Under the pieces are notes generated by a model that did not search any database, had not been told where the DNA came from, and was given only the letters and a program-made list of their open reading frames with translations. The translations under genes were made by a program, and so were the position numbers. 64,000 nucleotides of DNA from Liolophura sinensis (Eukaryota; Mollusca; Polyplacophora; Chitonida; Chitonidae): positions 11,377,191 to 11,441,190 of the forward strand of contig NC_088300.1 of NCBI RefSeq assembly GCF_032854445.1, written 5' to 3'. Of this stretch, positions 1 to 64,000 are shown piece after piece. Positions within the stretch are counted from its first letter, which is position 1; every line of letters begins with the position of its first letter.

Positions 1-85
1 GATCTTTGCTATACGCTCTGTGAGTTCAAGTCCAGCTCATTCTGTCTTCCTCTCTGGTTGTATATCAGAAGGTTTGCCAGGAACC
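1..85 (+). mobile_element. tRNA-derived SINE fragment (cut by window start)
   Basis: The stretch contains the B-box-like word GTGAGTTCAAGTCCAGC followed by the TTCCTCTCTGG and AAGGTTTGCCAG landmarks of the SINE family found repeatedly in this window. The 3' part and AATAAATAA tail are missing, so it is either truncated or diverged. Bases 86-467 are intron with no other feature I can see. Confidence 0.6.
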
Positions 86-467
86 AATGGGCGGTTTGTT
101 TTTTTTTTTGTTTTGGAGTACAGCATTAACCTCTGTCATTGAATGACTGTGCCTATGGTCAGCGGGTAGTTAGTATGTTTCACAGTACATGTATTTGTGA
201 ACATCAATGTGTGGAAGATTGATCATAATGCCTTGTCATTGTTGAGACAAGGGCTGGGATTGTTTTCTGTCACTCTGTGATGTAAAATCGTAACTTCTGT
301 TCATATGTCCATGGTCTATCCATTATATGAATATGAAGTGTTTCATCAGATATACTATTTAGCTTTGTATTCACTCAGTATGTATTTGTTCACTTTGTAT
401 TTGTAGCTACTCAGCGTGTTTCCATGATTTCTTCATGTGCTCCATTACATACTTGTTTTTTTCTCAG

Positions 468-705
468 CTATTAAAAACAATGTGTTGCCGTCCAAACCAA
501 TCTTCAAAGCCACCTCAGCCAAGAAGTCACCTGCGATGGAGTCCAGACGTCACCTGAGTGCATTAGACAATGCCAGTTTGACTCCAGTCAGAAACGGGCA
601 ACGGCCGAGGGTCCCCCTCTCGCCATGCGGGCCACAGTCGATGAAGAAGTGGTCCTCCCTGTCTAACTCCACAGAACTCAACAACGCCAGTGTCCACTCC
701 GTCAA
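468..705 (+). CDS. EML exon: basic Ser/Thr-rich linker
   Basis: The exon has acceptor TTTTTTCTCAG and donor GTAAGA. It opens with 2 nt of a split codon and leaves 2 nt (AA) at its end. The translation is rich in Lys, Arg, Ser and Pro, with PSKPIFKATSAKKSP near the start and SMKKWSSLSNSTE near the end. That is what is expected of the basic microtubule-binding linker between the coiled coil and the HELP motif. The linker is poorly conserved, so identification rests on the phase match to the 14855 exon and the position in the gene. Confidence 0.72.
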
Positions 706-3700
706 GTAAGATATCGTCATCGCCATACTCCTGTTGTTTGTGTGTTCAACCTGGATAGAGAAAATCCTCCTCCTCATCTCAGACTATTTTTTCATGTCGT
801 GTAAAGAGTTCCCCTCAAGCAAGTTATTATTGGATATTTTAGTTGTTGTTAGTTGTGTTGTTGAATGGTGATATATGTCTGGGATACTTCTGTCATCAGA
901 ATCCCCCTCTCCCCTCTCTTCTTACTGGACAAGCATTCATTAGCTCTGCAACTGCAATATTTTAGTCAAATTACTGTTTTGCATTTTTTTTTAAATGATG
1001 CAAGGCATTTCTTGATTTATTTGATTGGTGTTTTACACCATATTCAAGAATATTTGACTTACATGTATACAATGGTGGGAGGTGGCCACGACCATCTACA
1101 GGTTGCTGACATACCTTCTCACCTACGACTGGAGAGGAAGCCAGCCTGATGAGCTGGGCTTGATTTCACGGGCATTAGTGAAAGGACCCCAGTGTCATTG
1201 TGTTGCACTAGCACGCTAACCACCATGTGAAAGATTTCTGTAAGGGTAAGCTCAGAATGGTCTTTATGTGTATATGCTATGCATTTGTAAACTCATCTTT
1301 AGCTGATGTGATATATATGAAAGCGTTGTTCCATCTTTGATGCCCTTTTTGCAAATTAATAACCATAAATTTAAAAATTCACAACAAAGCATATTGTGTA
1401 TTATTATTATAAAACAATGTTAAGGTATCTGTTGAAGGTGGTATCTCAAAAAAATCTGTTGGATCTACTGATTAATTTCAGGTAATGGAGAATAAAGATA
1501 ACTGCGGAGAACATCAAGGCATTTATTGTGGTAGATTTATTTTTTGACTTACATTTGTGCCATCGTCAGGAAATACAGGGCATATAATTCAGACAACATT
1601 CAATTGAACAAGCTAAGAGAGTCCACAGCAGCTAAACCGGCAGTGAAACAATGAAAAGAAAAGAATACAAAGGAAACATTAAGGTGAAAAGGAGGTAGAG
1701 GGCTACATGAACAAAGCCAGTTCCTTGCTTGCTTTTGTGCTGTGATTCAGACTGGAGGAGTATCGTCTAATTACCAAGGCATCTTGGAACATGGCTGATT
1801 CCATTGTTTGAGAAATCTATAGTTTTGAAGTTTTGTCATAGAATATAATGAAGTGAACTGGGAGACTCCTCATTCATTCATTTGGGCAAAGTAGAGTAAG
1901 TAAAAGCAAGTAAGGAACTGACTTTGTTCATGTATCCGTCGCCCTCCTTTTTGCTTTATTGTTTTGTTTTGTTTTCTTCTCATTGCTTCCATGCTGGGTT
2001 AGCTGCTGTGATCAAAGGGACAATACTCTTCTAGACATTAAGACCGTGCATGTGTGAGCTCTTCCCTCTAATAATGCAGCAACTAGCACACAAAGAGGTG
2101 AAAGATAACATGGAAAAGTATAGGAAAATGAACATTTTTGGATGGTATTCTGAGAACTGTGCTGATAATAACCAGAAATTATAGTATGTTAGACAACAGA
2201 AAAATATGCACAGCATATATATAAATTGTGATCTTTAGGAAGTCCTGGTTTTGGACTTATAGGGCTGTGAGTTTTTTGTAGTTACACCCTTAATGTTATT
2301 TAGACAATATTTTCACTGTCGTGTCTGCGTAAAGCCTGTTGATATAGAAAAATTACAGATGCCTAAATATCTCATATTGAAAGAGAAAAGTATATGTATA
2401 TTGCCTGTATACCCCCCCCCCCCCCCCCCACACACACACACAATACCCCTCACCAATGACCACCCCCATCCTCTCCCCATCTTAAGGAATTGCCTGGATA
2501 CTCCCCCTCCCCACAATACCCCTCACCAATGCCCACCCCCATCCCTCCCCTCCTTATGGAATTGCCTGGATACTCCCCCTCTCCACAATACCCCTCACCA
2601 ATGACCACCCACATCCCTCCCCTCCTTAAGGAATTGCCTGGATACTCCCCCTCCCCACAATACCCCTCACCAATGACCACCCCCACCCCTCCCCTCCTGA
2701 AAGAATTGCCTGGATACTCCCCTCTCCACAATACCCCTCACCAATGACCACCCCCATCCCTCCCCTCCTGAAGGAATTGTCTGGATACTCCCCCTCCACA
2801 ATACCCCTCACCAATGACCACCACCATCCCTCCCCTCCTTATGGAATTGCCTGGATACTCCCCCTCTCCACAATACCCCTCACCAATGACCACCCACATC
2901 CCTCCCCTCCTTAAGGAATTGCCTGGATACTCCCCCTCCCCACAATACCCCTCACCAATGACCACCCCCATCCTCTCCCCTTCTTAAGGAATTGCCTGGA
3001 TACTCCCCCTCCCCACAATACCCCTCACCAATGCCCACCCCCATCCCTCCCCTCCTTATGGAATTGCCTGGATACTCCCCCTCTCCACAATACCCCTCAC
3101 CAATGACCACCCACATCCCTCCCCTCCTTAAGGAATTGCCTGGATACTCCCCCTCCCCACAATACCCCTCACCAGTGACCACCCCCACCCCTCCCCTCCT
3201 GAAAGAATTGCCTGGATACTCCCCCTCTCCACAATACCCCTCACCAATGACCACCCCCATCCCTCCCCTCCTGAAGGAATTGCCTGGATACTCCCCCTCT
3301 CCACAATACCCCTCACCAATGACCACCCCCATCCCTCCCCTCCTTAAGGAATTGTCTGGATACTCCCCCTCCCCACAATACCCCTCACCAATGACCACCA
3401 CCATCCCTCCCCTGCGTAAGGAATTGCCTGGATACTCCCTCTCCCCACAATACCCCTCACCAATGACCACCACCATCCCTCCCCTCCTTAAGGAATTGCC
3501 TGGATACTCCCACTCCCCACAATACCCCTCACCAATGACCACCCACATCCTCTCCCTTCCTTATGGAATTGCCTGGATACTCCCCCTCTCCACAATACCC
3601 CTCACCAATGACCACCCACATCCCTCCCCTCCTTAAGGAATTGCCTGGATACTCCCCCTCCCCACAATACCCCTCACCAATGACCACCCCCATCCTCTCC

Positions 3701-6700
3701 CCTTCTTAAGGAATTGCCTGGATACTCCCCCTCCCCACAATACCCCTCACCAATGCCCACCCCCATCCCTCCCCTCCTTAAGGAATTGCCTGGATACTCC
3801 CCCTCTCCACAATACCCCTCACCAATGACCACCCACATCCCTCCCCTCCTTAAGGAATTGCCTGGATACTCCCCCTCCCCACAATACCCCTCACCAGTGA
3901 CCACCCCCACCCCTCCCCTCCTGAAAGAATTGCCTGGATACTCCCCCTCTCCACAATACCCCTCACCAATGACCACCCCCATCCCTCCCCTCCTGAAGGA
4001 ATTGCCTGGATACTCCCCCTCTCCACAATACCCCTCACCAATGACCACCCCCATCCCTCCCCTCCTTAAGGAATTGTCTGGATACTCCCCCTCCCCACAA
4101 TACCCCTCACCAATGACCACCACCATCCCTCCCCTGCGTAAGGAATTGCCTGGATACTCCCTCTCCCCACAATACCCCTCACCAATGACCACCACCATCC
4201 CTCCCCTCCTTAAGGAATTGCCTGGATACTCCCACTCCCCACAATACCCCTCACCAATGACCACCCACATCCTCTCCCTTCCTTATGGAATTGCCTGGAT
4301 ACTCCCCCTCTCCACAATACCCCTCACCAATGACCACCCACGTCCTCTCCCCTCCTTAAGGAATTGCCTGGATACTCCCCCTCCCCACAATACCCCTCAC
4401 CAATGACCACCCACATCCTCTCCCCTCCTTAAGGAATTGTCTGGATACTCCCCCTCCCCACAATACCCCTCACCAATGACCACCTCCATCCCCTCCCTTC
4501 ATTAAGGAACTGACTGGTGAAGACTATACCCTGTATAAAAACTGTCAGACCTATTATTACATGCAATCTGATATACATGTAGGAGCTACTCTGGGTAGCC
4601 TGTTGCTGCAGCTTTGGTGATCGGTTTACATTTTCAGAGTTAGACCATTAGAGGTAGCATGTTACATGCATGCCAGAATGTTTGCTTCTCGACAAATTTG
4701 CGTGTGTAGATGTATATGTAATTAACAGAGCGGATCTCATCTGCAGTCCGTACCGTGACAGTGCATTAGGTTAGAATAATGGTGTAATCTAGCCTAGGGC
4801 ATTGGCCTGTGTACATATGTGTAGGGCTGGCCTTCATGTACTGTTAAGAGCAGTGTGTTATTATACACATGAATTAACAACAGTGGTTACAGCTGACATG
4901 TACAAATGTGCCCGTATGTGATGTTTCATTGTGACATGCATGCATGTATGAGGATGATCTGCCTGTAACGTGTGTCTGCCTGTGGACTGCTGACTGCTAT
5001 CAGCATACATTGCACATTGGATGTGTGAAGCGCATGTCCGTGTAGCATTCAGACTATACACTGATAATAGAGACTCTGTGCAGCTCTGTATGATCACAGT
5101 GTAGATATACATTTAATGAAGCATACTGATAAGAACTGTTTTTCAAATACGTGTACATGTAGATCATATAAATTGTTGAATCACGACTGAATTATTGTAT
5201 TTAATCTTCTATGATCTGCATGCTCAACATTATGTCTGAATGATGGACGTCAGTAATTGTGCAGATAAGGCAAGGTTAATCAGTGTACACATTACAGTAG
5301 TATGTGTGTTTTGTTGGGGGGGGGGGGGGAGTGGGTAGTGTAAAGAACCACGTGTAATAGTAACATGCTAAACACCCCAGGCCTGATAGGCCTGATGTCT
5401 CTGGGGTTTGCTTGTCCATTGTCTTATGTGCTGGACAAGTACACCCAGCTACAAAGGAGTTCTCCTGAGGTCTCTCAGTGAAACACTAATTAAGTCCCTT
5501 AGAAGCACCCACTTCTAGAGGACTTCCAGTTGTAGAGCACTAGAGAAGTCCACTGACCAGTTTAAACCATGATTGGGGAGTCAGTATAAAAATGCAAATG
5601 AAACCTTTGCAAAGGGAGTCCTCAAGAAGCAACCCTGCAGTCCCTTAGAAGTGCCCCCTGAGGTCCCTTAGAAACGCCCCCTGAAGTCCCTTGGAGGCAC
5701 CCACTGAAGTCCCTTGGAGGCACCCACTGAAGTGACTTAAAATCACCATTGAAGACCCCCCTTAAGTCCCTGTGAAGCACTAATGTCCCTTTGAAGCACT
5801 CCTAAAGTTCCTAAGAAACGCCCCTGAAGCGCCTTAGAAGTGCCCGCTGAACTCCCGTAGAAGCGCCCCCCTGATGTCCCTGAGAATCACCCCAGATTCA
5901 TCATTGTAAACCAAATGGAAAGCAGGTATTTTATAAATGGTTTTATTTGTGAGGTAAACCTACATATACTACATTATAAGAACAGTACTTGCAACATGTG
6001 CGTGTGAGTGTGATATCTGTAACAAACAAATACCTACAACCTGGTCAGGCGAAATGATATAGCTTGGACACAGACTAGAAAGCATTTGTGAATAAAATAT
6101 TATATACTTTCTACTTTGCCGGGAGCAACAAGACATATCCAGAACTGTCGTTTACCCGATGGTCTTTTTCACCTTGCATTTTCAAAAAAAAAAAAAAAAA
6201 CAGACAAGGAGTCATATGTATTATTAGTTACTAACAAAAACTTTGTATCATTGTCTTTTTTAGTAAAATGATTGTGTCCAAACTATGTACTGACTTTCAT
6301 ACTATCAAAAACAGTTTGTTCATACCATAAATAACATGCCAGAAACATTCACACACGGCATCTTTCACACATACTGCATCTTTCTGAACTTCCATGCACT
6401 CTGCACCATCCACATGTACAGCACCATGCACATGTACACCATCATCTAGGCTAGCTGATAAATAGATCCATTAAGGTAATGTACAAAGTCGGCTATCCGT
6501 AAATGTCATTTAGACATGGATGTGATGAGACAAGTGGGAAATATTTTGTTGTTTAAATAGCAGGTCTGGAAATCACACATGTACACTGTGTAGTTATTAC
6601 TGTTGTGAATAACAAGGGCAGGAATTATGGTGTTTACATCATCAGCTACATGTGTGTGCAGTGAGCAGGGGCCTCACAATACCTATTCACTATTAGCTGT

Positions 6701-9700
6701 GGTAGACAGCTTGTCACAGTGTCTACAGGGCTGATCAAAACACTGCACATTACAGGCAGCCATCAACATGAACTAATTAACAACAGTATCCATTTAGGTT
6801 GAATTAATGGATAGTGGTTATGTTACCACCCCTTCAGTACTTTAGTGGACTCTCCTGCCAGACTCTGTTGCTATGACAAATTAATATCTACAGGATGCAG
6901 TGGTAGTTCAGCCCATTGGGTACATTGTATGTCATAGTGTAGGACAGAGGTGCTTGGGGAAAACTCTACACAAACTGCAAATTGTTAGCTACATGTAGCT
7001 GTGAACTCATGCAGATTTAAACACTGTTTTAAATTTGAATTTTAAAGTAGTGTGCTTCACATCCTGCAGAAGAATATATGAGTAAGAACTAACAGTGTAG
7101 TGTTAGCAGACCTACAGATATTTTATATAGGTCTTAGTGAGAGTTGCAGTGGTTGTGAGTGGTGTCTAATCAGTGGTAGAGGCCTGGGTGCTGGTGAGAG
7201 ACAGGACTACACACACACAGTATAAACTAACACTTGAGATTAGGGGTATACCATGGCTCATCGCCCCCGAGGTCCTGCAGCAGGAAGAGGACGGTAAGTA
7301 ACAGCACTTCTAACATCATATGAGCCATGTAAACAACCTCAAGTACTGCTTGTGGGCGAGTTTTGTGACTTCCATGTTTGCATTTCACTTCAATACATAT
7401 ACTAGTGCCTTAAAAGTCATCACTATGCAAAAGTGGCGATACTCAGTTTGTGTGGACTGTTGAAAAACTGTATGAATGATCTGACTGTAATGTGGCGACA
7501 TACATATAAGATGTATGATTTTGAGACTGTGGACTTTTTGTGAATGAATGACTATGGCTTATTGCCATATTAGGTATATTGTAATCCTATCGTGGTGACA
7601 AGTTTTTGTGCACTTTAAGTTTGTATATGGTGTGGTTGTGAGTAGATGGGGCGGGAGGATGTGAACAAACTGTACACATATCCAGCCTCAGCTACCTGTA
7701 GTGTGGTATCAGCCGGTTAGGAGTTATGTCATTAGAGAGATCAATATATATACATGTATATACAATGTCCATGCAGTAGAAATGGGCTGATATATGAATG
7801 TTCAGCCAGAAGTACAGGCCGTGTCCATGTAATAGAAATATCTGTAGTGTGATATCAGCCAGTTAGGAGATATGTCATTAGAGAGATCAATATGTACATG
7901 TATATACAATGTCCATGCAGTAGAAATGGGCTGATATATGAATGTTCAGCCAGAAGTACAGGCCGTACGCCTCTGACTGGCACAGCATCTGTATGTAGTA
8001 TTCACCTATTGTACTTTGTGATTCTAATCTGCATAGACCATGTATCAAGGACAGTTATGTTGTATTCAACAAGTGGTGCTTGTGTGCATATCTGTATGTG
8101 TGCTGAACACCATTCTGTGTGTATCTCACACCCATCAGCATTGGGTGTTTTGCATGCTGAACACTACTCTGTGTGTATCTCACACCAATCAGCACTGTGT
8201 TTTGTGTGGTGAACACCATTCTGTGTGTATCTCACACTGATCGGCATTGAGTGTTTTGTGTGCTGAACACCATTATGTGTGTATTTCACGCCGATCAGCA
8301 CTGGGTGTTTTGTGTGCTGAACACCATTATGTGTGTATTTCACACCGATCAGCACTGGGTGTTTTGTGTGGTGAACACCATTCTGGGTGTATCTCACACC
8401 AATCAGCACTGGGTGTTTTGTGTGCTGAACACCATTATGTGTGTATTTCACACCGATCAGCACTGGGTGTTTTGTGTGGTGAACACCATTCTGTGTGTAT
8501 CTCACACCAATCAGCACTGGGTGTTTTGTGTGCTGAACACCGTTATGTGTGTATTTCACACCGATCAGCACTGGGTGTTTTGTGTGCTGAACACCATTTT
8601 GTGTGTATTTTACACCGATCAACATTGAGTTTTTTGTGTGATGAACACCATTCTGTGTGCAACTCACAGCGATCAGTACTGTATTTTTGTGTGCTGAACA
8701 CCATTCTGTGTGTATCTCACACCAATCAGCACTGGGTGTTTTGTGTGCTGAACACCATTCTGTGTGTATCTCACACTGATCGGCATTGAGTGTTTTGTGT
8801 GCTGAACACCATTCTGTGTGTTTCACACTGATCAGCGATGAGTATTGTATTTTTGTGTGCTGAACACCATTCTGTGTGTATGTCACACCGATCAGTATTG
8901 TATTTTTGTGTGATGAACACCATTTTTGTATACACAAAGGCTCAACACAGTTATACTTGATGCACAAAAAGTGTTGTGCCATAGATCATGTCTGATTTAT
9001 ACTGACATTGATGGGTATTAGGGGTCAGCTGATAGTACACATGGAGGCGTCACATCACCATGTGTGATGTACACAAACTGTTGTGCCTTTGATCATGTCT
9101 GATTATACTGGCATTGATTGGTATTTGGGGACAGATCATTGAACACAAACTACACCTGACCTCACTTTACTGAATGCAACTTGATCATGCACCAAGCTGT
9201 GCATGAAAATCTAAGATGAACTGCTGCATTAGATCAGGTGAAACATCGTATCCATGGATTCAGTCTCAGAATCTGCTTCATCTGTGTACTAATCAGTAGG
9301 GGCCTCCGTGGCTCAGTTGGATATCACGCTTGCACAGCGTAATGACCCAGGAGTCTCTCACCAATGCGGTCGCAGTGAGTTCAAGGCCAGCTTATGCTGG
9401 CTTCCTCTCTGGCCGTAAGTGGGAAGGTCTGCAGCAACCTGCAGATGGTCGTGGGTTTCCCCCGGGCTCTGCCCGGTTTCCTCCCACCATAATGCTGGCC
9501 GCCATCGTATAAGTGAAATATTCTTGAGTACGGCATAAAACACCAATCAAATAAATAAATAAATAATCTCATCAGTATACATCGGTGTATAACACAAAAC
9601 AGCAAAGAAATAAATAATAAATCAGTAGAAGCACCCATCATGAATTATTTAGCTTTCCGTCAGTGTATACATGCACAGTGCAACAAGAGCAAGTTTCCAC

Positions 9701-12700
9701 CTAAACCTTATTTGATTCATATTCCATGTCATTTTACCCGATAACATTGGTCGGGCATACAATATCCCAGTTACCCTGCAGAGAGCAATGTGTTCTAATG
9801 AGGATGTGCAAACTGGAACTGTCTGTGACACATCAAACATCATTCGGGCAGAGGGGACCTTACTTTAGTTGTCTGTGACACATTAAACATCATTTGGGCA
9901 GAGGGGACCTTACTTTAGTTATCTGGGACATGTCTAACATCATTCGGGCAGAGGGCACCTTACTTTTGCTGCACTGTTTACTTACAGAAAACCTCAGTGG
10001 TAAATGTACAGGCTGTATCATGTATCTTTGAACCTGACCTGTCTGTACCATGTATCTTTGGGCATAACCAGGCTGTATCATGTATCTTTGGGCATGACCA
10101 GGCTGTTCCATTTATCTTTGAACCTGACCAGACTGTACCATATATCTTTGAACCTGACCAGACTGTACCATATATCTTTGGGCATGACCAGGCTGTACCA
10201 TGTATCTTTGGGCATGGCCAGGCTGTATCATGTATCTTTGAACCTGACCAGGCTGTACCCTGTATCTTTGAACCTGACCAAGCTGTACCATGTATCTTTG
10301 AACCTGACCAGGCTGTACCTTGTATTTTTGAGCCTGTCCAGGCTGTACCATGCATCTTTGAGCTGGCCAGCTGTACCATGTATCTACGAGCCTGATGGGT
10401 CTGTGCAGACTGTAACCTGTATAGACAGCTTACAAGGCATTCACACAGGTTACATGCATTATACATGTGAACAACACACTATCGTCTCTGAAAAAATATG
10501 GTGTGCTGTTCCCATTAAATTCAGAACAAATTCCATTTTGAAAGCTTTTCACAACTAATTGCCATATGTTACGCGACATTTTCACCAGTAGTTTTGTTTA
10601 GTCTTTCGTTTGGTAAACACTGTGGTTGTATTGACTTATATGTTGGGCTACCATGGTAACAACAACAACATGATCCAAGCACTGTAGCCATGGAATAGGA
10701 TGTGACAAATCTAGAATGACCAAATATCATAGTGGAGCTATCGCTGGGTGTTGGTAATGCTGTGTTGACCTCACACTTCAGTTATCGTTAATCTGAACAT
10801 TGAGTATACAGTACATATAGTAATGTGGATACAAATTAACAACTTTATGGACAGCATAGTGTTATAAAATTCATGAAACTTCACGACCCTGAGTGATAAA
10901 TGGTGAATAAATATGTCAAGAAACCTTACATGTATCAGAAATTTCATGTCTGATATTTCTCATTATATACATGTATGTAGTGTTTGAAATTTATTACTCG
11001 CAGGAGAAGGATAACCCATTTGGGTTTCATGAAGATATTCCCAGGCTGGTTTCAGATTGAACTCTGGAGAAGATTATTCTTGACCAGGTCTAATGAAACC
11101 TTGATTGAGGTAGATGTTACGTGCATATTGGACCAAGCATTACTTGACCACTATCTTCGGTCTAGTATTATGTAAAATGGACAGTATGTGTCTTAATACC
11201 ACTTTCTTCAAACAGGTGTTTTCAAAAATGTCAGGTACCAACATTTTGAGTATTTCTTGGCTTGTCAGATGAGGAGGAGGAGGAGTGGGTGGGAGTGGAT
11301 GGTTAATCATTTCACCCAGACCCTAGCTCTCAGATTTTTTTGTATGTACACAGTGTGTTTGCATTTACTGCACTTTAACCATCGCTGGTATTTTTTGATT
11401 GTTGTTCATAATTTGTAATAGTTGCTTGTATTTTTGAATTGCCCTCAAGTTGCGTGATTCTTTCCTGATTGTTGCTCGTATTTGGTAACTGTTGCAGTTG
11501 CATGTAATCGCCCTGTGTGTTAATGTTGTCACATGCCATTCTTTCTTGTAGACGCTCTGGTTCGCAATATAGTCTGTACACTCGAGCCTTGCATCCAAAA
11601 GGGTACTGGTAATAGGCACACAGTAGTGCCGGGCTTGGACTAACCCAGGGATTGTAGAGTAGCATGTGTTGTTGTGGATGTTTTTTTTTTTATGCTTTCC
11701 ATGCAGCTTGCTTTCATTTAATTTCACTCTGCTTGGCCTATTACATCTACATTTTGCTTCATAGCATTGCCTTTAGTTTCATATAAATGTACTATATTTT
11801 TATGGTACAATATTAGGTGCTCTCATAAATGTGTAAATACTGCATTACAAGTAACAGATATGCATGTACATGGATGTTGGCCCTACATGTATATGTGCTT
11901 ATAACTAACACCTGTACATACGTCTGCTTTACAAATAACAGAAGTACATACATCTGCTTTACAAATAACAGAAGTGTATACATCTGCTTTACAAACTAAA
12001 GAAGTGTATACACCTGCTTTACAAACTACAGAAGTGTATACATCTGCTTTACAAATTACAGTAGTGTATACATCTGCTTTACAAACTACAAAAGTGTATA
12101 CATCTGCTTTACAAACTACAAAAGTGTATACATCTGCATTTCAAATTACAGAAGTGTATACATCTGCTTTACAAATTACAGAAGTGTATACATGTGCTTA
12201 TACAACAAAAGTACATAAATTTGCTTTACAAATAACAGAAGTACATACATTTGCTTTACAAATTACGGAAGTGTATACATCTGTTTTACAAATTACAGAA
12301 GTGTATACATGTACATGTGCTTACAACCAAAGTACATATATGTGCTTACCAATAACAGAAGTACATACATATGCTTAACAAATAACAGAAGTACATATAC
12401 TTAAAGCTTTTAGGCAGCATGTGTACACAGCGTGATTGTACTTTAATTTCTCTTCAATAATTAAAGTTCGCAAAAAAGGGGTTTGCTTGCCTTCACTCTT
12501 ATTATAATAGCACATGCTGTAGCTCATCTCCTCTGCACATTCTAAACATTGCTGACATCTCTTAGCTCTTGTTGTAGCATATTCTGTAGGAAGTCTCCAC
12601 TGTTCAGTAGAAACATTTGCTGACATCTCTTATCTCATATTGCAGCGCATGCTGTAGAAAACATTGCTTATCATAAACATTGTAGCATAAGCTGTTAGCA

Positions 12701-15700
12701 ATTCTCCTCCGTCAATGCTCATTGACACCTCGTATCTGTTGTAGCACATGGTGTAACAAATCTCTATTGAATTGTATAATACATCATTGGCTCATCCCAT
12801 GTTTTAGGTTTTGGTGTTTCTATACCTGCTGTAGAAAATCTCCACTGCCATGATTATTGATATGGGGTTATTGTTTTATTTTCTGTGGTGCATTGTGTAG
12901 ATGGATTCACAGACAATTTACATAGTTTATGATGAAAGCAGGGTTAATAATCATTAATGGTTATCAGTACTGAGTAATCATTAAAAGTTAGCTTTAGTGA
13001 GTAATCACTAACAGTTATCAGTGGTGACTAATCAGTAACAGTTGTCAGTAGTGAGTAATCACTAACAGTTATCAGTGGTGACTAATCAGTAACAGTTGTC
13101 AGTAGTGAGTAATCACTAACAGTTGTCAGTAGTGAGTAATCACTAACAGTTGTCAGTGGTGACTAATCAGTAACAGTTGTCAGTAGTGAGTAATCACTAA
13201 CAGTTATCAGTGGTGACTAATCAGTAACAGTTGTCAGCAGTGAGTAATCACTAACAGTTGTCAGTAGTGAGTAATCACTAACAGTTATCAGTGGTGACTA
13301 ATCAGTAACAGTTGTCAGTAGTGAGTAATCACTAACAGTTATCAGTGGTGACTAATCAGTAACAGTTGTCAGTAGTGAGTAATCACTAACAGTTGTCAGT
13401 AGTGAGTAATCACTAACAGTTGTCAGTAGTGGGTGAGTAATCAGTAACATTTGGCAGTAGTGAGTGAGTAATCAGTGACATTTATCAGCAGGGAGTAATC
13501 AGTATCGGTTATCACCAGTGAGTAATCCGTAACAATTTTGAGCAGTGAATAATCAGAAACAGTTCTGAGTAGTGAGTAATGAGTAAAACTTATCAGCAAT
13601 GAGTAATCAGTAACAAATGTCAGCTACGATTAATCAGTAAAAGGTATCAGCTGTGAGTAATCAATGACGGGTATTAGCGGTCAGTAATCAGTAATGGTTA
13701 TCAGCAGCGAGTAATTAGTAAAAGTTGTCAACAATGAGAAGTCAGTGACAGATATCAGCAGTGATTAATCAGTAAAAGCTATGAGCGGTGAGTAATCAGT
13801 GACGTTATGAGCGGTGAGTAATCAATAATCGCTATCAGCAGCAAGTAATTAGTAAAAATTGTCAACAGTGAGAAATTAGTGACAGATATCAGCAGTGATT
13901 AATCAGTAAAAGGTATTAGGAGTGAGTAATCAGTGACGGCTATGAGCAGTGAGTAATCAGTAATGGTTATCAGCAGCGAGTAATTAGTAAAAGTTGTCAG
14001 CAGTGAGAGATCAGTGACAAATATCAGCAGTGATTAATCAGTAAAAGGTATTAGGAGTGAGTAATCAGTGACGGGTATGAGCGGTAAGTAATTGGTAAAA
14101 GTTATCATCAGTGAGAAATCAGTGACAGATATCAGCAGTGATTAATCAGTAAAAGGTATTAGCGGTGAGTAATCAGTGACGGGTATGAGCGGTAAGTAAT
14201 CGGTAAAAGTTATCATCAGTGAGAAATCAGTGACAGATATCAGCAGTGATTAATCAGTAAAAGGTATTAGCGGTGAGTACATGTAAATCATAATCATCCA
14301 GATGGTTCTTGTACACTATGTGAGCAGATGTGTATAAGTATAGTTATATACAAGTGTATAGACAAATACATGTAGCTGTAAAAGCAATGAGCAACTGTTA
14401 TTGGTGTCAATCACTCTGACCACTGTGTGATGGGTAAAGTTGTATAACCATACAAATTGTTACCTTATCTTGCAGGTAGCAATCATAATGACAGCTATAT
14501 GATAATGAGTACAGTTGTATAACCATACAAATTGTTACCTTATCTTGCAGGTAGCAATCATAATGACAGCTACATGATAATGAGTACAGTTGTATAACCA
14601 TACAAATTGTTACCTTATCTTGCATGTAGCAGTCATATTGACTGCTACATGATAATGAGTACAGTTGTATAACCATACAAATTGTTACATGACAATGAGT
14701 ACAGTTGTATAACCATACAAATTGTTACTTTATCTGATATATAAAGTACACAAATATAGATATGACAAAAATATTTTGACAGTGGTTTTACACTGTGCAT
14801 GCAAGTCTTGGCTTCAGCTGACTGGTATTAACTGTGTGTTTTGTTTGTTGACAGTGGTAAAGCCCCAACATGGAACCCAGGTGAGTTCAAGCCTTGCTAC
14901 TTCGTACATGTATCTCCAACAAATAAAAACTGCCATAAAGGCACATAATGACGGTATTGTCATGAATGTGCAGGTATCGGCTGTGCTAGTATTATCCCTA
15001 CTCACTACACATCTTAAAGACTTCAGAACTTCAGGAAAAGCGTACAGATTATTTCAGCACAACTGTTTTGTGCAGATAACCAATCCTCTGTAGCGACTTC
15101 AGCTATGGAGTCTGGTAAAGATTGATATATTTTGAGTTTCCTTTCAAAGAGAATGAGTAAACTCTAAAGCACTTATGTTTTGCAGGATTCATGGACTTTG
15201 TTGTATTGCTAGAAGCACATTTATTTTTTTACAGTCAAACATGAATGAATGCAGAGGTTACTGTATTGTAAAACTGAATGACGAGCTTTATTAAGTCACT
15301 ACTAGCGTACATGTATAAAAATTTGGGGAAATTTTGTTTCATTCTGTAGGACAGTGAATTTCTTTTAGCTTTGCTGTTCTTAGGAGTGTAAGTGTGACTG
15401 TGACATGATGTTGACATAATTGTGACATAATGTTGGTTTGACTGTGATGTAATAAGTAAGTTGGAGTTCACATTGACATGATGTAGGTGTGACTGTGACA
15501 TGATGTTGACATAATTGTGACATAATGTTGGTTTGACTGTGATGTAATAAGTAAGTTGGAGTTCACAGTAACATGATGTAGGTGTGACTGTGACATGATG
15601 TAGGTATGACTGACATAATGTAAGTGTGGCTGTGATGTTTCATATAAGTGGGAGTTCACAGTGACATGATATAGGTGTGACTGTGACATGATGTAGGTGC

Positions 15701-18700
15701 GACTGTGACATTTCGTATAAGTTGGAGTTCACAGTGACAAGATGTAGCTCTGACTGTGACATGATGTAGGTATGACTGTGACATTTCATGTAAGTTGGAG
15801 TTCACAGTGATGTGAAGAAGGTTTGACTGTGACATGATGTAAGTGTGACGTTTCATATAAGTGTGAGTTCACAGTGACATGATATAGTTGTGACTGTGAC
15901 ATGATGTAGGTGTGACTGTGACGTTTCACGTAAGTTGGAGTTCACAGTGACGTGAAGTAGGTGTGACTGTGACGTTTCACGTAAGTTGGAGTTCACAGTG
16001 ACGTGAAGTAGGTATGACATTGCACAGATTTTTGTGATTGAAATGTTGTCGTGGTTGTAGCCATTGTATTTATGCATGACTTGTTTTGTTTCTGATCGTG
16101 TAAAGCTAAGCGGGGTAAGTCTCTTCTGTGTCTCTAAAGCTCGTTGTTTTATTGTGTGGCTGGGTGATTTGTCACTGTTTAATTATAACCGAATCAGAAT
16201 TGGATTATTCTGACTGGCTTCTGGTGACATGAAGGAGGCTCAGGGTGATTTTAACCTTGGTTTAATTGGAGTGACGTTTGTGTGTGTAAAATTTTGGTGG
16301 CATTTTTTCAAATGTGCATTTTAAATATAAAAATAAGCTGAGTGTCTGCAGAATTTGCCGTCTGCATGGCTTTTTTGCAAATTACCATTGGTATTATGTG
16401 TGTTGTCTCTCAGAACTAGAATTTCACAAGCCTAAAGTTGTTTTCATGTTTTTTTTTTACTTTCGCACTTCAGTTTCTAGTGTGAACACTTGTATACATG
16501 TACTTGCATGCACTTCTTTGTTTAAGAGTGTTTCATTGGCTCTCCCCTTTCCACCTTTCCAAAGCTGTGTTTCATTGGTTGTTGACTTACCACCTGACTG
16601 TCCTAAGCTGTGTTTCATTGGCTATTGACTTACCACCTGACTGTCCAAAGCTGTGTTTCATTGGTTGTTGACTTTAATACCACCTGACTGGCCAAAGCTA
16701 TGTTTCATTGGCTGTCCCCATACTTCAAACTGTGTTCATGGGCTCTCCCCCTACAACTGGACTGTCCAAAGCTGTGTCTTATGGTGTGTACACCTCATGC
16801 ACATGTCTTGGATTTCTTTCTGGACTTCTGTGAGATTCGCACATTAGTTTTCTGTGGTTAAACAACTGAAAATGCCCTTTTTGTACAGTTTGTACATACA
16901 TTTATACCATAGTAAAAGTATGGAAGGAAAAATCTTCCAAAGGCTCTGGTTGTTGGTTCCAAATGTCTGCTCAGATTAGAAGTGTCCCCTCAGATTTTAA
17001 TTGTTCCCTCAGATTACAAATTCCCCTCAGATTTTAAGTGTCCTCTCAGATTACAAATATCCCCTCAGATTGCAAAAAGTGTCCCTTCAGATTATACGCA
17101 TCCCCTCACATTACAAGTTTCACTTCACATTACAAGTGTCCCATCACATTACAGGTGTCCCCTCACATTACAGGTTTCCCCTCACACTACAAGTGTCTCC
17201 TCACATTACAAGTGTCTCCTCACATTACAAGTGTCTCATCACATTACTAGTGTCTCCTTACATTACTAGTGTCTCCTTACATTACAACTGCTTCCTCACA
17301 TTACAACTGTTCCCTCACATTACCAGTGTCTCCTCACATTACAACTGTTCCCTCACATTACCAGTGTCTCCTCACATTACAACTGTCCCCGTAAGTAGGA
17401 AGGCCTGACAGCAGCTTGCGGATGTTTGCTGGCTGCTGTCGTATAAAAGTGAAATATTCTTGAGTATTGCGTAAAACACCAATCAAATAAATCAAATAAG
17501 TACAACTGTTCCCTCGCATTACCAGTGTCTCCTCACATGACAACTGTTCCCTCACATTACCAGTGTCTCCTCACGTTACAAATGTTCCCTCACGTTATAA
17601 GTACACAACCTTAAAAATTGTCCTGCCATTTTTTCAGAAACGATCTGTTTTACATCTTTGGTGCTTCTATTAAGATTCCAATGTTAGTGCTGGCCATTTA
17701 GATGAGAGAAAAATGAAGGAAAGAGCTCTGTAAGAATTTTATGTGACTGTTATATGTATATGAGAGATCTAATTTCTCTTGAGTATTGTACTTTTAAATG
17801 AGAGATATAATTTCTCTTGACTTTTGTACATTTAGATGAGAGATACCTGAAGATCTACCTGAAGGGAAGAGCTGTTCCATTCTACGCCCCATCATCGTAC
17901 AAAGATGTCCAGGTGGAAAAGCAAGCCCCACCCCCTAGTGAGAAACTTCAACTAGAATGGGTGTATCCTTTCCCGTGAACAGAATATTTATCATGTTCAT
18001 AGTTTCAGGTACATGTAGTAGAGGTTCATTGAGAAATGAAAGGAAATGGCCAAGAGCTCCCTCCTCTTTACCCAATCCCAGCCCTTCTGCCCAATCCCTC
18101 TACCCAAACCCTCTTTCAGTCCTCTCTTCCCAACTCATCTACCAGCCCCATCTGCCAATCCCCTCTGCGACTGCTCTCTACCCAAATCTCCACCAGTCTC
18201 TACCCAATCCCTGTCACTGCCCTCAACTAATCTCATCAACTTAATCCCTCTGTCATCCCCCTCTACCCAATCCCTCTGACACATTATATACCCTATCCCT
18301 CTGTCAGTCTCATCTAGCCAATCCCTCTGTCAGTCTCATCTATCCAATCCCTCTTTCAGTCTTATTTACCTAATCCCTCTGTCAGTCTCATCTACCCAAT
18401 CCCTCTGTCTCATCTACCCAATCCCTCTGGCAGTCTCATCTACCCAATCCCTCTGTCAGTCTCATCTTCCCAATCCCTCTGTCAGTCTCATCTACCCAAT
18501 CCCTCTGGCAGTCTCATCTACCCAATCCCTCTGTCATTCTCATCTACCCAATCCCTCTGGCAGTCTCATCTACCCAATCCCTCAGTCTCATCTGTCCAAT
18601 CCCTCTGTCAGTCTTATCTACCCAATCCCTCTATTTTCTCCTGAGCATGCTAGTCTCCTGCTGGGCATGGTGATCGTCTGCTGGATACATTTGTCTTCTG

Positions 18701-21700
18701 CTGAGCACAGTCTCATCCACCCAATTTCTCAGTCAGTCCCCTCTACCCCTACCCAATCCCTCTGTTAGTCTCATCCACCCAATTTCTCTGTCAGTCAACT
18801 CTACACAGTCCCTCTGTCAGTCCCCTCTACCCTTACCCAACCTCTCTGCCAGCCCTCTCTACCCAACCTCTCTGCCAGCCCTCTCTACCCAGCCCCTCAG
18901 CCAGTCGTCCAGGCACGTCTATCTTTGCTTGTCTCCTCTACTATCTCACACAACCCTACCCCCTGCTAGTCTTGTATGCTAAGCTCGCACCATCCCACCC
19001 CCCTGCTATTGTCCTCTGCTAAGTCCCACTACTCCACCCCTCTCCCAGGCTCCTCTAAACAATCCCCTTGCATGTCCCCTCTACCTGGTTTGACAGTCCC
19101 CTCAACCCAGTCCATCTGCCAGTCCCTTCTTACCCATTCCTTTGCCAGTCCCCAGTCCCACCACCCCCATGTTGGTCTCCTCTACCAGACTGCCCTACCC
19201 AACCTCCTCACTGTCCCACCTGTCTACCGGTCCCAGCTATCCCACTACCCTTCTCGTCTCCTCTGCTATGCCCCAGTATCACAGCCCCCTGCTAGCCCCC
19301 TCTATCAGGCCCAGTACACAAACCCCCTTCTAGTCTCCTCTGTCACACTCACTATCTAACCCCCCTGCTAGTCTCTTTTGGCAGTCACCAGTATTCCAGC
19401 CCCCTGCTGGTCTCCTCCACCAGACCTAGTACTCAAACCTCTTGCTAGTCTCCTCTACCATGCCCTACTACCTTGCTATTCTCCTCTATCAGGCCCACTC
19501 TGCCAATATCCTCTACTAAGCCCCACTATCCCAGTCCCCTGCTAGTCTCCTCAACCAGGCCTCAGTACCCCAAACCCCTGCTAGTGTCCTCTACTACTCC
19601 ATAGTACCCCACCCCTGTGCTAGTCTCCTTTACCAGTCTCCACAACCTCACCTGACTACTCCACACGCTAGGGAAGCGTAATGACCCAGGAGTCTCTCAT
19701 CAATGCGGTCGCTGTGAGTTCAAGTCCAGCTCATGCTGGCTTCCTCTCCGGCCATACTTGAGAAGGTCTGCTAGCAACCTGCAGATGGTCGTGGGTTTTC
19801 CCCCAGACTCTGCCTGGTTTCCTCGCACTATAATTCTGGCCGCCGTCATATAAGTGAAATATTCTCAGCTATAGATCCACCTTTACATGTACCTGCCAAT
19901 CCCCTTTGCCAGGCCCATAAATGTTGAATTATGTTGTGTACTATTGGGGTTGTCTTCTCGAGCACTGCAATATTTCTCCTTGATGGGCACTTCAGATATG
20001 GCTATCGTGGGCGAGACTGCAGATGTAATCTCTATTACCTGCCCACTGGTGAGATCGTGTACTTCACGGCCGCTGTGGTAGTGTTATACAATGTGGAGGA
20101 GCAGATGCAAAGGCATTACACTGGGCACACAGACGATGTGAAGTGGTGAGCACAGTGGTCTTCTGGATTCAGTGGTCTTCTGTTGAGCACAGTGGTCTTC
20201 TGCTGGATTCAGTGGTATTCTGCTGAGCACAGTGGTCTGCTGCTGAGCATAGTGGTCTTCTGATTGATTCAGTGATCTTTTGCTGGATTCAGTGGTCTTC
20301 TGCTGGATTCAGTGGTATTCTGCTCGGTTCAGTGGTCTTCTGCTGAGCACAGTGGTCTTCTGCTGACCACAGTGGTCTTCTGCTGGATTCAGTGGTTTTC
20401 TGCTGGATTCAGTGGTTTTCTGCTGAGAACAGTGGTCTTCTGCTGGGCACAGTGGTCTTCTGCTGGACTCAGTGGTCCTCTGCTGGATTCAGTGGTCTTC
20501 TGCTGGATTCAGTGGTCTTCTGCTGGATTCAGTGGTCTTCTGCTAAGCACAGCCGTATTCTGCAGAGCACAGTAGTTTTCAGCTGAGTTCCGTGGTCTTC
20601 TGCTTAGTACAGTCCCCATCTTCCAAGCACAGTGGTCTTCAGCTGAGTTCAGTGATTTTCAGCTGAGTTCAACAGTCTTCTTCTGAGCACTGTGGTCTTC
20701 TGCTGAGTACCAAGGTCTTCTGTGGAGCACAGTGGTCTTCTGCTGAGTACCAAGGTCTTCTGTGGAGCACAGTGGTCTTCTGCTGAGTACCAAGGTCTTC
20801 TGTGGAGCACCGTGGTCTTCTGTGGAGCACAGTGGTCTTCTGCTGAGTACTGTGGTCTTCTGCTGAGTACCAAGGTCTTCTGTGGAGCACCGTGGTCTTC
20901 TGTGGAGCACAGTGGTCTTCTGCTGAGTACTGTGGTCTTCTGCTGAGTACTGTGGTCTTCTGCTGAGTACTGTGATCTTCTGTGGAGCACAGTGGTCTTC
21001 TGCCGGGTACAGTGGTCTTCTCATGAGTACAGTGTTCTTCTCATGAGCACAGTGGTCTTCTGCTGGGTACTCTGGTTTTCTGTGTTGAATGAATGGCACA
21101 TGAAGAAAGACTAAAGATTTTGCATGGCTGGAGGACCCAGTGAAATTCACATGGCTTGGAAGACCCAGTGAAATTCACATGGCTCGGAAGACCCAGTGAT
21201 ATCAGTTAACTGCGTTTGTGGTAAATACAGTGTATGTATACATATGAAGTACTTGTTTTGTCCATGGGCGATACATTATATAGATGTTAGGTGTTTTGAA
21301 CATGTTCAGAGTTTTAAAAAAATGTGTTTTGTTTGTACAGCCTTGCTATTCATCCCGACAAGATTCGCATTGCCACAGGCCAGGTGGCAGGACATGACAG
21401 AAGGGAGGGGAAGGTAAGTGATTCTGCCTGAGAGGCCTGTAACTACTGCTGTCAAGAGGAGAAGGCCCCTTTCCTTCGGAAATATGGCACCCAGCACCCA
21501 GCACCCAAAGTTTCTTGTCTTTGTCTCCCAAAATTTGAAATTTTCCCAATCATAACCTGAAGTATTCCGTATGTTAAAATTATTAGCATTAAGTAAAATT
21601 ATTAGCATACACTATTCCTTTGTGGTACTTTGTTAAAAACAGTTCAGACTGAAAGAAAAACAAAGTGAAAGTCAACACTGTTGACTGCTTTGTACAGCCT

Positions 21701-24700
21701 CAAAGCCGCTCAGATTGTAAAACAATCAAGGACAAAAGATTGTTGACCAGTTTGTGCTTGTTAAAAGCGCTTCAGTGTGGCTTAATGTTGGCATGGACCA
21801 CACCTGCTAATTGTCTTTATAGCCTATACACATGCAATTCCCCCAATCTTAAATCATGTTAATTGTTATTGTCACCATTATGGTTCTTAAATTCCAGTTG
21901 TGTCAAATTCACATAACAATATGTCCCTTTCCAACATTCCTGAACCATTAGACGGTAGCTTCTCAGTTAAACCTTAATGATTTTACTGTTACACTTAGCA
22001 GAGAGTTGTTATCCCATGTCTAATTACAATTTCAAAAGTCTTGATTAAACTGGTACTATAATAAATCTAAATTTACTAAAGTTTACACACAGTTTCTATT
22101 ATATATTGAAAGCCAACCTAAATGTTATTCCTAAAAGTTATGTCTTTCACTGTCTGGAGAGAAAGTTTTAATATACATAGTTTTTGTATAACAATTGGTA
22201 ATTTATTTACGGATTAGTTTCCTAGTAAGATGTGAATTTTTTGGCCCAAGATATGAACTTTTTGGCCTAAAGTCTTGATGATTATGGATATTGTTTTTCC
22301 ACACTGTTGAACCTCACAGAGGGGAATTCCAGGTGGCAAGTCCAAACGGCTTCCAAGCAATTTAATGGTAGGCTGAACAAATTAACTCCACACTAGTATG
22401 TTTTTATTTTGTCAGTTTGTTTGTGATTGTCATTACCCATTCTAATTCACACCACAACCTGCCCAGAGCATCTGCATGAAATCTGTTGTATGTGTTGTAG
22501 TCACTATTTATACTGTTCTAAGAATGTGAAATTTGTCTTACACTCTTTGTTGACAAGATCACTATATCTTCTGTCATGGCTGTTGCATGATGGGAACTCT
22601 ACCTCCACCACACATGAACCAAGAAATATTCACAAATGTATAACAAACCATACAAAACCCTGACCAAATATCCCAGGAGCTTTAAATGTAACACATCAGT
22701 AAAGAATGAATATGGATCATCTTTAGGGGACCAGTGTGATAGATACCATGCTTTTATAACCAATGGCATGTGTCAGAAAGCACTTGTATGATGAGCTCAT
22801 GGCGTCACTACGGATACCTCATGTTAGAGCTCAAAGAAACAAAATAATGAGAAAAGAAAAAATGACTGTAGTCTAAAGACACCAGTTTGTAATAAGAGTT
22901 ATCACCAGTTTGTAACAACAGATATACCAGTTAGCATGGTCAGTTCATGAGTTTGTAGCAATGGTTATCACAGTTTTGCAGTAGCGGTAACCATCGGTCT
23001 GTAGTGATAAGAACATTACACACCAAACTCACAGTTATAATGGAGGAACTGATCAAAGTATTAGGTGTTAATTTATGTGGTGTTTATTTATTTTTTAACT
23101 TGCATGTTTATTATTGACTGTTATTCTAATTTGTTGGTTTGTGGTTTGGTTTGCTTCCTGTTGGCTGTTGTTATTGACCTGCTGTTGTCTAGAAGTTTCT
23201 CAAAGAACAGTTCAAAGATTCAAAATATGCTGAAGAACATTTCTTGTGGGTAAGTCAAATAAGGTAATAGTCCCAACTGTTAAAATGCTGAATGAAAATG
23301 TAAAATGCTTGAGGGTTATGAATCATTGACTTTTTAGTTGACGTATTCCATTCTATTCTTCAACCGCCCAGTCAGCAATTGAAGATTGACAGTATTCATT
23401 GTCCTGTATAACATTTGTTTTGTGGATTAGAGAAACTGTTTATTAAATTGTAATGATTGTTCTACCATACTGAAACTGAGATTGTAAATTGTCTCTGTCA
23501 AAAGAAGAAAACATTAGACAACTGTTTTTTAATTCTTTAATTGTTTGACGTGTTACTTATTTGACCTGGGCTGTGGATCTGTAAATCCATGGGTACACCT
23601 GTACTTACACATGTAGTTTGCATCTTGCCTTTAGAGATAATCAGGGTTAGGGTAAATCCCAATGGAAGAGGTATTTTTGAACTTTGTGTTGAATTTAACG
23701 TTATTCAAAGTACTCAGCGATATATGGTAATCTGGTGCTCAAGTATTACAAGAGTATCATATACACTGTTTATGTGTTTGAGCTAAGAGATCTGGGCTGG
23801 TATTTGTACCTGTGCATGCCTACAACCAGTATCATATCACCAGAACTGTGCCATGTGCCACTGCTGCAATTCTTCAGCCTTTTTGGCATGTTTGCAATGT
23901 GTTCAATAAAGCTTACTCTGATGACTTTTTATATATGAATCGCACTATAAGCTGCTCGCTCTTAGGAAATGCATTGGGCCTCCATGTCCGAGGGGGCTGG
24001 CATGCCAGCATGGCACAATGACATAGGATCCTCTCATGATTGGGGTCGCTGTGAGTTCAAGCCAAGCTCATGTTGGCTTACTCATCGGCCGTATGTGGGA
24101 AGGTCTTGCAGCAACCTGCAGATGATCGTGAGGTCCCCCAGGGCTTTGCCTGGTTTGCCCCCACCATGATGCTGGCCGCCATCTTATAAGTGGAATATTC
24201 TTGAGTAAGGCATAAAACAGCAATGAAATAAATAAATAAATCTTATGAGGTACAATATAGAATACATCTACATGTAAAAATATTACAGTCGCATGTCCAG
24301 ATCTGGCATTCGGTGTAATTGTCTATGTAATCATTATAAGCCACATGTACAGGTTTGAGACTTTGTGTAACTGACTGTAGAATCATTACAGTCACATGTC
24401 CAGATCTGGCATTCGGTGTAATTGTCTATGTAATCATTATAAGCCACATGTACAGGTTTGAGACTTTGTGTAACTGACTGTAGAATCATTACAGTCACAT
24501 GTCCAGATCTGGCACTCGGTGTAATTGTCTATGTAATCATTACAGCCACATGTTCAGGTTTGGAACTTTGTGTAACTGACTGTAGAATCATTACAGTCAC
24601 ATGTCCAGATCTGGCACTCGGTGTAATTGTCTATGTAATCATTATAAGCCACATGTACAGGTTTGGGACTTTGTGTAACTGACTGTAGAATCATTACAGT

Positions 24701-27700
24701 CACATGTCCAGATCTGGCACTCGGTGTAATTGTCTATGTAATCATTATAAGCCACATGTACAGGTTTGGAACTTTGTGTAACTGACAGTAGAATCATTAC
24801 AGTCACATGTCCAGATCTGGCACTCGGTGTAATTGTCTATGTAATCATTATAAGCCACATGTACAGGTTTGGAACTTTGTGTAACTGACAGTAGAATCAT
24901 TACAGTCACATGTCCAGGTCTGGCACTCGGTGTAATTGTCTATGTAATCATTATAAGCCACATGTTCAGGTTTGGAACTTTGTGTAACTGACAGTAGAAT
25001 CATTACAGTCACATGTCCAGATCTGGCACTCGGTGTAATTGTCTATGTAATCATTACAGCCACATGTACGGATTTGGGACTCTGTTAGTCTCAACACTCT
25101 CCAGGTTGTGGGGATCGGGGAGTTTGACCGGGCCGTATGTTGTGTTTCCTTCTCCAAAGTGGTGAGCCAACAACTATTTCAATGTCATTTTTTGAAGCAG
25201 GTGTATTTTGACATCAAAATATACAGATACCTTGTTTTTAAGTTATAAAGATAAAACTGTGATTAAAATAAAAACATGTATTGGTGTTCTGTTCGTATAT
25301 GTAAGCAAAGTTGATCTCACAGTTAAGTCATCCTCAGGAGGAATTTGCCTCGATCGTGAAACATGCTACAGCTGTACTATGTATATATACTGTGTAGGTA
25401 AACGTGCACAAGGGGACCTGGAAAAGTATCAGTAACAAACATATCTGACGAGAGACATGGCAGTTATTAACATTTATGGTGATGTTGTAGCATGTTTTAA
25501 TGTCAGTTGAACTGGTAATGAGGAATATGCTCTAATTCATGAATGGTTTCTGACCTATGTCTAGACACTCTCTTTGAAAGAAAAATTGAAAGTCAGTGTA
25601 TTTGGTGGTAATGTTTTTCACCTTATCAAGTGGAGGTCATGAGTACTAACTTGTATATACATGTATGTGTATTTTGCTAGGGATGAGGTCACCTGTATAT
25701 AATATACGTATTTTGCCATGACAGGCATCAGCAATAGTAACTTGTATATTTGTTTTTTGCCAGGATGGAGGTCATCAGTTAGTAGCAGTGGATGAGGCAA
25801 ATGAACATGTCATTTCCATTTGGGACATCTCGCGCGATAAAGCCCACAAAGTTACCGAGACGAAGGTAAGAAATTACATATAACTTATAAAATCGGTGTG
25901 GAATGAGTTGACAAGCTTTCAGACAAACAGACTGTTTACTAGCTTGGTTATGATAGAGACACGTGTAATAGAGATGGACTGAATTTTTATTTCGCTGTAG
26001 TAATGCAGTTCTGCATGTCAACTAAAATGCTTCCTAAATATGGATCTAACACAAAAAAAAAACAATGGGCCTCTTTTGATTTTATTTTTGTTTTGTATAC
26101 AAATGTAGGCTCAGTTTTATTTGGAGAACTTATTTACGTCTGAAGATGTGTTTAAAGTACATCGAGGGTTGAAGCCATCTGGTACTGCTCTAGCTTCCCA
26201 GCTGACATACATCTATTACACGTATCTTCCTTGTATACAGAGAGCAGGTTGTGCCACAAGACTTTGTCAGACAAAGCTGCTTCCATTCACTCCTACGCTC
26301 CAGGTTCCCATCTGACATTACATGTATCTCCAATGTTTTTGTGTGTTTTGATGCAGAGTTCCACTGAGCCTGTGCTAGCGGCGGAGTTCCACCCGTCCGA
26401 AAAGACCAGTGTAGTCACATGTGGCAAAGGCCAGATTTCCTTCTGGACCATCGATGGCGGCACACTGACAAAGAAATTGGGCATTTTTGATGTAAGTGTA
26501 TAGGCTGATTTTACAATGTTATAACATTATCGTCAGTGTGACATTTTGTTTGACAGCCATTTTATTTACATAGTAAGGCAAGGTATTTCTATGGTACAAG
26601 GGAATTGTCCAGACTATACATACACAGTTTATGCAGATGTGTATGGTTGCATTTATTGTAGTGTGCATTCAATGGTAAATTTAACTTGAGACCTTGCAGG
26701 CCTGCAAATAAATAGCCTGACAAAGTGCCACACAGAGCTCAAATGTAAATAACCTGGGTAATCTTAATGACACTAGCTGGATTGAATGGGTTTTGAAATT
26801 TGTCAGCCATGCAGGCCTGCCTTGGTTATACAGTTGATTTCATCAACCTCTCAAATCACTGGCTAAACTTCTGTGTGTAGGAGATAATTGAATCATTTAT
26901 CAACTCCAATGAGCAAGCTACCTTTTTCTATAATCAATAATCTCTTCATATACATTTTCAGACATTGATATCATAGTATTATTCCATACAATATCAAAAA
27001 ATTGAGTGGCATTAGATAATTGGATACGTTAACAAAACAGTACTGTTATATACCATATTTTGGTTCCGGATTATATGTATCCAAGCTTTTGAGGTGTTTT
27101 GTACAGATTTGACAGTTTTATTGACCTGCTGAACTTCACTTGTCTAACGTTTATGTCTGTCCCTACAGAAACATGAAAAACCCAAGTACGTCTTGTCACT
27201 GGCATTCACAGATAATGGTGACACAATCACAGGAGACTCGAATGGCAACATCTTCATTTGGGGCAAAGGTAAGATGTCACTCAAGACGGATGTGTAGTGA
27301 TCATTCTGGATGTTTGACCACTAAATACAAGGTACTTCTTTATGAATTCTGCATGTCCAAATACAGATAATTGCTGTGATTATCCTTTAATAAATAAAAT
27401 GTTGTTGTAAACTGTTATATTTCTTGTGCTTCTGTGATATTTTTAAATACTTTTTGTTCTTTTAAATTCTTTTATAGAATGGGAAAATTTGGATGTGCTG
27501 GTGCTTAACTGTGAAGTCATTTTCAGTGAAATCCTCGTCCTGTGGTTGATATTTGATATTTGATTTTGATATTCTCTACCCTCTGTTTTATATTTGATAT
27601 TATCTGCTTTTCATTTTGTATTAAATGTTATCTCTTCTCTTTTATATTAAATATTATTTGCCTTCTGTTTCCTATTCACTAGGTGGAAACCGCATCACTC

Positions 27701-30700
27701 AGGCAATAAATGGAGCACATGAAGGAGGAGTTTTCTCCCTTTGTATGATGAAAGATGGAACTCTCCTCTCTGGAGGTGGAAAGGACAGAAAAATTGTCCA
27801 ATGGGATTCTAATTACAAACGTGCCGGAGTGGAAACAGAGGTTTGTCTGGGCTTGATATTCAATACACATCTTTTGGAATATTTTTTTTTTTCAAATTTT
27901 AAGTTTCTGTACACTGATCTGCTGTGAGGAGAGACCGGGAGAGAACAAGTCACACTATACATATCCTAAATTACCTAAAATTTCGCCAAGAAAAGTGCGT
28001 GTTTAGAGGCAAATAAATGTCACAAAATATTATTTTTGGTGCTGAAATTTACAATTTTCCAGTAGAATATCAACCCTTGTTCCAAGCAAACCTCAAAACA
28101 CCTTTCTAAAATCAATAGAACTCCTAGAATGCAGAAAAATAAACAAGTTAGTCATGGACGAAATTTAGGGTATGCCAGTTAAGGTGTGAATGAAAATGAC
28201 TTAACGTCTCATCAGCAATATTTCAGGGATATCGTGACTAGAACTGAATTATTGAAACAGAATGGATTTTCATGGGAAAGTGATAACATCAAGAATTAAC
28301 CAAAATTAACCTGGCATTTCAGTGACGGAGACAATTTGATTCACAATCTGCTTTATTTATGCCTGGTGTGATTCAGGCTGATGTCACAGTTACACCTTAC
28401 ATGTATTTCACCATCATGAAACCTTAATTATTACCCTGACCTGGTATATGTAGATTGACGCCTTGGTGAACAGATACATGTAATCATTATCAGCAGGAAC
28501 ATGTGTCCTCAGTTTGTGTTACCGCGTCAACTGATAGAGTAAATCCATGCTTTTTGATGAGAGCGCTTTTATGTCTAATTCTGACAATTTTGACTCAATT
28601 CCGTGCTATAATCAATTTGCTGTCGCATGAAATGTGTCTGTGCATTTGCACAAAGCTTATGGCGTCAGAATTCCCTGGTCACATGGCAGCTAATATTAAT
28701 CAACCCAACCGAGTGAAGACAGCTCATGCCAAAATCATTTGATTTGTTGTACATATCGACATGTGGTGTGTGCATATTTAGAAGAATTTCATAATGTGTT
28801 CTGCGTTCAACAAGTTTTGCAAGAAAGTTTTATGCAACCTTTTCACAGACTATTTGATTGTCCTCAGCTTTACCCAGTTACTGTTGTTGGTGACATTGTT
28901 TTGTCTGATTGTGCTCCGTAATTGTTTTGTCTGATTGTACTCAATTGTTTTTAGTTATATTGTTCTGTTTGTTTGTCTTTCAGATCCCCGAGCAATTTGG
29001 ACCGGTGCGTACGATCAGTCAGGGTCATGGCAATCTGATATTGGTGGGAACAACTCGCAACTGTATACTACAGGGCACTCTGGAACTGGAACTTCAGCCA
29101 ATAGTCCAGGTGAGATCTCGAAAGGCAATGGGGTCCAGATGTAGATAGGGACGAGGTGAGATCTCATAAGGGTGCGGGGGTCCAGTTGTAGATACAAACA
29201 AGTTAAGATCTCATAAGGGAGCCGGGGTCCAGATGTGGAGACAGATCAGAGAGAGATCTCCTAAGGAAATAACTGTTGATGCCCAGATATAGACATACTT
29301 TGGTTGCATATTGAGGCCACATTTCCCTGATCTTTGTCCCCTCCCTTTTTGCCAGGGCCATACAGAGGAATTATGGGGTCTGGCCAGCCACCCCAGCCAG
29401 CAGCAGTTTCTCACCTGTGCCTATGACAAACACCTCTACTTGTGGGATGCCCTCTCTCATACCATCATCTGGAGCAAAGCCATGGAGGTGAGCCTGATTT
29501 ATAGGTGTAGAAGACATGCCAGTCTTTTGTAGGACAGATGTTAAGGTATATAAGACTTGCCAGGCTTTTGTAGGACAGATGTACAGGTATATAAGACTTG
29601 CCAGGGTTTTGTAGGACAGATTTACAGGTATAGAAGACATGCCAGTCTTTTGGGAGGACAAATGTACAGGTATATAAGACTTGCCAGGCTTTTGTATGAC
29701 AGATTTACAGGTATAGAAGACATGCCAGTCTTTTGGAGGACAGATGTACAGGTATATAAGACTTGCCAGGATTTTGTAGGACAGATTTACAGGTATAGAA
29801 GACATGCCAGTCTTTTGGAGGACAGATGTACAGGTATATAAGACTTGCCAGGGTTTTGTAGGACAGATGTACAGGTATAGAAGACATGCCAGTCTTTTGG
29901 GAGGACAAATGTACAGGTATATAAGACTTGCCAGGCTTTTGTATGACAGATTTACAGGTATAGAAGACATGCCAGTCTTTTGGAGGACAGATGTACAGGT
30001 ATATAAGACTTGCCAGGATTTTGTAGGACAGATTTACAGGTATAGAAGACATGCCAGTCTTTTGGAGGACAGATGTACAGGTATATAAGACTTGCCAGGC
30101 TTTTGTAGGACAGATTTACAGGTATAGAAGACATGCCAGTCTTTTGGAGGACAGATGTACAGGTATATAAGACTTGCCAGGATTTTGTAGGGCAAATGTA
30201 CAGGTGTAGATGACTTACCTTTGTAGGACAGATTTACAGGTATAGAAGACTGGCCAGGCTTTTGTAGGATACATGTTCAGGTATAGAAGGCTTACCAGAC
30301 TTAATAAATGGACTTACAACTCTAGTTATCCTTAAAGCTCTGGTTACCCTTAAAGATCTGGTTGTCCTTAAAGCTCTGCTCATCCTTAAATCTCTGCTTA
30401 TGGTTACAACTCCAGGTTAGCCTGAAAGATCTGGTTATCCTTGAAACCCTGGTTATGTTTGGTTACTTTGAGAGCTCTGGTTATCATTAAAGCTTTGGTT
30501 ACTCTGAAAGCTCTGGTTATCATTAAAGCTTTGGTTAACCCTGAAGCTCGGTTTGTCTTTAAATCTCTGGTTACCCTGATTTATGAAGAAGGATACTCTA
30601 AAATGGCTGTACTTTTGTCTTTTTTCCTGTATAAAACACAGATGGTTATTCAGAGATGAATCAAATGCATGTCAAAGCTGTGATAATAAGTGTGATCAAA

Positions 30701-33700
30701 CTCCAGAGGTAAAAAGTTGATAAAGAGGCTGTTTTGATGGTGAATTATTACCAGTGGTCAGAATCCTCAAATCTCTCTATTTGGGGTTAATCTGGACAAC
30801 ACAGCCAACTGACTTCCTGTGGCACAGTGACAACATAGCCAACTGACTTCCTGTGGCACAGTGACAGCACAGCCAACTGACTTTGTGTGGCACAGTGACA
30901 ACACAGCCAACTGATTTTGTGTGGCACAGTGACAACACAGCCAACTGATTTTGTGTGGCACAGTGACAACACAGCCAACTGATTTTGTATGGCACAGTGA
31001 CAACACAGCCAACTGATTTTGTGTGGCACAGTTACAACACAGCCAGCTGACTTTGTGTGGCACAGTGACAACATAGCCAACTGACTTCTTGTGGCACAGT
31101 GACAACGTAGCCAACTGACTTCCTGTGGCACAGTGACAACAGAGCCAACTGACTTCCTGTGGCACAGTGACAACATAGCCAACTGGCTTCCTGTGACACA
31201 GTGAACATAGCCAACTGACTTCCTGTGGCACAGTGACAACAGAGCCAACTGACTTCCTGCGGCACAGAGGGGCCTCCGTGGCTCAGTCGGTTAGCGCGCT
31301 GGCGCACGGTAATGACCCAGGAGCCTCTCACCAAATGCGGTCGCTGTGAGTTCAAGTCCAGCTCATGCTGGCTTCCTCTCCGGCTGTAAGTGAGAAGGTC
31401 TGCCAGCAACCTGCGGATGTTCGTGGGTTTCCCCCGGGCTGTGCCCGGTTTCCACCCACCGTAATGCTGGCCGCCGTCTTATAAGTGAAATATTCTTGAG
31501 AACGGCGTAAAACACCAATCAAATAAATAAATAAATCCTGTTGCACAGTGACAACACAGCCAACTGACTTCCTGTGGCACAGTGACAATACAGCCAACTG
31601 ACTTTGTGTGGTAGAGTATTGATTACAGGGAAGAGATTCTTATGCATGTATAACTTTATTCATGACTTGTATAACTGGTATAGCATGTATAACTTTATGG
31701 CTGGTGTTGTAGGAGCCGGCTCACTGCTGCTGTTTCCACCCTAACGGGAACCTGGCTGTTGTGGGCTCCCAGTCTGGCAAGTGGAAGGTGATTGACCTGA
31801 CCTCCAGAGACATAGTTGCAGCTCATAGTGATGGAACAGAGCAGATAGAGTGTGTCCAGTACTCCCCAGGTAATGTCTATAGACAATGTGTCTAGTGCTC
31901 CACAGGTACATGTAACATGTAGAGTACTCCACAGCTAACACGTCCAGTTCTCCTCAGGTAACTTGTCCAGTATTCCACAGGTAACTTGTCCAGCGCTCCA
32001 CAAGTAATAGTGTGTCCAGTACTCCACAGGTAACTTGTCCTGTACTGCGTAGGTAATGTCCACAGATAGTGTGCCCAGTACTCCCCAGGTAACATTCACA
32101 GACTGTGTGTCCAGCACTCCCCACTTAAGGCCCACAGATAGTGTGTCCAGTACTTCCCAGGCAATGTTCACAGATAATGTGTCCATTACTGCCCAGGTCA
32201 TATCTGTAGTTAGTGTGTCCATTACTTCCCAGTTAATGTCCACAGATATGGTGTCCAGTACTCCTAAGGTAACATCCACAAATAGTGTGTCCAGAACTCC
32301 CCAGGTAATGTCACAGCTATTGTTTTCATTACTTCCCAGTTAATGTCCACAGATATGGTGTCCAGTACTTCTAAGATAACGTCCACAAATAGTGTGTCCA
32401 GAACTCCCCAGGTAATGTCTGCAGTTAGTGTGTCCAGAACTCCCCAGGTAATGTCACAGCTAGTGTGTCCATTACCTCCCATTTAATGTCCACAGATATT
32501 GTGTTCAGTACTCCTAAGGTAACATCCACAGATAGTGTGTCCAGAACTCCCCAGGTAATGTCACAGGTAGTGTGTCCATTACCTCCCATTTAATGTCCAC
32601 AGATATTGTGTTCAGTACTCCTAAGGTAACATCCACAGATAGTGTGTCCAGAACTCCCCAGGTAATGTCACAGCTAGTGTTTTCATTACTTCCCAGTTAA
32701 TATCCACAGATATGGTGTCCAATACTTCCCAGTTAACGTCCACAGATAGTGCGTCCAGAACTCCCCAGGTAATGTCACAGCTAGTGTTTTCATTACTTCC
32801 CAGTTAATGTCCACAGATATGGTGTCCAGTACTCCTAAGGTAACGTCCACAGATAGTGTGTCCAGAACTCCCCAGGTAATGTCACAGCTAGTGTTTTCAT
32901 TACTTCCCAGTTAATGTCCACAGATAGTGTGTCCAGTACTCCTAAGATAACGTCCACAGATAGTATGTCCAGAACTCCCCAGGTAATGTCTGCAGTTAGT
33001 GTGTCCAGAACTCCTCAGGTAATGTCACAGTTAGTGCGTCCATTACCTCCCATTTAACATCCACAGATAGTGTGTCCAGAACTCCTGAGGTAACATCCTC
33101 AGATAGTGTGTCCAGAACTCCCTAGGTAATGTTACAGTTAGTGTTTTCATTAATTCCCAGTTAATGTCCACAGATAGGATGTCCAGTACTCCCCAGGTAA
33201 CATCCACAGGTAGTGTGTCCAAAAGTAACATGCAATGACAGGTGTCAGCGTACGTGTACATGTAACTGGTGAATTTATGTGTGCGTGTCTGTATTTTCCA
33301 GATGGTCAGTTGTTGGCTCTTGGATCCCGTGATAACATGATATATATATATGAAGTGAGCGAGGATGGACTGAAGTATGTCAAGAGAGGGCGCTGCTCAG
33401 TGAGTCATAACAGTCTTGTGTCCCTTTGCAATGTCATGAGTACACGTGCCCCTTTGTAATGTCATCTGGATGTGTGTCCCTTTGCAATGCCATCATTACG
33501 TGTGTCCCTTAGCAATGTCATCTGTATATGTACCCCTTTGCAATGTCATCTGTACATGTATCCCTTTGCAATGTCATCTGTATGTGTGTCCCATTGCAAT
33601 GTCATCTGTACATGTGTCCCTTTGCAATGCCATCTGTACATGTGTCTCTTTGCAATGTCATCTGTATGCGTGTCCCTTTGCAATGGCATTTGTACGTGTG

Positions 33701-36700
33701 TCCCTTTGCAATGTCATCTGTACATGTAACCCTTTGCAGTGTCACCTGTACACGTATCCCTTTGCAATGCCACCTGTACGTGTGTCCCTTTGCAATGCCA
33801 TCTGCACGCGTGTCCCTTTGCAATGTCATCTGTATGTGTGTCCCTTTGCAATGGCATTTGTACGTGTGTCCCTTTGCAATGTCATCTTTACATGTAACCC
33901 TTTGCAATGTCACCTGTACACGTATCCCTTTGCAATGGCATCTGCACGCGTGTCCCTTTGCAATGTCGTCTGTATGTGTGCCCCTTTGCAATGTCATGTG
34001 TATGTGTGTCCCTTTGCAATGCCATCATTACGTGTGTCCCTTAGCAATGTCATCTGTATATGTACCCCTTTGCAATGTCACCTTTACATGTATCCCTTTG
34101 CAATGGCATCTGTACGTGTGTCCCTTTGCAATGCCATCTGTACACATGTCCCTTTACAATGCCATCTGTATGTGTGTCCCTTTGCAATGCCATCTGTATG
34201 TATTTTCCTTTGCAATGTCATCTGTAGGTGTGTCTCTTTGTAGTGCCATCATTATGTGTGTCCCTTAGCAATGTCATTTGTACATGTATCCCTTTGCAAT
34301 GCCATCTGTACGTGTGTCCCTTTGCAATGCCATCTGTACACATGTCCCTTTACAATGCCATCTGTATGTGTGTCCCTTTGCAATGCCATCTGTATGTATT
34401 TTCCTTTGCAATGTCATCTGTATGTGTGTCTCTTTGCAATGCCATCATTATGTGTGTCCCATAGCAATGTCATTTGTACATGTATCCCTTTGCAATGCCA
34501 TCTGTATGCATATCCCTTTGCAATGCCATCTGTATGCATGTCTCTTTGCAATGTTATCCATACATTGCATGTGCGTCCTTTTGCAATGGCATCAGTATGT
34601 GTCTCCCTTTGCGATGTCATCTGTATAAGTTCCTCCCACCATTCCTTCATGCGTCCACATGTTTGTGTGCACATGTTCGTGTATACATGTTTGTATGTAC
34701 AAGTTTGTGTGTCCATGTTTGTGTGTACATGTTCATGTGCACGTGTTCTTGTGTACATGTCTGTGTGCACATGTTTGTGTGCACGTGTTCTTGTGTACAT
34801 GTTTGTGTGCACATGTTTGTGTGCACATGTTTTTGTGCACATGTTCTTGTGTACATGTCTGTGTGCACATGTTTGTGTGTATATTTTTATGTGTATATGT
34901 TCATGTGTACATGTAATCAACATATCATCAGTACATTATATATCAATCCAGAGGCATATGATCATGTTAAAAATAGATAATAATTTCTGTGTATATTGGA
35001 TCTTGTCAATATGTGCATTAATTTGCATTAAACTCTTTTTCAAGGAATTCTTATCTTCATGATCAAACAACGTCTATTGGTTACATACGTCATACATTGC
35101 CCTCATTCTGCAAGTGCTGGAATTGTTTCCTTGTGTAAATAGATTTACTTGTGATGTCAGTTGTCACAGAACACATAGTGTGCCTTCTCTCAACCTTGAA
35201 TCACCCTTACCCTGTCTGTTTAACTTCACAGGGTCATTCCAGCTTTGTCACCCACCTGGACTGGTCAGAGAATGGGACATATCTGATGACAAACTCCGGA
35301 GATTACGAGATCCTGTTCTGTATGTACACTCTGCCTGACCAGTCTGGTCACATGGTCAAGATTATAATGTCACTGTTTGAGAGCTACTTTTTGGTTCCTT
35401 AATAATCTTACCATGATTATTAGTGAAACATTGATGATACACCCATTGGCTGCTGTCTCCATGGACCGACATGAACTGCAACATGGTTGTTACACTTATC
35501 CTCCTGAATTACTGTGACTGTCCATACATTATTTGACGGTGTCTCTGGGGACCAACATGGACTGTAACATGGTTGGTACACTTATCCTCCTGAATTATTG
35601 TGACTGTCCATACATTATTTGATGGTGTCTCTGGGGACCAGCATGGACTGTAACATGGTTGTTACACTTATCCTCCTGAATTACTGTGACTGTCAATACA
35701 TTATTTGATGGTGTCTCTGGGGACCAGCATGGACTGCAACATGGTTGTTAGACTTATCCTCCTGAATTATTGTGACTATCCTTATTTGTTTGTGCCTCTA
35801 GGGACCTCAAGTGACTGTAAACAGGTGTTAAACCCGTCTTCCGTTAGAGATGAGGTTTGGGCCAGCCAGTCCTGTACTTTAGGGTTCAATGTGGCAGGTA
35901 AGAGACCGGTGATGAACACAAGCTGGTCTGACAGGCATGATCATGGTTGTCATTTTTGTCATTTTGTCATGTTAAAGAGATGTAAAATGTAACTCATTTC
36001 ATTTTTTCCCCTTTGTGCAAAGCTTGCTTCATTTCTCTTAAAACCATACTATTTATGTTAGAGTACCTATTCACCTTTCAAAATAATTTCTGAACTGCTT
36101 GATTTTCTGAGGTGACCTCCATGGCTCAGTAGTTGGTTAGCGTGCTAGTGCAACGTAATGACCCAGGGGCCTCTCATCAATACGGTCGCTGTGGGTTCAA
36201 GTGTCTCTGGCCGTACATGGGAAGATCTGTCAGCAACATGCAGATGGTCGTGGGTTTCCCCACGGGCTCTGCCCAGTTTCTTCCACCATAATGCTGGCTG
36301 CCTTTGTATAAGTAGCTTACTGAGTATGACGCAAAACACCAATGGAATAAATAAACGATTAAATGGAGGGTGTATTATCACCAAAATTTAGAAGCATCAT
36401 TTAAAATGAATTTTGTGTGCGTTCATGTGCCAGGGCTGTGTTCCTGACTTCTCATTAACTATAGGGGCTTGATTATGTTTTTTAGTCATTCACCCACTGC
36501 TAATTATCCTCTACAGGCATTTGGCCAGAAGGGGCTGATGGTACGGACATCAATGGCTGTGCTGCTTCACACAAGCGCCATCTGGTGGCTAGTGCTGATG
36601 ACTATGGCAAGGTCAACTTGTACAAGTACCCTTGTTTTCAGCCTAAGGTAATGTCCACTGTGTACAGTTTGTATGTAATGCAAAGTTTATGTTTCTGTAT

Positions 36701-37338
36701 GGGTTAACACTTCAAATTAGAAATAATAGCCGATATTTTTAATGTTGTTGGTCATCTCTATATTACGGACAAGGTGATCCCATCAGCATGACGTGCAGTC
36801 CAAAAACACTTATTGGGATTTTCATAACTGGTATGCATATATTAATATGTTGTGGTAGAGTGTATGTACTAGATGTGCCTTAGTCTGAAATAAAGTAAAA
36901 CTCCAAATACATATTCAAGCTGCAAACTGACCACCTTATAAACAAGTATTTGTTACGATGTTTGCTAGGGGAAAGCATAATCGCATTCACAAAAAAAAAT
37001 TTTTAAAAATAATTTTACGCTCATCCACACAAACTTCCTACAAATAAAATAATTTCCTGCTTGTTTTCGACAAAAAGTAAACTTGTCATACTTTTAGGAT
37101 CAGGTATGTCACTCTCATTTCTTGTATAAAAGACTGTTATACAGAATTAAGAAGTACATTGCTTAATCCATTAGACTACAGTTTTTATTCGGCGACATTA
37201 CATTTGTTTCAGTCATCTGGACACACCTACCCAGGTCACAGCAGTCATGTGACCAACGTTGCGTTCCTGAAAGATGATACAAGGCTGATTTCTACGGGAG
37301 GGAAGGACACCTCTGTGCTGCAGTGGGAAGTAGTCTGA
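468..37338 (+). CDS. EML-family microtubule-associated protein gene, 18 exons seen, 5' incomplete
   Basis: Whole-gene entry; exons are listed separately. EML proteins bind and regulate microtubules. The known layout is an N-terminal coiled-coil trimerisation domain, a basic Ser/Thr-rich linker, a HELP motif, and a tandem pair of atypical WD beta-propellers. Seen here: the basic linker (468-705), HELP (GYRGRDC, then the PTGEIVYF and VVVLYN stretches) and the full WD region ending in GGKDTSVLQWEVV and TGA. The exons from 468 to 37338 total 2165 nt, which is 2 nt of a split codon plus 721 codons including stop, with every junction in phase. The coiled coil must lie upstream of the window. Similarity is to the EML1-EML4 group; which vertebrate paralogue is closest cannot be decided by eye. 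Introns are dominated by minisatellites and SINEs. An internal start exon (7253-7293) suggests a second promoter. Confidence 0.93.
1008..1225 (-). mobile_element. tRNA-derived SINE, antisense, near full length
   Basis: In antisense it begins with the tail complement TTTATTTGATTGGTGTTTTA, followed by the complements of TATTCTTGAGTA, GGTCGTGG, the tRNA-like B-box region and TGGTTAGCGTGC. An internal segment is diverged and has small gaps compared with the copies at 9299 and 31268. The open frame across 865-1149 is this element, not a gene. Confidence 0.82.
1226..1623. other. intron, no feature recognised
   Basis: AT-rich intronic sequence of the EML gene. I see no exon, repeat array or RNA gene in it. 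Confidence 0.5.
1624..2010. repeat. long inverted repeat (foldback or MITE-like element)
   Basis: Two arms of about 110 bp face each other around a loop of about 160 bp. The left arm starts CACAGCAGCTAA and runs to TTCCTTGCTTGC near 1735. The right arm starts near 1895 with AAGCAAGTAAGGAAC and ends TTAGCTGCTGTG at 2010. Both share the complement of ACATGAACAAAG. The arms are imperfect (roughly 75-80 percent by eye). No transposase frame is present. It could form a large hairpin if transcribed within the EML pre-mRNA. Confidence 0.72.
2011..2408. other. intron, no feature recognised
   Basis: AT-rich intron leading into a poly-C and CA-repeat run at about 2410-2443. No coding signal seen. Confidence 0.5.
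2409..4530. repeat. 72-bp minisatellite with a 722-bp higher-order duplication
   Basis: The array starts after a poly-C/CA microsatellite. Units run from GGAATTGCCTGGATACTCC through ACAATACCCCTCACCAATG with a strict 72-bp step (for example 2486 and 2558). One strand is pyrimidine-rich with very few G. The block at about 2952-3548 recurs almost unchanged at 3674-4270, an offset of 722 bp or ten units. Because 72 is divisible by 3 the array is open in several frames on both strands with a 24-residue period. I regard those frames as non-coding. Confidence 0.93.
4531..5480. other. intron, no gene recognised
   Basis: Ordinary intron with many TACATGTA-type words and a poly-G run near 5315-5330. 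No exon or SINE seen. Confidence 0.5.
5485..5895. repeat. degenerate minisatellite, unit about 28 bp
   Basis: Diverged copies of a unit built on AGTCCCTTAGAAGCGCCCC, with variants such as GAGGTCCCTTAGAAACGCC. Copy boundaries are blurred. No reading frame of interest. Confidence 0.7.
5896..7120. other. intron, no gene recognised
   Basis: AT-rich intron with a poly-A run near 6183-6200. No splice-bounded coding segment that I can support. Confidence 0.5.
7121..7252 (+). promoter_or_regulatory. candidate internal EML promoter and 5' UTR
   Basis: A TATA-like word (TTTTATATAG, 7121-7130) lies about 130 bp before an ATG in good Kozak context (TACCATGG). The stretch between has no acceptor that would be needed for an internal exon. 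This is inference from position; the main support is the start exon that follows it. Confidence 0.35.
7253..7293 (+). CDS. EML alternative first coding exon (short isoform start)
   Basis: The ATG in context ACCATGG opens MAHRPRGPAAGRG and leaves 2 nt (CG) before the strong donor GTAAGT. That is the same phase as the 468-705 exon (2 nt left over), so either can splice to the exon at 14855. Starting here gives 41 + 1927 = 1968 nt, exactly 655 codons plus stop. The isoform would lack the coiled coil and basic linker and begin just before HELP, similar in size to the short vertebrate EML2 form. The Arg/Gly/Pro-rich tip is not conserved, so this rests on phase and context only. Confidence 0.62.
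7294..7694. other. intron, no feature recognised
   Basis: Intron after the alternative first exon. Nothing coding or repetitive stands out. Confidence 0.45.
7695..7975. repeat. 146-bp tandem duplication
   Basis: CTGTAGTGTGGTATCAGCC at 7695 recurs as CTGTAGTGTGATATCAGCC at 7841. The second copy carries the same TTAGAGAGATCAATAT, TCCATGCAGTAGAAATGGGC and CAGAAGTACAGGCCGT words. Two copies, the second partial. Confidence 0.85.
8095..8940. repeat. 54-bp minisatellite
   Basis: About 15 copies of a 54-bp unit carrying TGCTGAACACCATTCTGTG, ATCTCACACCAATCAGCAC and GGGTGTTTTGTGT. The step is a multiple of three, so long frames run through it on both strands (up to 272 codons). These reflect the repeat and not a protein. 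Confidence 0.93.
8965..9145. repeat. two-copy tandem repeat, about 95 bp
   Basis: TTGTGCCATAGATCATGTCTG and a second diverged copy (TTGTGCCTTTGATCATGTC) are each followed by ATACTG(A/G)CATTGAT and a GG(G/A)(G/T)(T/A)CAG segment. The copies are diverged. Confidence 0.6.
9299..9567 (+). mobile_element. tRNA-derived SINE, full length
   Basis: The 5' tRNA-like head reads GGCCTCCGTGGCTCAGTTGG (A-box region), followed by a B-box-like GTGAGTTCAAGGCC. The body carries GGTCGTGGGTTTCCCCCGGG and CATAATGCTGGCCGCCATCG. The tail is GTGAAATATTCTTGAGTACGG then AACACCAATCAAATAAATAA. This is one of the best copies in the window. The conserved tail module resembles Meta-SINE families described from molluscs; that assignment is from memory. 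Confidence 0.93.
9814..9968. repeat. three-copy repeat, about 54 bp
   Basis: Copies share TCTGTGACACAT, AACATCATT and GGGCAGAGGGGACCTTACTT. They lie just upstream of a second, unrelated array. Confidence 0.8.
10005..10400. repeat. 30-bp minisatellite
   Basis: About 13 copies of a 30-bp unit with CTGTACCATGTATCTTTG and AACCTGACCAGG (variant GGGCATGACCAGG). Open frames on both strands with a 10-residue period are a by-product. Confidence 0.93.
10401..11910. other. intron, no gene recognised
   Basis: Ordinary intron. Short open frames at 10984-11175 and antisense 11365-11727 have no splice signals or recognisable domain and I do not call them. Confidence 0.5.
11915..12400. repeat. 30-bp minisatellite
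   Basis: About 16 copies built on GTATACATCTGCTTTACAAA and TTACAGAA. The last copies drift towards ACATATGCTTA. Confidence 0.92.
12401..12940. other. intron with weak internal repetition
   Basis: Loose repetition of words such as TGTAGCACATGCTGTAG around 12500-12840. No gene. Confidence 0.4.
12945..14280. repeat. minisatellite, 27/54-bp unit, degenerate 3' half
   Basis: Up to about 13430 regular alternation of AACAGTTGTCAGTAGTGAG and AACAGTTATCAGTGGTGAC with TAATCA(C/G)T. Beyond that the copies diverge (GTGAGTAATCAGTGACGGGT and AAAGGTATTAGCGGTGAG) and show a longer second-order period. Confidence 0.92.
14445..14735. repeat. 75-bp tandem repeat
   Basis: About four copies of ATAACCATACAAATTGTTACC followed by TTATCTTGCAGGTAGCA and GCTACATGATAATGAG. 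The last copy is short. Each copy contains a good 3' splice-site look-alike (TTATCTTGCAG|GTA) just upstream of the microexon at 14855, but the following bases do not resemble that exon. Confidence 0.88.
14855..14880 (+). CDS. EML 26-nt microexon before the HELP region
   Basis: Acceptor TTGTTTGTTGACAG and donor GTGAGT enclose 26 nt. Its first base completes the split codon of either upstream exon (AA+T or CG+T), then GKAPTWNP is read, and one G is left to join AT of the exon at 17836 to give Asp. The phases work on both sides and for both start exons, which is the main evidence. Residues 14-23 of the short isoform. Confidence 0.75.
14881..15370. other. intron, no feature recognised
   Basis: Intronic sequence between the microexon and the next array. 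The open frame over 14722-15093 runs through the microexon only by chance. Confidence 0.45.
15375..16020. repeat. compound minisatellite
   Basis: Interleaved units GTGTGACTGTGACATGATGT and AAGTTGGAGTTCACAGTGAC, with a longer period of about 100 bp in places. Open frames on the minus strand come from this array. Confidence 0.9.
16021..16540. other. intron, no feature recognised
   Basis: Ordinary intron sequence with no exon, SINE or array that I can support. Confidence 0.45.
16545..16780. repeat. five-copy repeat, about 43 bp
   Basis: Copies share CCAAAGCTGTGTTTCATTGG and TGACTTACCACCTGACTG; the outer copies are diverged. Confidence 0.85.
16965..17590. repeat. 18-19-bp minisatellite interrupted by a SINE
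   Basis: Units such as CCTCACATTACAAGTGTCT, changing from TCAGATTACAA at the left to CACATTACCAGTGTCTCCT at the right. A SINE fragment (17393-17505) splits the array and the same unit continues on its far side. Confidence 0.9.
17393..17505 (+). mobile_element. truncated SINE inserted in a minisatellite
   Basis: Contains GTAAGTAGGAAGGCC, CAGCTTGCGGATG and the tail AAATATTCTTGAGTATTGCG then AACACCAATCAAATAAATC. The tRNA head and part of the body are absent. Confidence 0.85.
17694..17835 (+). repeat. degenerate copies of the next exon's start
   Basis: At 17694-17720 the words CATTTAG and ATGAGAGA are followed by a degraded match to the start of the exon at 17836, including AAGGAAAGAGCT (exon: AAGGGAAGAGCT). 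Two shorter echoes (ATGAGAGATCTAATTTCTC, ATGAGAGATATAATTTCTC) lie between. The real acceptor is the last copy. Seen directly; the tandem-duplication origin is inference. Confidence 0.65.
17836..17962 (+). CDS. EML exon: segment leading into HELP
   Basis: Acceptor TTTTGTACATTTAG. The first two bases (AT) complete the codon begun by G of the microexon. Reads ERYLKIYLKGRAVPFYAPSS followed by YKDVQVEKQAPPPSEKLQLE and W, matching the EML pattern of a short beta segment, a Pro-rich linker and the LEW(V/A)YGYRG entry to HELP. The donor is read as GTATCC after GT, so that GT+A gives Val; the GTGTAT two bases earlier would break the frame. Residues 23-65 of the short isoform. Confidence 0.9.
18050..18650. 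repeat. 26-bp pyrimidine-rich minisatellite
   Basis: Repeats of CAGTCTCATCTACCCAATCC and CTCTGT, most regular at 18290-18640. One strand is almost G-free. Confidence 0.9.
18651..19660. repeat. degenerate CT/CC-rich repeat tract
   Basis: A decayed continuation of the preceding array, with recurring words like GCTAGTCTCCTCTACCA and CAGTCCCCTCTACCC but no fixed period. Confidence 0.75.
19666..19866 (+). mobile_element. SINE, truncated at both ends
   Basis: Has GCGTAATGACCCAGGAGTC, B-box GAGTTCAAGTCCAGC, GGTCGTGGGTTTTCCC and GTGAAATATTCTC, but lacks the 5' tip of the tRNA head and the AATAAATAA tail. Confidence 0.88.
19996..20145 (+). CDS. EML exon: HELP motif and first WD blade
   Basis: Acceptor GGGCACTTCAG, donor GTGAGC. 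Reads YGYRGRDCRCNLYYLPTGEI, then the VYFTAAVVVLYN core of HELP, then QRHYTGHTDDVK, the start of the first WD repeat. HELP is the hydrophobic EML-specific element that packs into the first propeller. It leaves TG, completed by C of the next exon to Cys. Residues 65-115. Confidence 0.96.
20146..21080. repeat. 20-bp minisatellite starting at the 5' splice site
   Basis: About 46 copies of a 20-bp unit, GAGCACAGTGGTCTTCTGCT, with variants GGATTC and GAGTACC. The unit matches the first bases of the intron (GTGAGCACAGTGGTC at 20146), so the array begins right at the donor. The GT is changed to CT or CG in the downstream copies. Confidence 0.93.
21341..21413 (+). CDS. EML exon: WD region
   Basis: Acceptor TTTGTTTGTACAG, donor GTAAGT. 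Reads (C)LAIHPDKIRIATGQVAGHD followed by RREGK. LAIHPDK(I)RIATGQ(V/I)AG is a hallmark stretch of EML proteins. Ends in phase 0. Residues 115-139. Confidence 0.96.
21414..23970. other. intron, no gene recognised
   Basis: AT-rich and free of tandem arrays, unlike most introns here. Short open frames (for example 22427-22663 and 23065-23253) have no splice support or known domain. Confidence 0.5.
23971..24241 (+). mobile_element. tRNA-derived SINE, full length, diverged
   Basis: Starts GGGCCTCCATGTCCGAGGG, with B-box GTGAGTTCAAGCC, then GATGCTGGCCGCCATC, TATTCTTGAGTA and AAATAAATAAATAAAT. Small substitutions throughout mark it as older than the 31268 copy. Confidence 0.9.
24265..25059 (+). repeat. 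102-bp (2 x 51) minisatellite built from the next exon's splice acceptor
   Basis: About 7.5 copies of a 102-bp unit made of two related halves. One half reads AATCATTACAG then TCACATGTCCAGATCTGG; the other reads CCACATGTACAGGTTTGGGA. The functional exon at 25060 opens ATTACAG|CCACATGTACGG, then ATTTGGGACTCTGT. Every half-unit is therefore a diverged copy of this 3' splice site and about the first 30 nt of exon, and copies of the CATTACAG acceptor persist through the array. In-frame stops (GTGTAA) are present in the copies. Confidence 0.9.
25060..25161 (+). CDS. EML exon: WD region
   Basis: Acceptor AATCATTACAG, the last of a series of similar acceptors. Reads PHVRIWDSVSLNTLQVVGIG followed by EFDRAVCCVSFSKV, in phase 0 on both sides. 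HVR(I/V)WDSV.LNTL is a strong EML signature. The donor is GTGAGC after GTG. Residues 140-173. Confidence 0.95.
25625..25763 (+). repeat. degenerate copies of the next exon's acceptor and start
   Basis: About three copies with a step of roughly 45-60 bp. GTGGAGGTCATGAGTACTAA (25630) and TTTTGCTAG|GGATGAGGTCACC (25673) echo TTTTTTGCCAG|GATGGAGGTCATC of the exon at 25764; AACTTGTATAT recurs between them. Similarity is visible but short, so chance cannot be excluded as firmly as for the longer arrays. Confidence 0.6.
25764..25865 (+). CDS. EML exon: WD region
   Basis: Acceptor TTTTTTGCCAG, donor GTAAGA. Reads DGGHQLVAVDEANEHVISIW followed by DISRDKAHKVTETK, 34 codons in phase 0. The (V/I)DDSNEH(V/M)L(S/T)VWD block of EMLs is clearly matched by VDEANEHVISIWD. 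Residues 174-207. Confidence 0.95.
25866..26356. other. intron, no feature recognised
   Basis: Short intron; a poly-A run near 26050. Nothing else seen. Confidence 0.45.
26357..26491 (+). CDS. EML exon: WD region
   Basis: Acceptor TTTTGATGCAG, donor GTAAGT. Reads SSTEPVLAAEFHPSEKTSVV followed by TCGKGQISFWTIDGGTLTKK and LGIFD; AEFHP...(V/I)TCGK...FW is a conserved EML blade. Phase 0 at both ends. Residues 208-252. Confidence 0.96.
26492..27168. other. intron, no feature recognised
   Basis: AT-rich intron without arrays, SINEs or coding signal. Confidence 0.45.
27169..27268 (+). CDS. EML exon: WD region
   Basis: Acceptor CTGTCCCTACAG, donor GTAAGA. Reads KHEKPKYVLSLAFTDNGDTI followed by TGDSNGNIFIWGK. 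EKPKFV...F..NGD.(I/L)TGDS.G...(V/I)W is a strong EML match. Leaves one G for the next exon. Residues 253-286. Confidence 0.96.
27269..27682. other. intron with a short AT-rich repeat
   Basis: From about 27540 words such as TATTTGATATT and TTATATTAAATATTA recur before the acceptor at 27682. They do not resemble the following exon. Confidence 0.45.
27683..27840 (+). CDS. EML exon: WD region
   Basis: Acceptor CCTATTCACTAG; the donor is GTTTGT, weaker than others in this gene. Reads GGNRITQAINGAHEGGVFSL followed by CMMKDGTLLSGGGKDRKIVQ and WDSNYKRAGVETE. AHEGG(V/I)F.LC...DGT(L/M)(L/V)SGGGKDRK is highly conserved in EMLs. Phase 0 at the end. Residues 286-338. Confidence 0.96.
27841..28983. other. 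intron, no gene recognised
   Basis: Intron without arrays. The open frames at 28503-28742 and 28739-28921 show no domain or splice support. Confidence 0.45.
28984..29109 (+). CDS. EML exon: WD region
   Basis: Acceptor TTTGTCTTTCAG, donor GTGAGA. Reads IPEQFGPVRTISQGHGNLIL followed by VGTTRNCILQGTLELELQPI and VQ. The (I/V)P(E/D)Q(F/Y)G..R...(E/Q)G..(D/N)...(V/I)GT(T/S)RN..L(Q/R)GT pattern is diagnostic of EML. Phase 0. Residues 339-380. Confidence 0.96.
29110..29285 (+). repeat. donor-derived tandem repeat, about 66 bp, 3-4 copies
   Basis: The intron opens GTGAGATCTCGAAAGG and the word returns as GAGGTGAGATCTCATAAGGG, AAGTTAAGATCTCATAAGGG and GAGAGAGATCTCC, each followed by a GGGGTCCAGATGT segment. 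GTCCAG is also the last six bases of the exon. The first downstream copy (near 29155) preserves a usable-looking donor. Confidence 0.72.
29356..29487 (+). CDS. EML exon: WD region
   Basis: Acceptor CCCTTTTTGCCAG, donor GTGAGC. Reads GHTEELWGLASHPSQQQFLT followed by CAYDKHLYLWDALSHTIIWS and KAME. GHT(D/E)ELWGLA.HP...(F/L)LTC..D(K/R) is a hallmark of the EML second propeller. Phase 0. Residues 381-424. Confidence 0.96.
29498..30290. repeat. minisatellite with alternating 37-bp half-units
   Basis: Alternation of GTATAGAAGACATGCCAGTC and GTATATAAGACTTGCCAGG, each followed by a TTTTGTAGGACAGAT(G/T)TACAG segment, beginning about 10 bp after the donor. Larger blocks of about 245 bp (29557 and 29804) recur nearly unchanged, a higher-order duplication. 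Confidence 0.92.
30305..30575. repeat. degenerate short repeat
   Basis: Copies of CTTAAAGCTCTGGTTA and CATTAAAGCTTTGGTTA with variable spacing (about 18-30 bp). Confidence 0.75.
30785..31615. repeat. 34-bp minisatellite interrupted by a SINE
   Basis: Units of ACACAGCCAACTGACTTCC and TGTGGCACAGTGACA, about 14 copies before and two after the SINE at 31268. Variants with GATTTTGTGTGG cluster in the middle. Confidence 0.93.
31268..31537 (+). mobile_element. tRNA-derived SINE, full length, best preserved copy
   Basis: Head GGGGCCTCCGTGGCTCAGTC and GGTTAGCGCGCTGGCGC (A box), B box GTGAGTTCAAGTCCAGC, body CGTGGGTTTCCCCCGGGC, tail AAGTGAAATATTCTTGAG, AACACCAATCAAATAAATAA. It sits inside the 34-bp array; GGCACAG before it and TGCACAG after it may be a diverged target duplication, but the array itself repeats that word. 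Confidence 0.95.
31713..31869 (+). CDS. EML exon: WD region
   Basis: Acceptor GGTGTTGTAG, donor GTAATG. Reads EPAHCCCFHPNGNLAVVGSQ followed by SGKWKVIDLTSRDIVAAHSD and GTEQIECVQYSP. The FHP.G...(V/A)(V/I)G...G(R/K)W.V.D..(T/S)(R/K)D(L/I)V..H(T/S)DG.EQ pattern is conserved. Leaves G, joined to AT of the next exon to give Asp (YSPDG). Residues 425-477. Confidence 0.96.
31870..33230 (+). repeat. minisatellite built from the preceding exon's end and donor, about 35-bp unit
   Basis: The exon ends GTGTCCAGTACTCCCCAG and the intron opens GTAATGTCTATAGAC. The array repeats GTGTCCAG(T/A)ACTCCCCAG, GTAATGTCCACAGATA for roughly 35-40 units over 1.3 kb. Many copies keep an intact CAG|GTAATG donor; others vary (CCTAAG|GTAACA, CCCAG|TTAATG). 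The array is thus a row of pseudo-exon ends and decoy 5' splice sites. The first junction is chosen as real because it alone continues a full WD exon in phase. Confidence 0.92.
33302..33399 (+). CDS. EML exon: WD region
   Basis: Acceptor CTGTATTTTCCAG, donor GTGAGT. Reads (D)GQLLALGSRDNMIYIYEVS followed by EDGLKYVKRGRCS. DG.(F/L)LA(V/I)GS.DN.IY(I/L)Y.VS..G.KY...G(K/R)C matches EML closely. Phase 0 at the end. Residues 477-509. Confidence 0.96.
33415..34640. repeat. 28-bp minisatellite
   Basis: About 43 copies of a 28-bp unit, GCAATGTCATCTGTATGTGT then GTCCCTTT (for example 33484 and 33512). Blocks of about 200 bp recur within it (around 34030-34250 and 34260-34460). Frames of up to 268 codons across it are artefacts. 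Confidence 0.93.
34645..34915. repeat. GT/CA-rich short tandem repeat
   Basis: Short units TGTGTGCACATGTT and TTGTGTACATGT, 12-18 bp, continuing from the 28-bp array. Confidence 0.85.
35232..35319 (+). CDS. EML exon: WD region
   Basis: Acceptor TTTAACTTCACAG, donor GTATGT. Reads GHSSFVTHLDWSENGTYLMT followed by NSGDYEILF. GHSS(F/Y)(I/V)THLDWS......(S/T)NSGDYEIL is one of the most conserved EML blocks. Leaves T, completed by GG of the next exon to Trp. Residues 510-539. Confidence 0.96.
35440..35790 (+). repeat. tandem copies of the next exon's start, about 88-bp unit
   Basis: About four copies. Each has GTCTCTGGGGACCA(A/G)CATGG then ACTGTAACATGGTTG(G/T)TA, matching CCTCTAG|GGACCTCAAGTG and ACTGTAAACAGGTGTTAAA at the exon starting 35802. 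In the copies the acceptor AG is changed to GG, so these are dead acceptors. Each is followed by CCTCCTGAATTA(C/T)TGTGACT, which also precedes the real exon. Confidence 0.85.
35802..35897 (+). CDS. EML exon: WD region
   Basis: Acceptor TTTGTGCCTCTAG, donor GTAAGA. Reads (W)TSSDCKQVLNPSSVRDEVW followed by ASQSCTLGFNVA. The W.(T/S)..CTLGF.V(F/A)G pattern fits EML, with FNVAG in place of the usual F.VFG. Leaves G for the next exon. Residues 539-571. Confidence 0.94.
36112..36358 (+). mobile_element. tRNA-derived SINE with internal deletions
   Basis: Has GACCTCCATGGCTCAG, GTTGGTTAGCGTGCTAG, a shortened B-box region, CGTGGGTTTCCCCACGGGC and AACACCAATGGAATAAATAA. The TTCAAGTC-CTCATGCTGG part is deleted compared with other copies. 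Confidence 0.9.
36517..36647 (+). CDS. EML exon: WD region
   Basis: Acceptor TTATCCTCTACAG, donor GTAATG. Reads GIWPEGADGTDINGCAASHK followed by RHLVASADDYGKVNLYKYPC and FQPK. G(V/I)WPEG(S/A)DGTDIN is the most recognisable EML motif in this protein, and DD.GKV.L(F/Y).YPC follows it. Phase 0 at the end. Residues 571-614. Confidence 0.97.
36648..37212. other. last EML intron, no feature recognised
   Basis: AT-rich, no arrays. Confidence 0.45.
37213..37338 (+). CDS. EML last coding exon with stop
   Basis: Acceptor CATTTGTTTCAG. Reads SSGHTYPGHSSHVTNVAFLK followed by DDTRLISTGGKDTSVLQWEV, V and TGA at 37336-37338. HSSHVTNV.F......ISTGGKD.S(I/V).QW is the standard C-terminus of EML proteins; the length matches the family with no tail extension. 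Residues 615-655. Confidence 0.97.
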   Translation, partial: SSGHTYPGHSSHVTNVAFLKDDTRLISTGGKDTSVLQWEVV

Positions 37339-39300
37339 TTTTCACGGCTAACAGTTATGTTAATCATGTTACATGGCACACAGAGAACAACATTGAATTT
37401 CTTGCAATATGATTGGTGCACTTACAAATTGTATTTGCACAAGTTAAGCTTTAATTCTTCAAAACAGGTGATGATCATGTTTTAACCTTGATGGTGGCTT
37501 TGAACATATGTATTTAAACAGATGTGTAAAATAAGATTAATAAGGGGTGTTTTAAGTCATTGGTTAAGTTCACTCTGACAGTGGTGACTCCCTGTCAGCT
37601 GTGTGGAGCAGCTTGAGGTTTTATAATGCTGGTCAGTCCAGAGCTCTTCAGAACAAGTGACCACCAAACAAATGTGAATATTCCTTCATATACAACTGCA
37701 TTTGAATGTTTATGGATGAAGTTTGTTTTGTATTAATTTTCTTTGACCTGTGTTTGAAATCATTGGTTTGTTACGGAGAATATTGGGTGTGTTTGAGAAA
37801 CCATTTGGGACAGTTTTTTTTTCTTTAAATGTCTTGATGAACTCCTGGTGAATGTTTAGCTGCAGCTTATGATACTTGTACCTATGTTTTTTTTTTGTTT
37901 TTTTTTTTCGGACTAAAAATTGACTGTATTTTTGCCTTGTGTTTAACTATTTGTATTGTTTTGATGATGTGACCTGTTCTAGAGGAACTCAAAAATATTT
38001 TGTTTTTAGATTGGTATATTTTTCTGTATCTGTACATCTTTCTCATTGTTACAAAGTTTTTGTTCAGCTTGGCATTTTAGACATACCGGACTTAATTGCT
38101 TACCTCAGAGGTATAGAGACAGCATAGAAATTACTGTGAGCAAGGCTGTGTCAGTGTGTGTCCTCTTCACCCTATAGAACAGTCACACATAGAGACATGG
38201 AGACAGGATAGACATTGTGGGAGGAAGGCTGTGTCAGTATGTGTCCCCTACACCCTATAGGACAGAAGTTTCACATAGAGAGATGTGGACAGGATAGACA
38301 TTGTGGGAGGAAGGCTGTGTCAGTGCATGTCCTCTTCACCCTATAGGACAGAAGTTTCACATAGTGACAGGATAGACATTGTGGGAGGAAGGCTGTGTCA
38401 GTATGTGTCCCCTACACCCTATAGGACAGAAGTTAAACATAGAGACAGGATAGGCATTGTGGGAGGAAGGCTGTGTCAGTATGTGTCCTCTTCACCCTAT
38501 AGAACAGAAGTTTCACATAGAGACAGGATAGACATTGTGGGAGGAAGGCTGTGTCAGTATGTGTCCTCTACACCCTATAGAACAGGAGTGACATATACAT
38601 GTAGAGACATGGGTACAGCATAGGCATTGTGGATAGGAAGGCTGTGTCAGTGCATGTCCTCTTTACCCTGTAGAAGTTACATACAGAGACAGGAAACAAA
38701 GCTCCTCCCACAAAAGCTACTGACTTTGTCCTTTTACAAAGCTCCTCCCATAGTAGCTGCAGACTTATCATTATGTGATAACTATGTTAATGACCATACA
38801 GCCTTGCGCTGTCTTTCTTGTGCGATTTCAATAAGCATTATACTTCCCTCAATTACACTTCTACCCGTCCTTTTAATTCTTTTTGTACATGTCTTAAGTT
38901 TACATTTATAATGGCCCACTAGTTTCAGAATGCTTTGTTCTGTGTAAGAACGTATATTATCACCAAGATCTTATTTTGTTTATTTTCTAATGGTATTATG
39001 TGTTGCCACAGTATTTCTGATGAATTTTTCAAATTTCTTCCAATTTTGCGTTTTTGCTAATTAGCGTTCTATTTATTGTATTTCTCAATGTTGTGTGGCG
39101 ATGAAGCTTGTAACTTGTATTTCCTGTATATATCAGTCAGGATTTGTTCACTTGACTATGTTTTTATTGTTATTGTCAGATGAGACGATTTCTTCAATTC
39201 ACCCGAAACACATTTGCCGTACATGTTTTACCAATACTCAAAACATGTCTTGATTAAAGGTTTGTGCAGCTTTTCGTCCACAGAAACGTGTTTTGTTTTT
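37339..39300 (+). other. EML 3' UTR candidate and following DNA
   Basis: AT- and T-rich sequence after the stop codon. A possible polyadenylation signal ATTAAA lies at 39253-39258 with a GT/T-rich stretch after it, but several weaker possibilities occur earlier, so the mRNA end is not fixed. A minisatellite (38110-38690) lies within. Confidence 0.35.
38110..38690. repeat. 78-bp minisatellite
   Basis: About seven copies of AGACAGGATAGACATTGTGG, GAGGAAGGCTGTGTCAGT and CTCTTCACCCTATAGAACAG. One frame stays open for 112 codons through it, as 78 is a multiple of three. Confidence 0.92.
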
Positions 39301-39539
39301 ATTTCGTTTTTTCTTTGACTTGTATCAGACGGTTTTGAATAATTAGAGGTTAAAGTCAGGAATCACGAGTCGATGGCCCAGTGTCAGTATTCTCCCAGAT
39401 CACGGACCCACACGTCATTACAGTCGTATTCTACAAGATAATGCGCCGGCACACATCCTCTCTGTCGTATTCTACCAGATCCTAGCACAAACTGGGTGCT
39501 CTGATCGACCATACTTAACCCAACCTAACCTACATATGA

Positions 39540-39706
39540 CACCAGCTCATACTGGCTTCCTCCGCAATCGTACGTTGGAGTGGGTTTTCAGCAACCTGCG
39601 GATGATCGTGGGCTTCGTCCGGTTTCCTCCCACCAGAATGCTGGCTGCCGTCATATGGGTGAGATATTCTTGAGTACCGCGTAAAACACCAATCAAATAA
39701 ATAAAT
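39540..39706 (+). mobile_element. 5'-truncated SINE
   Basis: Begins inside the body (CCAGCTCATACTGGCTTCC), then GCAACCTGCGGATGATCGTG, TATTCTTGAGTACCGCG and AACACCAATCAAATAAATAA. Lacks the tRNA head. Confidence 0.9.
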
Positions 39707-40540
39707 GCATTTGACGCAGGGAGAATATTACCTAGAGATATCCCAATCAATCGCCAGTCAAAAACAACTGGTATTTACTTTGCACTGTGTTACTCTGCGC
39801 ATAACCTTTGTGCTTCGAGGATTCTAGTTGATTCAGGATGTTGATTTTGTGACTTTTCTTTGCTCTTTCATGATTTACATTTGTGTCTTTGGTGCTTTGC
39901 TCCACTTGGATTTACAAACTACCAAGCTGCAGATTGAGATCGATACGAGACGTAACTGATATGATGAATTGTAGATCCACCTCGGATTTTGCCTGGATTG
40001 ATATGTTTTGAAATGAAGCCCTGTTTTAGGGGGATATCTCAGTGACCTCATCATGTCGTTTGGGGCCCCAGAATAGTTCCCAACGAATGGAATTAAACTG
40101 GCACTTGAAATTGTTTTTATATATTCTGTGGCGAATTTCGATTTTAAGTTAGAGCTGGAGATTTACAACAAATGTGACCTGGGTTTAAATAGAGTAAGCC
40201 ACGTGAGAAAGAGAGTGTGGTTTGGAATAGTGCTCAATCAGACCGATACCCTAGCAAATATTGCCCCCGGTTCGGGATCAAATTAAGAATATGAGATATG
40301 TCCTTCAGAGCATCTCGCTTATCAGTCCAGTTACATACAGTAATGAAGGGTACTGGCACAAGATTGTTAACGTTATACCAAGTCATGAGGCCATGCATAT
40401 ATAAACTTCGAGCCGGGGATTGGGAGTCAGATGATATAGTATGTTAACTGCTGGCTGTATTTGCTTAACGCTTTGAATTTTTACCCATTGTTGAAACATA
40501 TGACCGGGTTTAAAGGAATGCCAAAAGTGTCTTTGGGTAA
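39707..40540. other. intergenic, no feature recognised
   Basis: No gene, SINE or array that I can support. Confidence 0.45.
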
Positions 40541-40544
40541 CAGT

Positions 40545-40880
40545 GATCTTGATCCACTGATCCACTTGATCCAAAGCGCGATCTAGGTCAGCCGCCCGAT
40601 CTAGGTCCACCGTGTGATCTATGTAGGTCCACCGTGCGATCTATAGATCCAAAGCCCGATCTAGGTCAGCCGTTTGATCTGCCATGTGATCTAATTACCT
40701 CGCGCGATCGAGGACTCACCTCACGTTTTAGGTTCGCCTTGCCATCTAGTTCTACCTCGCATTCTAGGTTCACACGACGATATAGGTCCGCCACTCGGTC
40801 AAGGTCCATCCTGCGATCTATGTCCGCCGCTCGATATAGGTTCATGCTGCGATCTGGTCGACACGACGATCTGGCTTAAG
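40545..40880. repeat. degenerate CGATCTAGGT repeat
   Basis: The word GCGATCTAGGTCCACCG and variants (GATCTAGGTCAGCCG, CGATATAGGTCCGCC) recur every 15-32 bp. CpG-rich compared with neighbours. The Arg/Ser-rich open frame over it (40634-40879) is a by-product. Confidence 0.8.
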
Positions 40881-41330
40881 AGCGCGCTCTGGGCTCACAG
40901 CGCTATATAGGACCATATCCCACGCCCCCTTTATAGCATGAGGAGACTTCACGTCTGTCATTCCTGGTGGCTGTCTTATGATCGTGTTTCCAGCTCTTAC
41001 GCCAGTTGCGACTACCGACCTCAACGATTCGTTACGATCTTTTAATCGGGGTGAATCACGGCCAGTTTACCCGAAATATAATTGGTGCACCGAAATTGAC
41101 CGATGCGGCAGGCATGTGACAGAAATGTTAGTGCATACACAAAAACCACCAGCGACCACCCAAACCGCCTTGCGATTGCTAACGCTATCTTCAGATTCAT
41201 CAGGATTCACATAACTTATGTGGCACAAACAGTCTAAAATTTACGGCAACTGGCCGTGGATGGCAGGTTGTCTGAACTCATTGTACGTGTGGGTATGACT
41301 GCGCATTAAGACGCTGACTGACTCAGACAA

Positions 41331-42249
41331 TAGTCTATTTCTTTTAGAGTCGCCTACATTCAGCTGTCTGTAAAATCAGTCATACTCGTTACCAAAATTG
41401 CCTTTAGTCAGAGTCACACAACACCATAAGCTCTACGCTTTGGTATGCTGAACGTCCATATCACTGCAAGGAAAATGAAGTTAAAACACTTTTTCTAATT
41501 CATAATGTTGAAGTCCATAAGCTCGGGCACGGCGTATAACACCAAACATCAAACAAATAAATCAAATAAGCTCGGTTTCGACGGCAAAAGCCCATTGCCT
41601 CGGGTGACGTCATAATTATTAAAAACCCAGTGGCATGCTTGACAGGGCCCAATGAGCTGGGTTCAACATATTTTGATGGAGATCGACACCAGTTACCGAA
41701 ACTGCAATCGGTTTTACTGTAAACCCTGCTTCTAACACTTCTGTCATGTTTGATATTGTTAACATGCTTAGTATAATATAACCTTATTTAGGTGAATTTT
41801 ATTTTATCTCTTGCAGTATATGAATTCACGGCTGTATGGTTTTAAAGCTGGATGTTAGGACATTTTGTTATAAAACACAATGTAGCCAATTCGCCGAGTG
41901 TAGTGTAGGCTGTTACCGTCTGGAGTTAGTTCTAACCGCACACTGGTGTACCTATTGTAAAACAACTTACTCTCCACGCCCATTCCCCAGCATGTATGTG
42001 TTTCTTTAATATTACGTCCCCCGAAGCAATGCGCTCTTGGCGTTGAAACTGAGCTTATGCAGTTTAACGTTATAAATTATAGTGTGTAAGTGTTGTAATT
42101 TGATCTTCTTTGCAAGAATATGGACTTGCAACAAATCCATGTGTAGAGCTTGTGTTGTTACGTGTCACTGACTAAAGGCAATTTTGGTAGCGAGAATGAC
42201 TGGGTTTACAGAGAACTAAATATAGGCGACTCTCTAAAGAAATAGACTA
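41331..42249. mobile_element. DNA-transposon-like element with about 190-bp terminal inverted repeats, copy 1
   Basis: The left end reads TAGTCTATTTCTTTTAGAGT, then CATACTCGTTACCAAAATTG and AACACTTTTTCTAATTCATA. The right end is the reverse complement of this (GGCAATTTTGGTAGCGAG near 42178, ending AGAAATAGACTA at 42249). No transposase frame lies between, so it is a non-autonomous element or relic. A SINE tail has inserted into its left arm at about 41529-41564. The flanking TA could be a target duplication. Confidence 0.82.
41529..41572 (+). mobile_element. SINE tail fragment inside the inverted-repeat element
   Basis: GGCACGGCGTATAACACCAA and ACAAATAAATCAAATAAG are flanked by ATAAGCTCG on both sides. 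The second copy of the host element (near 50880) reads CATAAGCTTAGTTTCGAC without the insert. This is an occupied versus empty site, with a likely 9-bp target duplication. Only about 35 bp of the SINE 3' end is present. Confidence 0.72.
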
Positions 42250-42559
42250 TAATACATTGGATTTTGTCCACGTGTGAAAATTGTGCCGCTATCAGAGCGT
42301 TACATCTTTTAGGGTCTCTGGCTGAAAATAGCGGGTAGAAATGTGGGTCACAGACACAGATGTGTCACAGATATGGTTACATCTTTATGTAAACCGGCGA
42401 TCGGTAAGAGGCTACCAGAGCGAGTCTACAGCAGAAACAAATCTGAAGAAACAACATTGGTTCCACTCGTGAAACGCCAGAAAACTTTTTAAAGTTAAAT
42501 GATTTTTGGCAACTTGATGCCCTCACGATGCCTCTTCACACTTTCCCATTGTTGAGGAT

Positions 42560-42841
42560 GAACTGTCAGATTGATATCATTCTCCCGCCAAGGTAGACAC
42601 GTGACCAGTAAATGGCAGTCTGTATTGTCTTTGGGCACTCTTATCTCCCGTCAGCCATGTGAAGCGTGTAGTTGTTGTAATCCACACTCTACTGTGCTAG
42701 CGAGATTACTTCCGTCAGACCTGCTCCCTGAACCCCCGTTTCTAGAAATCGGTTGTACGGACGGACTTGACACCTTTCGTTTGAGCGCACGTTCGTTTCA
42801 TTCGTTTAAATCGAATTCGAAGCAACGTAAGGACGGTCCCT
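42560..42841 (+). promoter_or_regulatory. candidate SLCO promoter and 5' UTR
   Basis: CpG dinucleotides are far denser here than in the surrounding DNA (for example GGACGGACTTG, TTCGTTTGAGCGCACG and AATCGAATTCGAAGC), and a CACGTG lies near 42599. It sits immediately before the SLCO start codon and there is no upstream acceptor for the first exon. Transcription start not determinable. Confidence 0.35.
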
Positions 42842-42865
42842 ATGATGGGTGCTGAGGCGGAGCAG
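42842..42865 (+). CDS. SLCO first coding exon
   Basis: Two consecutive ATGs (42842 and 42845), then GAEAEQ and donor GTGAGT. Phase 0 and joins the 43097 exon. No upstream in-frame coding extension is supported. The context CCCTATGATGG is moderate; either Met could be used. The assignment rests on phase and position before a clear SLCO coding chain. Confidence 0.6.
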
Positions 42866-45800
42866 GTGAGTTCAGGTGTACATACCTGAAGATGATTTAT
42901 CTCATCGAAGCTCATTCTCTAATAGTAGAAACCAACTAAAGGTTTAGGCCTACACATGATACGGTAATGAAGATCAATGAACACATCCAAGTATCTGGAG
43001 AGCTATGGTATAGATTATGGCACGTGAGCTTTTGGTATGCCAAACTATCCACTTCTATATTCACTTCTGGTCGATTTAACCTGGTTTTTTTTTCAGACCG
43101 AAACTCCCAGTACCGTGGCTGTCAGTGAGGGCCGCGATCCGGTCCGAGTGCAGCCAGCCACGTATGTTGGTCTATTCTAGATATTCTTATTGGTCTTAAT
43201 GTTATATAGTGTTGTGCGATCCTGCCACTGGCGCTGTCGCGATCAGTAAAGTCATGTCTGATGTCACAGAATGAGTTAGGTCATGTCTGATATTACAGGT
43301 GGCGCAGTTAATGAGGTCATGTCTGATAACACAGAAGTCACACAATGAGTTAGGCCATGTCTGATATTACAGGTGGCGCAGTTAATGAGGTCATGTCTGA
43401 TAACACAGAAGTCACACAATGAGTTAGGCCATGTCTGATATTACAGGTGGCGCAGTTAATGAGGTCATGTCTGATAACACAGAAGTCACACAATGAGTTA
43501 GGCCATGTCTGATATTACAGGTGGCGCAGTTAATGAGGTCATGTCTGATGTCACAGAAGTCACACAATGAGTTAGGCCATGACTGATATTACAGATGGCG
43601 CAGTTAATGAGGTCATGTCTGATGTCACAGAAGTCACACAATGAGTTAGGCCATGTCTGATATTATAGATGGCGCAGTTAATGAGGTCATGTCTGATGTC
43701 ACAGAAGTCACACAATGAGTTAGACCATGTCTGATATTACAGATGGCGCAGTTAATGAGGTCATGTCTGATGTCACAGAGGTCACACAATGAGTCAGGCC
43801 ATGTCTGATATTACAGATGGCGCAGTTAATGAGGTCATGTCTGATAACACAGAAGTCACACAATGAGTTAGGCCATGTCTGATATTACAGGTGGCGCAGT
43901 TAATGAGGTCATGTCTGATGTCACAGAAGTCACACAATAAGTTAGGCCATGATTGATATTACAGATGGCGCAGTTAATGAGGTCATGTCTGATGTCACAG
44001 AAGTCACACAATGAGTTAGGCCATGTCTGATATTACAGATGGCGCAGTTAATGAGGTCATGTCTGATGTCACAGAAGTCACACAATGAGTTAGGCCATGT
44101 CTGATATTACAGATGGCGCAGTTAATGAGGTCATGTCTGATGTCACAGAGGTCACACAATGAGTCAGGCCATGTCTGATATTACAGATGGCGCAGTTAAT
44201 GAGGTCATGTCTGATAACACAGAAATCACACAATGAGTTAGGCCATGACTGATATTACAGGTGGCGCAGTTAATGAGGTGATGTCTGATAACACAGAAGT
44301 CACACAATGTGTTAGGCCATGTCTGATATTACAAGTCGCGCTGTTAATGAAATCATGTCTGATGTCACAGAAGTCACACAATGAGTTAGGCCATGACTGA
44401 TATTACAGATGGCGCAGTTAATGAGGTCATGTCTGATAACACAGAAATCACACAATGAGTTAGGCCATGACTGATATTACAGGTGGCGCAGTTAATGAGG
44501 TGATGTCTGATAACACAGAAGTCACACAATGTGTTAGGCCATGTCTGATATTACAAGTCGCGCTGTTAATGAAATCATGTCTGATGTCACAGAAGTCACA
44601 CAATGAGTTAGGCCATGACTGATATTACAGATGGCGCAGTTAATGAGGTCATGTCTGATGTCACAGAAGTCACACAATGAGTTAGGCCATGACTGATATT
44701 ACAGATGGCGCAGTTAATGAGGTCATGTCTGATGTCACAGAAGTCACACAATGAGTTAGGCCATGTCTGATATTACAGATGGCGCAGTTAATGAGGTCAT
44801 GTCTGATGTCACAGAAGTCACACAATGAGTTAGGCCATGTCTGATATTACAGATGGCGCAGTTAATGATGCCATGTCTGATAACACAGAAGTGTGTCTGA
44901 TGTCACAGGAGTGCCACAATGATTAACGTGATGTCTGATGTCATAGAGGTGGCGAAGTGACTTATGTCACAGGATTGCGCAACGTGTGAGGTCACTGAAG
45001 TGTCTGCATGAGTCGTTTCGTATATGATGTCACTGAAATCCCGTAATGTGGTGTCATAGAGGGGGTGCACTGACTGAGGTCATGCGTGGTATCATAGAGA
45101 GGTGCACTGACTGAAGTAGTGTGTGGTGTCACAGAGGCGTCTCTATTTTTCGTTTCTTCTGTGATGTCACAGGTGTGCTGGAATGAGTGAGGTCATGTCT
45201 GGTGTCATAGATGGGGTGCACTCACTGAGGTAGTGTGTGGTGTCACAGAGGTGTCTCTATTTGTGGTTTCTTTTGTGATGTCACAATAGTGCTGGAATGA
45301 GTGAGGTCACGTGTGATGTCCCAGGGTTGCTGCGATGTACGAGGTCATGTCTGATGTCACAGGTGGTGCAATAAGTGAGGTCATGTCTTATCCCACAGGT
45401 GTGTGTGAGTGGAGTATCGCCATACTCCAGCATTGACTGAGGTCATGTCTGATGTCACAGGTTGTGCACTAACTGAGGTCATGTCTGATGTCAAAGGTGA
45501 CGCAATAAATGAGGCCATGCCTGATGTCATAGATGTGGAGCAATAAGCGAGATCATGTCTGATGTCACAGATGTGGAGATATAAATGAAGTCATGTCTGA
45601 TGTCATAGGGGTGCCTGAGTGTTTTCATATCTGATGTCAGAAGTGGCACGATAAGAGAAGTCATGTCTGATGTCACAAGTGGCGAAATAAGTGAGGTCAT
45701 GTTTGATGTCATAGAGGTTGCGGAATGAGTGAAGTCAGACCCGAAGTCACACGTTTTGCGCACAGAGTGATGTTATGCCTGATGTCACAGAGGCTGCACA

Positions 45801-48800
45801 ATGAGTGAGGTCATGTGTGATGTCATAGAGGTTGAAGAATGAGTGAGGTCATATCTGATGTCACAGTGGTTGCCCAGTGGGTGAGGTCATTACCATTGTC
45901 ACAGTGGGGCACATATCCAGACAAGGAAAATTTTGCATGTAAATCACCCTGCAATATTCCCCGGTACCTGTACACATGATCAGCCACCCAGTACATCGCC
46001 ACAATCTTTGTGCAGAATTATTTGATTGACTTGAGTGCTTTATTATTTTATATACTTTCTTAGCTCTTTGTGATTTGTGTTGAACGTTGTTTTGGAAATT
46101 TACCTTGCGTTTTATAAAACGGCACGTCTATTTTGGTTGATAGTCGGTGTAGGAATGTATTTCTCGACGCTACATTTGCCAGCATTTTTATCGAATGTGG
46201 TACATATGCTACACTACATATCTTATGGGGTTGTACATATACAATGTGGTACACACAGTACACCGTACATCTCTTATGGTTTTGTACCCAATGCGCGACG
46301 TACAGTACACGTTAAATTTCTCGGGGTTTTGTACCTAGTGTGGCACGTATAGTTCAGGTTACAGTTCTCGTGGTTTTGTACCCATGGCGGCACCTATTGT
46401 ACACGTTAAATTTCTCGTGGTTTTGTACCCTGTGTGGTACATATGCTGCATTTTACATCTCAAATGTATGTATACTAAACCTTACATGTCTTATGGTTTT
46501 GTACTCAATGTGGCACGTATAATAACCTTACCTCTCTCGTGGTTGTGTACCCAATGTGGCACGTGTAATATGCTGCACGTTACATCTCACGTGGTTTTAC
46601 GCCGAATGTGGTACATATGCTACACATTACATTTCATATGGTTTTGTATATCATTTGGTACATATAATAGAATTACATGTACTTGGTTTTTATGATCACT
46701 GCTGCATGCTTGTTCTTGAACCCACACGTAGTGTGTGTTATATATATGGCATCTCTTAATTCAGTATGCGACGTTTATAGGCCTCTTCTTTCGAACCAAT
46801 TTAATATCGGAGATATTTAAGGCTGAGTGACAGTAATACACAGGCTGAATGACAGTACAACACAGGCTGATTGACAGTGCAACACAGACTGAGTAACAAT
46901 GCAACACCGGCTGAATAACAGTACAACATAGGCTGAGTGACAGTGCAACAGGGGCTGAGTGACAGTGCAACAGAGGCTGAGTGACAGTACAACACAGGCT
47001 GAGTGACAGTACAACACAGGCTGAATGACAGTACAACACAGGCTGAGTGACAGTACAACACAGGCTGAATGACAGTACAACACAGACTGAGTGACAGTAC
47101 AACACAGACTAGTAACAATACAACACAGGCTGAGTGACGGTAAGACAGACGCTGAGTAACAGTACAACACAGACTAAGTAATAGTACAACACAGGCTGAG
47201 TGACAGTACAACACAGGCTGAGTGACAGCACAACACAGGCTGAGTAACAGTACAACACAGGCTGAGTGACAGTACAACACAGGCTGAGTGACAGTACAAC
47301 ACAGGCTGAGTGACAGTGCAACACAGGCTGAATGACAGTACAACACAGGCTGAGTGACCGTACAACACAGACTGAGTAACAGTACAACACAGGCTGAATA
47401 ACAGTTCAAACCAAGCTGAGTGACAGCAAAACCCAAGCTGAGTGACAGCACAACCCAAGCTGAGTGACAGTACAACCCAAGCTGAGTGACAGTACAACAC
47501 AGGCTGAGTGACTATATTACACAATCTGAGTGACAGTACAACACAGGCTGAGTGACAGCACAACACAGGCTGAGTAACAGTATAACACACTCTGAGTGAC
47601 AGCACAACACAGGCTGAGTGACGGTAAGACACATGCTGAGTAACAGTATAAAACAGGCTGTGTAACAGTACAACACAGGCTGAGTGACAGTACAACACAG
47701 ACTGAGTAACAGTTCAACCCAAGCTGAGTTACAGCACAACCCAAGCTGAGTGACAGTACAAGACAGGCTGAATAACAGTTCAAACCAAGCTGAGTGACAG
47801 CAAAAACCCAAGCTGAGTGACAGCACAACCTAAGCTGAGTGACAGTACAACCCAAGCTGAGTGACAGGACAACCCAAGCTGAGTGACAGTACAACCCAAC
47901 CTGAGTGATCGTACAACACAAACTGAGTGACCGTACAACACAGGCTGAGTGATCGTACAACACAGGCTAAGTGACAGTACAACACAAGCTGAATGACAGT
48001 ACAACACAAGCTGAGTGACAGTACGTCACAAGATGGGTGATCGTACAACCCAAGCTGAATGACAGTACAACCCAAGTTGAGTGACAGTACAAAAACAAGC
48101 TCAGTGGCGGTAAAAAATAACAAGCTGATTGACAGTGCAACCTAAACTGAGCGACAGTACAACACGAGCTGAGTGACAGTACAACACGAGCTGAGTGACA
48201 GTACAACATCAGCTGAGTGACAGCACAACACGCTAAGATTGGTATTTCCATCCACCAGGAGGTGTGGCAGTTATGGTGGACAGAACCATTATTAATGGCT
48301 AATTTATTACGTTGCATATGCTCTTAACCTACTTACCTAGCAGATTTCATTGTATACCTGTGTGGTACAGTTCTCTAAGACACCCTTTCACTGACACCAA
48401 CCGGATGCTACAGATGGTTGTTATTAAGCTCTATCAGCATTGCTCCTTTGTACTTGTTGAACTCTGAAGATATGTCACACGCCTCATCCGCATCGCGGAA
48501 CTGGGAGCACAGATTATTACCCCCCGTTAGCATGGACGAAAGACGCATGTATCATAGGTAAGTGGTGTGCAAGAACCAGAAGGACGATGTCATGTACAAA
48601 TGGACACGGCATAATCGAGGGGCACTTTTCAAACTTTTTTGTTAATATTAGGGGCAATCCTTTATTTTATTAACTATTTGTCCTTATCTGCTAAGAGTAG
48701 AAATGGCAACCTGGAACTGGTGTGAAGACAGCTAGTGTGTGTCTTTGGAACTGGTATGGAGGTAGTATGTGTTGGAATGACAAGCTTAGGAACTTTCATG

Positions 48801-51800
48801 GAGGTAGTATGTGTTGGCATGACAAGCTTTGGAACTGGTATGGAGGTAGTATGTGCTGGAATGACAAGCTTTGGAACTGGCATGGAGGTAGTATGTGTTG
48901 GCATGACAAGCCTTGGAACTGGCATGGCGGTAGTATGTGTTGGCATGACAAGCTTTGGAATTGGCATGGAGGTAGTATGTGTTGACATGACAAGCTTTGG
49001 AACTGGCATGGAGGTAGTATGTGTTGGCATGACAAGCTTTGGAACTGGTATGGAGGTAGTATGTGTTGGCATGACAAGCTTTGGAACCGGCATGGAGATA
49101 GCATGTGTTTGCAAGACAAGCTTTGGAACTGGTATAGTGATAGCACGTACTGGCATGGCAACATTTGTAACTGGTATGGAATTAGCAACTCTAACATTCC
49201 AACCATTGAAACAGGTAAGGATATAGCATACGCTGACATTTCAACCATTGAAACTGGTATGGAACTTAGCACGCGCTGACATTGCAACTTTTGAAACTGG
49301 TATGGACTAATGCACGGGCAGACAATGCAACCATTGAAATTGGTATGGATATAGCACGCGCTGACATTTCGACCATTGAAACTGCTTTGGAACATAGCAC
49401 GAGCTGACATTGCAACCACTGAAACTGGTATGGAACATCGCACACGCTGACATTTCAACCATTGAAACTGCTTTGGAACATAGCACGTGCTGACATTGCA
49501 ACTATTGAAGCTGGTATGGAACATAGCACACGCTGGTATTTCAACCATTGAAAGTGGTATGGAGATAGCACACGCTGACATTTCAACCATTGAAACTGGT
49601 ATGGAACATAGCACGGGCTGACATTGCAACCTTTGAAACTGGTATGGAACATCGCACACGCTGACATTTCGACCATTGAAACTGCTTTGGAACATAGTAC
49701 GCGCTGACATTGCATCCATTGAAGTTGGTATGAAACATAGCACACTCTGACATTTAAACCATTGAAACTGGTATGAAACATAGCACACGCTGACATTTCA
49801 ACCATTGAAACTGGTATGGAGATAGTACATGCTCACATTTCAACCATTGAAACTGGTATGGAACATAGCACACGCTGGTATTTCAACCATTGAAAATGGC
49901 ATGGAACATAGCACACGCTGACATTTCAACCATTGAGACTGCTTTGGAACACAGCACGCGCTGACATTTCAACCAATGAAATTGGTATGGACATAGCACG
50001 CGCTGACATTTCAACCATTGAAACTGGTATGGAACATAGCACGGGCTGACATTTCAACTATTGAAACTGATATTAGAGATTGCAATGGAGGCAATTGCAG
50101 CCTTTGAAACTGTTTATCTATCCCTCTCGGACACCCTAATCCAGCTCTTATATACTGTTGGTGTGGAACCATTGGTTTATCTATCCCTCCCGGACAGATT
50201 GTTAGTGTAGAATCAAGTGTTTATCTATCCCTCTCGGACATAGCGGTAGTGTGAAACCATGTGTCTATGTACCCATCTCAGACATGTTGTTGGTGTGGAG
50301 CCATGTGTTTACGTATCCATCTTGGACATATTGTTGGTGTGGAGCCATGTGTTTATGTATCCATCTTGGATATGTTGTTGGTGTGGAGCCATGTGTTTAT
50401 GTATCCATCTTGGATATATTGTTGGTGTGGAGCCATGTGTTTATGTATCCATCTTGGACATATTGTTGATATGGAGCCATGTGTTTAAGTATCCATCTTG
50501 GATATATTGTTGGTGTGGAGCCATGTGTTTATGTATCCATCTTGGACACATTGTTGGTGTGGAGCCATGTGTTTATGTATCCATCTTGGACATATTGTTG
50601 GTGTGGAGCCATGTGTTTATGTATCCATCTTGGACATATTGTTGGTGTAGTACCATGTGTTTATGTATCACTCTCTGATATATCGTTATACTTTGCTTCT
50701 TCTAGAGGGCCGCCTATATTCAGCTCTCTGTAAAATCAGTCATACTCGTTACCAAAATTGCCTTTATTTTGTGTCACGCAACAACCCGAGCTCTACACAA
50801 TGATACGTTGGACGTCCATATTATTACAGTGAAATTGCAGTTAGAATACTTTTTCTAATTCGTGATGTTAAACTCCATAAGCTTAGTTTCGACTTTAAGA
50901 ATTATTCAATTATACTAGGCAATGGGTGTCGGGAGTGATTTGTTTTACTATGGCTGCACCAACAAGCGGGTAGAAGAAACTCCATGCGATAACAAAGCCA
51001 ACAATACGGTCTTCGCTAATAGCTAGATCGCTTTAATTTCCTAATATCCATCTCAAAAAACATTCAGCTGTGAGATAATATACTACAAGAGATAAAATAA
51101 AATTCACTTATTAACGTTATATTATACTGAAACGTGTAAACAATTTCAAGTATGGCAATGTCAGAAACAGGATTTACAATAAGGTCAACAGCAGTTCGGG
51201 TAACTGGTACCCTCCTTCAAGACATATTGAAGTCCGCTCAATATCCAGCATGACACTAGTTTTTTTAATTATGGCGTCACCAGAGGCAGTTGGTTCTTGT
51301 CATCAGTATTCTTGGAGAATATGGACTTAAACATTATGAATTAGAAAAAAGTTTTCTAACTGCGATTTCTTTGTAGTAATATGGGCGCCCAAGATATCAA
51401 TGTCTAGAGCTTGGGTTGTTACGTGACACTGAGTGAAGGCAATTTTGGTAGCGAGTATGACCGATTTTACTGAGAGGCGACTCTCTAACAGAAATAGACT
51501 TTTAGTATCTCTTACATATTTTTGGTATGGAACCATTGTTGTTCAGCGATATGTTCAAACTTTCTATATTGTTGCCAGCCGAATACAGTTCATAGATGTG
51601 TTCACGCTCTTATACACTATATATCCATATTGTTGGTATGCAACCATATGCCTCTTGAACCATCTCTGTCATATTGTTAGCATGGAACTGTGTATTTATT
51701 TGATCTTCGCGGACGTAAGCCTGTTGTTAGTGTGTTTATCAAACTATCTGATGAATTTTTGTTAAATTAAAGGAAATTGGAGTTTTACCTATTTCTCTTT

Positions 51801-54800
51801 GTGAGTTTGTACTTTGCTTACCATAGTAACTGTGTTTACAAGAGTACTGTGGAAAATACGGTCATCCTTGTCCGCCTAACACTAAATTGTTCAGCGATAT
51901 ATCCAAACTTTCTTTATTATTGCCAACCTAATACTAAACATTTTGTGTTCACGCTCTCTTATACACTATATATCCGTAGTTACCAGTCTAACAATAAATA
52001 GTTCGGCGATATATCCACGTCCTGCTAGTTTACTTGTAGCACTAAATTATTCAGCGCTATATCCACACATCGCTAATCTAAAACTAAGCTGTTCAGCGAA
52101 GTATCCACACCTTGATAGTCGAGTACAAAATTGTTCAGCAATATATCCACACCAGGTCAGTCTACATAAAGTACTAAATTGTTCAGCGCAATATCCACAC
52201 CTCGCTAATCTAGCACTAAACTGTTCAGCGATGTATACACTCATTCTTTTTATCCTTGTCAGCCTTCAATCCATTTATAATCTCATACATTAGGTTGATC
52301 AGGATTTACTTGGTTAGACTTATCTCACTCCAGACTATTTGATTTGTATACACAAGATACGTACTTTTTGTCTAGGTGTTGCAACCGCATCAACTCCATC
52401 CCTTGGTTTGTCTTCTTCTGTTGTGTGCTCAACTTCTTGGAAGGCTATGCGGTGAACGGGATCACGAGCATCAACCTAACGGCGCTGGAGGTTCAGTTCC
52501 AGCTGACGAGCACGCGGTCAGGTCTGATTGCCAGCGCCACCAACATCGGAGCCCTCACCTGTGTCCTGGCTGTCAGTTTCCTTGGGACAAGTAGACATAA
52601 GCCCATATGGACGGGGGCAGGCGCCATGGTCATGGCTATTGGATCATTGCTCTTCATCGTACCTCACTGGGCAGGAGGCAACTACCAGTTCTCAGGTATG
52701 ATTTAGTGGACATAAGTTAGCACCAGATTTTGTTTTTATTCGAATATCGAATATTGTACTAGCACTACATTAGTTATTCGAATCTCGAATAACACGATGG
52801 CAATATAGATGTTAAGAAGACAGTCGGTTGTCGTTATTCAATTTTTTAAATTTATTTGATTGGTGTTTTACGCCGTACTCAAAAACATTTCACTTATACG
52901 ATTATGTTGGGAGGAAACCTGATGGTGCCGGAAAAAACCTAAGACCATCTGCAGGATGCTGGAAGCCCTTTCGTTATTTGAATAACATTCATTATCCAGA
53001 TATTGAATAATGTGCTAGTAGTACAGAATTTTGCACCAAACTTGTTTTTTGTGATGGAATAATGAATATCGTCCAAGCACGATATTGAATACTTAGATCT
53101 TAAATGACGTGCTGATCGTACAGAATTTAGCATCGGGTTCGCCTTCACTGGCATCTTGTATTCATACATCCAGCAGCGTGCTGACTACGGTATGGTGCTA
53201 TCACATTATGTACCTCCAGCAGCGTGCTGACTACGGTATGGTGCTATCACGTTATGTACCTCCAGCGGCATGCTGACTACGGTATGGTGCTAACACGTTA
53301 TGTACCTCCAGCGGCATGCTGACTACGGTATGGTGCTATCACATTATGTACCTCCAGCAGCGTGCTGACTACGGTATGGTGCTATCACGTTATGTACCTC
53401 CAGCAGCGTGCTGACTACGGTATGGTGCTAACACGTTATGTACCTCCAGCGGCATGCTGACTACGGTTTGGTGCTATCACATTATGTACCTCCAGCAGCG
53501 TGCTGACTACGGTATGGTGCTATCACATTATGTACCTCCAGCAGCATGCTGACTACGGTATGGTGCTATCACGTTATGTACCTCCAGCAGCGTGCTGACT
53601 ACGGTATGGTGCTAACACGCTATATACCTCCAGCAGCGTGCTGACTACGGTTTGGTGCTATCACATTATGTACCTCCAGCGGCATGCTGACTACGGTATG
53701 GTGCTATCACGTTATATACCTCCAGCAGCGTGCTGACTACGGTATGGTGCTATCACGTTATATACCTCCAGCAGCGTGCTGACTACGGTTTGGTGCTATC
53801 ACATTATGTACCTCCAGCGGCATGCTGACTACGGTATGGTGCTAACACGTTATATACTTCCAGCAGCGTGCTGACTACGGTATGGTGCTATCACGTTATA
53901 TACCGCCAGCAGCGTGCTGACTACGGTATGGTGCTAACACGTTATATACTTCCAGCAGCTTGCTGACTACGGTTTGGTGCTATCACGTTATGTACCTCCA
54001 GCAGCGTGCTGACTACGGTATGGTGCTAACACGTTATATACCTCCAGCAGCGTGCTGACTACGGTATGGCGCTAACACGATATACATAGGTGAAGCAAGA
54101 AACTTACTTGAAGTTTGTGCCTCGACGCTTGTCAGTTTTCGAAAGTAGGAAGTTTAAACAAATATGGTGTTCGCGAGTTTTTCGTTGGTCAACTGTACAG
54201 TAACACGTTGGCTCGAATATGGTGCCTGTGGTACGATTTTCGTTATTCGCATCTCAAATAAAATCTTTGCGCGCATATGGTGCAAGCATATGTTTCGTTA
54301 ATGGGATCTAAAATAGGAAGTTTTCCCGAATGTGGTGTTAGCGGCTTTTTCAGCGCCTTAGTAACATATTGGTTCGAATATGGTGCTAACACCTTTTTCA
54401 TTATTCAGATTTTCAGTAACGTGCAGGCTGAAATATGGTGTCAGCACGATTTGCGTTATTTGGGTCTTCAATTAATAACGTGCCAGCTCGAAAATAGTGC
54501 CAGCGCGATATTCGTTATTCGAAAAACCAAAAAACAATATGGTGCTAACTTCCATCTTGCCAGCATATTAAAATTGAGATTCGAATAACTTACTAGCACC
54601 ATATTCGAGCTAGCATTTTACTGAAGAAGCGAATAACGAGAAACGTCGTGGCAAAAATTCGAGTAAACTTCTTATTCCACATCTGAATAACGTGCTAGCA
54701 ACATATTCGAGACATCGCCTTATCGGAGATTTGACTTCAAATGCTGAACACGGTGCAAAATTCGGTATGTCCAGCAGGTCATTTGAGACTGGAATATCGA

Positions 54801-57800
54801 ATCTGGTGCTAGCACGATATTCGTCATCCAAACAACTAAAAACGAATATGGGGTCAACTTCCTTATTGAAGGCACTGTATTCAAGATTCTACAGATCAAA
54901 TTACGCTAAAATCGAGTGGATTGCCTTTCAGCGTGCGACTTAGATATCATTTATTGCGTTGTGATGCTAGAGCAGCAGGAAGATATAAATATTTATTCCT
55001 CCATGAAATGTCGCAGTAAGACAATTTGATATCTCAGACCACGCCGTAAGACGACGTGATATCTTAGACCACGCCGTTAGACGACGTGATATCTCATAAC
55101 GACTTGATATCCCAGATCAGGCTTTTGTAAGGTTTTAAGTTACCGTAAGCCATGAAAAGACAGTTGTAATAAGCTTTGAAAACTTGTATGCGGAAAATGG
55201 TGAGTTATTTAAAAATTAGTGCTGCTCTTAAATAGGATCTGTCAAATTAGTGATACCTACACCGTTAGTTTGCGAGATTTTAGTTTGGCACATGTGCGTT
55301 TCTTTCCGCGTGATTTGTGGTAAATATTCATACATTCGTAGGCCTCAATGCCAATCAGCTGCAAACTGCTTCATATGCGTACAAATATTCGTTTTAATAT
55401 GTTAAGAAATTACTTTGTCTTTTTCTCTATCAACAAGTAAAATGTTTGGGCACGGAATAGTCTGATATGCTGTCGATAACGGGAGATTTCCGCATAAGTC
55501 ACATCCAGCTATTGGTTGTCATCCGATGAATATCAGGACGTTAAGGTCTTTCTGTTTCAGGAAAGACAAATTCTGATGTCCTATGTGACAAGAACAGAAA
55601 TATTTCTAGCCCTGCAGCGCCGCCTGGGGGTGAGTCCCCATACCTATGGGTGTTGATGTTGGCGAACGCTCTCCACGGAGCGGGATACACTCCACTCTAC
55701 ACCCTGGCTATAGCTTACATCGAGGAGAACGAAAACTTCCAGCTGGCTGGATTTCATGTCGGTACGTTTCGTTATCATAACCTAAACGACGTCATATGTT
55801 TAATTAGCCAACCTATACAATTGTGTCAGAATTAACGACCAAAACTATAAACGCTTTTACCGTTAACAATACCACTGTGTGGTTGTCTAGAAACTATATA
55901 AAATAAACTCTATATTTTTCATACCTAATAATGCACCTCAATACGTGGAACATGGTGTAATTTTAATCAGCGATACAGATGAAATTAACGAGCGATCACT
56001 GTGTGATAGGTTCAGTTATGTTGTAGGACTATTTTATGCGTCGGCAGCTGTCGGTGTGGCGACAGGGTTCTTGTCAGGAGGTCAATTCCTACAGTTCTAC
56101 GTGGATTTTGATCGCGTCGACATGGACAGGTATTAATTCAGCGATATCATAAGTGGCCAGAAATGTTTTGTTTACTCCCTTAATTTACTATGAATGTGTC
56201 CTCCCATTATATTATGGCGGCCGTTGCATAAGTCAAATAATCTTTAGAACGGCGTAAGAAACCAAACAAATAAATAAATAAATCCTAGAAAATAGGCCAT
56301 ATTTGCGTTCCATGACCGTCACATGATGCATGTCGCGTGGCGATTTTTTTTTATCACAATACCATATAGTAACACCCAGTGCGAGATAGGGAAGAAATCA
56401 CCATTCATTCTGAGCGTTATCGATGTTCGACCAGTGCATGTATGCTGCTCAAAATCCACCGGCATCATATGAAGCATGTGGTAGTCTTGTTAGATGTCGT
56501 GTTTCCGCTCATACTCAGCGCGGGGAATGTTCTGTAAGATGAGTCCGTTTCCTTTCATACTTTACATGAGAAAAATCTTGTTAGATGGCGCGTTTCTGCT
56601 CATACTTAGCGCGGGGAATGTCTTGTAAGATGGGTGCGCTTCCTATCATACTTTACATGAGGTAAGTCTTGCTAGATGGCGCGTTTCCGCTCTTACTTAT
56701 CGACGGGAATGTCTTGTAAGATGGGTGCGCTTCCTATCATACTCAAGATGAGAAAAGCTTTATAAGATGGTGTGTTTCCTGTCATTCTTGGTATGGGATA
56801 AACTTTGTTAGACGGTGCGTTTCCTATCATACTCAGCATGAGAAAAGCTTTGTACGATGGTCTGTTTCCTATCATACGTAACAACAGAAACCTTTGTAAG
56901 GTGGCACGTTTTCATTTATGCTTGGCATGAGAAAAACGTTGTATGATGGTGCATTTCCAAACATACCTAGCATGAGAATCCATGTAAGATGATGAGTTTC
57001 TTATCATACTTAACAAGGGATAAGCCTTCTAAAATGACACGTTTTCTATCATTTTGGACGAAAGGCCTTGGGCGAAAACTAGTTACCTGTCATATTTAGC
57101 GCGGGAAAAATGCCAAGAGTGATGGCATGTACTTTGGGTGAGAAAATCCTTGTGTGATGGCGTGTTTCCCCTGCTACTTAGCTTGAGGAAAAGCCTTGAG
57201 TGATGGCGTGTTTCTCCTTGTACTTAGATGGAGGGAAATAATGGCGCGTTTCCTTTTATACTTTGGTTGAAGAAATCCTTGAGTGATGGCGTGTTTCCCC
57301 TTATACTTTGGTTGAGGAAAGCCATGTGTGATGGCATGTTTTCCCTTATACTTTGCTTGAGGAAAACTTTGCATGATGGCGTGTTTCCCCTTATACTTAG
57401 CTTGAGGAAAGTGATGCCGCGTTTCCTTTTATACTTTTGTTGAGGAAAGCCTTAAGTGATAGCATGTTTTCCCTGATGCTTAGCTTGAGGAAAGCCTTGT
57501 GTGATGACGTGTTTCCCCTGTTACTTAACTTGAGGAAAGCCTTGAGTGATGGCGTATTTCCCCTGATACTTAGGTTGAGGAAAGCCTTGTGTGATGGCGT
57601 GTTTCCCCTTATACTTAGGTTGAGGAAAGCCTTGTGTGATGGCGTGTTTCCCCTTATACTTAGCTTGAGGAAAGCCTTGATTGATGGCGCTTTTCCCCTT
57701 ATACTTAGCTTGAGGAAAGCCTTAAGTGATGGCATGTTTCACCTGATATTTAGCTTGAGGAAATCCTTGTGTGATGGTGTGTTTCCCCTGATACTTTGGT

Positions 57801-60800
57801 TGAGGAAATCCTTGTGTGATGGTGTGTTTCCCCTGATACTTTGGTTGAGGAAAGCCTTGTGTGATGACGTGTTTCCCCTGATACTTTGGTTGAGGAAATC
57901 CTTGTGTGATGGTGTGTTTCCCCTGATACTTTGGTTGAGGAAATCCTTGTGTGACGGCGTGTTTTCCCATATACGTTGGATGTGGAAAGCCTTGTGTGAT
58001 GGCGTGTTTCCCCTTGTACTTTGGGTGAGTAAAACTTTGCATGATGGTGTGTTTCCCCTTATACTTAGCTTGAGGAAAGTGATGGCGCGTTCCTTTTATA
58101 CTTTGGTTGTGGAAAGCCTTGAGTGATGGCATGTTTTCCCTGATACTTTGCTTGAGGAAAGCCTTAAGAGATGGCGTGTTTCCCCTGATACTTTGGTTGA
58201 GGAAATCCTTGTGTGATGGTGTGTATCCCCTGATACTTTGGTTGAGGAAATCCTTGTGTGATGGTGTGTATCCCCTGATACTTAGGTTGAGGAAAGCCTT
58301 GTGTGATGGCGTGTTTCCCCTGTTACTTAGCTTCAGGAAAGCCTTGAGTGATGGCGTGTTTCCCCTGATACTTAGGTTGAGGAAATCCTTGTGTGATGGT
58401 GCGTTTCCCCTGATACTTTGGTTGAGGAAATCCTTGTGTGATGGTGTGTTTCCCCTGATACTTTGGTTGTGGAAGGCCTTGTGTGATGGCGTCTTTCCTC
58501 TTATACTTAGCTTGAGGAGAGCCTTACATGTTGGTGTGTTTCCCCTGATACTTAGCTTGAGGAAAGTACTGCGTGATGGCGCATTTGCCTGAAACTTAGC
58601 AAGAAGAAAACCTGGTGAATGGCGCGTTTCCCCTCATAGTCATCATGAGAAGTGCATTGCTAGATGACTCGTGTCCTCTCAAATTTAGCAAGGTGATTTT
58701 GGCATGTAGATCAGTGCTGATGTCCTGTGTATTTTAGACTAGAATTTGTTTCTTTGTTCCTTGTAATCCCGTATATGTTTGGACTGTTCAGCATCAACCT
58801 GACCCCGAATGATCAGGGCTTCTGGGTGGGTGCCTGGTGGCTGGGTTACATCGTGTCTACCGCGGGCTTTGTCTTGTTTGCTCTGCCGCTGTTCGGCTAC
58901 CCGAAACACATGAAAGGTAAGTAGACAATGACAGACGAAGGTTGCATAATTATTTTGTCAACGAGTCGAATAGGCCTACAAGCGATGGTTAAGGAAAGGT
59001 ATAATGCAAGCAGTTTTTAATTTTTCACCATCTATGAGCAAGTTTTATGACACTTCGAGAAAGTTTTCCGTAAATGGTGCCAGGTTATTATTCTTTTTCA
59101 CGTGGCGTGTATACTGGTGAAACTAGATAAATATTCCTGGTTCCGACAGTACTGATATAAGGGCCTACTGGATCTTGGGAAAACTTTTTTGATATTAATA
59201 ATTATTGAACGGCTGCAGGCCGTACGTGAAAAGGTCTGTCGACAACCAGCAGGTGGTCTTGAGTTTCCACTGTGCTCTGCTCGGTTTTCTCCCATCATAA
59301 TGCTGATCGTCGTCGTATACGTGAAATGTTACGGCGTAAAACACCAATCAAATAAATAAATAAACTAAATAAAATAAATAAATTATTGGACGGCTCTTTC
59401 AGAGGTTTTGTTAAGGCTCTAACAGCACCTCACATCCATCTGGACATATTCTCAATCATCCAGAGAATGGATAGAGACCGTATTTCTGCTGTAACCTTTG
59501 GCTGGAAATTAGGGGCGAGGCTGAGATGCTACAAATCTCCTGTATTTGTAAATAGGATACAAAGACAGCGGAACGGACAAGCCGAGAGACGGAGTTGGGT
59601 TAGATAAGAGAATAGTGCGGAAAACCTGCCTCAGTTTTGCCATGGCCTTCGTACGTCTGGTAAGTTAAACTATTTACCATGTGCAGCTAGTAGGTCTATA
59701 TTCAGGTCAATCAGTCCACAGTACTAGCAATATTTAGGTCAATCAGTCCACAGTACTAGCAATATTCAGGTCAGTCAGTCCATCAGACGAGCAATACTGA
59801 GGTCAGACAAGCAATATTGAAGTCAATTAATCCACCAGGCTAGCAACATTGAGACCAATCAGTCCATCAGAATAATAATATTGAGGTTTGTCAGTCCTTG
59901 AGACTAGCAATATTGAGGCCAGTCAGTCAACTAGTCTAGCCATATTGAGGTCTGTCAGCCCACCAGACTAGCAAGATTGAGATCAATCAGTCCACCGGCC
60001 TGGCGATATTGAGGTCATTCAGTCTACCAAAGTTGCAGAACATATCTACCCCAAAAGGTGAAACAATTGGTATATTTCATGCTGTCTTTCTCTACCCCAC
60101 CCCCTCCTCCACAACTCATGAATTTTAGACCAATCAACGGCAAGCTGAACAGTTTGACGTAAATATTTCAAAGCTGCACATGCCTGAAGTCGTTGCGCGA
60201 CGTATATGTAAAAGTCTTGTAGTTACAAAAATGGCAAATAATGTAAAATAGCACCTTTCTCACTAAAGGAAAACAAGTTCAAATCCTTTTATTTGGAGAA
60301 AAAAACACAAAACAGTGTATTATTGGGAGAGCTAAACGTACCAGCAGATATGTTGCCTGACATAGTAATTGTTTGAATGTGTGTAATTGCACACGAACAG
60401 CAACTAATAACGGGGTAGAATATTTGTTCTCTGTTGTGGTTTCGCAACTCGGTGCTATTTGTCCTCTGCCACCGTTTGGTACACAGTGTTATTTGTCCTC
60501 TGTTACAGTTCTGTAACCCAGTGTTATTTGTCTTCTGTTACAAGTTTGTAACCCAGTGCTATTTATCTTCTGTTACAGTTCCATAATCCCTTGTTATTTG
60601 TCCTCTTTACAGTTTCATAACCCTGTTGTTACCTGTTTGTGACAGCCAGCTTCAGTGGTGTTATTTTTCCTCTTTGACACTTTCATAAGCCGTTGCTTTG
60701 CCTTCTCTTTGTGGCAGTTCGCTTTATAGATGTTATTTCTCCTCTTTGACACTTCCATAAGCCGTTGCTTTGCATCCTGTCTGTGACAGCCCTCTTTACT

Positions 60801-63218
60801 GGTGTTATTTCTCCTCTTTGACACTTTCATAAGCCGTTGCTTTGCCTCCTCTTTGTGACAGCCCGCTTTATAGATGTTATTTATCCTCTTTAACACTTCC
60901 ATGAGCCATTGCTTTGCCTCCTCTTCGTGACAGCTAGCTTCAGTGGTGTTATTTTTCCTCTTTGACACTTCCATAAGCCGTTGCTTTGCCTCCTCTTCGT
61001 GACAGCTAGCTTCAGTGGTGTTATTTTTCCTCTTTGACACTTTCGTAAGCCGCTGCTTTGCCTCCTCTTTGCCATAGCCCGCTTCATTGGTGTTATTTAT
61101 CCTCTTTAACACTTCCATGAGCCGTTGTTTTGCCTCCTCTTCGTAACAGCCAGCTTTCTTGGTGTTATTTCTCCTCTTTGACACTTTCATAAGCCGTTGC
61201 TTTGGCTCCTCTTTGTGACAGTCCGCTTTATTGGTGTTATTTCTTCTCTATAAGAGTTTAATGAGCTGTTATTTCCCCTGCTCTTTGTGACAGACAGCTT
61301 TATTGGTCTTATTTGCCATCTTTGATAGTTTCATAGACAAGCTTTCTTTAACAACCTGCTTTGTTCGTGTTATCTATCCAGTGTTTCGTAAGTCGATGTT
61401 TTCCCTCCTCTCTTTGCCAGCCTGCTTTATTTCTGTTAATATGAACACTGTTACAATTCCATAACTCATTGTTTGCCCTCATTTCCTCTCCCCCTTCCTC
61501 TCTTTGACAATCTGCTTTATGCCGGTTGTTTTGTCCACTGTTACAGTTCCGTAACCCGATGTTTTCCCTTCTCTCTTTGACAACCTGCTTTAACTGTAAC
61601 TTGATGTTTTCCCTTCTCTCTTTGACAACCTGCTATACCCGTGTTATGTATTCACTGTTACAGATTTGTAAGCCGGTGCTTTCCCTCCTCTCTTCGACAA
61701 TCTGTTATATCTGTGTTATTTATTCTCTGTTTCAGTTTCGTAACCCGGTGTTTGTCCTCCTTACTCTGGCTGCGTCTTGTGTAGGGATGATAATCAATGG
61801 AATCAGTTCGTTTTCTGCAAAGTATCTCTACGAGCAGTTCGGAATTCGCTTTGATGTCATAGGCTATATTCTGGGTAAATATCATGAGAATTTTGATTGC
61901 TTAGTTCAGCATGAAGCCGAGCCTATCTGACACTACAACCCCTGTCACGTGTTACGAAGCCAGTCTTAACCTTGGAGCAGGATCGGCCAAAACATCAAAT
62001 TGGCCTGTTACTTTCTTTGTCACTGGCTCACTTAACACACACTCCCCAAAACGATGGTCCAGGCATACACAAAAAACTAGTGGTAAATTTGTTACCAACA
62101 CGCTAATCTGTGTAAATTTGCAATCTGTAAATTTGTCTGTTCCTTCAGAAGATGTATATTGGCTTTTTTGTAATAGTACAGCTGATACATGTTAATCTTA
62201 TATGGTTTGTAATTCGGATGAAATCAATCAAAACCTCCCTGTCCGCCTGTATCGTTTCTAACATATGTACCTGTTTTTACATGAGATGTAGACTGAACTG
62301 CGGTACATACTGATTGGTGACTTCAGGTGGCCTGATTGTGCTTGGATCCGGCGGAGGAATGGTTTTAGGAGGCGCCCTCGTCCGTGTGATGAAACTCGAG
62401 ATACGCGGGATAGTCAGATTGTGTCTGATTTGCGTTCTGGTTGGTTCCTTGAGTGGCATCGCCCTATTGGCGAGGTGCCCGGATGTGAACCTCGTGGGTC
62501 TCAACTCACAGTACGCCAACGACAGGTGGGTGGTCTTTTAAAACAGTATCTACTATGGCAAACCAAACCTTGCATTATTTAAAAAGAAAAATAGATTGAT
62601 CATGAAAAAAATACATGCAATTATAATCCCGTTTAATCATTATAAAAGGTAAAATACCGTGGATTTCTAGACAAAGCACCGTACCGTAACGTGAGCCTAT
62701 CATCTGAGTTTGGAGAATACGACATTCACAAACATGAATGCTCATTCACTGCTTTCATCAGTTCTATTGAATGTTGGTTAAGTCATGCGGTGTCAGAAAT
62801 ATTGTTTTTTTACACAGTTCCACAGTAAACTTTCATGTCAACTGTGATGATTTCCAGGAATACCCTTTAGTTTGTTTGTTAAATACATCTGTAGGATCGT
62901 CTTCTGCTGTTTTTCAGGTTTGTAACATTTTTGTCACAAAGTCTGTGGCTTTTTATGGCTTAAATTTTGTGTTCGTTTTTGACTTGCTCTATGTAAAAGT
63001 TTCCCCATCGGTCTGGTTTGTACCCATTTGCCTATGCTGCTCACTTTCTCGTTCACTTACTTTTCTGTTTCCGTTTCAGTTCTGAAGAAAACTTCGTTGC
63101 GAGCTGTAACGTGAACTGTGCATGTGATGCAATGCGCTTCTCCCCGGTCTGTGGATCCAACTCTACTGTCTTCTTCTCCCCATGTCACGCCGGCTGCTCT
63201 CACGCTTTCTCTCCGCTG
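42842..63218 (+). CDS. Organic anion transporter (OATP/SLCO4-like) gene, 11 exons seen, 3' incomplete
   Basis: Whole-gene entry; exons are listed separately. OATPs are 12-TM plasma-membrane carriers of the major facilitator type that exchange large organic anions (conjugated steroids, thyroid hormones, eicosanoids). Seen: a cytoplasmic N-terminus (residues 1-75), TM1-3 in the 52376 exon, TM4, TM5, the family signature as NDQGFWVGAWWLGYI, TM6, a Lys-rich loop, TM7-8, and the Cys-rich Kazal-like loop between TM9 and TM10 (CNVNCACD, SPVCGSN, SPCHAGC). Exon lengths total 1641 nt, 547 codons in one frame. SLIASATNIG and TPLYTLAIAYIEEN are closest in memory to SLCO4A1. TM10-12 lie beyond the window, so length and exact subfamily are open. 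Confidence 0.92.
43097..43161 (+). CDS. SLCO exon 2: cytoplasmic N-terminus
   Basis: Acceptor TTTTTTTTTCAG, donor GTATGT. Reads TETPSTVAVSEGRDPVRVQP and A, leaving AC to be completed by C of the next exon (Thr). Low-complexity acidic/hydrophilic N-terminal sequence, unconserved among OATPs. Confidence 0.65.
43220..44935. repeat. 74-bp minisatellite
   Basis: About 23 copies stepped by 74 bp (GGCGCAGTTAATGAGGTCAT at 43301 and 43375). Units carry TGATATTACAGGTGGCGCAG and CACACAATGAGTTAGGCCAT. A block of about 180 bp (around 44210 and 44400) recurs, a second-order duplication. The TATTACAG|GTGGCG word is an acceptor look-alike in nearly every unit. Confidence 0.95.
44936..45905. repeat. degenerate extension of the 74-bp array
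   Basis: GAGGTCATGTCTGATGTCAC and ATAGAGGTTG words persist with irregular spacing and insertions. Older part of the same array. Confidence 0.8.
46150..46700. repeat. degenerate minisatellite, about 55-bp unit
   Basis: Recurring TCTCGTGGTTTTGTACCCA and ATGTGGCACGTATA with TACACGTTAAATT. Around nine diverged copies. Confidence 0.8.
46815..48235. repeat. 22-bp minisatellite
   Basis: About 64 copies of a 22-bp unit, GGCTGAGTGACAGTACAACA, with an AAGCTGAGTGACAGTACAACC variant more common in the right half. Open frames on the minus strand (up to 224 codons, rich in Cys, Val and Leu) are artefacts of the array. Confidence 0.95.
48438..48557 (+). CDS. SLCO exon 3: cytoplasmic N-terminus
   Basis: The acceptor is read as AGCTCTATCAG. 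This choice is forced by frame: C completes AC to Thr, then IAPLYLLNSEDMSHASSASR, NWEHRLLPPVSMDERRMYH, leaving AG. The alternative acceptor at 48469 (TCTGAAG) would hit TAG or be out of phase. Donor GTAAGT. Hydrophilic N-terminal tail just before TM1. Confidence 0.72.
48700..49205. repeat. 42-bp minisatellite
   Basis: About 11 copies of GGAACTGGTATGGAGGTAGT and ATGTGTTGGCATGACAAGC. Blends into the next array. Confidence 0.93.
49206..50090. repeat. 43-bp minisatellite related to the previous one
   Basis: Units GAAACTGGTATGGAACATAG and CACACGCTGACATTTCAACC. The GAAACTGGTATGGA half is shared with the 42-bp array, so both likely descend from one unit. Confidence 0.92.
50115..50690. repeat. 43-bp minisatellite
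   Basis: About 11 regular copies of TGTTGGTGTGGAGCCATGTG and TTTATGTATCCATCTTGGAC, with three diverged copies at the left end. Confidence 0.93.
50695..51510. mobile_element. DNA-transposon-like element with long terminal inverted repeats, copy 2
   Basis: The left arm (GCCGCCTATATTCAGCTCTC, CAGTCATACTCGTTACC, ACTTTTTCTAATTCGTGATG) is homologous to that of the element at 41331. The right arm (AGGCAATTTTGGTAGCGAG, ending AACAGAAATAGAC) is its reverse complement. The outermost left bases are degraded. No coding frame between the arms. Confidence 0.8.
51870..52245. repeat. 46-bp degenerate tandem repeat
   Basis: About eight copies of CTAAATTGTTCAGCGATATA and TCCACACCTCGCTAATCTA upstream of the SLCO exon at 52376. 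They do not resemble that exon. Confidence 0.85.
52376..52695 (+). CDS. SLCO exon 4: TM1-TM3
   Basis: Acceptor ACTTTTTGTCTAG, donor GTATGA. Reads (R)CCNRINSIPWFVFFCCVLN for the start of TM1, then FLEGYAVNGI, then SGLIASATNIGALTCVLAVS (TM2), HKPIWTGAGAMVMAIGSLLF (TM3) and PHWAGGNYQFS. The order SGLIAS..(D/N)I, then HKP.W.G.G..(L/V)M..GSL.F..PH is the conserved OATP N-terminal block. Residues about 70-176. Confidence 0.95.
52845..52970 (-). mobile_element. SINE fragment, antisense, 3' part
   Basis: TTTATTTGATTGGTGTTTTA then CGCCGTACTCAA is the complement of the family tail; GAAACCTGATGGTGCCGG and ACCATCTGCAGGATGC follow. The tRNA head is missing. Confidence 0.85.
53165..54085. repeat. 46-bp minisatellite
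   Basis: About 20 copies of TATGGTGCTATCACGTTATG and TACCTCCAGCAGCGTGCTGA plus CTACGG, very uniform. Variants (AGCGGCATG, GCTAACACG) alternate in blocks, suggesting expansion of multi-unit segments. Confidence 0.95.
54086..54940. repeat. diffuse AATATGGTGC / ATTCG repeat zone
   Basis: Loose recurrence of GAATATGGTGCTAGCACG and CGTTATTCGAATCTC without a fixed period; similar words also occur at 52735-53160. Probably an older, decayed array. Confidence 0.55.
54941..55560. other. intron with one small repeat
   Basis: Around 55015-55110 GACGACGTGATATC recurs three or four times. Nothing else recognised. Confidence 0.5.
55561..55761 (+). CDS. SLCO exon 5: extracellular loop and TM4
   Basis: Acceptor TTTCTGTTTCAG. 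Reads (G)KTNSDVLCDKNRNISSPAA, then SPYLWVLMLANALHGAGYTP and LYTLAIAYIEENENFQLAGF, HV. HG(A/V)G.(T/S)PLYTL...Y(I/L)(D/E)(D/E)N is a defining OATP stretch, and NIS is a possible N-glycosylation site. The strong donor GTACGT at 55762 leaves one G; a weaker donor four bases on (GTTTCG at 55766) leaves two. See the next exon for the consequence. Confidence 0.9.
55979..56129 (+). CDS. SLCO exon 6: TM5 (start uncertain: 55979 or 56016)
   Basis: Certain part: YVVGLFYASAAVGVATGFLS then GGQFLQFYVDFDRVDMD, matching the OATP TM5 block (.GIFY..A.LGPA.GF..GG). Donor GTATTA leaves AG. With the strong donor of exon 5, only an acceptor at 55978 (GCGATACAG) keeps frame and adds DEINERSLCDRFS. With the weaker donor after 55765, the better-looking acceptor GATAGGTTCAG at 56015 fits and gives FHVGTYVVGLFY. 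The second is nearer to the normal loop length. Sequence alone does not settle it. Confidence 0.82.
56192..56286 (+). mobile_element. SINE 3' fragment
   Basis: GTCCTCCCATTATATTATGG, CGGCCGTTGCATAAGT, then ACGGCGTAAGAAACC and AAATAAATAAATAAATCC. Diverged tail and lower body only. Confidence 0.82.
56455..58690. repeat. 45-bp minisatellite
   Basis: About 45-50 copies of a 45-bp unit, CCTTGTGTGATGGCGTGTTT then CCCCTGATACTTTGGTTGAG and GAAA; the left 700 bp is more diverged. The unit is a multiple of three, so 15-residue-period frames up to 229 codons run on both strands. Not coding. Confidence 0.95.
58738..58916 (+). CDS. SLCO exon 7: OATP signature and TM6
   Basis: Acceptor TGTGTATTTTAG, donor GTAAGT. 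Reads (R)LEFVSLFLVIPYMFGLFSI, NLTPNDQGFWVGAWWLGYIV, STAGFVLFALPLFGYPKHMK. The segment D-Q-G-F-W-V-GAWW-L-GY is the OATP family signature at the start of TM6, with F where many members have Arg. GYPK/R follows TM6 in the family. NLT is a possible glycosylation site. Residues about 294-353; leaves G. Confidence 0.96.
59207..59384 (+). mobile_element. 5'-truncated SINE
   Basis: GGCCGTACGTGAAAAGGTCT, GTGGTCTTGAGTTTCCAC, CATCATAATGCTGATCG and ACGGCGTAAAACACCAATC plus an extended AAATAAATAAATAAAC tail. Confidence 0.88.
59556..59659 (+). CDS. SLCO exon 8: cytoplasmic loop before TM7
   Basis: Acceptor TGTATTTGTAAATAG, donor GTAAGT; too short to be seen as a long frame. Reads (G)YKDSGTDKPRDGVGLDKRI, VRKTCLSFAMAFVRL, in phase on both sides. 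In OATPs this loop is hydrophilic and ends with an (A/S)...LL(K/R)NP-type entry to TM7, matched by VRL|FRNP across the next junction. Confidence 0.85.
59690..60040. repeat. 31-bp degenerate minisatellite
   Basis: About 11 copies of AATATTGAGGTCAATCAGTC and CACCAGACTAGC with substitutions. Confidence 0.88.
60041..60420. other. intron, no feature recognised
   Basis: No array, SINE or exon recognised. Confidence 0.45.
60425..61735 (+). repeat. 72-bp minisatellite built from the next exon's acceptor and start
   Basis: The real exon reads CTGTTTCAG|TTTCGTAACCCGGTG then TTTGTCCTCCTTACTCTGG. The array repeats this in degraded form about 18 times. The closest copies are CTGTTACAG|TTCCGTAACCC with GATGTTTTCCCTTCTCTC at 61547 and CTGTTACAG|ATTTGTAAGCCG at 61664. 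The regular 72-bp core has TTTCATAAGCCGTTGCTTTG, CCTCCTC and GTGACAGCC. At 61547 the copy still translates QFRNPMFSLL, against QFRNPVFVLL in the exon. The minus-strand frame of 191 codons over it is an artefact. Confidence 0.87.
61736..61874 (+). CDS. SLCO exon 9: TM7
   Basis: Acceptor TCTCTGTTTCAG (last of a series of similar ones), donor GTAAAT. Reads FRNPVFVLLTLAASCVGMII, NGISSFSAKYLYEQFGIRFD, VIGYIL. (K/R)NP.F.LL.L......I.G...F..K(Y/F)(L/I)E.QF matches the OATP TM7 block. Leaves G. Residues about 389-434. Confidence 0.95.
61875..62326. other. intron, no feature recognised
   Basis: Short intron without repeats. Confidence 0.45.
62327..62525 (+). CDS. SLCO exon 10: TM8 and TM9
   Basis: Acceptor TTGGTGACTTCAG, donor GTGGGT. 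Reads (G)GLIVLGSGGGMVLGGALVR, VMKLEIRGIVRLCLICVLVG, SLSGIALLARCPDVNLVGLN, SQYAND. The Gly-rich GGG...GG(A/F).(V/I)...(K/R)L..RG pattern of TM8 and (L/F)..(H/R)CP...(V/L)(A/V)G(L/V) after TM9 fit OATP well. Leaves AG. Residues about 435-500. Confidence 0.95.
63080..63218 (+). CDS. SLCO exon 11: Kazal-like extracellular loop
   Basis: Acceptor TTTCCGTTTCAG, donor GTGAGG. Reads (S)SEENFVASCNVNCACDAMR, FSPVCGSNSTVFFSPCHAGC, SHAFSPL. The CN..C.C......PVCG.(N/D)....(Y/F)(F/L)SPCHAGC pattern is the OATP Kazal-type module between TM9 and TM10; NST is a possible glycosylation site. The remaining cysteines and TM10-12 must be in exons past 64000. Residues about 501-547. Confidence 0.95.
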
Positions 63219-64000
63219 GTGAGGCTTGAAACACTTTGTTTTTGGCTAATCTCCTGGTTTTGTAGATATGTTAAATGAGATTTCATAATGACACGATGGC
63301 GTGATGATATGATGGCTTAATGGCACGATGCTTCAGTGAGATGATGAGTTAATGATATGACAAATGTGTCCATGCTTTTAAATCGCTAAGATATACGAGG
63401 AACAGGCTCAAGCCCGGCCTTGGACATCGTACATGTAATTGCAGATTGATGCATTGTGACCGTTCGTGGAGCCCGGATGATAACAAGCGGCCGATGCGAC
63501 CGTTTACGCGGTCTAACATTCGTTGAAGTCAACTCGTCTTTCACCAGGATATATACTGTGCGTATATGTAGGTTACTCGTTGGAAGTCCATCACTTACTT
63601 GCAACCGATTTGCGGCTATCCGGGGTACACCACTTTCTTCCATCCATGAAACTAATTAATGTAGGGACATACGGCAGTGTTAGCTAACAATCTAGTAAAT
63701 AAATAAATAAATAATGACATGACAGTTTAAAGACACGATGTCAAGGAATGGGTACGGCTTAACAGCACGTTGTCACGATGGCTTAACGACCAGATGATCT
63801 AATAGCATGATAGTTAAATGATTTATTTATTTATTTACCACCCGAAAAGGTATCTGCTCCACTGTGACGTCACCCATTCCTAGTTCACCATTTTGCCATG
63901 TAGAGGTAGTGATAAATCGTCTGTTTTCCTTCTGATTACTAGACATTTCTGATATACTTTAAAGCCATTTTCAACGAGAAAGCGGTTATGGAATACACCT
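63219..64000. other. SLCO intron with a possible degenerate retroposon
   Basis: Between about 63390 and 63715 lies a CpG-containing stretch ending in AAATAAATAAATAAAT. Words such as AGGTTACTCGTTGGAAGTCC and TATCCGGGGTACACC faintly recall the SINE body, so it may be an old copy or a different short retroposon. On both sides (63285-63360 and 63715-63815) short ATGACACGATGGCTTAA-type repeats occur. No coding exon seen. Confidence 0.35.

Follow-up and report, generated by a model that had tools for sequence, protein, structure and literature searches.

Zhuo et al. in 2007 reportedly described introns originating from tandem arrays, and Gao and Lynch in 2009 are said to have described internal gene duplication as a source of introns. 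The name mirages was given in amphioxus to tandem duplications of exon-intron boundaries that resemble minisatellites (PMC3087553); the available portions of the literature place them there in Adh3 and in the globins BflGb6 and BflGb9, troponin C and PGBD5 being added by PMC3902484, which also cites work of 2002 on amphioxus Adh. In the same portions, amphioxus mirages are reported to show allelic and somatic instability of copy number together with normal splicing (PMC3087553, PMC3902484). In genes of human segmental duplications, according to the accessible part of PMC2812944, internal tandem repeats at exon-intron boundaries form new introns in paralogues.

In this study, we analysed minisatellites that carry the ends of the exons they adjoin in the mollusc Liolophura sinensis. 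The original prediction held that no named repeat class was known to be defined in this way; as far as the accessible text of the amphioxus reports extends (PMC3087553, PMC3902484), that class already had its name. We propose, with a probability of about 0.83, that the arrays are mirages, i.e., ordinary minisatellites founded by a tandem duplication that happened to span a splice junction. What would be new here is the occurrence of mirages in a mollusc, together with a rough frequency of about 2 to 3% of exon ends.

The window genes and their arrays

The window (the whole stretch of 64,000 nucleotides analysed here) holds two genes, and the claim that the arrays lie in two unrelated genes was borne out by Pfam, which names EML propellers and HELP in one and OATP and Kazal in the other:

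7253 to 37338, forward strand: EML gene, 19 exons in the model (named by Pfam, aligned with 4ci8)
48472 to 63218, forward strand: OATP/SLCO-like transporter gene, 9 exons modelled, continuing past the window (Pfam)

The EML translation, taken from an earlier model in which exon 7 started at 25105, aligned end to end with the EML1 chain 4ci8. That start lies 45 nt too far in and is ruled out by the conserved PHVRIWDS segment, which sets the start of exon 7 at 25060. After this correction, the 19 residues of exon 6 (23193-23249) seemingly have no 4ci8 counterpart; this exon may be optional, the frame still being open when it is removed.

TRF returned 113 array rows in the window; once these were merged by hand, 44 arrays touched introns, making up 48% of intron DNA. 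With exon 7 modelled at 25105, arrays covered 2 of 52 edges at 1 nt into the introns versus 18 of 48 at 300 nt, and uniform seeding predicted 2.7 +- 1.5 junction-straddling units; 4 to 5 were observed, so that the number of mirages in the window is not clearly in excess of what its array density gives.

Other repeats are present as well. A 72-bp minisatellite at 2439-4517 (~29 copies, 93% matches) lies in a C-rich stretch 5' of the EML exons. Two similar-looking, MITE-like foldback elements of about 0.75 to 0.9 kb, at 41346-42233 and 50724-51476, have long inverted arms that are 79% complementary over 146 nt in one and 85% over 131 nt in the other. By eye, a SINE-like interspersed repeat recurs at about 9290-9560, 19670-19870, 23980-24240, 31270-31540, 36115-36345, and 39540-39710, with a conserved body common to the copies and an aataaataaat tail in several; the copy at 31270-31540 sits between two parts of a 34-bp minisatellite. 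Elsewhere in the genome, another contig carries eight consecutive hemocyanin units of family PF14830, an arrangement characteristic of molluscs that speaks against amphioxus as the origin of the window.

The terminal 40 exon nt of each window edge were compared with the adjacent intron, the other introns serving as the null, and in a second test whole junctions of 12 candidates were compared in register. The first test was rerun with the corrected exon 7 and a 300-nt intron flank, only exons of at least 40 nt being taken; the negative exon-copy result obtained for 25105 is void because the true acceptor of exon 7 is 25060. With the 300-nt flank and the 40-nt probe, the exon-copy score exceeded 13 at 4 of 50 window edges and 14 at three, the passing edges being donor 31869 and acceptors 25060, 61736, and 35802. 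The arrays at these edges, and a weaker one, are as follows:

31870 to 33221, forward strand: donor mirage, 36-bp array 3' of EML exon 14 (31713-31869), 37 aligned copies
24282 to 25085, forward strand: acceptor mirage at EML exon 7 (acceptor 25060), unit of about 51 bp with a 103-bp dimer (TRF)
60421 to 61761, forward strand: acceptor mirage, array with a unit of about 72 bp at an OATP/SLCO-like exon (61736-61874) (TRF)
35463 to 35801, forward strand: acceptor mirage, 86-bp array before EML exon 17 (acceptor 35802) (TRF)
17760 to 17845, forward strand: weak mirage, 38-bp array at EML exon 3 (acceptor 17836) (TRF)

At donor 31869, the exon-only score reached 21 versus a null maximum of 13, the best copies were identical at 19 of 20 exon nt, and GT was retained in 22 of 37 copies. 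The array at acceptor 25060 ends 26 nt within exon 7; its 40-nt exon probe scored 20 versus a null maximum of 14, and AG was present in 9/9 copies aligned without gaps. The array at acceptor 61736 extends 26 nt into its exon, with an exon-only score of 18 versus a null maximum of 13 and AG retained in 5 of 14 copies. Acceptor 35802 was borderline on the exon alone (14 versus a null maximum of 12) and scored 30 versus 21 over the full junction, with AG in 0 of 3 aligned copies. Chance similarity was rejected on these scores for 25060, 31869, and 61736 and, at the junction level, for 35802. At acceptor 17836, where the array covers 10 exon nt in register, the junction score was 26 versus a null maximum of 22, and the exon-only score of 12 did not exceed the null.

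Two further arrays next to EML exons were not mirages by the junction test:

20147 to 21082, forward strand: intronic 20-bp array starting 2 nt past EML exon 4 (donor 20145)
29130 to 29266, forward strand: 47-bp array after the EML exon ending at 29109

The former matched the exon at 7 of 20 positions versus 19 of 20 on the intron side, and the latter at 6 of 20 versus 16 of 20. Exon-carrying arrays at donors 20145, 29109, 29487, and 33399 and at acceptors 31713 and 58738 were unsupported in the register comparison, these rejected candidates being repeats of intron sequence only or holding nothing of the exon. The predicted set of five acceptor and two to three donor arrays carrying exon sequence is thus narrowed to four acceptors (17836 weak) and one donor, exon sequence being unsupported at the remaining candidate donors and acceptors.

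Exon edges and intron points in a genome sample

The sample was drawn from the 609-Mb genome of the window through the Pfam families myosin head, adaptin N, Sec1, and kinesin. Of 262 Pfam matches, 177 were taken to be free of stops; merging placed them in 141 regions, and the 140 that were used yielded 175 matches with 324 exon edges at which a splice site was plausible (323 after correction). In the uncorrected first pass, 13 of the 324 edges lay above the 99.5% null point and 14 above the 99% point, the controls giving 4/322 in exon interiors and 32/323 in introns at +80 to +120. After reading of the 14 first-pass hits, junctions were shifted in L002, L003, L038, L135, and L138; L002, L038, L135, and L138 then lay below the threshold, L138 being nonetheless aligned as a short donor mirage in the set used for copy anatomy. 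Donor L024 was dropped because it proved to be a 54-bp repeat whose frame is open, and not an adaptin exon. This tandem repeat (G000:C1:79678452-79679963), whose 604-codon open frame gives the adaptin match, is either a repeat protein or a noncoding array without stops. Edges without a hit were kept as predicted, except L040 and L047, which were re-read.

With the 40-nt probe (null rates of 1.0%, 0.4%, and 0.07% at thresholds 13, 14, and 17), outward copies were found at 9, 8, and 6 of 323 exon edges, at 1/301 exon interiors at each threshold, and at 32-37, 28-35, and 24-30 of 317-323 pseudo-junctions, which were intron points 80 to 140 nt out, taken in four sets. About 3 chance passes at threshold 13 and about 1.3 at threshold 14 are expected among 323 probes. 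L124 passed at both of these thresholds; by eye it shows one weak match, which may be due to chance. Inspection by eye accepted the eight other hits, five at donors and three at acceptors, as real. By position, the nine hits fall in seven genes, or six without L124, besides the two window genes, and edges within one gene are not independent in the sample statistics. The mirage rate stands at about 2 to 3% of sampled exon ends (8-9/323 predicted junctions and 6/244 high-confidence junctions). A match-end rule gave 11/333, a count that includes some chance hits, and added L040, L047, and L135; by eye, L047 has no array. L040, located immediately past the match end in a myosin gene, is an array at a donor that shares ~8 to 9 exon nt, like 17836; short overlaps of this type are missed by the 40-nt junction test. 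Exon-carrying edges make up a larger share in the window than in the sample (3/52 or 4/52 versus 8/323; p 0.19 or 0.07), which would speak against random seeding, though the window had been chosen for them.

Edges exceeded exon interiors (8-9/323 versus 1/301; Fisher p 0.02 to 0.04). Boundary-type hits, in which the edge segment is repeated outward and the next inner segment is not, were counted with the 40-nt probe at 8, 7, and 5 of 323 edges versus 10-15, 7-11, and 4-10 pseudo-junctions at thresholds 13, 14, and 17. At threshold 14, this sets 7/323 edges against 11/323, 9/323, 7/322, and 9/317 intron points (Fisher p 0.47 to 1.0). Probes of 20 and 25 nt gave 4 to 6 boundary-type hits at edges and 3 to 9 at pseudo-junctions; with the 25-nt probe at threshold 14, the edges (6/323) were above three of the intron sets (7, 4, 3, and 3 of 317-323). 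The uncorrected first pass had given 9/324 at edges versus 9, 6, 7, and 6 at the intron sets. TRF coverage, profiled on first-pass junctions without L024, was 2/323 at -60 (exon), 13/323 at the junction, 40/323 at +300, and 35/315 at +400, with no peak at the edge across the sampled exon-intron junctions. In the reduced form offered by these 323 edges, the expected enrichment at exon edges held over exon interiors and failed over intron points. Altogether, no clear preference of seeding for exon edges emerged, although by our estimate a sample of this size could miss an excess as large as about two-fold; arrays seem to begin anywhere and to be lost from exon bodies.

Copies within the arrays and their possible origin

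Thirteen cases, four from the window and nine from the sample (including L138 and without L124), were aligned around the junction, and 25060 was aligned separately. Donor copies have GT in 58/73 instances versus 0.70 for other dinucleotides, and the six sampled donor arrays have it in 36/36 copies, which, being non-independent within an array, count as six arrays. This retention could hint at use of the site or at seeding by it. Acceptor copies have AG in 19/38 instances versus 0.61 for other dinucleotides (28/47 including 25060). Selection purging or favouring decoy splice sites left no clear sign either way in the aligned copies. Scored with a site matrix built from 26 window sites, decoys reached the authentic score in L050 (6/6), L009 (4/5), L114 (4/6), and 31869 (14/37), in L103 (2/9), L102 (1/4), L049 (1/16), 61736 (1/14), and the single copies of L062 and L138 (1/1 each), and in 0/7, 0/3, and 0/2 copies of L003, 35802, and 17836, respectively.

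Modal copy spacings were multiples of three in 4/10 cases (36, 63, 66, and 72 versus 31, 31, 47, 64, 73, and 86), one third being expected and 17836 and two single-copy cases being omitted from the count. Where the reading frame is known (11 mirages), three have one decoy inside the open frame and eight have none; most decoys could not lengthen the frame, which weakens the suggestion that the arrays might create alternative exon ends and act as a source of new coding sequence. Arrays of 5 to 16 aligned copies are found in L003, L009, L049, L050, L103, and L114. L062 amounts to little more than one tandem duplication of an exon edge and represents a two-copy stage, the expected starting point of arrays. 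In L003, seven copies are identical to each other over the 26-nt junction window and unlike the authentic one (1.00 versus 0.81).

We propose that slippage or unequal exchange would duplicate some 30 to 100 bp at a random position in a gene. From the pattern in the sample, duplications abound in introns and are nearly absent from exon bodies; a duplication across a junction could survive, the copy beside the exon body staying a complete junction. The intronic copies would amplify and partly homogenise, as supported by the resemblance of the L003 copies to each other, and the authentic junction would stay under selection. By analogy with amphioxus, the exon-proximal site would still be spliced, the decoys would be removed, and the arrays would be mostly neutral. 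Tandem amplification over a junction, the innermost site being retained, is an apt description, as originally put forward; enrichment in the sample was seen over exon interiors and not over intron points. The real site does lie nearest the exon body, and this position implies no mechanism, being forced by geometry, since use of an outer site would turn the inner copies into exon. Uniform birth of arrays and purifying selection would suffice for the pattern, and therefore no new mechanism is needed.

Tandem duplication might instead be started at exon edges by features of the junction, such as R-loops, nucleosome edges, or motifs such as AGGT. Such targeting would agree with the excess of edges over interiors (8-9/323 versus 1/301), with the good retention of donor GT in copies, and with the 25-nt count at threshold 14, where 6/323 edges exceeded three of four intron sets. 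However, purging of coding sequence makes exon interiors an unfair control, TRF coverage has no junction peak, the 40-nt boundary rate is not above that of introns (8 versus 10 to 15; 7 versus 7 to 11), and at threshold 17 the edges fall within the intron range (5 versus 4 to 10), and we consider targeted seeding improbable. Misassembled repeats or misplaced exon ends could also make intron arrays look exonic, and such errors did occur, one acceptor having been modelled at 25105 instead of 25060 and 6 of the 14 first-pass sample hits having been at misplaced junctions or beside no exon. The EML protein nevertheless aligns with 4ci8 without a gap across junctions 31869 and 35802, the reading frame was checked again for sampled hits in doubt, and the pattern recurs in six sampled genes besides the two of the window, which makes an artefact very improbable.

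That the decoys form a functional reservoir, serving as alternative exon ends, as splicing regulators, or as a source of introns or coding sequence, appears quite improbable too. Some decoys equal the authentic matrix score (L050, L009, L114, 31869), and the accessible portions of the literature propose mirage-derived intron gain in amphioxus globins (PMC3087553) and new introns formed by boundary repeats in human segmental duplications (PMC2812944). In amphioxus, however, mirages reportedly leave splicing undisturbed, as far as these portions go (PMC3087553, PMC3902484), and in our set 8 of the 11 frame-known mirages lack a decoy in the open frame, spacings have no marked bias towards multiples of three (4/10), and acceptor AG is retained no more than other dinucleotides (19/38 versus 0.61; 28/47 with 25060). 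We hold it rather unlikely that decoy sets are variable in length in thousands of genes, with about 1 exon end in 30 to 40 flanked, and that they render some exon ends polymorphic within the population and give rise to new introns or to exon extensions. If such variable decoy sets were true, the mirage model of intron gain would be directly testable outside lancelets, and if decoys are used, genomes of this kind would offer a natural setting in which to study intron gain.

Comparison with known systems

The arrays, read as mirages, share with the cases ascribed to Zhuo et al. and to Gao and Lynch the duplication of splice sites in tandem copies, the instances of intron gain being theirs. At the sequence level, the class assignment is mirage by four features, namely, a tandem minisatellite-like repeat beside an exon (TRF, five window edges); a unit holding both intron and exon at 25060, 31869, 35802, and 61736, 17836 having only 10 exon nt; occurrence at 5' and 3' boundaries, with one donor and four acceptors (17836 weak) in the window; and GT or AG in many but not all copies (58/73 and 19/38; 9/9 at 25060). 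In the literature searched, which consisted mostly of titles and the beginnings of abstracts and covered few subscription papers, the name mirage was found in print only for amphioxus, and no report of mirages in molluscs was found.

As far as the accessible part of PMC2812944 describes them, the human repeats are, like ours, minisatellite-sized and placed at exon-intron boundaries, and they can change splicing; unlike ours, which lie in conserved genes and are seen in genomic sequence alone, the human repeats arose recently, vary between paralogues, and concern new introns backed by transcripts. From amphioxus mirages, as the available portions of the reports present them, the arrays described here differ in their host, a mollusc, in their genes (EML, OATP-like, kinesin, myosin, and adaptin), and in being known from the sequence of one assembly. 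Like them, they consist of tandemly repeated, minisatellite-like units lying across an exon-intron boundary, concern either 5' or 3' splice sites, and keep GT or AG in many of their copies.
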